Below are positions 1 through 64,000 of a DNA stretch of 64,000 nucleotides, in pieces (the first letter of the stretch is position 1; the number at the start of each line of letters is the position of its first letter). The notes beneath the pieces were generated by a model. That model was given only the letters and a program-made list of their open reading frames with translations, was not told the origin of the DNA and ran no database searches. Location of the stretch: assembly GCF_041381155.1 (NCBI RefSeq), contig NC_091144.1:35317262-35381261 (forward strand). The letters are read 5' to 3'. The stretch is from Argopecten irradians (lineage: Eukaryota; Mollusca; Bivalvia; Pectinida; Pectinidae). A program made the position numbers and the translations under genes.

Positions 1-1690
1 GGAGATTATCAGGATTACTTTGGAAGCAGTGAAATGATTCTAAGGATGACTACCAGGCATATATTAAACTAGCTGCGACAACATGCATGTAGCTCTGGAC
101 AACAGGCATGTTTCATAATGCCAATTAAGACACCAAAATACAAAAAAGTAAATCCAGTATATTTGCAACTTTTGCAAAAAAGTTGTCACCATTTGACATA
201 CTGCCAATTGTTATCAATCTGTTGAGAGATAGAAGGTGTTTAAACTTTTAACTTCACAGACTGACTCACGTGTTAGTCTTTCTGTTTTGTTGTAAAATTC
301 AAACAAACAAAAAAGAGTTTTCTTGGCTTGAATGAAACACACTATATATGTTCTGACAGACGGTCATTATCAGAACTACAATTCTGTCCCATTGACTGTA
401 ATGTTGCAAAACATCAAGTGATAACAATTAGCGAGTGTCTAGTAACTTTGCATTTAGATATATATATAGAAATATCCTACATTTATAATATAAACTGATA
501 ATTTATTTACCCATCATCACGCCTGAATTATCATTACTACAATGTATATTTCAATGATTCACATCTGTGACACGGCCATATAAGTACATTGTATATGGAA
601 TGACATTCATTTATTTGCTACAACAGAAACATATTAAACAGTTTGACTTGTTGGCTTTGTGCAGTGTGTTCACCAAAATGACACACAAATTTTAACACTT
701 CTAGTGACATAGCCCATTGGTTGTTCTCATTAGTTGATGCCTCTATCAAATGTTTTTACAACTGTTTCTGATCTTGTTACCAAAACATGTATAAACAGTT
801 GTAAGTAATGTGACGTTAACAACAAGTTGCCAATAATGTGTGATTACATGTACGTTAATTTCATATCCTTAACATAATTAAATCTAAAAAAAACCACTTT
901 ACAACATAACAAACAAAGTATTTATTTTAGTACATAAACATAAAAACCCATCATTGATTTACACGGTCAAGGGGAGTAACTTGTACATGACAATTTCAAA
1001 ATTGACTAGGGTACACGAAATTTGGCAGTCCGGAAATTTTGTAATATGTACGGTATAGGCTGGGAACGAATGTGTCCAGATTATCCAGGGTCCAATGTAC
1101 ATGTCAATGTATACAAATAACACTGATTTTGAGAATGGTTGTTTTAATATGCTGTTAAGAATTCTCAGTGTCCATTTTATGCCTTATATAGAGACAGTAT
1201 CATACTGAATCTGACTTTGATATGACTTTTCTTCAATATTGTAGCAAAGTATCAAGAACTGCTCATTACTTACTAATATGCCTGAATACATTGTTTGTAT
1301 TAAAGTATTTTTGAATAAACATAATTCAAAACAATTCAGTTTTGTTTTTGATGCAGTAACCAATTCTTTAAATGAACATTTGACACTTAGTTTTTGTCAT
1401 TTCATTTCTTCTATTGATAATTATCTAAATAATTGCCTTTTGCCCTTTCCTCCTGTAATAGATATGCACCACATAGTTCATCGAAAAAAAAATACTTGTA
1501 TATTATATGCATTGCACATAGTTTCTTATAAATGAGGTCTGTAAACAACATTTGCAGCATAAGCCATAAATTTTGTAAAATTGCCATCAAGGGATATCCA
1601 TGTGTCAGATTATACTTTCTTCTTAATGGAGTCATAATGTTTCTCTTGTTGTCATTTTACTGCAGATTGTTATTAGCTGTAGGTCTCCAT
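1..1690. other. AT-rich non-coding stretch
   Basis: No gene, tRNA or structured repeat recognised. Open frames here are short, lack splice context and look like chance frames in AT-rich DNA. Confidence 0.6.
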
Positions 1691-1692
1691 TA

Positions 1693-4600
1693 GGCCATGG
1701 GCTAGGAGGGTCCCACATGCACCTCCCCCCCCCAAACCTCCGAACCAATATTTTTCTGAACCCTTATGACCCACTGATCACAAATCCAAATGTTAACATT
1801 GCAAAAGTTGGGATGAACTTCCGGTTATGACGTCATCAAGATGGCCGCCATCTAGAATTTCACTAAAAATTGAAAAATAGTCATAACATTAATATTTTTC
1901 AACCGAAGTAGACAAATGAGGTACCAAAATGACCACAATAGAACAACAAATACATATCAGGGCCAAAAAATCCAATATACGTTGTGATTTCTACGCAGGA
2001 AATGAAAAAAAATCGGATTTAAAGCTCAAAAATGGTGATTTTTCAGCAAATTTTTCATATTTTGTTTGACGCAGCAAAAATGTTTCCCAACAGCAATCTA
2101 TAATTTCTAATAAGTTTTTTGACCACTTGTCAATCAATTTAAGCAACAAAAACAACCAAAACCAATGTTAACATCGTATAAGTTCCGGTAATGACGTCAT
2201 CAAGATGGCCACCATCTCGAATTTCACTGAAAAATGAAAAATAGTCATAACATTGGCATTTTTCAACTGAAGTAGACAAATGAGGTATCAAAATGACCAC
2301 AATAGAACAACAAATACATGTCGTGACCAAATAAGCCAGTATATGTAGTGATTTGAACGCAGGAAATGAAAAAAATAATATTTTAAGCTCAAAAATGGTA
2401 ATTTTTCAGCATTTTTTCATATTTGGCTTGACGCAGCAAAATTGTTTCCCAACAACAAATTGTTATTCACAATCAGTTATTTGACCTCTTATCAATCTGT
2501 TAAAACAACAACAACAAAAATATATAGAAATGCAAAAAAAGAATTATTGTTATACCCTCAATTTGATAGATTAGCAGCGTCTCAAAAATAACACAACACC
2601 TACTGATAGCGTAACAAATGTAACCTAAGCTAAGCCTGTGTTTCCGTTAATATCATTAACAGTTCCCAAAGCGTTTGTGTCTTTGAAAATGAGCACATTC
2701 ATTGTTTATTTCCTATGCATAGCATAAGCAAAATGCCATATGGTTACTACAATATCACTAATATGTCTTTCACTGGTTCTCAATGATAACCATTATCATT
2801 GTGCGTGCTTTCTCGCCTCACTGACCTATCCACTGAAGAGACTCGGCATATCTGGTAACTGGTACATGCAGTCCGAATCAGAGTACTCGAGATATCAGTA
2901 TTCAATTCGTCGAAATGTGACACTGCATAACCAGTGTTGTTCTAGCCTTTTATGACCCATCCATGACCAGAGTTCATATCAGGAACAACACGTTCAGGGA
3001 TGTGGGATCTCTTTCAGATTCTAACATATCGTACGTATATGCTGTTTCAGACTTCTCCGGCATAATGGAAATTACACCAGATGCACATTCTTCCAATGGT
3101 GGAATTGGTTCTCTTAAGCACATAACTCCATAATTCGTATGAAGTACTATTCATCAATCTTGTGGACCCTCGTGCAACCATAAATGGCACTGGTGATATC
3201 ATCGAGGTCATTAATGAGGGCATAAATGTTAAATGTTTTTCATTGGTCTGACTTTTCCCACTCCCTTGAAGGTGCTGGTTGTGTCACATCTGGTGTATGC
3301 GCAAAGAGACCATTGAAGACTCTCCAGTAAAAAGTTCTCTAAAGTGCTTTCCAGACTTGGCAAAGAGAGAAACTTCACTGCAGACCTCATTTATGACCTC
3401 AAAGAATCCACCTGTGCCACCTATGGTCACTGAGGTTCACAAGAATTAGGAATTGTGCTTCATACGAATTAAGGAAAACCAACTCAACCCTCCACAGAAT
3501 GTTGATCTGGTGTCTTTTCCATCATGCCGGGGAAGTCTGGAACATCATATACGATATGTGAATCTAGGTGAAACTAGGTTGAAACAGGAAGAGCTCCCAC
3601 ATCCCTGAAGCCGATGTTTCTGATCTTAACTCTGACCATGGACAGTTGACAAGTTAGAACCACGATGGTAACCCGGTAATGTAATGTCACATCAGGTCAC
3701 CGAGGTCGAAGACGACACTCTGGCGAGAAAGCACGCACAACGAAAATGATTAGCATTAAGAACTAGTGAAAAGAAATATGTGACACTGTAGTAACCATCT
3801 TATATCTTGCGTTATACACAGTAAATAAACAATGGATGTGCTCATTCTAAAAGACACAATATGTTTCGAAAAGTGTCATGGTATTTACGGAACTTTAATT
3901 TGATACCCTATAGCTATTAGTTAGCATTTTGCTGTAATAATTCAGTTTGAGAGGCTAATAGTCTACAAAATTTCGAGCATGAAAATGGATTATTTTGAAG
4001 TCCCACTTAGATATTCAGCTAACTTTAAATTCAAATTTGTTATGATATAAATCGTCAATAGCCAATGTTATATTCAGGAAATTCCAATACACCAGGAAAC
4101 TGTAGTGTTAGCGGTTTGGAAAAAAATAACAATCATATGCCGCATCCGGTGATGTTTTGTAAACCAAATGATGGTATAACAAATCTCTGTTGCATTTCTA
4201 TATATTTTTGTTGTTGTTGTTTTAACAGATTGATAAGAGGTCAAATAACTGATTGTGAATAACAATTTGTTGTTGGGAAACAATTTTGCTGCGTCAAGCC
4301 AAATATGAAAAAATTACCATTTTTGAGCTTAAAATATTATTTTTTTTCATTTCCTGCGTTCAAATCACTACATATATTGGCTTATTTGGTCACGACATGT
4401 ATTTGTTGTTCTATTGTGGTCATTTTGATACTTCATTTGTCTACTTCAGTTGAAAAATGCCAATGTTATGACTATTTTTCATTTTTCAGTGAAATTCGAG
4501 ATGGTGGCCATCTTGATGACGTCATAACCGGAACTTATACGATGTTAACATTGGTTTTGGTTTGTTTTTGTTGCTTAAACTGATTGACAAGTGGTCAAAA

Positions 4601-5017
4601 AACTTATTAGAAATAATAGATTGCTGTTGGGAAACATTTTTGCTGCGTCAAACAAAATATGAAAAATTTGCTGAAAAATCACCATTTTTGAGCTTTAAAT
4701 CCGATTTTTTCATTTCCTGCGTAGAAATCACTACATATATTGGATTTTGTGGTCCTGATATGTATTTGTTGTTCTATTGTGGTCATTTTGGTACCTCATT
4801 TGTCTACTTCGGTTGAAAAATGTTAATGTTATGACTATTTTTCAATTTTTAGTGAAATTCGAGATGGCGGCCATCTTGATGACGTTATAACCGGAAGTTC
4901 ATCCCAACTTATGCAATGTTAACATTTGGATTTGTGATCAGTGGGTCATAAGGGTTCAGAAAAATATTGGTTCGGAGTTTTTGGGGGGGGCATGTGGGAC
5001 CCTCCTAGCCCATGGCC
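1693..5017. mobile_element. 3.3-kb foldback DNA transposon with long inverted repeats
   Basis: The left end begins GGCCATGGGCTAGGAGGG and the right end finishes with its reverse complement; both are flanked by TA (1691-1692 and 5018-5019), a Tc1/mariner-like target duplication. Inverted homology runs inward from 1693 to about 2820 and from about 3720 to 5017, with gaps. Each arm contains two related blocks of about 340 bp (about 1800-2140 and 2160-2500, mirrored on the right), each carrying a GATGACGT-ATGGC(C/G)GCCAT-like segment. The central 0.9 kb has no long open frame but contains a decayed coding-like stretch. No transposase was recognised, so it is probably non-autonomous. The short open frames in the arms are repeat-derived. 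Confidence 0.8.
3330..3680 (+). pseudogene. decayed coding-like remnant inside the foldback element
   Basis: In the loop of the foldback element, plus-strand translation gives a stretch around 3510-3600 reading PSCRGSLEHHIRYVN, then a stop and further interrupted frame. It loosely resembles conserved tails of transposon-associated proteins of invertebrates that carry a Leu-Pro-Pro...His...Arg pattern, but that is from memory and not checked. Stops and frame changes mean it is not functional. The family is unidentified. Confidence 0.25.
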
Positions 5018-7309
5018 TATATGTATTAAGAGAGAATTGTATTATTGTAAGTGTCATATTTATCCGAATATTTTAAGAAATAACAAATTATTACAACATC
5101 TCTTTACTGATAATAACACAATGAAGTCAAACACGACTGTATTCGATACGAAGTTTCCACTGTACAAGTACGTTTACAAATTACGTGTACAATAGTATGT
5201 ATTAAGAGAGAATTGTATTATTGTAAGTGTCATATTTATCCGATATTTTAAGAAATTACAAACAAATTGTAACACTTTATTGACAATATTACCGTCACAA
5301 AGTCATAATTTTAGTGAAGCGATCAGGCGTATACCGGTACTTTAAATAGTATCATGGTATTGAAATGACGAATAAAAGATTTTCACATAAACACATTTAA
5401 AACTCATTACATCAAATTTCCATTTATATGCTTGATTTCTATTATCGATATTTCATTACTCAACGATTGTAATAAGTAACATTTTATAGTGTTTCCCGCA
5501 TCAATCACAAGTTTAAATTTGTTTTATTTTTCAGATTGTCGAAAGGCCCTTCCGCTTACCATGGAAAATGTATTCTCGGAATGCATTTTCATAACGGGAT
5601 TATATTACTAGGGTGTGCATTCATGATCATATATATACAGTATACAATTGACTAGGTATCGATTTTAGGGTCGCACATGTACATTTACAAATGTTACAAA
5701 TGTACGTACATGTATATACGTACAAGATTGAACATTGAATTCGTGTTTCGTCATTTGCAGTTCTCTCATTTTATAGTTCATGCATATAATAAAGATATAA
5801 AGAATGAAAATATTTCACTTCCAGTTATCTATATTCAAATTAAGTCAATTATGCATAATCATTGATGATAACAACGGTGAAGATAGTGATGCATATGCAT
5901 ACATGTACATTTGTATATACATGTACACCGAAGATTACTTTTACGTAGAAAAATTGTATTTGTAACCGGTGTAAGAAATAATGTTATTTGATCACATTTC
6001 ACATCAAGCAACTCTGCTGTAATTCACCGTTACAAATTTCACAAATATTTATTCGTACAATGTATAAGTGTAATAAGCTAATTCATTCCAACGTAATCTA
6101 TAGAAAAGCATATTGTAAACATCAAAACTTTGAAATACGACAGTACGTGAAATGTACTGTCACATTGTACGGGGCACAGGTAAGTTGGGTATAAAGGTAA
6201 TCTCCCTCCCAAGAAGGTGTTAATTACACGTGAACTCCGCCCGTGGCCTGCGACAGGGGGTCGACACAAGGTAACACCTGTCGTGACCTAAATACATGTA
6301 CAGGTAAAATACCCGTGCGCGTCACGCTGGGAATTGAAGAGATTCCAGGTACAAATAACAACGAGCACATGTGAGAAGGTGACTGTCCAATTTTTATTGA
6401 TATATCCGTGTCTGATTTAACACGCGTACAGTACATGTACGTGTGAAGGCTTACAATGTAACGTACCTGCACAGTTCGAGTAGGTATACTCGTACATTAC
6501 GAACATTATTGTATGTGAAGAAATGCAAACGTTTACATCTTTTTATTCCATTTTCCATTTTCATATAAATACGAGTACTTATTAATTGCGTTTAAATAAT
6601 ATGTACATGTAGATGCCAAATCTCACCTCTTCCCGTGTTCAAACTCTTCACGTTAATGAATATTATACTTCACGAATTTATTTACAAATCTCCCGATGTT
6701 CTTCGTACATTGATAATATTTAACATAACAAGAATAATATTATGCAGCGTGTCTGTAATAACGTTTTTATATTTTTATTATCTGTTTTAGCTATTTTCTT
6801 GTTTAATCTTTCAGTTGTCGTGGATTTTTTCTAAAATAATGCTTTTGACATTAATGTTCTGTAAGACAGTTTCGTTAATATTTGAATTGCTTTCGCAGAA
6901 ATAAAAATAACAGCTAGAAACATATATGATATATGTTTTTGATAATAATAATATAAAAAGGGAAAATCACATTAAGTTTTGATAATTAATACATTTATTA
7001 TTTCTGTAAATTGACTGAATGATTTAAATACGAAGTATTTCAGAACGTTTTAACGGATCGGAGCGCCATGTATACGATCTTGTTACTGTACATATTTTTA
7101 TTTCAACCACATCTAACAAATATATATACAACCAAAAGCGATATAAAATACAATACAATACACTTTATTTGTTATTTCATAGATGTTATAATGATCGCTT
7201 CTACACGAAGCGGTAAACGTAATATCTTAGGAGAAAAGTAATGAACATTAAATCCGGATCGTCTAAGCGTCTCACCGGCATTTGGTTCTATTTTTAGTGG
7301 TTTACGTTA
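5018..7309. other. AT-rich intergenic stretch with a short direct repeat
   Basis: No gene seen. A roughly 60-bp segment beginning ATGTATTAAGAGAGAATTG occurs at about 5022-5083 and again at about 5196-5253. Many ACATGTAC-type words occur around 5680-6480. Nothing else recognised. Confidence 0.6.
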
Positions 7310-7321
7310 GCGGAAGTGGAT

Positions 7322-7495
7322 CCTGCTAACGATTAACGCAGACGATTTCTAACGCAAACGATTATAAACGCAACTAACGATTAACGATTGCTAACGCAAA
7401 CGATAACGATTAACGATAAACGATTGCTAACGCTAACGATTGCTAACGGAAATAACGCAAACGCAAACGAAACGCAAATTTGGGAACGTTAAACG
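7322..7495. repeat. degenerate AACGATT / AACGCAAACG repeat tract
   Basis: About 170 bp built from variants of CTAACGATTAACG, AACGCAAACGAT and TGCTAACG with no fixed period. It is markedly richer in CG dinucleotides than the flanks. Confidence 0.75.
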
Positions 7496-8708
7496 GTTCA
7501 GGTACTGTATATATCTCCGCCATTGAGCATTCGGCTGTAAAAAAAAATCCCAAAGGGATCTTGGCGTCCACCTAGAATGACAATGGAAAGCGGATTCTTT
7601 TCTCTGCTTTTTAAACTTCAATTATCGGTCATCTTATTATCCTAATTATTGGTATGCATTATGTACATCTATTTATAATCATAAAAAATCTAATTGTACA
7701 CTGTATGTGGAGCCAATATATATGAAATTTGCTAATAATTTTAGTAAAAGTAAAAAATCGAAGTAAAATTTATCATTAGTTATGTCGCACAACTGTACTT
7801 CAAAAAAGGTCATGTTATCTCGTAACAATGGGTCAAGAAGAGCATTAAGGCATTATATGATTAGTTTTATTGAAGATACGCAATCAAAATAATTATCTTG
7901 AATCCGTATGCATGACCTCTCTTAGAAACTCTTTACTTCACAAGCAAGAGTCGGTATACAGAACCTGACGCAAGTATTCAGACATATTTATTTTCATATG
8001 TCACGCATTTTGACTTTCCTATTGATTTTCACGAATCCGTTTCCAACAAATGTTCCTTATATTTCGTGCGAACGTCGAAAAATATTTACAAATTCCTTAG
8101 ATTTTATTTTATGATTTCCCGTTGTTTATTTCAAGATATGTTACATTTTTTAAAGTTCATAAGTGGAATAAGTAAGAATAAATTGGCGTCAAAGTTTTAT
8201 TTAACTGCACGTAACGAAGCAAAACTATTTCAAACATAACCGAAGAAGGTATAATTTTCTACAATCTTTTGCAATTTCAAGAAAATCTATTTGAAACAAA
8301 AACAATTGATGATGAAATGAAAATTTGTTAAAATGCATGAAATATAAAGTGAACTATGGCGTATCCGAATACTAACATGTCCAGTCTCTGTATATCACGG
8401 AACTCGTGAAAACTGGAGCCGCTTCCCAACATTGGATGATTCCATTAGATACTGTACACGTATCTCAATATTTCAATTGCGACCGCCATATAAGATCGGA
8501 GATAGGATATAGCAGTTGGTCTTCTGGGATTTTGAAATAAAACAAAGGTTTGTTTAATCTGCTCACTAATTTAATTACAAAACTGATTAACAATGAAATG
8601 GACGTGCAGTGAGAGAAGAGCGAGCTATGGTGTGTACGCCTCCAGTGGAGCGTGTCGTCTGCTCGGCTCAAAACTAAAGGTGATGTTGCAATGGACAAGT
8701 TCAGACAT
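7496..8708. other. AT-rich DNA downstream of gene A, including its probable 3' UTR
   Basis: No coding region recognised. On the minus strand, possible poly-A signals ATTAAA lie at 8570-8575 and 8553-8558, about 135-155 nt beyond the predicted stop of gene A. The 77-residue open frame across 8465-8698 lies in this presumed 3' UTR. Confidence 0.45.
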
Positions 8709-8723
8709 CTAATAAGATCCCTT
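8709..8723 (-). CDS. Gene A terminal micro-exon (K G S Y stop)
   Basis: Minus-strand TACTTTTGCAG acceptor, then AAG GGA TCT TAT TAG. The end mirrors the last exon of gene B (GGT GCT TAT TAG). Both stops are followed by ATG at once. Its use depends on splicing from 10198. Confidence 0.6.
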   Translation of the reverse strand, partial: KGSY

Positions 8724-10947
8724 CTGCAAAAGTAAAATGAAAATAGGTTATTTTGTGTAATTTATTGATATTTATTTTCAAACAATTATCTCCCAGAGGG
8801 GGAGAAACTATACAATTAAAACAATACAAAGTCTCTTCTTTTACAAATGTCCGACATCTTAAACCATCATCAGACACATGGAAACAAGAACGAGACAGCT
8901 ATATGAAATCCGTCTTCGACATCCAATTGCTATTTTATCTAGCTGGCTTTTCTTCTTATGTGTTGTCTGAGGATGACCATAATGCCAAAATGTGTAACAG
9001 AAGTTATTTGTATTGTTTTAATTTTAGGTATTTAACCGAAGCCTAAGATATTCACGTACTTCGTAAGGTCTGAAACCTATTTATCACATATTCCGCCTGA
9101 TGTCCAGTCACTTTACCCCTGTGAAATTTCCATTTCATATACTAATATATGTCACTAGTATTATATTAAAGCGCTTTTCATGGACTGAAGTAAACAATGA
9201 CTTGACGTCAAGATTCGAGGACTTTGTCGAGATGAACTGTTTACGAATTTCATTCATATGATATTTTATGAAACTTGATATCGACACTCCTTTCATAGAA
9301 TTTCTTATGAAATGAACGCTCGTTTAAGATCCCATATGTTTCTGCTAAGGTCCCATAGCCTTGTCGTAAAGTGAAATCGTATATTCTTTGAAGCAGTTAT
9401 TACATTATACTGTGTTACTAAGTTAGGTGATATTGTATTATTATTTTTTTTACGAATTTCATTCATATGATATTTTATGAATCTTGTCATCGACAATAAT
9501 TAGAATTTCATATGAAATGAACGCTCGTTTAAGATCCCATATGTTTCTGCTAAGGTCCCATAGCCTTGTCGTAAAGTGAAATCGTATATTCTTTGGAGCA
9601 GTTAATAAAAAAGTCAGTGGATAAAAAAAGTCAGTAAGAGTAAACCCTGGAATGTCGTGGACGTAAGTGTACGTTATACGGTGTTACTTTGTTAGGTGAT
9701 ATTGTATTATTATTTTTTTCCCAAATTGGTCACATATCCTCGATAACCATGTATACATATAGGATATGAAATGCATTTCCATTTCATATGAGATTTTAGG
9801 AAACGAATGTGAGAATATTTTACTTTTTGGAACTTAGTGTCAGCACATTTAATGAAATCGTTCCAGGTTATATTATACTAGTGACACATTACACCAGCGA
9901 AGTCACTAAATATCAGGTTGACTATGTGATAAATACACACGAGCAGACACAAATTTATATTTGTCGCATAAAAACTATTGCTCACGTTGTTTATAGCAAA
10001 CCTTTAGGTCCTTATATTTTGAAAACCATATTATAAAACGATTTTAGAATAATGATGCTAACTGTCGATGAAATCAAAGTCGATAACAAGGTAAATACAT
10101 TTTAGAGGAAGCGACGGATCGAAAACAAGTTATCTTGCAGACAATATGACAATAATTTCTCCGTGTGTTTTATAGATATAAGAAAGTTTTAGTTTACCTT
10201 GCTCATGCCTTTTCCGAACATTCCCCCCATTCCTCCAAATCCCTTTCGGCCCCATCCGTTCCCGTATCCGTTCCCGTATCCGTTTCCGTATCCATATCCG
10301 TTCCCGTATCTGTTTCCGTATCCATATCCGTTTCCATATCCATATCCGTTTCCATAGCCACCGCCCATTCTCCATCCTCCGTAACCACCCATCATACCAT
10401 TATTCATCATGTTACCCCATCCGTAGCCGTTGCCCATTCCCATGAAAGCTCTTCCGTAACCTCCCATGCCTGGGTAGTAAGAGTTGCCCCACATGCTGTT
10501 CATACCGCCATATGGGTAACCTCCGTATCCCATCATTCTTCCACCCCATCCGTAACCATTTCCGTACCCATTCATCATGCCTCCCATCATGGGGTTTCCA
10601 TATCCACCTCCCATCACGTTTCCATACCCCATCATGCTGTATCCCATTGGATACCCCCAGCCATATCCTCTTCCCATCATATTTCCCATATTTCCGAAAC
10701 CTCCGAACGTGTTTCCGAAACCACTCATCATGTTTCCCATTCCCCATCTTGGGCGATATCCGTATCCCATCATGCTGCCTCCGAACATCCCGTTTCCTCC
10801 GTATGGGCCATATCCCATGTTTCCCCAGCCTCGTCCATAACCGTTCATGGACCAGCCGCCATTGTTGTAGCCCTTGTAACTGCCTTTGTAAGAGTCTGCG
10901 AGGCTTAGGCCCACCACGCAAAGGATTACTGCAGCTTGTTTCAGCAT
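8709..10947 (-). CDS. Gene A: secreted Gly/Tyr/Met/Asn-rich structural protein
   Basis: Predicted joined coding sequence: 10198-10947 (250 codons) plus 8709-8723 (Lys-Gly-Ser-Tyr, TAG), 254 residues. Residues 1-17 (MLKQAAVILCVVGLSLA) look like a signal peptide. The mature part is almost entirely Gly, Tyr, Met and Asn with some Trp and Phe: GYG, NMGYG and MMGYG motifs, then a near-perfect GYGNGYGYGN array at about residues 195-230, and a basic end (GRKGF...KGMSK). Cysteine is absent after the signal. The composition is like mollusc shell-matrix or other extracellular scaffold proteins, although no named family could be assigned. A non-coding exon 1 and TATA box lie upstream. If the last intron is retained, the frame ends Val-Asn-TAA at 10189 (252 aa). 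The large plus-strand open frame over the same bases is an antisense shadow. Confidence 0.8.
9242..9720. repeat. imperfect tandem duplication in gene A intron 2
   Basis: A block containing ACGAATTTCATTCATATG and ATGAAATGAACGCTCG is present at about 9242-9440 and again at about 9453-9600. A third partial copy of its tail (GTTAGGTGATATTG) lies at about 9690-9715. No coding content was found in the intron. Confidence 0.7.
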
Positions 10948-10970
10948 CTTGCTGGGATTTTACGATGTAT
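10198..10970 (-). CDS. Gene A exon 2 (start codon and nearly all coding sequence)
   Basis: The acceptor is TATTGACAG at 10971-10979, followed by a 23-nt leader ending CCCAGCAAG and the ATG at 10945-10947. The donor AAG|GTAAAC has GTAAAC at 10192-10197, so the exon ends exactly on a codon (phase 0). Confidence 0.75.
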
Positions 10971-11019
10971 CTGTCAATATAAATATAAGGCATTATCATA
11001 CTGAGACTTTTTTCCGTTT

Positions 11020-11240
11020 AGCCGGTGGTTTTCGTGGGTCAAAATTTTCGCGATTTGATCTGAAAACAAGGATATCAAATGTTCGTTGTTTTGGATTTTT
11101 GCGGTCTCGCTTTAAAAGTACATGTTTATATGTATATGATTCAACTCTATTTAAATATTTCGCGGATCAAATTTTCACGATTATAGCAATGTCCCGCGAA
11201 ATCGTGAAAATATCATCCCCGTGAAATTAACCGGCAATAA
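11020..11240. repeat. TTCGCG-rich dispersed repeat in gene A intron 1
   Basis: Palindrome-like segment with AAAATTTTCGCG on the left and CCCGCGAAATCGTG on the right. The ends TTAGCCGGTGG and TTAACCGGCAAT are suggestive of an old MITE. Similar TTCGCG words occur at about 40600-40700, 49020-49110 and 50787-50877. Confidence 0.45.
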
Positions 11241-11419
11241 GTTGCTACACTCCTGGCGAATAGTATGTTTTCTCTTTCAAAAACATGAGCAGACGAATCT
11301 GTATTTTTCTTCAGTTACAAAATTTACTTTACACCATTGCCGTCATTGAAAAGTTTGAGAGCTTTTTATTTCACTTCAAGATAAAAATATTAAAATTAAG
11401 TGATTGCGTCCCGTGTGTT

Positions 11420-11510
11420 AATTAGACATACATTTACATAAGTGAACACCGACAATGGTTCAAGTGATGAATATCGTTAATGCTCTGTCGGCGGGAGGAG
11501 CATCTTAAAA
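11420..11510. repeat. MITE fragment (GATGCTCC..GCCGACAGAG family)
   Basis: Its right end reads GCTCTGTCGGCGGGAGGAGC, related to the complete element at 21254-21354. Only one recognisable end remains. Confidence 0.5.
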
Positions 11511-11799
11511 TAATTCATCACAAAACGTAACAAACCTTAATAAACGATAATGATGAAATAATTATATATAAAAAGTGTTTTTATAATTTCTATATTTATA
11601 TATTTCAAATTGCAATGGAGAGGGCGTTTTCATGTAGGATATATCATGCGTCCAATACATTTTGCTAATCTATTTTCTGGCACGAATTCAGATATTAATA
11701 ATAATAGAAATACATTGGTCAGATATAATGTTTTACATTTAACTTAATTTAATCATTTTCAAATTTCAAATTTAATCAAACTTAAATATATCCTTATCA

Positions 11800-12040
11800 T
11801 ATCTCATGAAATGAAATATCAAAATGATATCCTTATGATGAATATACGAGAAAATCTATTAAATATACCAAAAAAAAATCTGTCAAAAAACAAACTTATA
11901 ATAAGAATGCGAGAAAATATATCGAATATATGAGAAAATCTACCAAAAATAGATTTTTAATAAATATACGAGAAAATAAATCAAATATATGAGAAAGTCT
12001 ATCAAAAAGATATCCTTTTGATAAATATAACTGTACGAGC
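11800..12040. repeat. degenerate ATATACGAGAAAAT repeats
   Basis: Four or five imperfect copies of a unit of about 50-60 bp containing AAATATACGAGAAAATCTA and a TATCCTTATGATAAATA-like word. Confidence 0.5.
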
Positions 12041-12150
12041 AAATCTTGCAGAAAATTGCATTTAGTTACTTAAAAAATATCAATATAGTGTTGGTAAAGG
12101 TAGTGTAATGAAATATGAAACAAACAAATGAAGTAAAAGTACGTACTTAC

Positions 12151-12207
12151 GTTTAAGTTGTAGTAGCTGAAGACTAGAGTGGATGTCGGACTGGCTCAGT
12201 TAAGTGC
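12151..12207 (-). other. Gene A 5' untranslated exon 1
   Basis: The donor is GTAAGT at 12145-12150. The 3' end is set by that donor; the 5' end is inferred to be about 25-30 bp below the TATA box. There is no ATG-initiated frame of note. Intron 1 (10971-12150) is AT-rich and carries repeat fragments. Confidence 0.6.
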
Positions 12208-12230
12208 GATGATGAACAGATCTGATCAGC

Positions 12231-12237
12231 TTTTATA
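12231..12237 (-). promoter_or_regulatory. Gene A TATA box
   Basis: Minus-strand TATAAAA (context GCCTATAAAAGC), followed about 80 bp later by the exon 1 donor. Confidence 0.65.
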
Positions 12238-12239
12238 GG

Positions 12240-14450
12240 CCTCTACCACCAGGAAGATATGACTTCTGACTTTTAGTTTTCAAATGACATGTTTACAAAG
12301 TAGTGGTGCTGTAATACTAATTAGTATCTGTGTGATAATTTTGCCGGTAATGCTAATTAATCATGTTACGCCTGTATGACTCTCAATCAGGTTCATCAAC
12401 CGTGAAATGGGACATGTGGATGAGGTGTCAGTTGGAATAAAGAAAACGTTGGTTGACCTACATTCGCTGCAGGGTAAGAATTAGGAATCATTGATTGGTT
12501 AATGAAAACAATAATAGAAAAAATATTTAGTTTTTCGAGATTGAGTTACATGTTTGATAGGCGGAATAGAATTTGACTTTCGTGGACATTTTTTTTCTGA
12601 CTCTCCAGAAAGTATTCGACTTGCGTGAAATTGAATATTTTTCTATGTTTGATTGAATGAATGAATGAATGAGTGAAGTTTAAACTTTACTTCATCGTTA
12701 ATAAAATTAACATATAGGGTTAGATACTAGTAAGAAGAAATTATGAAAAATGACTTAATATAAATAATATTTGTTTTTACAGGGACACCCTGATTGCGAA
12801 ACAAAAATTATAACTTCACAGTTAATGGATTATAATGTCAGAAAATCTATACCGATGGCCTTAAATGAAGTTGCAATACCAAACAAATACAAGATTCCTT
12901 TTGTAAGTATATGTTTATAATGAAGGTTTTTTTAGATTTTATTTTAGAATTCACATTTTAAAAATTAAATAAAAGCTTTTTGAAGGGAAGTAATGATAGA
13001 TGATGTACATCATTTAAAACCTTTTTGCGTGCGATTTTATTTCACGTAAGTTTACTATTAGATACCACGATATCCAGTCACTGTGTAAATGTTCAAATGC
13101 TCCAAGCAGACAAATTGAATTTCTTTCTATCAAAAATAGGAGCAGACGAATAAGTACTTTTGTACAGTTACAAAGGTTATTTACTTTCCAACATTACCAC
13201 CATTGAAAAGTTTGAGCTTCTAATTTTGCTTCAAGATGAATTTTTTAAAATCCTAGGCACTATTTCCTGTGTGGGTTGCGCATGCACCATCTGCAAAAGC
13301 AAACAAATTATTTTACATTTCTTTTATGTTAATTAGACATATACATGATTAAACACCAATTATTGTTCAAATGATGAATATCGTTTATGCTCTGTCGGCG
13401 GTGGAGCATCTTTATATTGTATAGCCAATCGATAGCGAAGACCAGTTAGGGACAAAATTTTATCTCCGATAAATAAATATATGATCACACTGTAAGATTT
13501 TTGAGCTAAACCGTTACTTAAGCACAGGAAATTATATGAATTTAAATTGCGAAACTAAATTTCTGTTAAATAAAAATTAACAAATTTGTCACCCAGACAG
13601 TAATTTAGAGTATAGTATTTCCTTCTATTGTCTGTGATTTTATCAAGAAAGAAGAAAGAAAGAAAAACAGTTCATGGAAGAAGAACGATAATTGTTTTCG
13701 TTTTGAAGGTCATACAATCTTTGACACAAATCGAATTAACTACGCAAAATTATTTGTTAATCAAAATATTTCCGGATATTCAATATTCCTCCCGTGTAAG
13801 CGCCCAGTGATTTGTTGATATGGTTGACATTTTGTGTGTCATTTATCATATCTATTTCCCGCTTTGTTTCATTTTGTGCAGGGTTACAATAGGGCAAAGG
13901 CCATGAATGACTCCCATTCCAGAATACTAATCCCAATACGTTTTTTGTGTTAAATATATACACTGGCTGCTTAGATATTTTTACATTATTTATTTATTAA
14001 TAATTTACTTAACTTATATTCTAATAATTGTCTTTGTAGTTCTAAAATGACTTAGTATTCAATGTATGTAATTTTTTTTAGACTTTTTATCTGTTTATTG
14101 TTCATTTTATTTTATTATACAAAATGTATATACTTATATTTTCTTTTCTTTACGTTCTTTTTTGTAACGAATAAAGAGTCTGATATTGTCAACTTAAAAG
14201 GAAGAAACGAAACAATTACCAGCATTTTTTAATTAATATTTTCTGTACAGTCAGGTCAATAATAACTTTTCTCTTTTCTGATAATGTATTTGATTTTGAG
14301 AAAAGTATTCGGCCCATTCCATTGGTCTTAAAAGTATGACGTTACGCCCGCAAACACATGACGTCACAATCAATACCTACCTGCAAGGAAAAATAACTCT
14401 GTAATATGGAAATATAGAATACTGCCATTATCAACCGAAAGGTGTGCATC
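12240..14450. other. intergenic, repeat fragments only
   Basis: Upstream of gene A. Holds a fragment at about 12830-12905 of the AGGCCC..CCTTTCCG MITE family, a MITE right end at about 13330-13415 (CTCTGTCGGCGGTGGAGC), half of the GACGTCA-bearing MITE family at about 14334-14412, and a plus-strand AATAAA at about 14170 in an AT-rich tract. No exon chain was recognised. Confidence 0.5.
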
Positions 14451-14459
14451 TTAAGTTAA

Positions 14460-15027
14460 AGGGACAATTCACTCAGGCTAATTCTTTTACATAACCAATA
14501 AGCAAAATATGGCATAAATGTATTGTTCTACATTTCTTATGAAACATATAACATAAAATATTGACTTATTTCACGTCATTGTTTAGTATTTTAATTGATA
14601 CCGTTGTAATTACAAATCGTTGATCAATACGATTAAGCAGGTACAATATGTACGCTATACCCATACCCGAGCCAAAGTCACACACGTTAAACAAATGAAC
14701 TACATAATCACTGAGGAGGTGATAAAATGATTTTTTAGGCAAGACAATTCACCTAATAAGGTAAACACACTACTGCAAGAGTGATTTGAGCAGTTCTAGA
14801 CAAAAATTGCATTACTCTACAAGCAAGGGACAGGGTTTGGCATACAAGATGTTCGACCACAATGAGTAATGGCGGACAGCGAGCGAGTTTGAACATTTCG
14901 CACGCATTTCACCACCATGGGCTTTTCTGGCATATCACAGTAAAACCGACTGATCTTATTTCCGTTAGGACTGGGTTTTTTCATTATATCTACAATTTTT
15001 AATGTTCTCTTAGACTGAATTGTCCCT
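14460..15027. mobile_element. 568-bp MITE with TTAA target duplication
   Basis: Terminal inverted repeats AGGGACAATTCACTCAG and TAGACTGAATTGTCCCT are flanked by TTAA at 14456-14459 and 15028-15031. TTAA target choice is characteristic of piggyBac-type transposases. No coding frame inside. Confidence 0.75.
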
Positions 15028-15111
15028 TTAATATAACCAAACTATACTGAAGACGACACAATGATTTAGTTTCAAATTCTATTTGGAACATATATAGAGG
15101 ATGATCCTTGG

Positions 15112-16030
15112 ATTATGTGAAATCACTATAAATCAGTTGGATTATGTGAAATCACTGGATATCAGGCGGATTATGTGAAATCACTGTATACTGGGCGGAT
15201 TATGTGAAATCACTGGATATCAGGCGGATTATGTGAAATCACTGGATATCAGGCGGATTATGTAAAATCACTATAAATAAGTTGGATTATGTGAAATCAC
15301 TGGATATCAGATGCATTATATAACATCACTGGATATCAGATGGATTATGTGAAATCACTGGATATCAGATGGATTATGTGAAATCACTGGGTATCAGGCG
15401 GATTATGTGAAATCACTGGATATCAGCTGGATTATGTGAAGTCACTTGATATCAGGCGGATTATGTGTAATCATTATAAATCAGTTTGATTATGTGAAAT
15501 CAATAAATATCGGATGGATTATGTGAAATCACTGGATATCAGATGGCTTATGTGAAATCAATGGATATCAGGCGGATTATGTGAAATCACTGGATATCAG
15601 GCGGATTTTGTGAAATCACTGGATATCAGGCGGTTTATGTGAAATCACTATAAATCAGCTTGATTATGTGAAATCACTAAATATCGGATGGATTATGTGA
15701 AATCACTGGGTATCAGGCGGATTATGTGAAATCACTGGATATCGGATGGATTATGTGAAATCACTGGGTATCAGGCGGATTATGTAAAATCACTGGATAT
15801 CAGTCGGATTATGTGAAATCACTGGATGTCAGGCGGATTATGTGATATCACATGTGGATTATGTGAAATCATTGGATATCAGGCGGAATATGTGAAATCA
15901 CCGGATATCAGTCGGATTATGTGAAATCACTGGATATCAGTCGGATTATGTGAAATCACTGGATATCAGATGGATTATGTGAAAACACTGGATATCAGGT
16001 GGATTATGTGAAAACACTTGGTATTAGGTA
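15112..16030. repeat. 29-bp minisatellite
   Basis: About 31 tandem copies of a unit like GGATTATGTGAAATCACTGG followed by ATATCAGGC. Spacing between neighbouring copies is 29 bp where checked. Variants change the last few bases (CAGGC, CAGAT, CAGTC) or replace TGGATATC by TATAAATC. Confidence 0.9.
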
Positions 16031-16290
16031 ATAATGTGGTAAGCTGTCCATATATTAAACTCATGGAAATGATTATCTTTCTCAAATAGCGCCGTGAAAC
16101 TTCGTGAAACTGTTAACAGCAGATTATTTTAGATAAACTATACAGATAATTTAGTCGTAGAAATGATTACCTGTCTTCAATACGGTCGTTAAACTGTTCA
16201 TAGTAGTTTATTTTAGGTAGACTTCACAGGTAATATACTCGTGAAAATGATATCTCTGTTTCCAAAACTGTCGTCGTGAAAATACTGTTT
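16031..16290. repeat. about 100-bp degenerate tandem repeats, left block
   Basis: Units contain CTCGTGGAAATGATTATC, a CTCCAAAACTGTCG-like word and TAGTTTATTTTAGGTA. The same units continue at 17450-17935, so the DNA between looks inserted. Confidence 0.6.
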
Positions 16291-16641
16291 ACGTATGCCT
16301 TGCGGATATGATATTAGACTCTTGGAAATTAATGTTTGGGACTTTCTGCTTCTGAGTATTTTTTTCATATTGGACCTTCTGCCTCAAATAGTACAATCAT
16401 GCATCTATAATATTTATTCGGGCCCATCTCTCGCCTGGTTCTCTAAAAGAATTCAGGACTCATCTGGCTATGGATTTATAGTATGGTCAAACTTGACCGA
16501 AACTTTATTTTGTATCATACATTTACAGTGCTTAGTGTAAGATCGTTTATCATTTCGTTCTTCAGTAGGATTCAGGGCTCTCCTCGTTACTCTAGCCGGT
16601 CTCATCACAGGACTTTGGCTGGTCCTCCATATAAGTACCAG

Positions 16642-16873
16642 GATTTGGTTTGGTTTGGTTTGTTTATTTATTACGTCCTATTAACAGCCAGGGTCATGTA
16701 AGGACGTGCCAGGTTTGTTGGTGGAGGAAAGCCGGAGTACCCGGAGAAAAACCACCGATCAACGGTCAGTACCTGCCAACTGCCCAACATGGGATTCGAA
16801 CCCGCTTCCTAGAGGTGGAGGGCTTGTGGTAATATTTCGGGACATCTTAACCAATCGGCCACCGCGGCCTCAA
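16642..16873 (-). mobile_element. tRNA-derived SINE
   Basis: Read on the minus strand it starts with a tRNA-like head: box A-like TGGCCGATTGGTTAAG and box B GGTTCGAATCC. A body with CTCCGGCTTTCCTCCACC follows, and it ends in an (AAACC)n tail. A 10-bp direct repeat, AGTACCAGGA, flanks it at 16634-16643 and 16875-16884, as expected of target-primed insertion. The anticodon stem is degenerate, so it is not a functional tRNA gene. Confidence 0.85.
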
Positions 16874-16884
16874 TAGTACCAGGA

Positions 16885-17449
16885 ATAATTTCCCGTATCA
16901 AAGGAGGGGTGTCAATTTGGGCCTTCTGGTGGCCGTGACCGATAAGCATTATTTTTGTTTGCATACATGTTTGTTTGTATACCATATGATTAATTGTTTT
17001 TTATGAATTATAATACATTTATGTGTTAATAATAAAACATTTTGGAAAATATAACTTAAATGTCTAAAAATAAATCACAGTGACCTAATTTTGTAAAATG
17101 TCAATTATGTTAAAAAGTTTATCTGGTGTCATAATATATCAGAAAACAAATGTTATATATCATATTAAATTGCATCAAACATATACAAAAAAAAGATATT
17201 GTGTCGCAAACTTTCATCCACTTATTCACATGCAAAGGTATATTTAACTAATAGCATTACCTATTTTTTTATAAAAGAGAAAAAAGGCAGATGAGAGAAG
17301 GAATATAGCAAAAGATGTGCAGGGAAGAGAAGCAAATGGTGGGGGAAATTGGGGAAGAAAGAAAAATAGAGACAGGGCTAAGGAAAGCAGGGGGGTAGAA
17401 GGACAGAATGCACTTTTTAATTCCTTTGATTGTTGTTATTTATAAATGC
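16885..17449. other. AT-rich intergenic stretch
   Basis: No gene seen; a purine-rich tract lies at about 17270-17400. Confidence 0.5.
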
Positions 17450-17935
17450 GTATCTATCTCCAAAACTGTTGTAAAACTGTTGATACTAGTTTATTTTAGG
17501 TAAGCTGACCAGATGTTAACTTATTAAATGGTTATCTATCTCCAAAACTGTTAATAGTAGTTTATTTCAGATAAGTTGCCCAGATTTTAAACTCGTGGAA
17601 ATGTTTATCTATCTCCAAAACTGTCGTTGTGAAACTGTGTCCTGAGTCTCGCAACAAAATAAACCTTGTATTGTAAGATACTAACCATGTATTCTCAATT
17701 TATTTTAGGTAAGTTGCCCACATTTCACACTAGAGAAAGTAATTATCTATCTCTAAACCTGTTAATAATAATAGTTAATTTAAGGTAATGCACACACATA
17801 TTAAACTCGTGAAAATGATTATCTTTCTCCATACCTGGTAATAGTAGTTACTTTAAGGCAATTCACCCATATATAAAACTCGTGGAAATGATTTAGATAT
17901 CTCCAAAACTGTCGTCAACCTTCCACAGTAGTTTA
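17450..17935. repeat. about 100-bp degenerate tandem repeats, right block
   Basis: Four or five units with TATCTATCTCCAAAACTGT, ATAGTAGTTTATTTTAGGTA and AAACTCGTGGAAATG, matching 16031-16290. Confidence 0.65.
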
Positions 17936-19030
17936 TGTACACTGCAATCGAGACATGGTTGACACTTAACGTGGACGACACGTGATTTGTTTCACCTTAG
18001 GCTGTTTAATTGGACACGACAAATGACCGTGACTGGACTGCTAATACCATCGCTCTGTTTTGTATAGACAATAAATCATACTGTCCCATCAGGTAACGGT
18101 CGTACAATCCTCTTCGATCATCAAACAACATGTATTTTTCCTTTGTTGCATCAGGTATAGCATTACAAACAAATTCATCATCTTTTCATTGTGATTGAGA
18201 AGAGTATATTTCTTTCAAATTCATTTCAAACAGACAAACTTATCATAAATCAAAACAGTTAATTCAATGTCCATTGCTTAAACTGTAAGTCACTTAACAC
18301 AATTTGTGTTAACATAAAGCTTTTTAACTTATACGATCGAGGGAAATTCAAACAAATGAAATATGTCCTCGGAAAAAAGAAATTGTTGACTCTGACTGCA
18401 AACTCCTTAATCGGGATCTAACAGATCGGGTATATTTGTTTTCTGAGTGGGATTCCGCTTTTTGTTTTCTTGATTCCGAAAAGTCTCTTCATCCAATTTT
18501 GTAGACACACGCTGTGATAAGTAGGTGTTTTATTCTTCGGATGTGTAATAAATGTTCTTTAAAACATAAACCATGATTTCAGCCACATAGCAAGACGTAT
18601 ATTAATATTTGAAACTTGCATTAATGTTAGATATTAATTTATAGCCGAAGCATACACCTGATTGTGCTAAATTAGGGTTGTATGAAGATATGGTGTTTGA
18701 TATTCGCTGTTATATTAAGATATTTTCTACAAATTATTAAAGCTATTTCCATAGCTAATTTAATTCTCTAAGAAATATCAAAAAACGGTAAATATTGTTT
18801 AAAGATTGAATCATTCTGAAAAGTATTTTACGGTAAAATTTACACTACAAAAAAAACTTTCTTCTTTTAGAGCGCTAGAGTATGCTTATAGGTGTAATAT
18901 TGAATATAAACAAAAATCTGATCACATGACTTTCCATGGCGATAAATCACGTGACAGACTTGACATGTTTATGACAGTAGCGCAATCTTTTGTATCCATT
19001 ATGAAACACTAAAGCTATATCACGGTCTCC
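17936..19030. other. AT-rich intergenic stretch
   Basis: No gene or clear repeat recognised; the 68-residue frame at 18806-19012 has no supporting feature. Confidence 0.5.
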
Positions 19031-19032
19031 CT

Positions 19033-19490
19033 AAATTCCAGTTATGTGTACCATAACTTGGGGAAAATTTGACATATTTGTTTTTCTTCAGTAAACTATT
19101 GAAAAGCAAATGGTTTGAGGAATTAAGTCGTTAAATCCTTCAAATGGACAGATACATATAAATGTTGCCTTTATATACGTTAGTTACCACACCGAAGTGT
19201 TGCTGTGTAAAATTCTTCTTATGTATGTTTAGATAGAAACGTACCTGTGGAAATGACTTTACAATTACTAATAATACTGGAAAAAATGTGAAATAAAATT
19301 TAGACAATACGTTGGCTTCTTTAACTGTATAGTAGATGTAATTGTAATGATTTTTTGCGGTATTGTAAGTATGTAAAATTAAAACTTATGCATTGTAAGT
19401 ATTGTTATTCTCAAAATGTTCGTAATTTTGGCGGTGAGTAATTTTTAATAACTTTAATTGTATTTTAATACCGTGAAACTACACCATAAA
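19033..19490. mobile_element. diverged copy of the MITE at 56961-57475
   Basis: Shares words such as TTTGTTTTTCTTCA, CAAATGGACAGA and ACTTTACAATTACTAATAAT in the same order as the element at 56961-57475. Its ends are too diverged to place exactly. Confidence 0.55.
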
Positions 19491-19642
19491 ATGACTTCCA
19501 ACTTTGCTACTATGCTTAGACCGTTACTATTGTAACTATAACCATGTCTATCGTTTTTTTATTTAAGTATTAAGCTATTATGAAATATATGGTTTACATA
19601 GATGCCAGAGATTTAATTAATTTACTTGAAAAACTGTAAATA

Positions 19643-19802
19643 TAAGGAATAGATGTTTATTTTGTTGAGGTTATGAGGGTATAATGATAATGGAGCCCGT
19701 GTAAATTTTATGTAACCCGGCTTCGCCGGGGTTACATAATTTACACGTGCTCCATTATCATTATACCCTCATAACCTCAACAAAATAAGCATCTATTCCT
19801 TA
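19643..19802. repeat. near-perfect 160-bp hairpin element
   Basis: Arms run from AAGGAATAGATG through GTTGAGGTTATGAGGGTATA to a short CCGGCTTCGCCGG loop and back. A 12-bp direct repeat GCCAGAGATTTA lies at 19604-19615 and 19804-19815, possibly a target duplication. A relative is at about 60230-60385. Confidence 0.8.
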
Positions 19803-19973
19803 AGCCAGAGATTTACAGGCAATTTTCATAATGTGTGTTTGGGTATTATGACAAGCGAATGAAAATATAAATCCCAGGGAAATATAGAAAAATGTTAAAT
19901 GATTTTCATATACACGCTTTCAAATGACGTTCGTGGTGTAAATGATGACGTCATTGTGGATCGTTGTAATTTT

Positions 19974-20153
19974 TCCGTCTTAGCATATTACAGTTACCTC
20001 CCTTGCTGGTAGGTATCAATTGTGACGTCATTATTTTGTGAGCGAAACTCACGTCGTTTTCTCTGAAAAGTATCACAGTGCGCTCAAAGCATGACGTCAC
20101 AATCCATACCTATCCGCACGGACAGATAACTAATATATGCAAATAATACGGAA
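19974..20153. mobile_element. TGACGTCA-bearing MITE
   Basis: Inverted ends TTCCG..GCATATTACAG and TATATGCAAATAATACGGAA. Inside are inverted ACGTCA words, including ATTGTGACGTCATTATTTTG. It lies just downstream of the gene B stop. Other copies in the window share the same plan. Confidence 0.7.
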
Positions 20154-20275
20154 TTGATTGTCAGAGGTGATATCAATGATTCATCAATAAATATAAAATT
20201 GTCGTGACTGACTTATTTACTAATAATATAATTCTGCACATAAAACAATAAGAAATTCATCTGCTTTAAAAAAAA

Positions 20276-20281
20276 TTTAAT
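20276..20281 (-). terminator. candidate poly-A signal of gene B
   Basis: Minus-strand ATTAAA, 63 nt beyond the predicted TAG. No perfect AATAAA was noticed nearby, so this is tentative. Confidence 0.35.
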
Positions 20282-20343
20282 TTTCATCTTCGGGCGTCGT
20301 GAAGTTCGTTTACACGAATTGTTTCTGTCTTTCCATCTGTCAT

Positions 20344-20355
20344 CTAATAAGCACC
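20344..20355 (-). CDS. Gene B terminal exon 33 (G A Y stop)
   Basis: Acceptor TTCTTATTTTACAG, then GGT GCT TAT TAG. Parallels the terminal exon of gene A; the stop is followed by ATG in both. Confidence 0.7.
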   Translation of the reverse strand, partial: GAY

Positions 20356-23300
20356 CTGTAAAATAAGAAAAATAATTGGAAATAAATTACAATTGGTCAA
20401 TCCTACTCAGGAACAATACAAGAATACTATTTTTTTTAACAAAAGCTTATATCACTTTCTACGGTAGTTAAAAAACTGCTCAAAACGTTTTCCCAAATAG
20501 GAAGCTACGTCATTACGTCCCTTTGTTGGACGCCGATAGCCGTCGGGCGGCGCTGCCTATTTTTGATATTTCGGGTTGGAAGCAAATGTAAACAAGGACA
20601 CGCCGCATCGTACACATACTCAGCACTATGATGCACAATTCTGATTATCTTTATTACCTCTAAAGTGAACAGTACACTGTTATAATAAAACTCTCGGGAA
20701 ATCTACGTCATTCACATTCACTGTTTCATAGCATTTGTTTCGTATATTAATGGGAAAATACCCATCACCAATTGAAATTGAATTGAAACTAATACAATTC
20801 GAATAACGTAATACAAGACGATAAGCTATCGGTCATATTGTTGTCTGAATATCTAGGTTTATAAATGGTGGGATTATAAACGGAAAATTTATCAAAGACA
20901 AAATGTGATTTAAAGAAACTAGTTAGAATTTGCTGTCTGGCGATTGGAGGGCACAATCTAAAAGGAATTCAACTAATTGTATCGATGGAAGATATTTAAA
21001 TGCAGTACTTACGGCTATTGGGAGACCTCCATATTGCTAGAAAAAGACAATACAAAGTATTGTTAAGAAGTAAGTATCGGACGCACAATTAAAACCAATT
21101 AATCTATAAATACTACATAGCAAAAAAAAAAGGTATTTCCTTGTATCGAAACATATGTGTTATTCAATATCCCCACCCCCCGAAAATAACAGGACCCAAT
21201 GATATGAATACTATTAATTTTAAGTTTAAGATTTCTCTGTGAACAGATGTTAAAGATGCTCCATCGCCGACGAAATGCATTTTTGTGTTAATTAGACATT
21301 TGTAAACACGATTGAGTACCAGTTACTGTATACTCTGTCGACGATGGAGCATCTTTAAACAAAACCATTGGAATGGTTGGTGAGTACGTTCCGATATATC
21401 TATCAAATCTAATGTGAAAGTAGCGAGTGTGTATGCAATCTTAGCAGCATACAATAGGATTATGAGATAAACAGAATGCTGTGAACTAAGCAGGACTGGT
21501 GGTGATGTTTTTTTTATATGCTATTAAAGTTACTTTTTCGATAGTTTACGGATCATTATTAACCAATCAGAACGAAGAATAACATTAACTTTTGTTAAAT
21601 TTTCAAGATTTTTTTTCTGATATACAACTAAAAGCTCTGAAAACAAAGAAATGTTCGTTAGCAATTATAAGAAATTCGGAAGACTAACTTCGATTTGTTT
21701 TCTTTTATTTCATAATTAGTTAAGAATTAATAACTTTTTTTTTGTTGTATTCATTTTACTGATATCCTTAAACAGATTCGCAGAAAAGAGTACAATGCTT
21801 TTCTATTTTTCCACACCTAATCTCAAATGAGCATACTTACTAATTATTACTAAATACTTATGCTGTTTTGTATTTATTTTGTTAAGTTTTGGATGGGTTA
21901 GGTGTGTGTCTGTTTTATTGTTCAGAAACAGAAGTGTAGTTTGATAATTTGTTAAAAAAGACGAATACATCTCAAAAATATTGTTTTTCCAAGCAAGATA
22001 TAAATGAAATGGAAAGACCACAGGAGGTTTTTTTTATTGAACTGATTTTTTTAAGATTATTCTCTGATAGGGTACGTAGACACGTAACATTTTACATAAG
22101 ATATAATATTGTCTATTTTGATTATTACTTACAAATGATTGAGTTCCTCCGAACAATGATGCGCCCTATCGGAAAAATAAAAATCAGTGATGAGCTTTAT
22201 TAATTACAACATCCTGTCATTCTTAACTACAAATGTATAAAAAGAATAGCTTGGCAGCAATCGGTTTTAATGGATGTAAAAAATGGAAAGACCAATAAAA
22301 TCTTTCGGTATAATGAATATTTTTTTAGGATTGATTATTCTCTTCCTGGTTCGTAGATACATAGCATTGTATATAAATCATCATATTATAAATTTTGTAT
22401 TATTACTAACAAATGTTTGTTGTTGGAATCCTTGCATTGCTGCGCCCTATCGGAATAGAAAAATCAGTAAATGAGCTTTCAAAATTACACATGAAATCAA
22501 ACATAAGCAAAAGATGAGTGACAAGAGATAATAAGCGTCTTTAGATATGTCCAAAAAGAAATAAAGCTTAAATTTAAAAAGACGTATAGAGCCCAAGTCT
22601 TTGATTTAAAGATACTTATAATAACATGCTCTTTAAAGCTTGCATTTTTCATTCAAATGACCTACAAGTGCCAACTGATTAAAAATACATATCCTTTGCT
22701 TATTTTCACTTTTGCCTACGCATTTTGTGAGAAAATATGCAATGTTGAGCTTTGATATAAGAGCAAGGAGGACAATAATAAGGCAATACGTTACATTTGA
22801 TATACTAGATATATCAATCTAATATCAAAATAAGTTTAAATGCCCTATTTACCGTCATTCAACGAAATATCTGTGCTTTCAACATTGAAATACTTCATAG
22901 AATTATTCAATGAATAAATTACGAGATAATGGAATACAACTGTGTGTGTAGTTGATTTTTATCTGCAGTGAAATCAGGTTAAATTGAAGAATTAATGGGA
23001 AATCTTATTCATAAATTATCAAGATATTCATGTAACCAAGGTAAAAAGACTGCAAATTAAGTGGGTTCTACTGACGAAGGGATATAGCGCAATATATTAC
23101 AGCTGTTTTTAAAGCTATCGATCGCGAAACGGCTTTTATTTTTAAAAATGTAACTGTAACAGCGTGTTTTAAAATTTTGTAGAGTTCCAAAAGATATCAG
23201 CTTACCGTTGACATTACACTTATCACACTGTACAATTTTAAAAAGATAAAGTAAATGTAAATATGAATAACGCGGGTCGTCTTATGGTACTAGGGAGTTG

Positions 23301-26300
23301 GCTTGTTTCCTGTCGTCGTACTAATTACCGTGCGCGAAACAGTGAAAAGAAACTTCATTCTCAACATTGATTTACACACGAAATCTTGCATTTTTTTGAT
23401 GTTGTAACTTCATTTTGGGGTATTAAGAACACGTTCTTTTTCAAAGTATATTATTCTGTCAAAGTAAAATTGTAGGGTGAATTCGCGACTCGAATTCTGG
23501 TCCTATTTTTAATGCAAATTTTGTATACATATCATACAAGATTACCACGAATCACAGCGAGAGCCGTCAGTCAACATACATATATAAATATCATACTTGA
23601 TTACCACGAATTACAGCGAGAGCCGTCAGTCAACATACATATATAGGGATGTATCTCCATAATTAGCAGAATGTTGTGACAAGGATTATACTCAATTACA
23701 GAGAAGTTAACCTGGATATACCTGTGAATATTCCATAAGGGTATCATTTATGTATAACATGTACATGTTTGGAAATAATATTACATGGACAAATCTTTTA
23801 TTTTGTAACTCTTTTTGTGATGTCAGTTATGTTCTTGATTTTTTTTATTAATAATATCCATATAATAATAATATATAATGTATAAGTAAATAATTAACAC
23901 ATCAAACGTAAAATCAATATTTGGTCCTGACTTCAAAAACTTAAAAATTCCTTTCTCTCTTTTTGACAAACATATATACATGTACATAAAAACACATAAA
24001 TGATAACTAAGGTTGCTAGTTGTAGTTCAATCATGATTACCATGAATTACAGCGAAAGCTGTCAGTCAACATACCTATATAAATATCATGCGTGATTACC
24101 ACAAATTATTGAAATTATTATCTTCAATCGCCAACTTAGAGACATACAGTCACTTCTGTGCTCGTTTCATGAGATAAACCAAATCTTTTTATCATGTTAT
24201 TGTTAATTAGAACTATACATTAAAACACTCGTACCTGCATGGGATCATATCCAAAGCCCATCTGAAACATAAAATATTTAGTGTTACATACACATACTTG
24301 ATTATAATACTCCGACTCAACCGTCTGATATCTAATATTCCGGCTGACGTGTTTTGCATTTGCATATTGCAGAATTATCTGTCCTTGCGTGTAAGTATTA
24401 ATTATGACATCATGTGTTTGCGAGTGAAACGCCATACTTTTCAGAAAAAACAACGTGATTTTGTTTGCTCACAAAATAATGACGTCACAATTGATGCCTG
24501 CTTGCATGGGAGGTAACTCTGTAATATGCAAATATTCCGACATTTCATTGCAAACGGCATGAGGTAATTTATTCCGTATCAGATATTCGGGCTGGTATAT
24601 GTTATACCCAAACCGCGCTTCATTCTTCACTTGTATGATAGCGTATGAATAGTGCATGGGTAATACTTTATTTCACGTGCAATGCTCTGTCTGTCGTGTA
24701 ATTCTTCGTTTCACGTGTAATACTCAATTTCACGCGTAGTATTCCACCTCGAGTGTTATACTACGTTTCACGTGTAAAATATCAACGTGTAATGAACAAG
24801 TCCCACGCTCAAGAACAGGTGGGACCTAAAGTTTAAACTTTAGCCACGTCATAAATGTGTAAAGCCTCGAAAATTGTATGTTTTGTAAGATAAAAACACG
24901 TCCATCGATTTTGGTCGATTATACGAAACTATATATGAAAATGGAATGATGTGAATTATGTAATTTCATGTTCTTCGTTATAAGAATTCAACAGGTTCGA
25001 TCGATCCTCGATGTTAGAAAAAGAAATTCGAAAAGACGGGAGGACGAGCATCCTCTATACTCCAGGGGTTCCGATCACTTACGATCTCTACACCCTTGTA
25101 CTATCTCATAGTAAAATTGGAGGCAACTCAGGGGGAAATCTGAACAGAACAGAACAGTTAATTTAGTCGTTTGATGTACATCAAAAGAGCCGTATAACAG
25201 TTCACTGTGGTTGGCTGTGTGGCTTTCATGTTGGGCGTCGCTCTCTCCGTAATCTTCAAAGGAAATCCTTGCAGGCCTTTTATTGGTTCAGACCCCCCGC
25301 CCCCCCCCCCTCCCTGAGTTGCCTCCAGTTTTACTATGAGATAGTCCAGGGGTGTAGAGATTGTAAGTGATCGGAACCCCTTGGGTATCGAGGATGTAGG
25401 ACGAGATGAACGAAACAGGTGATGGAGGATGCTTGGCAATTTCATTTTGAACGATTTTTTTGTTGTTGCTACATTAGAAATAAACAAATGTCTCACGTTA
25501 GCTGCTCCATTCAATAATCCACCAGTACCAGCCTACAGACAAACAGCAGGCTTATAATGATAATACAGTTGTATTGGTTGTTCATATCAACCAAAAACAT
25601 AAAAAGTACCACAAAAATCTGGCTGTATAATTTATTTGCGTTGTTCCTTTACTAAGTGTATTATTTTCAGTGAAGAATAGTTGTATTAGGTGAGGTTTGC
25701 ATAAATACATCATATCATTTTACCAATCGCTTCAAGGTTCTTATGTAATGGTAGATGTATGATTTTAATCTTTTGAAAGCATGAATTAACTATCTAATTA
25801 TCATATATATATATATATATATATGTATCAATAAGAACGGATCTCTATAGGATAACGAGACAGCTAGCGACTTGACTAGCGTCAAAGTTTTCCAAAAAAA
25901 CATACATCTAATTTATTTGCAAATGATATTCATAAACTATCTCTAAGATGTTTAAGTAATCAGCCTTTTGTAAGAGTAATTGAAATTTACGAAGTAAGCT
26001 ATACCATTCAATAATTACAATTCATAAAAGTCTCCGATTTCTCGAAACAAAAGTACAGAATAAGTCAAAACTTTTTTGAGTTTTTCTCCTTATGCAACTG
26101 AAGTGAAACATTTTGACTAAGACGGATGTTGACTGCAATTTGTTTTTGAGAAATCGGGGCCTTATTTCGTAACAACAAGATTATATTACATAAGTCATAT
26201 TGTTTTGGTGATCTACCATTGACGGTATCGATTAATAAATATTAATTTTTGTTGCTAGTTGTAGTTCAATCATGATTACCATGAATTACAGCGAAAGCTG

Positions 26301-29300
26301 TCAGTCAACATACCTATATAAATATCATGCGTGATTACCACAAATTATTGAAATTATTATCTTCAATCGCCAACTTAGAGACATACAGTCACTTCTGTGC
26401 TCGTTTCATGAGATAAACCAAATCTTTTTATCATGTTATTGTTAATTAGAACTATACATTAAAACACTCGTACCTGCGTGGGATCATATCCAAAGCCCAT
26501 CTGAAACATAAAATATTTAGTGTTACATACACATACTTGATTATAATACTCCGACTCAACCGTCTGATATCTAATATTCCGGCTGACGTGTTTTGCATTT
26601 GCATATTGCAGAATTATCTGTCCTTGCGTGTAAGTATTAATTATGACATCATGTGTTTGCGAGTGAAACGCCATACTTTTCAGAAAAAACAACGTGATTT
26701 TGTTTGCTCACAAAATAATGACGTCACAATTGATGCCTGCTTGCATGGGAGGTAACTCTGTAATATGCAAATATTCCGACATTTCATTGCAAACGGCATG
26801 AGGTAATTTATTCCGTATCAGATATTCGGGCTGGTATATGTTATACCCAAACCGCGCTTCATTCTTCACTTGTATGATAGCGTATGAATAGTGCATGGGT
26901 AATACTTTATTTCACGTGCAATGCTCTGTCTGTCGTGTAATTCTTCGTTTCACGTGTAATACTCAATTTCACGCGTAGTATTCCACCTCGAGTGTTATAC
27001 TACGTTTCACGTGTAAAATATCTACGTGTAATGAACAAGTCCCACGCTCAAGAACAGGTGGGACCTAAAGTTTAAACTTTAGCCACGTCATAAATGTGTA
27101 AAGCCTCGAAAATTGTATGTTTTGTAAGATAAAAACACGTCCATCGATTTTGGTCGATTATACGAAACTATATATGAAAATGGAATGATGTAAATTATGT
27201 AATTTCATGTTCTTCGTTATAAGAATTCAACAGGTTCGATCGATCCTCGATGTTAGAAAAAGAAATTCGAAAAGACGGGAGGACGAGCATCCTCTATACT
27301 CCAGGGGTTCCGATCACTTACGATCTCTACACCCTTGTACTATCTCATAGTAAAATTGGAGGCAACTCAGGGGGAAATCTGAACAGAACAGAACAGTTAA
27401 TTTAGTCGTTTGATGTACATCAAAAGAGCCGTATAACAGTTCACTGTGGTTGGCTGTGTGGCTTTCATGTTGGGCGTCGCTCTCTCCGTAATCTTCAAAG
27501 GAAATCCTTGCAGGCCTTTTATTGGTTCAGACCCCCCCCCCCCCCCCCCCTCCCTGAGTTGCCTCCAGTTTTACTATGAGATAGTCCAGGGGTGTAGAGA
27601 TTGTAAGTGATCGGAACCCCTTGGGTATCGAGGATGTAGGACGAGATGAACGAAACAGGTGATGGAGGATGCTTGGCAATTTCATTTTGAACGATTTTTT
27701 TGTTGTTGCTACATTAGAAATAAACAAATGTCTCACGTTAGCTGCTCCATTCAATAATCCACCAGTACCAGCCTACAGACAAACAGCAGGCTTATAATGA
27801 TAATACAGTTGTATTGGTTGTTCATATCAACCAAAAACATAAAAAGTACCACAAAAATCTGGCTGTATAATTTATTTGCGTTGTTCCTTTACTAAGTGTA
27901 TTATTTTCAGTGAAGAATAGTTGTATTAGGTGAGGTTTGCATAAATACATCATATCATTTTACCAATCGCTTCAAGGTTCTTATGTAATGGTAGATGTAT
28001 GATTTTAATCTTTTGAAAGCATGAATTAACTATCTAATTATCATATATATATATATATATATATATGTATCAATAAGAACGGATCTCTATAGGATAACGA
28101 GACAGCTAGCGACTTGACTAGCGTCAAAGTTTTCCAAAAAAACATACATCTAATTTATTTGCAAATGATATTCATAAACTATCTCTAAGATGTTTAAGTA
28201 ATCAGCCTTTTGTAAGAGTAATTGAAATTTACGAAGTAAGCTATACCATTCAATAATTACAATCCATAAAAGTCTCCGATTTCTCGAAACAAAAGTACAG
28301 AATAAGTCAAAACTTTTTTGAGTTTTTCTCCTTATGCAACTGAAGTGAAACATTTTGACTAAGACGGATGTTGACTGCAATTTGTTTTTGAGAAATCGGG
28401 GCCTTATTTCGTAACAACAAGATTATATTACATAAGTCATATTGTTTTGGTGATCTACCATTGACGGTATCGATTAATAAATATTAATTTTTGTTGCTAG
28501 TTGTAGTTCAATCATGATTACCATGAATTACAGCGAAAGCTGTCAGTCAACATACCTATATAAATATCATGCGTGATTACCACAAATTATTGAAATTATT
28601 ATCTTCAATCGCCAACTTAGAGACATACAGTCACTTCTGTGCTCGTTTCATGAGATAAACCAAATCTTTTTATCATGTTATTGTTAATTAGAACTATACA
28701 TTAAAACACTCGTACCTGCATCATGGGATCATATCCAAAGCCCATCTGAAACATAAAATATTTAGTGTTACATACACATACTTGATTATAATACTCCGAC
28801 TCAACCGTCTGATATCTAATATTCCGGCTGACGTGTTTTGCATTTGCATATTGCAGAATTATCTGTCCTTGCGTGTAAGTATTAATTATGACATCATGTG
28901 TTTGCGAGTGAAACGCCATACTTTTCAGAAAAAACAACGTGATTTTGTTTGCTCACAAAATAATGACGTCACAATTGATGCCTGCTTGCATGGGAGGTTA
29001 CTCTGTAATATGCAAATATTCCGACATTTCATTGCAAACGGCATGAGGTAATTTATTCCGTATCAGATATTCGGGCTGGTATATGTTATACCCAAACCGC
29101 ACGTCATTCTTCACTTGTATGATAGCGTATGAATAGTGCATGGGTAATACTTTATTTCACGTGTAATACTCTGTCTGTCGTGTAATTCTTCGTTTCACGT
29201 GTAATACTCAATTTCACGCGTAGTATTCCATCTCGAGTGTTATACTACGTTTCACGTGTAAAATATCAACGTGTAATGAACAAGTCCCACGCTCAAGAAC

Positions 29301-32300
29301 AGGTGGGACCTAAAGTTTAAACTTTAGCCACGTCATAAATGTGTAAAGCCTCGAAAATTGTATGTTTTGTAAGATAAAAACACGTCCATCGATTTTGGTC
29401 GATTATACGAAACTATTTATGAAAATGGAATTATGTGAATTATGTAATTTCATGTTCTTCGTTATAATAATTCAACAGGTTCGATCGATCCTCGATGTTA
29501 GAAAAAGAAATTCGAAAAGACGGGAGGACGAGCATCCTCTATACTCCAGGGGTTCCGATCACTTACGATCTCTACACCCTTGTACTATCTCAACATACGT
29601 CTAATTAATTTGCAATTGATATTTATAAACTATCTCTAAGCTATTTAAGTAATCAGCTTTTGCAAGAGTAATTGAAATTTACGAAGTAAGCTATACCATT
29701 GAATAATTACAATACATAAAAGTCTCCGATTTCTCGAAACAAAAGTACAGACTTAAAGTCAAAACTTTTTTTGAGTTTTTCTCCTTATGCAACTGAAGTG
29801 AAACATTTTGACTAAGACGGATGTTGACTGCAATTTGTTTTTGAGAAATCGGGGCCTTATTTCGTAACAACAAGATTATATTACATAAGTCATATTGTTT
29901 TGGTGATCTACCATTGACGGTATCGATTAATAAATATTAATTTTTGTACGAAATCTCAAATGTGTCTGTTACTAACCACTAGACATTACAGAAGAGAACG
30001 GTTATAGGTCACGAGAGGTTAACGTATTGTAGGTATCATTAAATATCTTACATTGAATCCAGTAGCACCACCAGCCTAAAAAATAAAGTAATTGAAAAGT
30101 TTTACAGCGATAGTCGTCATACATACATGTCATACAGATTTATAGCGAGATTCGTCATACATATATCATACAGATTTGTAACGATAGTCGTCATACATAC
30201 ATATCATACAGATTTATAGCGAGACTCGTCATACATATATATCATATAGATTTAACGATAATCAATGGCCGTTCATAGATATTGATTTTCAATCGACAAC
30301 ATGTAGAGACATATACAGTTACTTCTGTGTCCATTTCATGAGATAAACCAAATATCTTTATCCTGTTATTGAAACGTTAATTTTAACTATACATTAAAAC
30401 ATTCGTACCTGGAATCCTGCATTATATCCATAGGCAGGAGACTGAAACAGAAAGTATTAAGTGTATAGCTACATAAGTGTATCATAATCATACTTGATTG
30501 CAACACTCCGACTCAAATGTCTTATCTCTAATACTACTCATGTACATAATATCCGACATGTTACTGCAAACGACATGAGGTAATCTACTCCGTATCAGAC
30601 ATTCGTGCTGTGTTTTTTTCACTCGTGTGATTAACTTTTGAATCGTACATTGGTAACACTTAATCTCACGTGTAATGCTCTGACGTAATACACCGCTTCT
30701 CGTTTCATACTCCATTTCACGTGTAATACTCAGTATCGCGTGTAATAAACCGTCGCATGTGTAATACTCCGTCGTACGTGTAACACATCATCGGACGTGT
30801 AAGACATCGTCGCACTGTAATACTCAGTCTCACGTGTAACACTACGTCGTGTGTGTAAAACAACATCGTACGTGTAACACTACGTCTCACGTGTAATACT
30901 CCGTCGTACGTGTAACACAAAATCGTACGTGTTAAATACCATAGTACGTGTAACACATCGTCACACGTATAATACTCTGTCTCACGTGTAAAACTGTGAC
31001 ATATGATACACCAATACTGTTTTTAAAATTTTGCACGCCATGAATGTTTAAAGCATCGACAATTTTATGTTCATTGATTCTGGTCAATCATACAGAATTA
31101 TTTACAAATATGGAACTATAAATATTTCTTATGTTCTCCATATTATGTGTAAAACGCGTAAGCTTATAATTCGGACAGATGAGAAAAGGAGGATAACGAA
31201 TTTGTAGTTGCAGGATGCTTTTAAATTTTATTTTTTATATATAAGAAATAAATAAACGTCTTACACCAATTCCTCCAGCGAAACTTCCTGCACCACCAGT
31301 CTAAAGAAAAACAGTATGCTTATATATAACAATGTAACCGGTTGTTCAATATAACAACACGCTAACAGCGAATACGTGAAAATCACAACACGCTAACAGC
31401 GGATACATGAAAATCACAACACGCTAACAGCGAATACGTGAAAATCATAACACGCTAACAGCGGATACATGAAAATCACAACACGCTAACAGCGGATACA
31501 TGAAAATCACAACACGCTAACAGCGGATACATGAAAATCACAACACGCTAACAGCGGATACATGAAAATCACAACACGCTAACAGCGAATAGATGAAAAT
31601 CACAACACGCTAACAGCGAATAGATGAATATCACAACACGCTAACAGCGAATACATGTAAATCACAACACGCTAACAGCGGATACATGAAAATCACAACA
31701 CGCTAACAGCGAATACATGAATATCGCAACACGCTAACAGCGAATAGATGAATATCACAACACGCTAACAGCGGATACGTGAATATCACAACACGCTAAC
31801 AGTGAATACATGAATATCACAACACGCTAACAGCGAATAGATGAATATCACAACACGCTAACAGCGGATACGTGAATATCACAACACGCTAACAGCGGAT
31901 ACGTGAATATCACAACACGCTAACAGCGAATACATGAATATCACAACACGCTAACAGCGAATACATGAATATCACAACACGCTAACAGCGAATAGATGAA
32001 TATCACAACACGCTAACAGCGGATACGTGAATATCACAACACGCTAACAGCGGATACGTGAATATCACAACACGCTAACAGCGGATAGATGAATATCACA
32101 ACACGCTAACAGCGGATAGATGAATATCACAACACGCTAACAGCGGATAGATGAATATCACAACACGCTAACAGCGAATAGATGAATATCACAACACGCT
32201 AACAGCGGATACGTTAATATCACAACACGCTAACAGCGGATAGATGAATATCACAACACGCTAACAGCGGATAGATGAATATCACAACACGCTAACAGCG

Positions 32301-35300
32301 GATACGTGAATATCACAACACGCTAACAGCGAATACATGAAAATCACAACACGCTAACAGCGAATACATGAAAATCACAACACGCTAACAGCGAATACAT
32401 GAAAATCACAACACGCTAACAGCGAATACATGAATATCACAACACGCTAACAGCGAATAGATGAATATCACAACACGCTAACAGCGGATACATGAAAATC
32501 ACAACACGCTAACAGCGAATACATGAAAATCACAACACGCTAACAGCGAATACGTGAAAATCACAACACGCTAACAGCGGATACATGAAAATCACAACAC
32601 GCTAACAGTGATATCATGTTTATAGCGTAAATATTTTTCTTTCCCTTCAAGGTATAAATAAGTTGATTGTAATATATATGTAACAGCTTATACTTAAAAC
32701 GTAGCAATTTCATTGGTCAATGTTATTTATAATAAAAGTCTCTCATATCGTATACTCTCAAACAATACCTTAGCGAGTTTGTATCATTTGATGATTATTA
32801 AACTGTATACATTAACACGTACATGTATGTAGGTTTAGTATATAAAATATATTACTTACTATATATATATATATTAACATGTATGTAGGTTTAGTATATA
32901 AAATATATTACTTACTATATATATATATATTAACATGTATGCAGGTTTAGTATATCTAATATATTGCTTATTAAATATACATTAACATGTATGCTGGTTT
33001 AGTATATCTAATATATTGCTTATTAAATATACATTAACATGTATGCTGGTTTAGTATATCTAATATATTGCTTATTAAATATACATTAACATGTATGCTG
33101 GTTTAGTATATCTAATATATTGCTTACTAAATATACATAAACATGTATGCAGGGTTAGTACATCTAATATATTGCTTACTAAATATACATTAACATGTAT
33201 GCTGGTTTAGTATATCTAATATATTGCTTACTAAATATACATTAACATGTATGCAGGTTTAGTTATCTAATATATTGCTATTTACTATATACATTATCTA
33301 ATATATTGCTTATAAAATACATTAACATGTATGCTGGTTTAGTATATCTAATATATTGCTTACTAAATATACATAAACATGTATGCAGGGTTAGTACATC
33401 TAATATATTGCTTATTAAATATACATTAACATGTATGCAGGTTTAGTATATCTAATATATTGCTTATTAAATATACATTAACATGTATGCAGGGTTTAGT
33501 ATATCTAATATATTGCTTACTAAATATACATTAACATGTATGCAGGTTTAGTAGTATATCTAATATATTGCTTATTAAATATACATTAACATGTATGCTG
33601 GTTTAGTATATCTAATATATTGCTTATTAAATATACATTAACATGTATGCAGTTAGTTAGTATAATAATTGCTATTAAATATCATAACATGTATGCGGTT
33701 TAGTATATCTTATATTGCTTATAAATATACATTAACATGTATGCGGTTTAGTATATCTAATATATTGCTTATTAAATATACATTAACATGTATGCAGGGT
33801 TAGTACATCTAATATATTGCTTATTAAATATACATTAACATGTATGCAGGTTTAGTATATCTAATATATTGCTTATTAAATATACATTAACATTGTATAC
33901 ATGTAGGTTTAGTATATACATTAACATGTATGCAGGTTTAGTATATCTAATATATTGCTTACTAAATATGCATTAACATGTATGTAGGTTTAGTGTATAA
34001 ACTATATTCATCAACACAATATACATTAACAGGTATATAGGCTATATATGTATAGCCTACTTACTATAAACCAAGAGAATTAGCCAGCTGCCTTTGTCTA
34101 AAACCGAAACTGTATCACATCCAAGCAGTAAGTGCTTGCTGATAGATTAGCAATCGATGTCTGTTATCATTTAGTTGTTTTTTTATTGTAATATTTCTGT
34201 CATGTGTTAAAAGATTTATAGCTCTAAACCCAGGTTTATGCAAAATTGATTCTACTTTACCCAGTTATGCTGTGGATTAACTACTGACCGAGTCAAGTAT
34301 TTTTATAAATATGTACTTCTTATTTATGACTCCAACAATGTGACCCGTAAAGAGCAAAAGCAACCATTTCTACGGAAAATTATTTCCCTTCTCCTTAATA
34401 AGAACCATATTTGGTTAAAATCTGATGTGTAAATTGTGAATAGTAGCGATTACATAGGACGACGGCTGGGCAATGTGCTGTTTTCACGCTATGAATTATT
34501 ATTACCGACAATACATATTAAAATAAATCTTTAAATACTTACAGTTCCAACCACTTCCTGAAACAAAATTTAAGTTAAAAACGTATTTAAAGATAATCTT
34601 TAAAATATTTTTTAAACGTTCGGCAAAGACGATAGCGCCATAGAAATAACCTTGCATACTTTAAATCGTATATCTAAATATATTAAATAGTAATTGTAGT
34701 TACTACGCTGCAAATGGCAAAGTAATTAAGACGTATGATAGAAAACAAATAATTTGCATGAGAAATATGTAAACAGAATTTTGCTGTCAGTGCGGAGTCA
34801 TTGATGGGTATAAGTAAATTTCATACTATTAACTTCTTTTTGTCACCATAAAAGTTACTGTACCCATTTCCCAGTTATGCTTCATGTCACAACTTTTGGC
34901 CCGGACATTTTGAAGCGATATAATATTTGCCGGAATGGTGAATTGTAAATAAAATACACTGTATAGGTTTTCATAACCATGAGGTGTAGAAAAAAAAGTT
35001 TTTAAAAAATGATAAAAAAAATTCCGGAATCACAAGTAGGTTACCGATAGTTGTTTATAGTTGCATGTGAAAGCACATTCGGAACTCCTCGGATGTAACT
35101 GTCGTACATTGACCTCGGATGTGACACAGGGGCATCCATTTTGAAACCACGGGAATATTTTTATAACAACTGGTTGCCACCAAGGGCACAAGCCCTCGAA
35201 AAGTGTCAATTCATCGATGCTCTTTGTTGTCCGTCTCGAAGGAGAAATGATTACAATCAATGTCTTGAAATCCAACTATAGAAGTTCAACATTTCAATAT

Positions 35301-38300
35301 CAATTCAATTTCTTAAGCGCAGTTAGGGCGTAATTACGTTTTCCGGCGAAGAAAATGAATGAAAAGAGAATGATTTTCTTACATATTCTTACACCTAACG
35401 CATCCGAGGTTATGTTTTACAACCGAGGAGTTCCGATTGTGTGAAAGCAAATAAATAACGATTAAGTGGAAGTAGAAATTCTTATATAAAAGTGATTTAC
35501 GTACTAATGGTCCAGCAACCACCTGAAATGAAATCAAAACAAACGATAAATGCGTCAATGTTATTTAATTAGTTCAATAAATTTCATATTACGTAGCATA
35601 AGAGAGGAAACTTTCTGGCTCAGATGTGACGTCACGTCTCTATCTACCGAGACAATCATGCAACGTCATATTTTGCAAAATTACCTGTGACGTCAAAAAA
35701 GTGTTATTCATCTCGTGTCTTACAATATGTATGACATGGCTGTTAGCAATGACTGAACGAGCCAGCTATGTTATGAATGTTTCATGACAGTTTTATGTCT
35801 CCAATGGTCATGATTCTTGCTAAAAACTTTTTTGAAGGATTGACATGGATATTTCTATGCTAAGGAGTTTAACATGAAAAGAGGCCCTAAACGGTCACCT
35901 GAGTTCTGATACAGATATATAACCACTATATATTGGCCCCCATCAGACTCCTCAGTCAAGACAAATTATAAAATTTACGCATATAATTTCATAGTGTCAA
36001 ATCGGACCAAAGTCACGAAAGATTTGAATATTTAGTTAATAAAAATAAAAAAAAACTTCATAAAGAAAGTAATTTTTACCAGTTTGACCCTTTAATTCAT
36101 AAAAAAGATTTGATTGCATTGCACTTGTGAATTGTAAAAGATTTAGTCATTTTGAACCGTTTCGATAAGAAAGCATTTCGGCTCCGCCCTTCTGGCCCTT
36201 GGGATATTTAGATATAATGTTAAAATGCTATTTTAGGCTTATAATTCTGAGCATTGTTGAGCATTCCTATGGAAATTGAACATATAATGTTCATAAATAT
36301 GTTTTTCCCTCTATAGACTTTAGTAAATTTGACCCTCCTCTTAGGGGGAAATCTGAGATCTCAGGGCCACGCAATTCACAATTTTTGTAGAAGATCTGAA
36401 GACCTGTCGATTTATGAAGACTTTTTGATTCCATTACATCTGTGAATTCAGACGATTTTTGGAATTTTAGTCAAATGGACGCCTGTTGACCACACCACTT
36501 TTGTCTCGGGGGACCAATTTGGATATGATAGTAATAATTCTAACCAAGTTTGGCATCTTTCCTATGGAAATTTAACAAATAATACTTACAATATGTTTTC
36601 CCATTACCATTATAAACTATACTGGATCTCACCCCAGGGCCATGAAATTCACATTACTGAAGAATTTTGCAAAGGGCCTTAAGACCCCTTCTATGCATGA
36701 AAAGTATTTGGTTCTACCACATCAGCGATTTAAGAAGAATAATCTTTTTATTTTAGTCAAATTTACCCATTTGAGGACCTCCCACAACCTTCCGGGTTTG
36801 GGGGCCAAATAATTCACCACTGTGATTAGCATTGTGCCTTAGAAGGTGTGTGCGAAATTTTATTTAATTTGCTGCAGTAGTTTTGGAGGAGTAGTCCAAA
36901 ACCCCCACGACGACGGACAAAAAGTGACAAGTACTATAATAGGTCACCAAGCCTCAGGTGACCTAAATCCAGATGGTAATACCATTGTTTTAACAAGGAT
37001 GCATTATTGATTATATATCGTTACAATTTCTGAATAAGACTGATTAAATATAATTTGAGCAGGGACAAAGAGGCACACTGTCAAACTTGTTAAATACAAT
37101 CAGCTTGGCTAAAAAATATTCGTTTTCTTCAAATAAAGATAAAAATCAATACTCACTCCCGCTCCTCCCTGGTATCCGCCTCCGATGGCTGCATTGTACT
37201 AAAACAGAAACACGAAAAATGTACTTCAACATGGTTAAGGAATATTCCTATAGATTATAACATGCTGGTGTTATATCATTTATGACGATAAATGTATTAT
37301 TTTATGTAAAAAATATCACTTATAATCATCTTCTAAACAATTAGTTTCAAATAATTTGTTTATTTCTGGGGGGTATCAATTAAGTTGTGATGCTTGTTTA
37401 TCATTAGGTAATATAAAGCGTAAGAGACAACAATGATCTCTCAGACATTATCTAAAATCAGAATGTTAACAAGGAAATGATTATTTCTAAATGATATGAG
37501 AATTTCAGATAATTTTTGCTATTGTCATAAATTGCTGAGATATAAGTAACAGTGTTACGCATTGATGTCACTATTTTTTTTTTTTAATTACATCGGGGTA
37601 TGAACGAAATTTTGTTTGCAAACAAACTTTATTTCATACCCTAATGAAATAATGAAATAGTAACATCAATGCTTATAATTCCTGACTACTTGGTAACATA
37701 AAATGCGTTTACACGTATTGTGACGTCACGATAACGTCGTGTTTCCGCGCCATTCTCGGATTTTGTTTTCGTAGCGGTATGAAACAAATGAATCGGGCAA
37801 TCAGAAAGCCATATTTTATTTGAAAACAAGACATATTAATTATTATACTTTAAACTACTTTCAAAGAAAGAAAGATATATCAAGTATAGAAGTATAATTG
37901 TTCCGTCGATTTTTGCTTAGTTTCATTGATTTACGTTTCTGTCTAGTAATAGTGTTTGATATGCCCTTAGATAAATTGGACAGTATTCAACCTTTAAATC
38001 GATTTTCCATACATGAAAAATTACGTGATATTTTCAACATAAATTCCGTTGTTTGCATGTTTTATAGTAAAACCAGTCATATTTGTGAAACAAATGTTAA
38101 AATTTTACCAAAGAAATAGATATTTTGTTGACGCCGTGACGTCACGATGCTTTATTGCATGGGTAGCCATGCAATACAGCCTCAGGCGACATGAGTGTAT
38201 TGCCCTGGACCAGCCAGTATTACACGTGTAGGTATGAAAGAAATATATATATATTATACAGAAAGTATAATAGATACTCATATAGCGACTTAGTAGTGAA

Positions 38301-41300
38301 AAAATGAGATGCAAACTTCAGGTTCACGCAATTGAACATTCTGAAATACTTCATTTAGTCAAGAATTTGATTAAGGTTTATGTTTAAGTAGACATAAGAA
38401 GTGATATATAGGTATACAAAATATTACTTGTATAAACAGAGTCTAATGACTGAAATCAGTATCACGGCTGCAGATATAAAAACGTAAATTCTTGAAATCG
38501 TAGATCAGAACATTTTCATATCAAAGTGATAGTAATCCTTTATCTTATTTTGATCAAGAACTTCTAAAATGATATATGGACAATACAGAATTAAGTCTTA
38601 GATTTCAGTGTATCTGAACGGTAAAAGTTTGTATATTTACAGTCGTGTGCCAAAAGTCTTGGTAATTTTTATTTTTCCCTATATATTCTATGTATTTTTA
38701 TATTTTTTCTTGGATTTTTCCTTATCTCATCTAGGCGCGGATTTTAATCAAATTTGGTATACTTGTAGAGAAATTATCTATACTTTCAGCTAATAATATT
38801 TACATAATTTTCCTTTATGTACTTTTGGAGAAAACCGTATTTCATTACCATGCAATACTTTTTCGTTGCCATTTTGGTAAAAACAAAGAAGGAAATGACG
38901 TCATAAGTGTAAGTAGTGCACAAAAAAGATACATATTTTGTCAAATGGACGCCTGTTGACCACACCACTTTTGTCTCGGGGGACCAATTTGGATATGATA
39001 GTAATACTTCTAATCAAGTTTGGCATCTTTCCTATGGAAATTGAACAAATAATACTTACAATATGTTTTCCCATTACCATTATAAACTATACTGGATCTC
39101 ACCCCAGGGCCATGAAATTCACATTACTGAAGAATTTTGCAAAGGGCCTTAAGACCCTTCTATGTATGAAAAGTATTTGATTCTAACACATCTGCGAGTT
39201 GAGAAAAAAATGTTTGAATTTTTTGTCAAATCTACCCCTTTTGGAACCTCCCAGAGCCTCCCGAAGGTGAGGGTCATATAATAAACAACTGTGATTGGCC
39301 TTATGCATTAGAAAGTGTGTGTAAATTTTCATTAGATTTGCATCAGTAGTTTTGGAGAAGTAGTACAAAATCCGTACGACGCTTGACGTCAGACAAAAGG
39401 GGATTAGAATACGTCAAAAAAGGTTCTATGCACCCGTCCTAACTTTATATATTACTATTGACGCGTAGATTGTTGTGTTGCTTGTATATTTTGATAAAAT
39501 AAGCAAAAAATTGTACATTTCAGTTTGTAAGTCCACAGGGTTCAGAACATATCTGTGTCGCCAAATAACCATGCCATTATGTTTACTAGTGTTTAAAGCA
39601 TGTAGTAGGAGTGCTGGTATGGACGCATTCGACTTTACAAAGACATACACATCGAGTCCTTTTTTTATCTTGTCAGGAAAATGGCGGCTATAGAAGGCAT
39701 TTCAATCACCTCAAAAATGTCTATTATATATTTTTAGGAGCACTAAACATGAACCGAAGACCAGTTTTGAGAAAAAAATGTTTAACTGCTGTATTTGGGG
39801 CCGAACTTGCGAATTTGTTGAAATGCACTTAAACTCTTAATTTAAAATTAAATTTTATTTTCTTAGAACCATTATTCCCAATGTGTCCAGATGTTTATTA
39901 TAACATTGAAAATGTACATTTGCATCATTTTTGTTTTGTATCTTTTGCCAAAATTTACAAACAATATATATATGTGATTAGGACGGATATATAGACTCTT
40001 TGTATCAAATACGTTGTGTTCAAGTACACATAAGAAGTGATATATAGGTATACAAAAAATCACTAGTTTAAACAGGGTCTAAAACCTTCAACTACTAATG
40101 GGCCTGATATGGATATAAATGTATCAGATATACCAAAAGCTGTCGACTGTTGCTATATTACTTAAAGATATAAAAGAGCAATAGCACAACAATAGAACAC
40201 ACTGACAATGTACCGAGTTATGTGTTACAGCTTCCTAAAATTATATATTCACATTATATAATTGAATCCTTATAATTCGTTTTACTCAGTAGAATTCAAA
40301 TACCTATGCACCCCCCCCCCCACACAACCGTCATTTCAATTTTTTTTTTTAGTGAGTAAATGGTTAAATTCCAAATATCAAGTACATCGAATTAGATACT
40401 GTAAACTGTTTTTAGCGTCTATTTTTCTTGATTTCCGTTTTAAAAGAAGTTCGTGAAAGAAAAAAAGAAAAGAAAGAAAAAAAAGAAGAGAAGAAAAGAA
40501 AAGAAAAAAAGGAAAAGAAGAAAAAAAATGAAAAAAAATAAAAGGAATAAAAGAAAAAAAAAAGAAAAAAAAAGAAGTTCGTGAACATAGTTATTCACGG
40601 ATTTAACAATTGAATGATAATTCCTATCAACATAGATCATTCGCGGATAGAAACTTTCGCGAATTTACTTGGATTGCGAGATTGCGAAAATAAATCGCAC
40701 GCAAACGAAAGTTGGTTTACAGTAAGTAAATCCAGAAAAAAAAAACCAAGAAATTTTGATGAGTTGATATTGATAGATAATGGTTGTAAACTTACAGATG
40801 GTAGTCCATAGTTATATCCAGTTGCCATGCCTCCCACGGCCTACAATGTGAACATAAATAATTAAACAAAATGTACTATTGTGTGATTTAAAGGCCCTCT
40901 ACCTTTCCGAAACGGCTTTTTATTTTTAAAATGGACATGTAAAACGAAATCGATAATTTTGTAGAGTCGCAAAAGTTATTAACTTACCGTTAATACTAAA
41001 CTTATCATCATCGTCTGAACAATTTGTTTCAAATAAATAAAAAAATAATTTTCATAACGCGAGTCGTCTTATGTTTCTCGCCGTCGTCCTAAATACCGCG
41101 CAGTAGTTGACTATCACTGTGCTAGACGGCAAAATGACTCTCCACTGTTATCATATATTACGGAGGAAATCTTGCATATGTTTGGTGCTGTAACCTCATC
41201 TTAGGTCATCGGTAAATATTTTCTGATGTTATTAAAGCTTTTTAAGAAATCTTCATGTTTTGCTCCGGAAAGGTAGTGGGCCTTTAAGTATTAATAGCAT

Positions 41301-44300
41301 AATTTTATATCTACGGAGTATTAAAAAAAACTTTCACCAAAAATTCTCACAAACCTTTAAAAATTATATAACCCGCTAAAATTTGAAAACGTGACATTAA
41401 TGTTAATTATTTGTTTTCTAGGTTAAGACAAAAGAGTTTTAATATTAATTTATCAAAGAATTAGTTTTTATCAAATCTCTATGTTAGCGTTATAGGAACG
41501 TCGACCAATATCGTACATTTGATAAAGGAAGATTCCTATTAAGTCAGCAGGTTGCATACAGGAAAACTCATTATTCATTTGTGGAATCACCGCCATTATT
41601 TTTATGTTTGTTTTAGAGTAAAATGTAATGTCTTAATAATCTGTTAACAACGACATAAAACTCATTACGAAAGGTAACAATATCACAAGGATGTTTGTTT
41701 ATTATTGGGAGGTACCAAATAATTTGTCAAGTTTATATATTTTTGGGAGGTATCAATAAAGTTGTAATGTTTGTTTATTTTTGGGGGGGGGGGGTATCAA
41801 TTAAGTTGTGATGCTTGTTTATCATTGGGTAATATAAAGAGTAAGAAACAACAATGATCTCTCAGACATTATCTAAAATCAGAATGTTAACAAGGAAATG
41901 ATTATTTCTAAATGATATGAGAATTTCAGATAATTTTTACTATTGTCATAAATTGCTGAGATGTAAGTAATAGTGTTACTTAAGCATTGATGTCACTATT
42001 TTTTTTTAATTTCATCGGGGTATGAACGAAATTTTGTTTGCAAACAAATTTTATTTCATACCCTGATGAAATAATGAAATAGTGACATCAATGCTTATAA
42101 TTCCAGACTACTTGATAACATAAAATGCGTTTACACGTATTGTGACGTCACGATAACGTCTTGTTTCCGCGCCATTCTCGGATTTTGTTTTCATAGCGGT
42201 ATGAAACAAATGAATCGGGCAATCAGAAAGCCATATTTTATATATGAAAACAAGACATATTAATTATTATACTTTAAACTACTTTCAAAGAAAGAAAGAT
42301 ATATAAAATGTAGAAGTATAATTGTTCCGACGATTTTTGCTTAGTTTCATTGATTTACGTTTCTGTCTAGTAATAGTGTTTGATATGCCCTTAGATAAAT
42401 TGGACAGTATTCAACCTTTAAATCGCTACTCAACAAAAATGATTAAAGGGACATAACTCCATCTTCGTAACTCATAATGACGAATATAGACTTCAAAAAT
42501 AAAAACATTATAATCTTAAGGCAACTAATACAGTTGCAAGCAGGAATCATAGCGATCCTTGTTGATACATGCTTCTTATTTGTATGGTGATCAAGGTGTT
42601 GGAAACCAATGTATACGGTATATATTATAAGACTCTTTCATATGTGGATATGAAGGATAGGGATATTCTACCCGAGGGTCACAAAATGTAGTAAAACCCG
42701 AGGGTTTTGCAACATTTTGTGATCCCGAGGGTAGAATATCCCTATCCTTCATATCCACTTTTGAAAGAGTATTTTGTCTTTCATACCTCGACGTTTTATT
42801 GCAATTTTACAACTATAATATCGTTATATCGTTTTGAAATAAATTAGAAGAAATCCACGACTGGAAGTCAATTTTCCATACATGAAAAATTACGTGATAT
42901 TTTCAACATAAATTCCGTTGTTTGCATCTTTTATAGTAAAACCAGTCATATTTGTGAAACAAATGTTAAAATTTTACCAAAGAAATAGATATTTTGTTGA
43001 CGCCGTGACGTCACGAGGCTTTATTGCATGGGTAGCCATGCAATACAGCCTCAGGCGCCATGAGTGTATTGCCCTGGACCAGCCAGTATTACACGTGTAG
43101 GTATGAAAGAAATATATATATATCATACAGAAAGTATAATAGATACTCATATAGCGACTTAGTAGTGAAAAAATGAGATGCAAACTTCAGGTTCACGCAA
43201 TTGAACATTCTGAAATACTTCATTTAGTCAAGAATTTGATTAAGGTTTATGTTTAAGTAGACATAAGAAGTGATATATAGGTATACAAAACTTGTTTAAA
43301 CAGAGTCTAATGACTTAAATCAGTATCACGGCTGCAGATATAAAAACGTAAATCCTTGAATTTCAATGTAAAGATATGAAATACACCAAAAGTACCATCG
43401 CGTAGATCAGAACATCTTAACAGTTAAAACTCTGAACGTTTAGTCTGAACGTTCACAGTCGTAAATTGATAAGAGACCCGATCAAGTAAAACACCAGTTG
43501 AATTTATCTGTGAAACTTTTTTGACTAATCTGAAACAGTACTTCAGTAAGCCTGTCGCTGAACGGTAAAGGTTTTTTTATACTTGCATCGTCCTCAGATG
43601 GGGTAACATGACAGTAAAAAAAGCTCCTACTTTACATCACAGGAAGCACAAAATTAAAATCGTTTAATGAGGATGAAAATTGCAAAAATACCCAACATTT
43701 TTCAAAATACTTACAGGCATGGCACCACCAATTGGATATCCCTTCAAATGCAAAACAAAGCTAGCAATTAGTTGATTTGTTTAACAAGTGTATGAACGAT
43801 ATATTAATCAAGATACATTTTACTATTGTCATCATTTCATTAGAGGTAAGTATTAGTGGAACTATCTCATAAGGGCGCAATACCTTTCCGAAACGGCTTA
43901 TAATTTTTAAAATTGAATGTAACACGAAATTTACAATTTTGTATAGTCGCAAAGTTATAAGCTTACCGTTAATACTACACCTGTCATCACCTTCTGAACA
44001 ATGAAATTTAAATAAATTAAATGATAATTTTCATAACGCGGGTCGTCTGATGTTTCCTTCCGCCGTCCTAATTACCGAACGTAAGTTTACTCTCACTGCG
44101 CCAGACGACAAAACAGCGAAATGAATCTTCACTATTAACATAGTTTACACTGGAAATCTTGCATTTGTTTGGTGTTGTAACTTCATCTTAGGCCATCGAT
44201 ATATACACTTGCTTATGTTATCAATGTTTTTAAGAAACTTAATATTTTGTTTCGGAAAGGTAGTGTGCCTTTAAACTGCATTAAAAAGAAATATCATGCA

Positions 44301-47300
44301 GAGTATAGAAGTAAATATGTTCTGTCTATTTTTGTCGAATTTCTTTTATTTACGTTTCTGTCTAGTAATAACGTTTTTGCCCTTTGCTAAATTGGTCGAT
44401 ACTCAGCAATTACCTCTTTTCTTAACAGGTATGATTAAAGGGACATAACTCCATCTACACATTAAAAACCATTATCATCTGAAGACAACTAGTACAGTTG
44501 AGAGCAGGAATCATAGCGACAACTTTGTTGATAAATCTTTGTGATTTGTATAGTGGTCAAGGTTTTGGAAACCCATGTAAACGGCATATATATATATATA
44601 TTATACAGAAAATATAATAGATAATACTAGCGACTAAGTCGTGAAAAGAATTAGAGATGCAGACTTTGGTTTCACGCAATTGAAAATTCTGAAATTCATC
44701 ACTTAGTCAAGAATTTGATTAGGTTGTGTATTTAAGTAGACATAAGAAGTGATATATAGGTATACAAAATATCACTTGTATAAACAGAGTCTAATGACTG
44801 AAATCAGTATCACGGCTGCAAATATAAAAACGTAAATTCTTGAAATCGTAGATCAGAACATTTTCATATCAAAGTGATAGTAATCCTTTATCTTATTTTA
44901 ATCTAGAACTTCTAAAATGATATATGGACAATACAGAATTAAGTCTTAGATTTCAGTGTATCTGAACGGTAAAAGTTTGTATATTTACAGTCGTGTGCCA
45001 AAAGTCTTGGTAATTTTTATTTTTCCGTATATATTCTATGTATTTTTACATTTTTTCTTGGATTTTTCCTTATCTCATCTAGGCGCGGATTTTAATCAAA
45101 TTTGATATACTTGTAGAAAATTATCTATACTTTCAGCTAATGATATTTACATAATTTTCCTTTATGTACTTTTGGAGAAAACCATATTTCATTACCATGC
45201 AATACTTTTTCGTTGCCATTTTGGTAAAAACAAAGAAGGAAATGACGTCATAAGTGTAAGTAGTGCACAAAAAAGATACATATTTTGATAACAAAATATC
45301 GGAAACTTATATAAATATTATGAGCTGAAAGTGTAGATAATTCTCTACAAGTATGCCAAAATTGAGTAAAATCCACCAATAGACGAGATCAGGAAAAATC
45401 AAAGAAAAAATGTCAAAATACATAGAACATATAGGGAAAAATAAAAATTACGAAAACTTTTGGCACGTTACTGTACATCGTTCTCAGATGGAATAACACG
45501 ACATTAAAAAGAGCCCCTACAATATATCACAGCAAAGTACAAAAATAAAATGTTTTACGAGGATGAAAATTGGGAGCAAATACGCGGGAACCTTCTTCAA
45601 GATACTTACAGGCATGCTAACTGAGGGGTATCCCTGCAAAATAAATTCGAAATTAGCTAATTTATTTTACAGTCAATGAACGACGTATTGCCCATATCTT
45701 CTTATTACCTACATTTCAGTTGCATGTTTCTTAAATTGTAATTGCTTAGTTACTTAATTACATACATTACAATTATATTACAAAGATTTACTTTTAGACT
45801 TCGGGTTCATGCAATTAGACTTTCTGAAAAAATATCACTTATCAATGATTTATTATATACTTTCCCAAAACGTCTATTTCTCTAAATTAGCATTACGATA
45901 ACGTCACCTTTTGAGCCATTATCATATTTGATAAAGGAAAAATCTCATTTAAACAGTCTGCATTCTGCATTCAAATAATGAAAATTGATCATTCGTTTGT
46001 GAAGACAACGTCATCAATTCTGAGATTGTTTTTACTATCAAATGTTATTGCGTGACAGTGGATATCCGTTATCTCATTAATCTATACAAAGTACTAAAAT
46101 ATAATATGTTTGATGAGGATGAACATTGTGCGCAATGAGGGAACCTTCTCCAAGATACTTACAGACACGGCGCCGACAGCGTTGTATCCCTTCAAATGCA
46201 AACCAAAATAGTTTAGAGATTTCATAAATAAAATAAATCATTATCATATTAAGTAATACCGACAACTTTGTTGATAAATGTTTGTTATTTGTAATGGTGG
46301 TCAAGGTATTGGGACCCATTTAAACGGGAATATAGATATTCCGTTTTTGCATAATACAGAGTTAGCTCCCTTACGGGTAGGTATCCATTGTGACGTCATT
46401 ATTTTGTGGGCGCAATTCAAGTCGTTTTCTCCGAAAAGTATGATGTTCGGCACGCAAAGACATGACGTCACAATCAATACCTGCACGCAAGGGCAGATAG
46501 CTCTGTAATATACAATATTCTAAAAAATATCAGTCAAGAATTTGATCTATATTTCACCAATAGTCTCCCTTTCTTTCGCCTTTCCTTCCTTCCTGTTATA
46601 ATTCCTCTCTTACTTTCTTGCTTACTTAGAAATAGCTCAAAATGCATACATCACATTAACGTGCAAAACAAATATATTTTATGAGGATGAAAAATGGGAG
46701 CAAATACGCGAGAACTTTCTTCAAGATACTTACAGGCATGGATACAGCACCGGAGAATGTCTGCAAAACATAATTCGAAATAAGTTGATTTGTTTTACAA
46801 GTTCATGAACGATGTATTTCTCACATCTTATACGAGGTGTCGTACTCTTACTTACGTTGTATCATTTTTAAAAAAAACATACTTAATTCAACTTCGAGTA
46901 AACTGTCACTTTAAGAGCTTTATCTCTATTCCACCCATACAGTCACCCTATCGTCTTTCGTGTTAACTATATAATTAATATAATGGGAACTGATTGAAAA
47001 ATTGAACGATCGTATTATAATAACCCAATTAAATGATAAAACAAAATTTCTTTTATTGACTGCGATCAAACACAGGTCAATAATTATATATAATGACCGC
47101 GAGATAACTGTATTATGATTACGTCCTTATCAGTGTAAAAAAAATCATATTTTTGTTATTAATGATAGCTCATAAAATTATCAGCATATAAAAGGGAAAA
47201 ATAAGTTATTTTAATGAGGATGGAAATTGGGCATAAATACGCGGGGATATTCTTCAAGATACTTACAGGCATGCCAACAGAAGTGTATCCCTTCAAATGC

Positions 47301-50300
47301 AAAACAGAATAAGAAATTAGTTGATTTGTTTTACAAGTCCAGGAAAGAGGTATTGCTTATATCTTATACGAAGTTTCGTATTACCCGCATTTCCGTTATA
47401 TTGTTTCTTAAAAATTTTCATACTAAATTCACTTTCGTTTTACTTTTAGACTTCGCATGAAATTGGACGTTCTGAAAAATATCACTTAGTCAAGAATTTA
47501 TAAATTGTAATTCGAGTCATTTGGAGTTTTTGTTATTAGTAATAGGTTATAAGGTATACATCATATGAATGTGCAAAATAACATATTTTGATGAGGATGA
47601 ATATTGGGCAGAAATACGCGGGGATAATTTATTTGCACAGTACGTATATGTTGCTATGTAATGTATATATGTATAATATTTGAACAGTATAACATTGGCA
47701 GTTAGGCACTGGCGTACTAATACCACAATCAGAGTTCAAAAGGTCAAGCAACGACTTGGTTTTACGTCAGTATGATAATTCGCTGAAGAGTAGAACATAT
47801 TCTGAAAATTGATCAATATGGAAATGTTGCCGTTGTATATCCCTTTTTGTCGATGGGACTATTTCATCTATTGTTATTGTTTAGTCCGTGGCAATATACC
47901 GGAAGTTGTAAGAACTCAATCAGCTCTTTCCCGCAAAATAATTGGCTGTTCCATCAAATGATAGTTTGTATACTATACAAACGATTAACTTTTGTTTTCA
48001 TACTTTCTTTTGTACCCCTTTTCTTTTTTAGCGGGAATGACTATATAAATGTAAATATAATTGGTATTATTAATAATATATTGGTTGTCATATTTTTGAC
48101 ATGCATGGGCGTGTAACATACATGGGGTGTTCTAGCATATCTACCATGGTGCGCTAACCCATTGGCTATGTTAGAACGGCCAATGTATGTTACACATCAC
48201 TGCATATTTAAAATATGACAACCAAACCGTAAATGCATCGATACGTTTTGATTGTAAATATCCTCTGCGCTATATTTCATTGCTTCACTTACTCCGCTCA
48301 TGATGAGTGCAGCCGAATAGTGAAATAAAAGAAGAAAACCATAAATCGTAAGGTTGACATAACAGTCCTGATTATTCAAGGTATCAAGGACGAACAAAAG
48401 TTATAAACCAGATTAGTCTCCCTTTGATAGAACATGTTATAGTGATGCCGTTGTTGATAAAAACCGGTCAATCGATTGTTTCCAACATTTTAACAATTAC
48501 TGTTACCAATTGAAGCTATTTGGAAGGCATTTGAAAAAGTTGAGTGATCAAATTCATCCTAAAGAGAGAGCATACAGTTTACTATGTAATTAATAAACTC
48601 GCGACCATAAAGTCGCTTATTAAGTTATGTAACTGTAGTACAAGATAACAAAAAATTACGCATTTTAGAATATGGCGATTTTTTTAATATAATTCTGTAG
48701 AGACACGAGAGTGCTACTATAACATGAAGATTAATTTTGATCAGATTTCAGAAGCACCGAAGTGTTTTGTAAAGGTCAGCAAAATGATGTTCAGACATCA
48801 GATTTGTACAAAATATACTTAACGCATTATTTCATGTTGGACGGCAGAGATAACATATAAAAAATAAGTGAATTTCTATCGGGAAGATATACAATGATTT
48901 CAAACTGTAACTTACCCCGGAAGTAACAGGGGCAGACGAGAACTGAAAAAAAGAAGAACAGCGTATATTACCTAGCTATTAAGTGCTTGTAGGCTGATAT
49001 AACAGTCCAAATTACTGATGAATATTTCGCGGTTGGTTAATTTCGCGATTTCCTGCAGTAAACTATTCGCGTGGGGTTATTTTCGCGATCTAATGACCGC
49101 GTAAATTACGAAATTTCCTTTTGACATTAAATCTCCTGTATCATGTACCATTATAAAATCTGAATATACATGTATATTATTATATCATACATTTCTGGCT
49201 ATTATAAAATAATATTAATTCTCCCTTTAGTCTGATCATTTTGACCCGTGATTTTATACTTATTGGCCGTGCAGCGACCCGAGAACAACTGAACGCGGGG
49301 CAGACCGGGGAAAGTATTATTATAAATCTTTTCCTTACCAATCAAGGTATTATCTGTATATATCGGTTGATTGTTTGTCAATGCAAAATATTTACATTAC
49401 CATTACACATTACCTATATGTTGCTACTAAGCCCAATGTATGATATTTTCTTGTATTTACATTGGCAGTTAGGCTCTGGTGTACAAATACCACAATCAGA
49501 GTTCAAAAGATCAAGCATCGACTTGGTTTTACGTCAGTATGATAACTCGCTGAAGAGTAGAACATATTCTGAAAATTGATCAATATGGAAATGTTGCCGT
49601 TGTATATCCCTTTTTGTCGATGGGACTATTTCATCTATTGTTATTGTTTAGTCCGTGGCAATATACCGGAAGTTGTAAGAACTCAATCAGCTCTTTCCCG
49701 CAAAATAATTGGCTGTTCCATCAAATGATAGTTTGTATACTATACAAACGATTAACTTTTGTTTTCATACTTTCTTTTGTACCCCTTTTCTTTTTTAGCG
49801 GGAATGACTATATAAATGTAAATATAATTGGTATTATTAATAATATATTGGTTGTCATATTTTTGACATGCATGGGCGTGTAACATACATGGGGTGTTCT
49901 AGCATATCTACCATGGTGCGCTAACCCATTGGCTATGTTAGAACGGCCAATGTATGTTACACATCACTGCATATTTAAAATATGACAACCAAACCGTAAA
50001 TGCATCGATACGTTTTGATTGTAAATATCCTCTGCGCTATATTTCATTGCTTCACTTACTCCGCTCATGATGGGTGCAGCCGAATAGTGAAATAAAAGAA
50101 GAAAACCATAAATCGTAAGGTTGACATAACAGTCCTGATTATTCAAGGTATCAAGGACGAACAAAAGTTATAAACCAGATTAGTCTCCCTTTGATAGAAC
50201 ATGTTATAGTGATGCCGTTGTTGATAAAAACCGGTCAATCGATTGTTTCCAACATTTTAACAATTACTGTTACCAATTGAAGCTATTTGGAAGGCATTTG

Positions 50301-53300
50301 AAAAAGTTGAGTGATCAAATTCATCCTAAAGAGAGAGCATACAGTTTACTATGTAATTAATAAACTCGCGACCATAAAGTCGCTTATTAAGTTATGTAAC
50401 TGTAGTACAAGATAACAAAAAATTACGCATTTTAGAATATGGCGATTTTTTTAATATAATTCTGTAGAGACACGAGAGTGCTACTATAACATGAAGATTA
50501 ATTTTGATCAGATTTCAGAAGCACCGAAGTGTTTTGTAAAGGTCAGCAAAATGATGTTCAGACATCAGATTTGTACAAAATATACTTAACGCATTATTTC
50601 ATGTTGGACGGCAGAGATAACATATAAAAAATAAGTGAATTTCTATCGGGAAGATATACAATGATTTCAAACTGTAACTTACCCCGGAAGTAACAGGGGC
50701 AGACGAGAACTGAAAAAAAGAAGAACAGCGTATATTACCTAGCTATTAAGTGCTTGTAGGCTGATATAACAGTCCAAATTACTGATGAATATTTCGCGGT
50801 TGGTTAATTTCGCGATTTCCTGCAGTAAACTATTCGCGTGGGGTTATTTTCGCGATCTAATGACCGCGTAAATTACGAAATTTCCTTTTGACATTAAATC
50901 TCCTGTATCATGTACCATTATAAAATCTGAATATACATGTATATTATTATATCATACATTTCTGGCTATTATAAAATAATATTAATTCTCCCTTTAGTCT
51001 GATCATTTTGACCCGTGATTTTATACTTATTGGCCGTGCAGCGACCCGAGAACAACTGAACGCGGGGCAGACCGGGGAAAGTATTATTATAAATCTTTTC
51101 CTTACCAATCAAGGTATTATCTGTATATATCGGTTGATTGTTTGTCAATGCAAAATATTTACATTACCATTACACATTACCTATATGTTGCTACTAAGCC
51201 CAATGTATGATATTTTCTTGTATTTACATTGGCAGTTAGGCTCTGGTGTACAAATACCACAATCAGAGTTCAAAAGATCAAGCATCGACTTGGTTTTACG
51301 TCAGTATGATAACTCACTGAAGAATAGAACATATTCTGAAAATTGATCAATATGGAAATATATTCTAATGAAAATAATTGAAATAGATTGAAATGTTGTA
51401 CTTATCCTTGTATATCCCGTTTAACGATGGGACTATTTCAATTACTGTTATTTCAAGTCGGTTGTCCGTGACTTGATATTTTTCACTATACAAAATTTTA
51501 ACTTTTATTTCCATACTTTACTTTTATTGTTGTTCGTATGTTAACTAGTTTACAAAAAAACCCAATTGTTTTATAAATCGAAACACTCACGCACCAAATT
51601 GATAAATCGTTCTTCCAAAGCTATAATTCGTCCCTATCCGTCCATTAATTAAGTACTTGATTGAGAAACAAAATAAATTATAAGATGTTTTAGTCTTAGG
51701 GGATTTTTGTGATCGAACGTTTCCGACAAGTATCAACATTTGCCGTTATCAAGGCTTTTATAAACAAGCTATCATAGACTATGGCGTGACAATTGTTTCA
51801 ATGTGAAACAATAGAGTTGTCATCTTCTATGAAGATCTTTTATCAGCAGAAATATGTTCAAACTTCAGAATTTGACAAAATATACTTAACGCAAAAATAT
51901 CAAACAGATAATTCACTTCTATGGTGAAACTATTCAATATTCTCTGTGCCGCTGCTTGATATTGCTTAGACGATACTTAAAACAAATATTGTATATAACT
52001 ATGATAAAAACAGCGAGATCTCAGTCATATGTTTCATAAGTGTGTCACTATGAGGTATATGTGTCAGACATTTTGACGTCTCTATTTTACTCTATTGAAG
52101 CCAAAACGTTTTCTTGACTGCTTTACAAGTTAATGCCGTGATTTAAAAGGAGAAAATTTATCGAGCCTAAAACAAATTTCAATGCGATTCTTTCATTAAA
52201 GTCTCGCGTCCTCCGTCTCTTGTAATATTTTGTGAGCGCAATTCGCGTCGTTTTCTCCGAAAAGTATGACGTTACACTCGTAAACACATGACATAGCAAT
52301 CGATGCCTACCCGCATAACTCTCATAATTAAACAAACAAAACAAAAAACAAATAAAAAAAAAAAACCAGATATCTGTAATCTAATGATTATCCCATGGTT
52401 GATTTTTTTTTAACTTTCCCGCGAGCTCGAAAGTGCTAGTACGCGAAATTTACAGTGGTATCAGAGCATGAACTGCACTCCCTACTGATTAATATACGAC
52501 AGCTATCCAACATGACAAAGCTACATTCGAGAACAGTTGTTGTACATACCGTGGTAGGACTTGAGAATCCGTAATTCATTCCAGTCTAAAAAAAGGTATC
52601 AAAAGAAAACATAAAAAGTGTATGATAGTCACTATGGCGTGACAATTGTTTCAATGTGAAACAATAGAGTTGTCATCTTCTATGAAGATCTTTTATCAGC
52701 AGAAATATGTTCAAACTTCAGAATTTGACAAAATATACTTAACGCAAAAATATCAAACAGATAATTCACTTCTATGGTGAAACTATTCAATATTCTCTGT
52801 GCCGCTGCTTGATATTGCTTAGACGATACTTAAAACAAATATTGTATATAACTATGATAAAAACAGCGAGATCTCAGTCATATGTTTCATAAGTGTGTCA
52901 CTATGAGGTATATGTGTCAGACATTTTGACGTCTCTATTTTACTCTATTGAAGCCAAAACGTTTTCTTGACTGCTTTACAAGTTAATGCCGTGATTTAAA
53001 AGGAGAAAATTTATCGAGCCTAAAACAAATTTCAATGCGATTCTTTCATTAAAGTCTCGCGTCCTCCGTCTCTTGTAATATTTTGTGAGCGCAATTCGCG
53101 TCGTTTTCTCCGAAAAGTATGACGTTACACTCGTAAACACATGACATAGCAATCGATGCCTACCCGCATAACTCTCATAATTAAACAAACAAAACAAAAA
53201 ACAAATAAAAAAAAAAGAGCCAGATATCTGTAATCTAATGATTATCCCATGGTTGATTTTTTTTTAACTTTCCCGCGAGCTCGAAAGTGCTAGTACGCGA

Positions 53301-56300
53301 AATTTACAGTGGTATCAGAGCATGAACTGCACTCCCTACTGATTAATATACGACAGCTATCCAACATGACAAAGCTACATTCGAGAACAGTTGTTGTACA
53401 TACCGTGGTAGGACTTGAGAATCCGTAATTCATTCCAGTCTAAAAAAAAGGTATCAAAAGAAAACATAAAAAGTGTATGATAGTCACATAGAACTTCAAA
53501 AACTTCATGACTTTGACTATCATTTTATCTAAGAATCGTGAATCTAAAAAATGCAATAAGTATGATCAAATTAAGAATTTTTGTCTATTAAACAAATTGT
53601 ATATCCATCAACTTTATAATGAATATAATGGGAACTTACGGAAATATAGAACGATAACTTTATAACTTAAAAATTTAATGACGAAAAAAAATTATTGAAC
53701 GCGATCAAATACAGACCAATGTTTTCAATATGGAACTATTATAGCATCCATATATTCAAGTTATATTAAGTGTGATTTGATCGAAGTAGAGTTCAAGTGA
53801 TCGCAATTTTTGGAGTTATGTGACAGTACCAACTTAACGTCTCGTGTTCATGTCCTCGGCTACTACTATATCCTAATTTAATAAAGTATGTTTTATCAGG
53901 ATGAAAATGGGGCTAAAGTACTCGAGAATACTTACACCTATGCTGCTAGCGATTCCCTGCAAATGCAAAACAAAATTTGAAATAAGTTTATTTGGTCTAC
54001 AAGTCCAGGAACGAGGAAATGCATTCATCTGATACTGATTAATGTTGGACAGACATTTGGAAACTTTGAGCTATCAAATTCACCCCAAAGAGAGAGTATA
54101 CTGTCGAGTAGGTAATGACATAAACTATTGTCGAGTCGCTCAATGAGTCCCATTACATCACATACATAAATCTAACCAAAAATGATTACCAAACTTTACA
54201 CAGTGTCGAAAATTATAAATGTTTGCAAGGTAATTATGTAGCCTTACGAAAATGCTACTATAATATTAAGATTAATTTTGCTCAGATTTCATGTACACCA
54301 ATGTTTTATGAAAATCATCAAAGTGATGTTCAGATATCATAATGGTACAAAATAAACTCAAAGCATAATGTTATATTGGAGCATAATGTTATATTGGAGC
54401 AGCAGAAATAGCATATCAAAGAATAGTTTATTTCTTTTTGGGAGATTTACGACTATTTCAAAGCATTATTTACTGTGCTATATGTGAGTAGAGCCGTCGC
54501 TCCATACTGAAAAAGGAATAAAAGCATATAGTGTTTGCAGGTTGACATAAGAGCCAAATTATCCGAAGAAACGTGGAAGAACAAAAGTTATATTACTGAG
54601 TAATCCTACTTTGGTGTGACATGTAATACGGATATCCTCGGTAAAGAATTGTGCAATGTAATTTTGTAACATTGAGGGACACCATAGTGGTACTCTTTTA
54701 AGAAGATCTGCAACATCATGTTCAGATATCACTTTACAGAATAAACTTAACGCAGTATGGTATGTTGGAGCAGTAGAGTTAAAGATGCCCCACCGCCGAC
54801 AGAGCATACACGATAGTCATTGTTTGGCCAATGATTGGTGTTTAATTGTGTATATAGTATATATAATAAACACCAAAAGAAAAATAATAAAATATAATTT
54901 AATTTGCTTTTGGTGCATGCCAATCCAGTTCCTCATTCCTTATAGGACATAGTGCCACGGAATTTTTTGGTATGCAATTTATTCATTAATAAGTTCTATT
55001 GGGGAGATTTACGAAGATTTCAAAGCTATGCTTACTGTTACGCCATAGTTGGGTAGAGCTGCCGATGCATACTGAAAAGGGTAGAAAAACACACATTACC
55101 TAGAATTGCAGGTTTATAACTATTATCATTATGGCATGTTGGAGCAGCAGAAGTAGCATATCAAATTAATAAGTTAATCTCTATTCGGGAGATTTACGAA
55201 GATTTCAAAGATTAACTTACTGAGGTATAGCTGGGTACAGCTGGCGACGAAAACTGAAAAGGGAAGGAAAACACACATTACCTAGAATCACAGGTTTAAT
55301 ATTATTATCATTATGGCATGTTGGAGCAGCAGAAGTAGCATATCAAATTAATAAGTTAATCTCTATTGAGGAGATACATGTATACGACGATTTCAAAGCT
55401 TTACTTACTGTTGTGCCATAGGAGATGGGTAAAGCCGACGAATACTGAAAAGGGAAGGAAAACACATATTACCTAGAATCACAGGTTTAATATTATTATC
55501 ATTATGGCATGTTGGAGCAGCAAAAGTAGCTTGTTTTGTTGATGTTCTCGGTAAAGAATTGTTGCAGTGTAATAAAATTTATGTGATATGTAAAATTATG
55601 TAAAGTCATATTAGAATCTCACACCTCGTGACAATTAAAAATGAACTTTATCAAACTCGTTAAAAAGTTTGATATGGTACTCGCATAAAGGTTCGTGGCA
55701 TATAAAATGATTGAACTCGTTTGATAAATTCCATATTACATAGCCATTCATGTAAGATTCTCTATTTATTCTCTATATGGCAAAATCATTTTGGTATGTA
55801 TGTAAAAACTTCCACGAGAGCAAAATGGTTGAAATTTCACTTATAATTTTTTTCTCGATGAATTTTATTTTGTGCATTTGATCTTTTCGATAGTTTCAAT
55901 AAGAAAACTTACATTTCACTACGAAACATTTAATAAATATCTTAATACACAAAAATCTATAAATATTTCATATCTTATCTCTGTTCATTATGAATGTCGT
56001 TCTATAAATCTATCGGAAAAATTGATTCATTGCTTTGAAATAAATACCATGATATATCTTAGAAAAATGAAGATTAAAACAATAAAAAAAAAAAAAAAAG
56101 CAATGCGACGCCGGAGATATGTCGTATTCTGACGTCTCACATTATGGAACCATATTACAAATGCGCGGACAAAAATCCAAAAGCAGAATTTTTAGAATAA
56201 AAAAGAAATGTGTATAGAAAGTCAGTGAACTGGGCTCAGTTTCATGAAAATTCTGTAACTTAAAACAATTCCTTAACATAAAATTTCCCATAGGAAAGAA

Positions 56301-59300
56301 TTATGAAAGTTAAGGGAAACTCCTTAAGTTAAGAAGCCTTCTTAAGATCCGTAATGCTTTCCTATGGAGAATTTTAAGTTAAGGAATTCCTTAAAGTTAA
56401 GGAATGTTCATGAAACTGGGCCCAGGTAATAATATTATTTTACAAATCCGAAAATTGGACACAACTGATCAAGTATAACAAACATTTTTTTATAATTTAT
56501 GCAATCAATAAAACCTTATTACGCATTATATGTAACAGGCATATAAAAATATTAATTAACTTCAATTTAATTAAATTTAGATTAATAATAATATTGAAAT
56601 ACTAAAATACTTTAAATATAAGTAATGAATGCAATAATAGAAAAATAATATATATTTAAATCAAAATCATTTAAAACCCCATCCATAGATTACGCTGTGA
56701 TAAAAAACCTTTGAATCGAAATTGCATTCCTTGAATGAACTAAATTATACGTATTTTTTTCATTTAATATGTTGGCATCTAGTTTTTAGATTAATGCTAT
56801 TTGCTTTATCTTTTCAATCATAGTAGGTTGATGTGAGTGAGGAAATAAATTTTCAACATACTCTGAAAGTTAACATGAATAAAATAATAAACTTCATATA
56901 CGTTAGAAAAGTTGTGCCCAATTCCATAGTATATAATATATAACAATGAAATATGTTTAAAGTTATATGTGCCGTAACTGGCCGAAAATTTGGACATGTT
57001 TATTTTTCTTCAATTATCTATTTAAAACCATAAGTTTTAATGAATAAAGCTGTGAAAATCATTCAAATGGACAGACACACACATATAATGCCTTATAAAC
57101 TTTAGTTAGAACACATTGGTTATGCACTGGGAAATTCTTTTTTTTTATGCATTATACATGTTTAGATGGAAATATACCTTCAGAAATCACTTTACAATTA
57201 CTAATAATACTGTAAAAATGTGCAATGAAATTGTGGACAACAAGATGGCTTCATGGTCTGACCGTATATCCTCATTTCAATAAACTGAAGATGTTAATAT
57301 AATGATTTTTGGCAGTACTGCCAAAAATCATTTTCAGTCCTTTTTGTACTTGTAAAATTAAAACCTATACATTGAAAGTATTGTAATTCTCAAAATGTTG
57401 GTAACTTTTGGAGTTGAATAACATATTAAAAGCTCTTCTTGATTCGTGACTATGAAAAATACGGCACATATAACTTTAAAGATAATATATCCGACAGATA
57501 AATACGATGAACAGCGAACTGATATTTATCAATCACGAACCTTTCTTCAGGTCCATATGGTGTTATATCTCCTTGATAGAATTATAATGTTCCATATATA
57601 GCATATCGAGTTGGTGTTTCTAATTTTAATTTTAATTTTTGTCAATATTCCATTTGTGAACTTCATTGACCCCACGTTGGGTTCTTCAGGGTGGCGTCCT
57701 ATGACCATTGCTTTTCTTGTAATTAACCATGCACATCGGCTAATACTCAAAAGTAAACTACATATCAAATATAAAAATTAAGGACCTTTGATTCGGCCCA
57801 TAAGGTATTATGCCACCCTTGTAGAGTTTAAAATAATGACCTTGGGTCCCATATGAACCTTACCAAAAGTCCATAATCGATAAAAATGGATTTTATACAA
57901 TTTATTGCAAAATCAACCGGGATCAAATACAAAATAATTATCATGATCAATCAACAATGGATAAAGTTTAACACTTTGTTAAACCTACCGTGGGGTTTGT
58001 TAAACCGTAGTTCAATCCAGATGAGGCTCTCCCAGCTGTAGCCTGCAAACAAAACATGAAATGAAAATAGGTTCGATAGTCACACAGAAGCACAACTTAG
58101 TAAAAAAACAAATTATCAAAATTGTAATATCTAAGAATCGTGAAGAGAAGAAGTGCTCATTCTCTATTCTCAATGGGTTGCGATCACTTACTATCTCTAT
58201 ATACCAGGACTATCTCATAGTAAAACTGGAAACAGCTCAGAGGAAAAAATCTGAACCAATCACATGCCAGCAAAAATGTCCTTTGAAGACTACAGGGAGA
58301 GCGACGCCAAACTCCAAAGCCAAACAGTGTACTGTTATACGACTAAATTACCTGTTCTATTATGTTGCCATCAGTTTTACTATGAGACAGTCCAGGAGTG
58401 TAGAGATCGTAAGTGATCGGAACCCCTGGAGTATCGAGGATGACAAGTGCTATAAATAAGATAAAGCTTTGAATTTATTCTATGAAACAAATATATCAAT
58501 ATACTAACAATGAATATAATTGGAGCTGATAGAGATGTAGAACGATCAAATTATTACTACTCAATTAAATGATAAAATAAAAATTTATTTAATGATCACG
58601 ATCAAATACAAACCATTGCTTTTGTACATTAAACGGGATGAAATAACAATTATTTATTGCATTATCTAACGCAAACTTATAAAAGATAGTATTTCATTTA
58701 ATTAACGGAACAAATAAAATCATTTGATATACATAATATATAGTGAGCGCAATGAAATAAACATAGCGTTGTAAAATCAACGCGATCAAATAAAAATTTA
58801 ATTTAAAAATGAATGCGATCAAATAAACACGTGTTCAAAATATCAACGCGATCTAATAAGTGATGCGTTCGTGTAATCAAATATATAAATATTTACTTTC
58901 TATAATAATTGATTGTATACAGAAAAGTTAACGGACGAAAATGGACAAAAGACTATCGCAATAGGTCATCATACCTAAGGTTGTTATAACAGCTAAAAAG
59001 GAATTAAACTAGATAAATATATAAAATTGAATATAAACACAACAGACGGAATAAAAATAGCATGTTAATGGACGACATCAAATCAAATATATGTATCATA
59101 TAGATACTACATCGGTGAGAAAAGAAAATCATTTAAAAATACATGTAGTTGGTAAAATCAATTAATGAAAAGTAAAATCAAATTATGATTGTAATGAATT
59201 ACCGAAGTCCCCCAAACGCTCTCATAGTACTAACACAAAACCCCTGTATACCAATTTTCATTAAAATCTTATGGTTGTTAGCGTTCTATACTATACAATA

Positions 59301-59667
59301 TTGTGTTTGCTATTTTTTCAGTTCAACACTAAATACAGATATTCATAAATATACTTTGCATGTTAAATGTAATTCCATGAGTCCTCTATTTTCTGAGTAT
59401 ATTCTTACTTACAACATTTGCCATGAAACCACCTTTTAAGTGGGATGGTTCATAATTGGGAGCAAGATATCCTCCATAACTGTATGCTGGTGATGCTCCG
59501 GCGTAGAAGGTCCTCCCTTTAATGAATGTTGGAGCAACTGTTTGATACGATGTTGATCCTCCAATTGCCCCCTGATATATTGGAGCGCTATAGCTAACAC
59601 CACCTCCGACATTGTACGTCGCTAAAGCAGACGACACACATATCAGCAGGAGGGCTGCGACCTTCAT
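20344..59667 (-). CDS. Gene B: secreted Gly/Ala/Ser/Tyr-rich protein built from 31 micro-exons
   Basis: Predicted product about 398 aa from one 85-codon exon (59413-59667) and 31 micro-exons of 12-54 nt, listed separately. Every exon is bounded by GT and AG, is a multiple of three and keeps phase 0. Residues 1-16 (MKVAALLLICVSSALA) look like a signal peptide. The first exon has TYNVGGGVSYSAP and GRTFYAGASPAYSYGGY. The rest reads as short motifs: YSSALP-type, GYxxxxMP-type, MGFGYDPxQ and AGTGG. Charged residues and cysteine are nearly absent after exon 2, consistent with an extracellular structural or elastomeric protein. No named family recognised. It lies upstream of gene A on the same strand, with the same non-coding first exon and tiny Tyr-stop last exon. 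Exon copy number reflects recent tandem duplications. Some exons may be missing from, or wrongly included in, this hand-read model. Confidence 0.75.
21013..21036 (-). CDS. Gene B exon 32 (QYGGLPIA)
   Basis: 24 nt; acceptor TGTCTTTTTCTAG, donor GCC|GTAAGT. Confidence 0.75.
21254..21354. mobile_element. 101-bp MITE with TTAA target duplication
   Basis: Ends AGATGCTCCATCGCCGAC and GTCGACGATGGAGCATCT, flanked by TTAA at 21250-21253 and 21355-21358. Confidence 0.8.
22133..22165 (-). CDS. Gene B exon 31 (GASLFGGTQSF)
   Basis: 33 nt; acceptor TTTTTCCGATAG, donor TTT|GTAAGT. Confidence 0.75.
22411..22446 (-). CDS. Gene B exon 30 (GAAMQGFQQQTF)
   Basis: 36 nt; acceptor TATTCCGATAG, donor TTT|GTTAGT (non-consensus after GT). 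Clearly related to exon 31 (both start Gly-Ala and end in Phe, with the same CCGATAG acceptor). Confidence 0.68.
23111..23430. mobile_element. diverged CCTTTCCG-family MITE, ends missing
   Basis: Interior words AACGGCTTTTATTTTTAAAA, GCTTACCGTTGACATTACAC and GTTGTAACTTCATTTTGGGG match the members at 40892 and 43874. Confidence 0.6.
23500..23650. repeat. about 62-bp direct repeat
   Basis: Two tandem copies of a segment with GATTACCACGAATCACAGCG and GAGCCGTCAGTCAACATACA. Related words open each 2.24-kb unit. Confidence 0.7.
24235..24261 (-). CDS. Gene B exon 29 (MGFGYDPMQ)
   Basis: 27 nt; acceptor TTTATGTTTCAG, donor CAG|GTACGA. Third member of the MGFGYDP set. Confidence 0.77.
24337..24541. 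mobile_element. TGACGTCA-bearing MITE (copy in 2.24-kb unit 1)
   Basis: Ends ATTCCGGCTGACG and AAATATTCCGAC; inverted TATGACATCATGTGTTTGCG and AATGACGTCACAATTGATG. Repeated in unit 2 (about 26576-26781) and unit 3 (about 28820-29025). Confidence 0.65.
25055..25400. mobile_element. foldback element (CCGATCACTTACGATCTC ends), in each 2.24-kb unit
   Basis: CCAGGGGTTCCGATCACTTA with its inverse about 310 bp away, plus inner inverted TAGTAAAATTGGAGGCAACT. Related copies at about 27298-27630, 58165-58445, and the left part only at about 29545-29592. Confidence 0.7.
25497..25532 (-). CDS. Gene B exon 28 (AGTGGLLNGAAN)
   Basis: 36 nt; acceptor GTTTGTCTGTAG, donor AAC|GTGAGA. Same as exon 26. The 118-residue frame that starts within it is intron read-through. 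Confidence 0.72.
26474..26500 (-). CDS. Gene B exon 27 (MGFGYDPTQ)
   Basis: 27 nt; acceptor TTTATGTTTCAG, donor CAG|GTACGA. Differs from exon 29 by one Met/Thr change. Confidence 0.77.
27737..27772 (-). CDS. Gene B exon 26 (AGTGGLLNGAAN)
   Basis: 36 nt; acceptor GTTTGTCTGTAG, donor AAC|GTGAGA. Identical to exon 28. The longer open frame through this exon is read-through into the intron. Confidence 0.72.
28716..28745 (-). CDS. Gene B exon 25 (MGFGYDPMMQ)
   Basis: 30 nt; acceptor TTTATGTTTCAG, donor CAG|GTACGA. It has one codon more than its two sister exons, from a local ATG duplication. Confidence 0.77.
30052..30075 (-). CDS. Gene B exon 24 (AGGATGFN)
   Basis: 24 nt; acceptor TTATTTTTTAG, donor AAT|GTAAGA. 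Confidence 0.72.
30095..30255. repeat. about 36-bp tandem repeat
   Basis: Four units with TACAGATTTATAGCGAGA, a TCGTCATACATA word and ATATCA, between exons 23 and 24. Confidence 0.7.
30409..30441 (-). CDS. Gene B exon 23 (SPAYGYNAGFQ)
   Basis: 33 nt; acceptor TTTCTGTTTCAG, donor CAG|GTACGA. Flanks resemble those of the MGFGYDP exons. Confidence 0.75.
30660..31000. repeat. ACGTGTAA-rich minisatellite
   Basis: About 20 copies of a 16-18-bp unit like CGTCTCACGTGTAATACTC or CGTCGTACGTGTAACAC. Many units carry the CACGTG or TACGTG core. Shorter related runs occur at about 24668-24795, 26907-27034 and 29156-29278. Confidence 0.85.
31265..31300 (-). CDS. Gene B exon 22 (TGGAGSFAGGIG)
   Basis: 36 nt; acceptor TGTTTTTCTTTAG, donor GGT|GTAAGA. 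Confidence 0.75.
31354..32610. repeat. 31-bp minisatellite, 41 copies without length change
   Basis: The word GCTAACAG recurs from 31361 to 32601, i.e. 40 intervals of exactly 31 bp. Units differ only by substitutions: GCGAATA/GCGGATA, ACATGA/ACGTGA/AGATGA, AAAATC/ATATC. Located in the intron between exons 21 and 22 of gene B. Confidence 0.95.
32820..34010. repeat. about 52-bp AT-rich tandem repeat
   Basis: Around 20 units like ACATTAACATGTATGCAGGT followed by TTAGTATATCTAATATATTG and CTTATTAAATAT. Several units are damaged or shortened (33,280-33,310; 33,650-33,720). Confidence 0.85.
34543..34557 (-). CDS. Gene B exon 21 (EVVGT)
   Basis: 15 nt, the smallest internal exon of the model. Acceptor AATTTTGTTTCAG, donor ACT|GTAAGT. 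Very short, so confidence rests on the splice sites and frame only. Confidence 0.6.
35505..35522 (-). CDS. Gene B exon 20 (VVAGPL)
   Basis: 18 nt; acceptor GATTTCATTTCAG, donor TTA|GTACGT. Confidence 0.65.
35883..36967. mobile_element. about 1.1-kb element with CACCTGAG inverted ends
   Basis: Begins near ACGGTCACCTGAG and ends CCTCAGGTGACCT. No intact frame. A partial copy lies at about 38938-39400 (shared start TCAAATGGACGCCTGTTGAC). Confidence 0.6.
37157..37198 (-). CDS. Gene B exon 19 (YNAAIGGGYQGGAG)
   Basis: 42 nt; acceptor TTTCTGTTTTAG, donor GGA|GTGAGT. Confidence 0.72.
37370..38930. repeat. dispersed repeat block with an internal palindrome
   Basis: Contains a palindrome at about 37561-37678 (CATCGGGGTATGAACGAAAT and its inverse; loop TTTGCAAACAAA), repeated at about 41986-42098. 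The whole block is duplicated at 41.8-45.3 kb. Confidence 0.7.
40452..40582. repeat. homopurine A/G tract
   Basis: About 130 bp of almost pure A and G on the plus strand (GAAA and AAAAG runs). On the minus strand it would be a long pyrimidine tract about 250 bp downstream of exon 18. The Phe/Leu-rich frame across it is low complexity. Confidence 0.85.
40796..40840 (-). CDS. Gene B exon 18 (AVGGMATGYNYGLPS)
   Basis: 45 nt; acceptor TTCACATTGTAG, donor TCT|GTAAGT. Confidence 0.72.
40892..41283. mobile_element. about 395-bp MITE with TTAA target duplication, CCTTTCCG family
   Basis: Ends AGGCCCTCTACCTTTCCG and CGGAAAGGTAGTGGGCCT, flanked by TTAA on both sides. Relatives at about 23111-23430, 43874-44273 and 60468-60905, with fragments at about 12830-12905 and 62870-62995. 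Confidence 0.8.
42640..42790. repeat. hairpin element
   Basis: ATATGAAGGATAGGGATATT and its inverse, with CCCGAGGGT/ACCCGAGGG near the centre; nearly perfect 140-bp palindrome. Confidence 0.75.
43715..43741 (-). CDS. Gene B exon 17 (GYPIGGAMP)
   Basis: 27 nt; acceptor TTGCATTTGAAG, donor CCT|GTAAGT. Last of the GY..MP series. Confidence 0.7.
43874..44273. mobile_element. about 400-bp MITE, CCTTTCCG family
   Basis: Ends ATACCTTTCCGAAACGGC and TTTCGGAAAGGTAGTGTG; right TTAA intact, left mutated. Same family as 40892-41283. Confidence 0.7.
45610..45633 (-). CDS. Gene B exon 16 (GYPSVSMP)
   Basis: 24 nt; acceptor TTTATTTTGCAG, donor CCT|GTAAGT. Confidence 0.72.
46163..46189 (-). CDS. Gene B exon 15 (GYNAVGAVS)
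   Basis: 27 nt; acceptor TTGCATTTGAAG, donor TCT|GTAAGT. Confidence 0.7.
46339..46511. mobile_element. TGACGTCA-bearing MITE in a gene B intron
   Basis: TTCCGTTTTTGCATAATACA at the left; inverted CATTGTGACGTCATTATTTT and ATGACGTCACAATCAATACC inside. Confidence 0.65.
46734..46760 (-). CDS. Gene B exon 14 (TFSGAVSMP)
   Basis: 27 nt; acceptor TTATGTTTTGCAG, donor CCT|GTAAGT. Confidence 0.72.
47267..47290 (-). CDS. Gene B exon 13 (GYTSVGMP)
   Basis: 24 nt; acceptor TTGCATTTGAAG (A instead of C before AG), donor CCT|GTAAGT. One of five related exons encoding the GYxxxxMP-type motif. Confidence 0.7.
48916..48942 (-). CDS. Gene B exon 12 (FSSAPVTSG)
   Basis: 27 nt, identical in sequence and splice sites to exon 11. 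Confidence 0.75.
50683..50709 (-). CDS. Gene B exon 11 (FSSAPVTSG)
   Basis: 27 nt; acceptor CTTTTTTTCAG, donor GGG|GTAAGT. Identical to exon 12; part of the 1767-bp tandem duplication. Confidence 0.75.
52550..52585 (-). CDS. Gene B exon 10 (TGMNYGFSSPTT)
   Basis: 36 nt, identical in sequence and splice sites to exon 9. Confidence 0.75.
53404..53439 (-). CDS. Gene B exon 9 (TGMNYGFSSPTT)
   Basis: 36 nt; acceptor TTTTTTTAG, donor ACG|GTATGT. Identical to exon 10; both lie in an 853-bp tandem duplication. Confidence 0.75.
53936..53956 (-). CDS. Gene B exon 8 (GIASSIG)
   Basis: 21 nt; acceptor TTTTGCATTTGCAG, donor GGT|GTAAGT. The intron flanks (GCATTTGCAG; GAATACTTAC on the plus strand) match those of exons 13-17. 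Confidence 0.7.
54474..54506 (-). CDS. Gene B exon 7 (YGATALLTYST)
   Basis: 33 nt; acceptor CCTTTTTCAG, donor ACA|GTAAAT (weaker). The most diverged member of the exon 4-7 array. Confidence 0.65.
54781..54860. repeat. MITE fragment between exons 6 and 7
   Basis: GTTAAAGATGCCCCACCGCC marks the left end of the family whose complete copy is at 21254-21354. Confidence 0.5.
55036..55071 (-). CDS. Gene B exon 6 (YASAALPNYGVT)
   Basis: 36 nt; acceptor CCCTTTTCAG, donor ACA|GTAAGC. Related to exons 4, 5 and 7. Confidence 0.75.
55221..55253 (-). CDS. Gene B exon 5 (FSSPAVPSYTS)
   Basis: 33 nt; acceptor CCCTTTTCAG, donor TCA|GTAAGT. Flanks nearly identical to exon 4. Confidence 0.75.
55409..55444 (-). 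CDS. Gene B exon 4 (YSSALPISYGTT)
   Basis: 36 nt; acceptor CCCTTTTCAG, donor GTAAGT. First of four related exons in a local tandem array of about 190-bp units. Confidence 0.75.
55445..56228. other. intron between exons 3 and 4, proximal part
   Basis: Starts with another copy of the 190-bp unit flank (GGCATGTTGGAGCAGC). An 86-residue frame near 55872-56132 has no splice support. No further exon seen. Confidence 0.5.
56229..56425. mobile_element. MITE with GGGC(C/T)CAGTTTCATGAA ends
   Basis: About 200 bp; CTGGGCTCAGTTTCATGAA at the left and TTCATGAAACTGGGCCCAG at the right. Inside are inverted TTCCTTAA/TTAAGGAA words. Confidence 0.75.
56961..57475. mobile_element. 515-bp MITE with TTAA target duplication
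   Basis: Ends AGTTATATGTGCCGTA and TACGGCACATATAACT, flanked by TTAA at 56957-56960 and 57476-57479. No coding frame. Confidence 0.8.
57989..58042 (-). CDS. Gene B exon 3 (ATAGRASSGLNYGLTNPT)
   Basis: 54 nt, the longest micro-exon. Acceptor TTGTTTGCAG, donor ACG|GTAGGT. The GLNYG...PT pattern resembles exons 9 and 10 (GMNYG...PTT). Confidence 0.75.
58165..58445. mobile_element. foldback element, same family as 25055-25400
   Basis: GCGATCACTTACTATCTCTA and the inverse GTAGAGATCGTAAGTGATCG at the other end. The 132-residue plus-strand frame across it is repeat-derived. Confidence 0.65.
59203..59229 (-). other. possible extra micro-exon YYESVWGTS
   Basis: Minus strand TTTTGTGTTAG acceptor, 27 nt in frame, donor GTAATT. 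Size and phase fit, but the Glu and Trp content is unlike the other micro-exons and the donor is weak. Not included in the gene B length. Confidence 0.25.
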
Positions 59668-59699
59668 CTTGTTATCTTTGTAGCACGTGCGGTGAATCA
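59413..59699 (-). CDS. Gene B exon 2: signal peptide and N-terminal domain (85 codons)
   Basis: The acceptor GTTGTTTTCAG ends at 59700. A 32-nt leader ends ATAACAAG before the ATG at 59665-59667. Met-Lys-Val is preferred to the upstream in-frame ATG because that one lies before the acceptor. The exon ends GCA AAT GTT|GTAAGT (donor 59407-59412). The mature part has GGGVSYSAPIYQGAIGGS and ASPAYSYGGYLAPNYEPS, and holds nearly all the lysines of the protein. Confidence 0.85.
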
Positions 59700-59732
59700 C
59701 TGAAAACAACGCTTACAGTGGTAAACAACGTT

Positions 59733-59927
59733 ATTCTGTAATTGCAAATTACAGAGTTATGTCCCCTTGTGGGTGTGTAGGTATTGATTGTGACGACGAT
59801 TGTGTTTGTGAATGTAACGTCATTCTTTTCGGAGAAAACGATTTGAATTGCGCCAACAAAATAATGACGTCACAAAAGATACCTAGCCGCACGGAAGATA
59901 AGTATAATATATACAAAGAAGGAATAG
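59733..59927. mobile_element. TGACGTCA-bearing MITE in intron 1 of gene B
   Basis: GCAAATTACAGAGTTATGTC at the left and AAGAAGGAATAGC at the right; inner AATAATGACGTCACAAAAG. Confidence 0.6.
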
Positions 59928-60229
59928 CAATGATCTCAAAATATTTACAGTTTGCACTGACATGAACTCAATAACCATGCTTTCTAGTATTATCATCATC
60001 AGTGTATAATGATACTACAACACGTGCAGCGATTCTATTGTTACGCTGGCGTAGCAACGTGGGGTCATGACCCACTTTTGATGGGAAGATATGAATGACT
60101 CGATTACAATCGGCTGTTCAATCGAATTCGTTGACGATGACGGGAGAGAAACAAACATGGGTATTTTAATACAAAAAATATGCAACTGTCGTGGGAATAG
60201 ATAAGATTAATTTGCGTGAAAAACTGTAA

Positions 60230-60385
60230 AGGCAATATAAGGAATGGGTTTTTATTGTGTTGAGGTTATGAGGGTATAATGATAATGGAGCCGTGTAAAT
60301 TTTATTTAACCCGTTTTCGTCAGGGTTACATAATTTACACGTGTTCCATTATCATTATACACTCATAACCTCAACAAAAAATATT
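60230..60385. repeat. hairpin element related to 19643-19802
   Basis: TTGAGGTTATGAGGGTATAA and its inverse around a short centre; more diverged than the copy at 19.7 kb. Confidence 0.75.
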
Positions 60386-60467
60386 ATCTTATTATATGAT
60401 ACATTTTAAAAATAGAAGAAATAAAAAAACATAAACATTTGATATCACTGAAAATTGTTAACTTAAA

Positions 60468-60905
60468 GGCCCATTACCTTTCCGGAGCAAAACATAAAGG
60501 TTTCTTATTTAAAAGCATTAATAACATCAGAAAATATATACCGATGACCTAAGACCAGGTTACAATACCAAACATATGCAAGATTTCCTGCGTGATATGT
60601 GATAACAGTGGCGAGTCATTTCGCTGTTTTGCCGCTGGCGCATTTATTCCGAATTTGCATATTACAGAGTTATCTGCACTTGCGGGTAGGTAGAATTGCG
60701 CTCACAAAATAATGACGTAACAATCGATACCTACCCGCAAGGGAGCTAACTCTGTAATATGCAAAGACGGAATAGTCAACTACCGCGCGGCATTTAGGAT
60801 GACGCCGGGAAACATAATACGACAATCGTTATGAAAATTAACATTTTATTTATTTTAATCAAATTGTTCAGAAGGTGATGATACGTGTAGTAATATGAAT
60901 TTAAG
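60468..60905. mobile_element. CCTTTCCG-family MITE interrupted by a second MITE
   Basis: TTAA then AGGCCCATTACCTTTCCGG at the left. The element is interrupted at 60646-60773 by a complete TGACGT-type MITE (ATTCCGAATTTGCATATTAC to CAAAGACGGAAT, TA on each side). Confidence 0.7.
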
Positions 60906-61570
60906 GCAAAGCCTCAGAAGAGCGCAGCTACATGTAAAAGATTATATTATAACATCATAACTTTATGTTGTCTACATTTTTCTACGAGATTAACAATAAA
61001 ATATATTTCATTGACATGCACATAATATCAATAGTTAGAAAGAATTCGAAATAATCCAAATGGAATAGTGCAATATACTTCAATCTTGTTTTTATCAGAT
61101 GCATAGAAAACTCGGCAATATGCCATGTTATCACAAATACGCGCGGACCTGTGCCGTCATCTTTGGCGTAGGTTTTGTAACGTCACTGCTGACGGTGCCG
61201 TGCGCTTGAGAACATACACGGTCTATATTGGACCAGTACATTTATTGTGTTAGTCTTGTATATGTGTAAATTAAAACTACTAACAGTAATAATTTTAAAG
61301 CGTATCCCGATGACACATTTCGTTTAGCTAGTACAAACAATTTCAAATCTCGTCGTGCTGATAACGAGAATTAAAACATGGTTGCCGACATGGAGGCGCG
61401 AGACTTTTCCCGCGGGACACGATTTCAAAGTCCAAGGGGTACTGGAATGTATTGAATCTATATGCTCACACACGTGTTATGGTTAGTAAAGTTTCGCTCT
61501 ACGCGGCCTTCTTATTAACGGTAAGGTAATAACTTTGTTAAAGCAAAAGGAAAATGTTAGATTTCGATAT

Positions 61571-61672
61571 ATTCCGTTTTTGCATATTACAAGAGTTAGC
61601 TCCCTTGCGGGTAGGTATCGATAGTTACGTCATTATTTTGAGGGTGCAATTCACGTCGTTTTCTCCGAGATT
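61571..61672. mobile_element. half copy of the TGACGT-type MITE in intron 1
   Basis: ATTCCGTTTTTGCATATTAC through AGTTACGTCATTATTTTGAG; the right half is absent. Confidence 0.6.
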
Positions 61673-61814
61673 ATTATATGAATATATACAGAATAGTATT
61701 ACGAGATGAATCCCAGCGAATCGTTAATAGCTATTAGAGTACTTCCTTGTAGGTGATATGAATAGACGGTCAAAGCCAAACTTGCTTTCTCGCCATTTCC
61801 CATCTTCAATGCTC

Positions 61815-61890
61815 CAGGAGTTACTATCACTATCGTAGATATAACGATAGTTATATAGTTCTAGTAACTCCTGGAATATCAAGGATGGCA
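61815..61890. repeat. short palindrome in gene B intron 1
   Basis: CTCCAGGAGTTACTATCAC, then ACTATCG/CGATAGT, then AGTAACTCCTGGA: an imperfect 60-bp hairpin. Confidence 0.65.
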
Positions 61891-62198
61891 ATTTACATAA
61901 GATGATAGAAGAAGATTGCTTAGAGGATACCTATCTGACACTCATTAAGCCAATCATTTAAGAAGCTATGGTAACATATAAGCATAAAGATAAAGATTAA
62001 TACATGAAATTTTCGATGAGTAGAAATTGATTTTTTTTTTTTTTTTTTTTTGTTTTGCATTTGCCATTTTGGATACATCACTTTAAGTGTAAGACTTAAC
62101 AAGGATATTTCTTTACAAGAAATATACTTGTTAAGTCTTAAACTCACAAAAAAATGTGTTCTCGAATATTTCATGTTATACATCAAACCAAATCTTAC

Positions 62199-62240
62199 CT
62201 GATAAAGAAGAAAGGACTGCAACCTTTAGCTGTTGATGAC
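62199..62240 (-). other. Gene B 5' untranslated exon 1
   Basis: Donor ATCAG|GTAAGA with GTAAGA at 62193-62198. The 5' end is inferred from the TATA box. The exon lacks an ATG in the 42 nt shown. Intron 1 runs to 59700. Confidence 0.55.
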
Positions 62241-62267
62241 AGAGTAGCGAATATACCGACTGGGTTG

Positions 62268-62275
62268 TTTATATA
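62268..62275 (-). promoter_or_regulatory. Gene B TATA box
   Basis: Minus-strand TATATAAA, about 70 bp upstream of the exon 1 donor; the same spacing is seen in gene A. Confidence 0.6.
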
Positions 62276-63099
62276 CAGATAGTTTGGGACATCCATCATG
62301 GCTGATGAGAGGCCCTCTCGGTCGGGCGGTATGTGACGTACGTATCACATCAAAATACAGTAACAAATGTATGCATCATTAGGACACACATAAAAAGTCA
62401 CAGATACACGGTTCACAAATTCTTGATTTGTTAATAGTGATTATTTAACGAAGTGCGGACAGCCTGAACTCCCCATCATTCACTAATGAAGACGGATGCA
62501 GAGAAACACATCTAACTAACGAGCCTGGACCGTAACTTGGTCCATCAAACACGGACAGATGTATCATAAGAATTCTACATACAAGCACGTGTGACACAGG
62601 CTCCAGTTTGTCAGCGATCAATTTCTGTTTTTCTGCAAACAAATTGTACTTCAATTTGTGTGTTTTTCTCACTTGTAAAAGTATGGTTGGCATATTTGAG
62701 ACTGATGTTTCGATTGATTTGCAAATTGATTTGATTTTTAAGTTATGTTGTTTGCAAACTGCGTGAGTGTTCACAGCTTAAACACAACTCAAATATCAAT
62801 ATAGTAAAAAGATCGATCATAATAACAGGTGTACATCTACGTTAAAGATACACACCTAAATCAAAATGGCTTTAAATATTTAATTTGTAAATATTAAACT
62901 AGTTTTCCAGTTTTATGCAATCGCAAAACTTATCAGCTTACCGTGAATATGTCAATCCTAATTACAACACATCAAAGTAATTGAAAAGGGCTACATTTAT
63001 TTTTTTTAATTTTTTTTTAAGATTTAAATGTGCTCCCTCAAAGCTCGAAATGTTTTTTTTCTGTCTAAATATAGTCATCTATGGGAACCGTCACTCTAT
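62276..63099. other. upstream flank of gene B
   Basis: No gene recognised. A 109-residue minus-strand frame at 62445-62774 lacks any recognisable motif. About 62870-62995 has a fragment of the CCTTTCCG MITE family. Confidence 0.5.
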
Positions 63100-63286
63100 A
63101 TTCCGAATTTGCATATTACAGAGTTATCTGCACTTGTGGGTAGGTATTGATTGTGACGTCATGTGTTTGCGAGCGTAACGTCATACGTTTCGGAGAAAAC
63201 GACGTGAATTGCGCTCACAAAATAATGACGTAACAATCGATACCTACCCACAAGGGAGCTAACTCTGTAATATGCAAAGACGGAAT
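63100..63286. mobile_element. complete TGACGTCA-bearing MITE
   Basis: Best-preserved member: ATTCCGAATTTGCATATTAC to TATGCAAAGACGGAAT with TA on both sides. Inner inverted GATTGTGACGTCATGTGTTT and AATAATGACGTAACAATCGA. Confidence 0.8.
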
Positions 63287-63551
63287 AGCTGTTAGTAACA
63301 GGCACCATAGAATCAGAATCCGAATTAACTCCCATCTATTAAAATCTAGAAAACACGGACATGTTATTTTCAGTTAAACTTGTCTATATAACCAACCAAT
63401 TGACAAAATAAAAATGCTATTTATAGCCATTTGGACTTTATACTGTCTAATTGTGTATAAATTGACTAATGGGAACAGTAGGGACAGAGGCCGTATTAAA
63501 CAGCTGGTCTTTATACAGAGGTGGTCGTGAACACAGTTATAAAGATATGCC

Positions 63552-64000
63552 ACTAGTTTATAATCACTATGTCTCCAGAATATACCCACTAGATTGTAAT
63601 CACTGTCATCAGAATATACCCACTAGTTTATAATCACTGTCATCAGAATATACCCACTAGTTTATAATCACTATGTCACCTGAATATAGCCACTAGTTTA
63701 TAATCACTATGTCATCAGAATATATCAACTAGTTTAATATCACTGTCATCAGAATATACTCACTAGTTTATAATCAATGTCATCAGAATATACTCACTAG
63801 TTTATAATCACTGTCATCAGAATATACACACTAGTTTAATATCACTGTCATCAGAATATACCCACTAGTTTATAATCACTGTCATCAGAATATACCAACT
63901 AGTTTATAATCGCTGTCATCAGAATATACCCACTAGTTTAATATCACTGTCATCAGTATATACCCACTAGTTTATAATCACAATTTCATCAGAATATACT
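63552..64000. repeat. 34-bp minisatellite running off the window
   Basis: About 13 copies of CACTAGTTTATAATCACTGT followed by CATCAGAATATACC, mostly 34 bp apart, with minor length variants. The array continues beyond base 64000. Confidence 0.9.

Follow-up and report, generated by a model that had tools for sequence, protein, structure and literature searches.

Can a gene be assembled almost entirely from exons of a few codons each, and if so, what does it make? The question is raised by a 64,000-nt stretch of the bay scallop genome (Argopecten irradians; hereafter the window), in which one gene, gene B, runs on the minus strand from position 62240 to 20344. Gene B consists of a 5'UTR exon, an ordinary exon 2, 31 internal micro-exons and a last exon. 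An earlier note on this DNA had counted 31 micro-exons of 12–54 nt; we count 31 internal ones of 15–54 nt (median 30 nt), plus a 12-nt terminal exon that encodes GAY-stop. As that note also proposed, every coding junction is phase 0 on a single strand, and all 31 internal exons are preceded by AG, followed by GT and a multiple of three in length; exon 31 has a weak donor (splice score -0.3). The joined coding sequence of 1215 nt is open with a stop at its end, and the 32 introns inside the coding region measure 149–3597 nt (median 945). Positions 19001–25600 and 34501–63540 were inspected by eye and 25601–34500 by script only.

The features of gene B are listed below. Exon 1 and the two putative signals that flank the gene were read from sequence only; unless otherwise indicated, exons 3–30 are supported by splice sites and by the annotated protein P0001, which is considered after the list.

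62268..62275 (-), putative promoter-like TATATAAA, about 30 nt upstream of exon 1
62199..62240 (-), exon 1, 5'UTR, approximate start; donor CAG|GTAAGA
59413..59699 (-), exon 2: start codon after 32 nt of 5'UTR, 85 codons with a signal-peptide-like beginning; P0001 identical over the coding part
57989..58042 (-), exon 3 ATAGRASSGLNYGLTNPT
55409..55444 (-), exon 4 YSSALPISYGTT
55221..55253 (-), exon 5 FSSPAVPSYTS
55036..55071 (-), exon 6 YASAALPNYGVT
54474..54506 (-), exon 7 YGATALLTYST, skipped in X3; splice sites; flanks resemble those of exons 4–6
53936..53956 (-), exon 8 GIASSIG
53404..53439 (-), exon 9 TGMNYGFSSPTT
52550..52585 (-), exon 10, same sequence as exon 9; tandem duplication
51318..51335 (-), exon 11 NMFYSS, absent from X3; splice sites only
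50683..50709 (-), exon 12 FSSAPVTSG
48916..48942 (-), exon 13, same sequence as exon 12; tandem duplication
47267..47290 (-), exon 14 GYTSVGMP
46734..46760 (-), exon 15 TFSGAVSMP
46163..46189 (-), exon 16 GYNAVGAVS
45610..45633 (-), exon 17 GYPSVSMP
43715..43741 (-), exon 18 GYPIGGAMP
40796..40840 (-), exon 19 AVGGMATGYNYGLPS
37157..37198 (-), exon 20 YNAAIGGGYQGGAG
35505..35522 (-), exon 21 VVAGPL; aligned with Pecten GAIGPV
34543..34557 (-), exon 22 EVVGT; aligned with Pecten EMIGDT
31265..31300 (-), exon 23 TGGAGSFAGGIG
30409..30441 (-), exon 24 SPAYGYNAGFQ
30052..30075 (-), exon 25 AGGATGFN
28716..28745 (-), exon 26 MGFGYDPMMQ
27737..27772 (-), exon 27 AGTGGLLNGAAN, skipped in X3; splice sites; same sequence as exon 29, near flanks too
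26474..26500 (-), exon 28 MGFGYDPTQ
25497..25532 (-), exon 29 AGTGGLLNGAAN; P0001, preferred to exon 27 by gene order
24235..24261 (-), exon 30 MGFGYDPMQ; X3 confirms the acceptor, not the donor, through which it reads
24223..24234 (-), alternative C-terminus VRVF of X3, then stop; P0001
22411..22446 (-), exon 31 GAAMQGFQQQTF, weak donor GTTAGT; splice sites; absent from X3
22133..22165 (-), exon 32 GASLFGGTQSF; splice sites, C-terminal likeness to Pecten; absent from X3
21013..21036 (-), exon 33 QYGGLPIA; splice sites, Pecten comparison; absent from X3
20344..20355 (-), exon 34, last coding exon, GAY-stop; GAY end also in five Pecten isoforms; absent from X3
20276..20281 (-), putative poly(A)-signal-like ATTAAA

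We regard exon 11 as the least certain of these. Several other candidates were set aside: 27-nt look-alikes at 50060–50086 and 48293–48319 without an AG acceptor; 43047–43073 and 38178–38204, which lie within repeated DNA; the poly-Gly stretch 27533–27553 and the ORFs around it in its repeat unit; a 12-nt in-frame sub-exon of exon 20; a weak candidate in the first intron (61187–61204); and longer or shorter versions of exons with weaker donors. About 9 kb past the 3' end of gene B, on the same strand, is another Gly/Tyr-rich gene at 10947–10189 (-), its start likewise signal-peptide-like; a query that began at 10929, six residues past its start codon, found no relatives at E ≤ 1e-3 among 7,991 candidates scored.

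Joining exons 2–6, 8–10, 12–26 and 28–30, with exon 30 extended to a stop, reproduces 345 of 345 residues of P0001, the NCBI protein "prisilkin-39-like isoform X3 [Argopecten irradians]". The database gene is gene B itself, and its name tells nothing of the micro-exon architecture. X3 is encoded by a 26-exon subset, to which the match is confined; it skips exons 7, 11 and 27, terminates by read-through of the exon 30 donor, and leaves exons 31–34 and the 5'UTR exon outside the match. All 25 junctions of the reconstruction are phase 0, with no alternative GT-AG placement within 15 nt.

We also used a composition-independent control, in which AG..GT pairs spanning 9–60 nt with a summed splice score of at least 14 were counted and the share with a length that is a multiple of three was determined (positions 1–59400). 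Between 20300 and 59400, this share was 28 of 31 pairs on the gene strand compared to 4 of 8 on the opposite strand, the pairs being not fully independent because tandem duplicates are among them; between 1 and 20300 it was 2 of 11 pairs on the minus strand and 2 of 4 on the plus strand. If the exons were chance, they would be splice-like motifs drawn from AT-rich intron sequence. Chance does place AG and GT around short stretches, and a looser cut-off (score of at least 10) weakens the contrast, with multiples of three in 65 of 127 pairs on the gene strand and 48 of 106 on the opposite strand, 20 of these 48 being open. However, the contrast in strand and phase among pairs with high splice scores and the exact protein match leave this explanation almost no probability, and for the 26 exons of P0001 we reject it on the strength of that match. 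The earlier note's argument against chance is upheld, gene B with its phase-0 micro-exons is confirmed as real, and the note's wider reading is supported as far as it could be checked.

The full-length product has 404 residues and the mature product 388. As had been anticipated, it is rich in Gly, Tyr and Ala, the mature product being 20.6% G, 12.4% A, 11.1% S, 9.0% Y, 8.8% T and 7.0% P; with ten D/E/K/R/H residues in total and no C or W, it is almost uncharged (computed pI 5.5). The N-terminus MKVAALLLICVSSALA reads as signal-peptide-like, in keeping with the secretion-type start noted before. In the predicted structure of X3 the sole helix comprises residues 3–15, and the mean pLDDT of 29.8 (six sequences) is weak evidence of disorder; the mature product is predicted to be disordered. 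No Pfam family matched at E ≤ 1, and no meaningful solved structural relative was found. Among 7,999 candidates scored, the only clusters at E ≤ 0.1 were two, both of scallop proteins; no schistosome or Pinctada protein reached this threshold, and no sequence in common with the aphid bicycle family was seen.

The A. irradians cluster of P0001 holds 6 sequences, of which P0001 was compared. A divergent relative in Pecten maximus is represented by 16 clustered sequences, and isoforms X3 and X13–X16 (P0002–P0006) were compared. These five have their first 75 residues in common, and all ten pairwise comparisons reveal whole-block differences and no substitutions; as in A. irradians, the isoforms are database gene models. 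The Pecten protein resembles that of gene B in its identical 18-residue start, similar composition, GAY end, whole-block differences between isoforms and a shared core (GPLEVVGTTGGAGSFAG aligned with GPVEMIGDTAGAAGFAG). However, identity by alignment is 35–47% and the repeat cassettes are different, the Pecten side of the comparison being protein isoforms. The NCBI names of the Pecten isoforms contradict one another (PE-PGRS, fibroin heavy chain, RNA polymerase II subunit), which is what composition-based naming would give.

How the array arose can be read from repeats within gene B.

23996..29592 (-), tandem duplication of about 2.24 kb, 98–99% alike; three MGFGYDP exon copies (exons 26, 28, 30)
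47633..51359 (-), about 1.77 kb duplicated in tandem, 98.6% alike; contains exons 12/13 together with decayed exon copies
51770..53487 (-), tandem duplication of about 0.85 kb, 99% alike; exons 9/10
54985..55530 (-), tandem triplication of about 180 bp; exons 4, 5 and 6
50060..50086 (-), exon-like remnant YSAAPIMSG, with AC in place of AG before it; second copy at 48293–48319
49551..49568 (-), copy of exon 11, with GC in place of the GT donor; third copy at 47784–47801

Judged from these alignments, we take it as shown that the array expanded by tandem duplication of units comprising a micro-exon and an intron. Some duplicated exon copies have lost one splice signal. Among 17 paralogous pairs, which overlap and give short alignments, divergence was higher in the exon than in the flank by more than 0.05 in 5, lower by more than 0.05 in 6 and within 0.05 in 6. 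Given this mixed result, selection on exon sequence is not demonstrated; we dropped the idea that exons evolve faster than introns and do not claim positive selection. Because similarity of 100-nt flanks alone is noisy (99th percentile of 400 random pairs, 0.63), exon families rest on pairs well above 0.63 or on BLAST matches.

In vertebrate tropoelastin and SCPP genes, small symmetric exons in rows encode secreted proteins with structural or biomineral roles. Gene B has such rows too, in a different phylum and with smaller exons than theirs. The design of tiny symmetric exons is best known from parasitic flatworms and aphids. One account (PMC10526429) gives schistosome micro-exon genes (MEGs) a signal peptide, 10–20 exons of 6–81 nt, mostly multiples of three and mostly 15 nt, introns of 0.1–5 kb and central exons that are spliced out. 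After the signal peptide comes one of two motifs, FL(phi)(phi)FX6Wp(K/H/R) or its variant FxxLFL(I/R)(V/D/E)Fxx(D/E). The 31 internal exons of gene B (15–54 nt, all multiples of three) and its introns (149–3597 nt) fall within these ranges, and a signal-peptide-like start is read from its sequence, with residues 3–15 helical in the model. However, its exons are longer (median 30 nt) and more numerous, and neither of the motifs described there occurs in its product of 404 residues, from which Trp is absent. Aphid bicycle genes, according to PMC9168663, use many micro-exons of one phase to encode rapidly diverging proteins that are putatively secreted, nearly all internal exons being in phase 2, compared to phase 0 in gene B. 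Among bivalve proteins, shematrins are described in PMC9210306 as glycine-rich, low in complexity, expressed in the mantle of other bivalves and basic, with GnY arrays and tandem repeats rich in glycine. The product of gene B is likewise glycine-rich and of low complexity, but we rejected shematrin identity on account of its charge (pI 5.5, with ten charged or His residues among 388) and its repeats (no long GnY arrays).

We consider it probable that gene B encodes a secreted, intrinsically disordered, hydrophobic, elastin- or silk-like structural protein of extracellular material, varied by cassette splicing from an array grown by tandem duplication. As all internal units are phase 0, gaining, losing or skipping one keeps the frame, which makes the gene a series of interchangeable cassettes of 5–18 residues each. 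Duplication of micro-exon and intron units enlarged the array, and cassette splicing would yield proteins that vary in length and repeat mix, as seen in the database isoforms; the animal itself presumably uses this variety. The product most likely enters an extracellular material, either one made by the mantle, such as the matrix of the shell, the periostracum or the hinge ligament, or the byssus made by the foot, where its tyrosines may be available for cross-linking.

The strongest competitor, which we nonetheless think appreciably less likely than not, accepts the gene model and attributes the many isoforms to splicing noise or annotation combinatorics, with micro-exons hard to include and skipped at random, and only one or two near-full-length products that matter. 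According to PMC4317164, the splicing machinery is believed to have more difficulty with micro-exons; the exon 31 donor is weak, and X3 terminates by intron read-through instead of the Pecten-like GAY end. However, Pecten also has many isoforms, which differ by whole blocks only in the five sequences compared, though noise in both species could produce this. Somewhat more doubtful is a prisilkin-39 type of shell matrix protein, specific to the calcified layer and acting in the chitin framework and crystal control. The NCBI name of P0001 and the Gly/Tyr-rich neighbour on the same strand point that way; against it are the contradictory Pecten names and the restriction of matches at E ≤ 0.1, among the 7,999 candidates scored, to two scallop clusters. 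The link to Pinctada fucata Prisilkin-39, whose family has a role in the chitin framework of the prismatic layer and in crystal growth, consists solely of the NCBI label.

Common descent with schistosome MEGs would account for the common design (signal-peptide-like start, tiny symmetric exons, long introns and skipping, as given in PMC10526429). We rejected this kinship as very improbable, having found neither schistosome matches at E ≤ 0.1 among the candidates scored nor the described motifs. Gene B appears to work like a schistosome MEG, and the earlier note's choice of nearest parallel holds as a likeness in design.

Beyond the structural protein that we favour, a more tentative proposal is that scallops have independently evolved a micro-exon system that serves as a splice-programmable material. 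Its phase-0 cassettes would still be duplicated and lost, versions of one structural protein might be made by tissue, age or condition, and cassette number could differ among individuals. If the reading holds, the micro-exon design, in which tens of tiny symmetric exons with skipping encode a secreted protein, arose again in molluscs for structural material, not as a parasite or gall effector. Arrays of micro-exons in one phase would then seem to be a way, open to repeated evolution, of making secreted proteins that change fast. We found no printed account of such gene architecture in molluscs among the matches listed for open-licence PMC papers. The protein annotation, the exon-skipping isoforms and the duplication behind the array were absent from the earlier note; databases already hold the protein, but its names there mislead. 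Since isoforms of one Pecten gene are called PE-PGRS, fibroin and an RNA polymerase II subunit, genes of this sort may carry wrong labels or have been overlooked in other places. Gene B, which holds recent, older and decayed duplicates side by side, provides a concrete entry point.

The scallop locus is a real micro-exon gene, and its product is already present in protein databases. The gene is encoded on the minus strand, and the following features delimit it in the sequence:

62268-62275, minus strand, TATA-like box upstream of the 5'UTR exon
~62240-62199, minus strand, 5'UTR exon (exon 1), start approximate
59699-59413, minus strand, exon 2, contains the start codon; signal-peptide-like N-terminus, MKVAALLLICVSSALA
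ending at 20344, minus strand, last exon (exon 34), 12 nt, GAY and stop

Between exons 2 and 34 lie 31 internal micro-exons. Their lengths run from 15 to 54 nt, with a mean of 30.6 and a median of 30, and the introns between them measure 149-3597 nt. The earlier note had given 31 micro-exons of 12-54 nt; the number stands for the internal exons, but these start at 15 nt and the 12-nt exon is the separate last one. All coding exon boundaries fall between codons. Splicing yields a CDS of 1215 nt, made up of 404 codons and a stop, which is ~3% of the coding span.

A composition-blind test counted multiples of three among AG..GT pairs with a splice score of at least 14, a pair count that is inflated by tandem copies. 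Such lengths made up 28 of 31 pairs on the gene strand; the other strand of the same region had 4/8, and the two strands of 1-20300 had 2/11 and 2/4. At a score of at least 10 the strand contrast was weaker (65/127 versus 48/106). An amino-acid-weighted exon scan, partly circular since its weights were trained on the same exons, gave 43 minus-strand rows at stricter thresholds, 40 of them within the gene's coding part, where some rows are the same exon with a different end, and 0 on the plus strand; looser thresholds gave 1 plus-strand row in 20300-59380.

In a search of ~5.8 billion proteins, two clusters among the best 7,999 candidates, which were scored, reached E<=0.1. One was P0001 (E 9e-191), named prisilkin-39-like isoform X3 [Argopecten irradians] by NCBI; the other was P0002 (E 1.3e-9), a Pecten maximus cluster. 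Exons 2-6, 8-10, 12-26 and 28-30, when spliced, are identical to P0001 at 345/345 residues, its C-terminus being exon 30 read beyond its own donor to a stop. All 25 P0001 junctions are in phase 0, and no other GT-AG placement was found within 15 nt. By this match the window comes from bay scallop or from a source that cannot be told apart from it here. P0001 confirms acceptor and donor alike for 24 internal micro-exons, and for exon 30 the acceptor; exons 7, 11, 27 and 31-34 are absent from it. The exon 31-34 peptide resembles the Pecten C-terminus (1/2000 shuffles scored as high), which lends it some support, and exons 20-24 align to the Pecten core (0/2000 shuffles). The earlier note had proposed comparing the exon peptides with bivalve proteomes; the protein search yielded an exact bay scallop match and a divergent Pecten relative. 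The note's claim that the exon set exceeds chance is borne out by the strand and phase contrast at high splice scores and, for 26 of the exons, by the P0001 match.

The first 75 residues of P0002, used as a query, matched P0001 and five Pecten clusters (P0002-P0006) holding 1, 1, 1, 2 and 11 (16) member sequences. Each cluster lies on one contig, with 42,360,788 bases given for all five, and the representatives are named isoforms X13, X16, X15, X14 and X3. All 10 pairwise comparisons of these five sequences showed block insertions or absences only (for example 7, 8, 10, 12 or 25 residues) and 0 substitutions. From the five of 16 proteins compared, we infer that P0002-P0006 represent one Pecten gene, whose ~16 annotated isoforms are assembled from small cassettes that keep the reading frame. 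NCBI isoform models are usually supported by RNA reads. Pecten isoforms that begin with the same 75 residues go by unrelated names in databases (PE-PGRS, fibroin heavy chain-like, RNA polymerase II subunit-like), and such contradictory naming is an annotation hazard.

The mature part of the product (388 residues) is composed of G 20.6%, A 12.4%, S 11.1%, Y 9.0%, T 8.8% and P 7.0%, with 10 residues that are charged or His, neither Cys nor Trp, and a computed pI of 5.5. No Pfam family was found at E<=1 and no meaningful solved-structure relative (best E 0.18). AlphaFold2 modelling of P0001 from six sequences gave a mean pLDDT of 29.8, with a helix at residues 3-15 only. As judged by composition and model, the product has the profile of a putative silk/elastin-like structural protein, extracellular and disordered. 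Mollusc shells contain proteins of this type, as do mussel byssus and the hinge ligament of scallops (PMC4944945).

Genes of this general design are already known in flatworms and aphids. The schistosome micro-exon gene (MEG) parallel drawn earlier holds as a likeness of design, as MEGs are described in PMC10526429; both post-signal motifs described for MEGs in that paper are missing from the scallop product, and no kinship between the two was found among the candidates scored. Aphid bicycle genes also share the same-phase micro-exon design, although their phase is 2 rather than 0. Kinship with Prisilkin-39, which in Pinctada is described as helping to build the chitin framework and to control crystal growth (PMC7265298), is suggested by the database name only, and shematrins differ from the scallop gene in charge and repeats (PMC9210306). 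Among the open-licence papers searched no description of the gene's architecture was found, and on that basis it counts as new for a mollusc structural protein.

A neighbouring ORF has Gly/Tyr/Asn/Met-rich repeats and a shematrin-like look:

10189-10947, minus strand, ORF of 253 aa with a signal-peptide-like start

It had no relatives at E<=1e-3 among the candidates scored, and no Pfam domain.

Self-comparison of the gene sequence was used to map duplications. The MGFGYDP exon is present in three copies in ~2.24-kb tandem units (98-99% alike), and there are two tandem units each of ~1.77 kb (98.6% alike) and ~0.85 kb (99% alike), as well as a ~180-bp triplication carrying exons 4-6. Older relations, roughly 70-80% similar, connect the regions around exons 14-18, and likewise those around exons 24/26. 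Two exon-like 27-mers have AC in place of the required AG, and two exon 11 copies have GC in place of the usual GT. The array thus shows micro-exons being gained, spread and lost. Among 17 aligned exon pairs, lengths differed by 0 or 3 nt, and compared with their flanks the exons were more divergent in 5 pairs, less so in 6 and about equally so in the other 6. A repeated element of ~170 bases, possibly a miniature transposable element, is dispersed on the minus strand in introns and flanks, and minisatellites are also present:

63107-63278, 59732-59928, 46336-46520, 28842-29016, 26597-26771, 24358-24532, 19973-20131 and others, minus strand, ~170-base element (self-comparison)
31348-32608, minisatellite, 31-base unit, exon 22-23 intron
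32821-34041, minisatellite, 52-base unit, exon 22-23 intron
15110-16018, minisatellite, 29-base unit
63550-63999, minisatellite, 34-base unit
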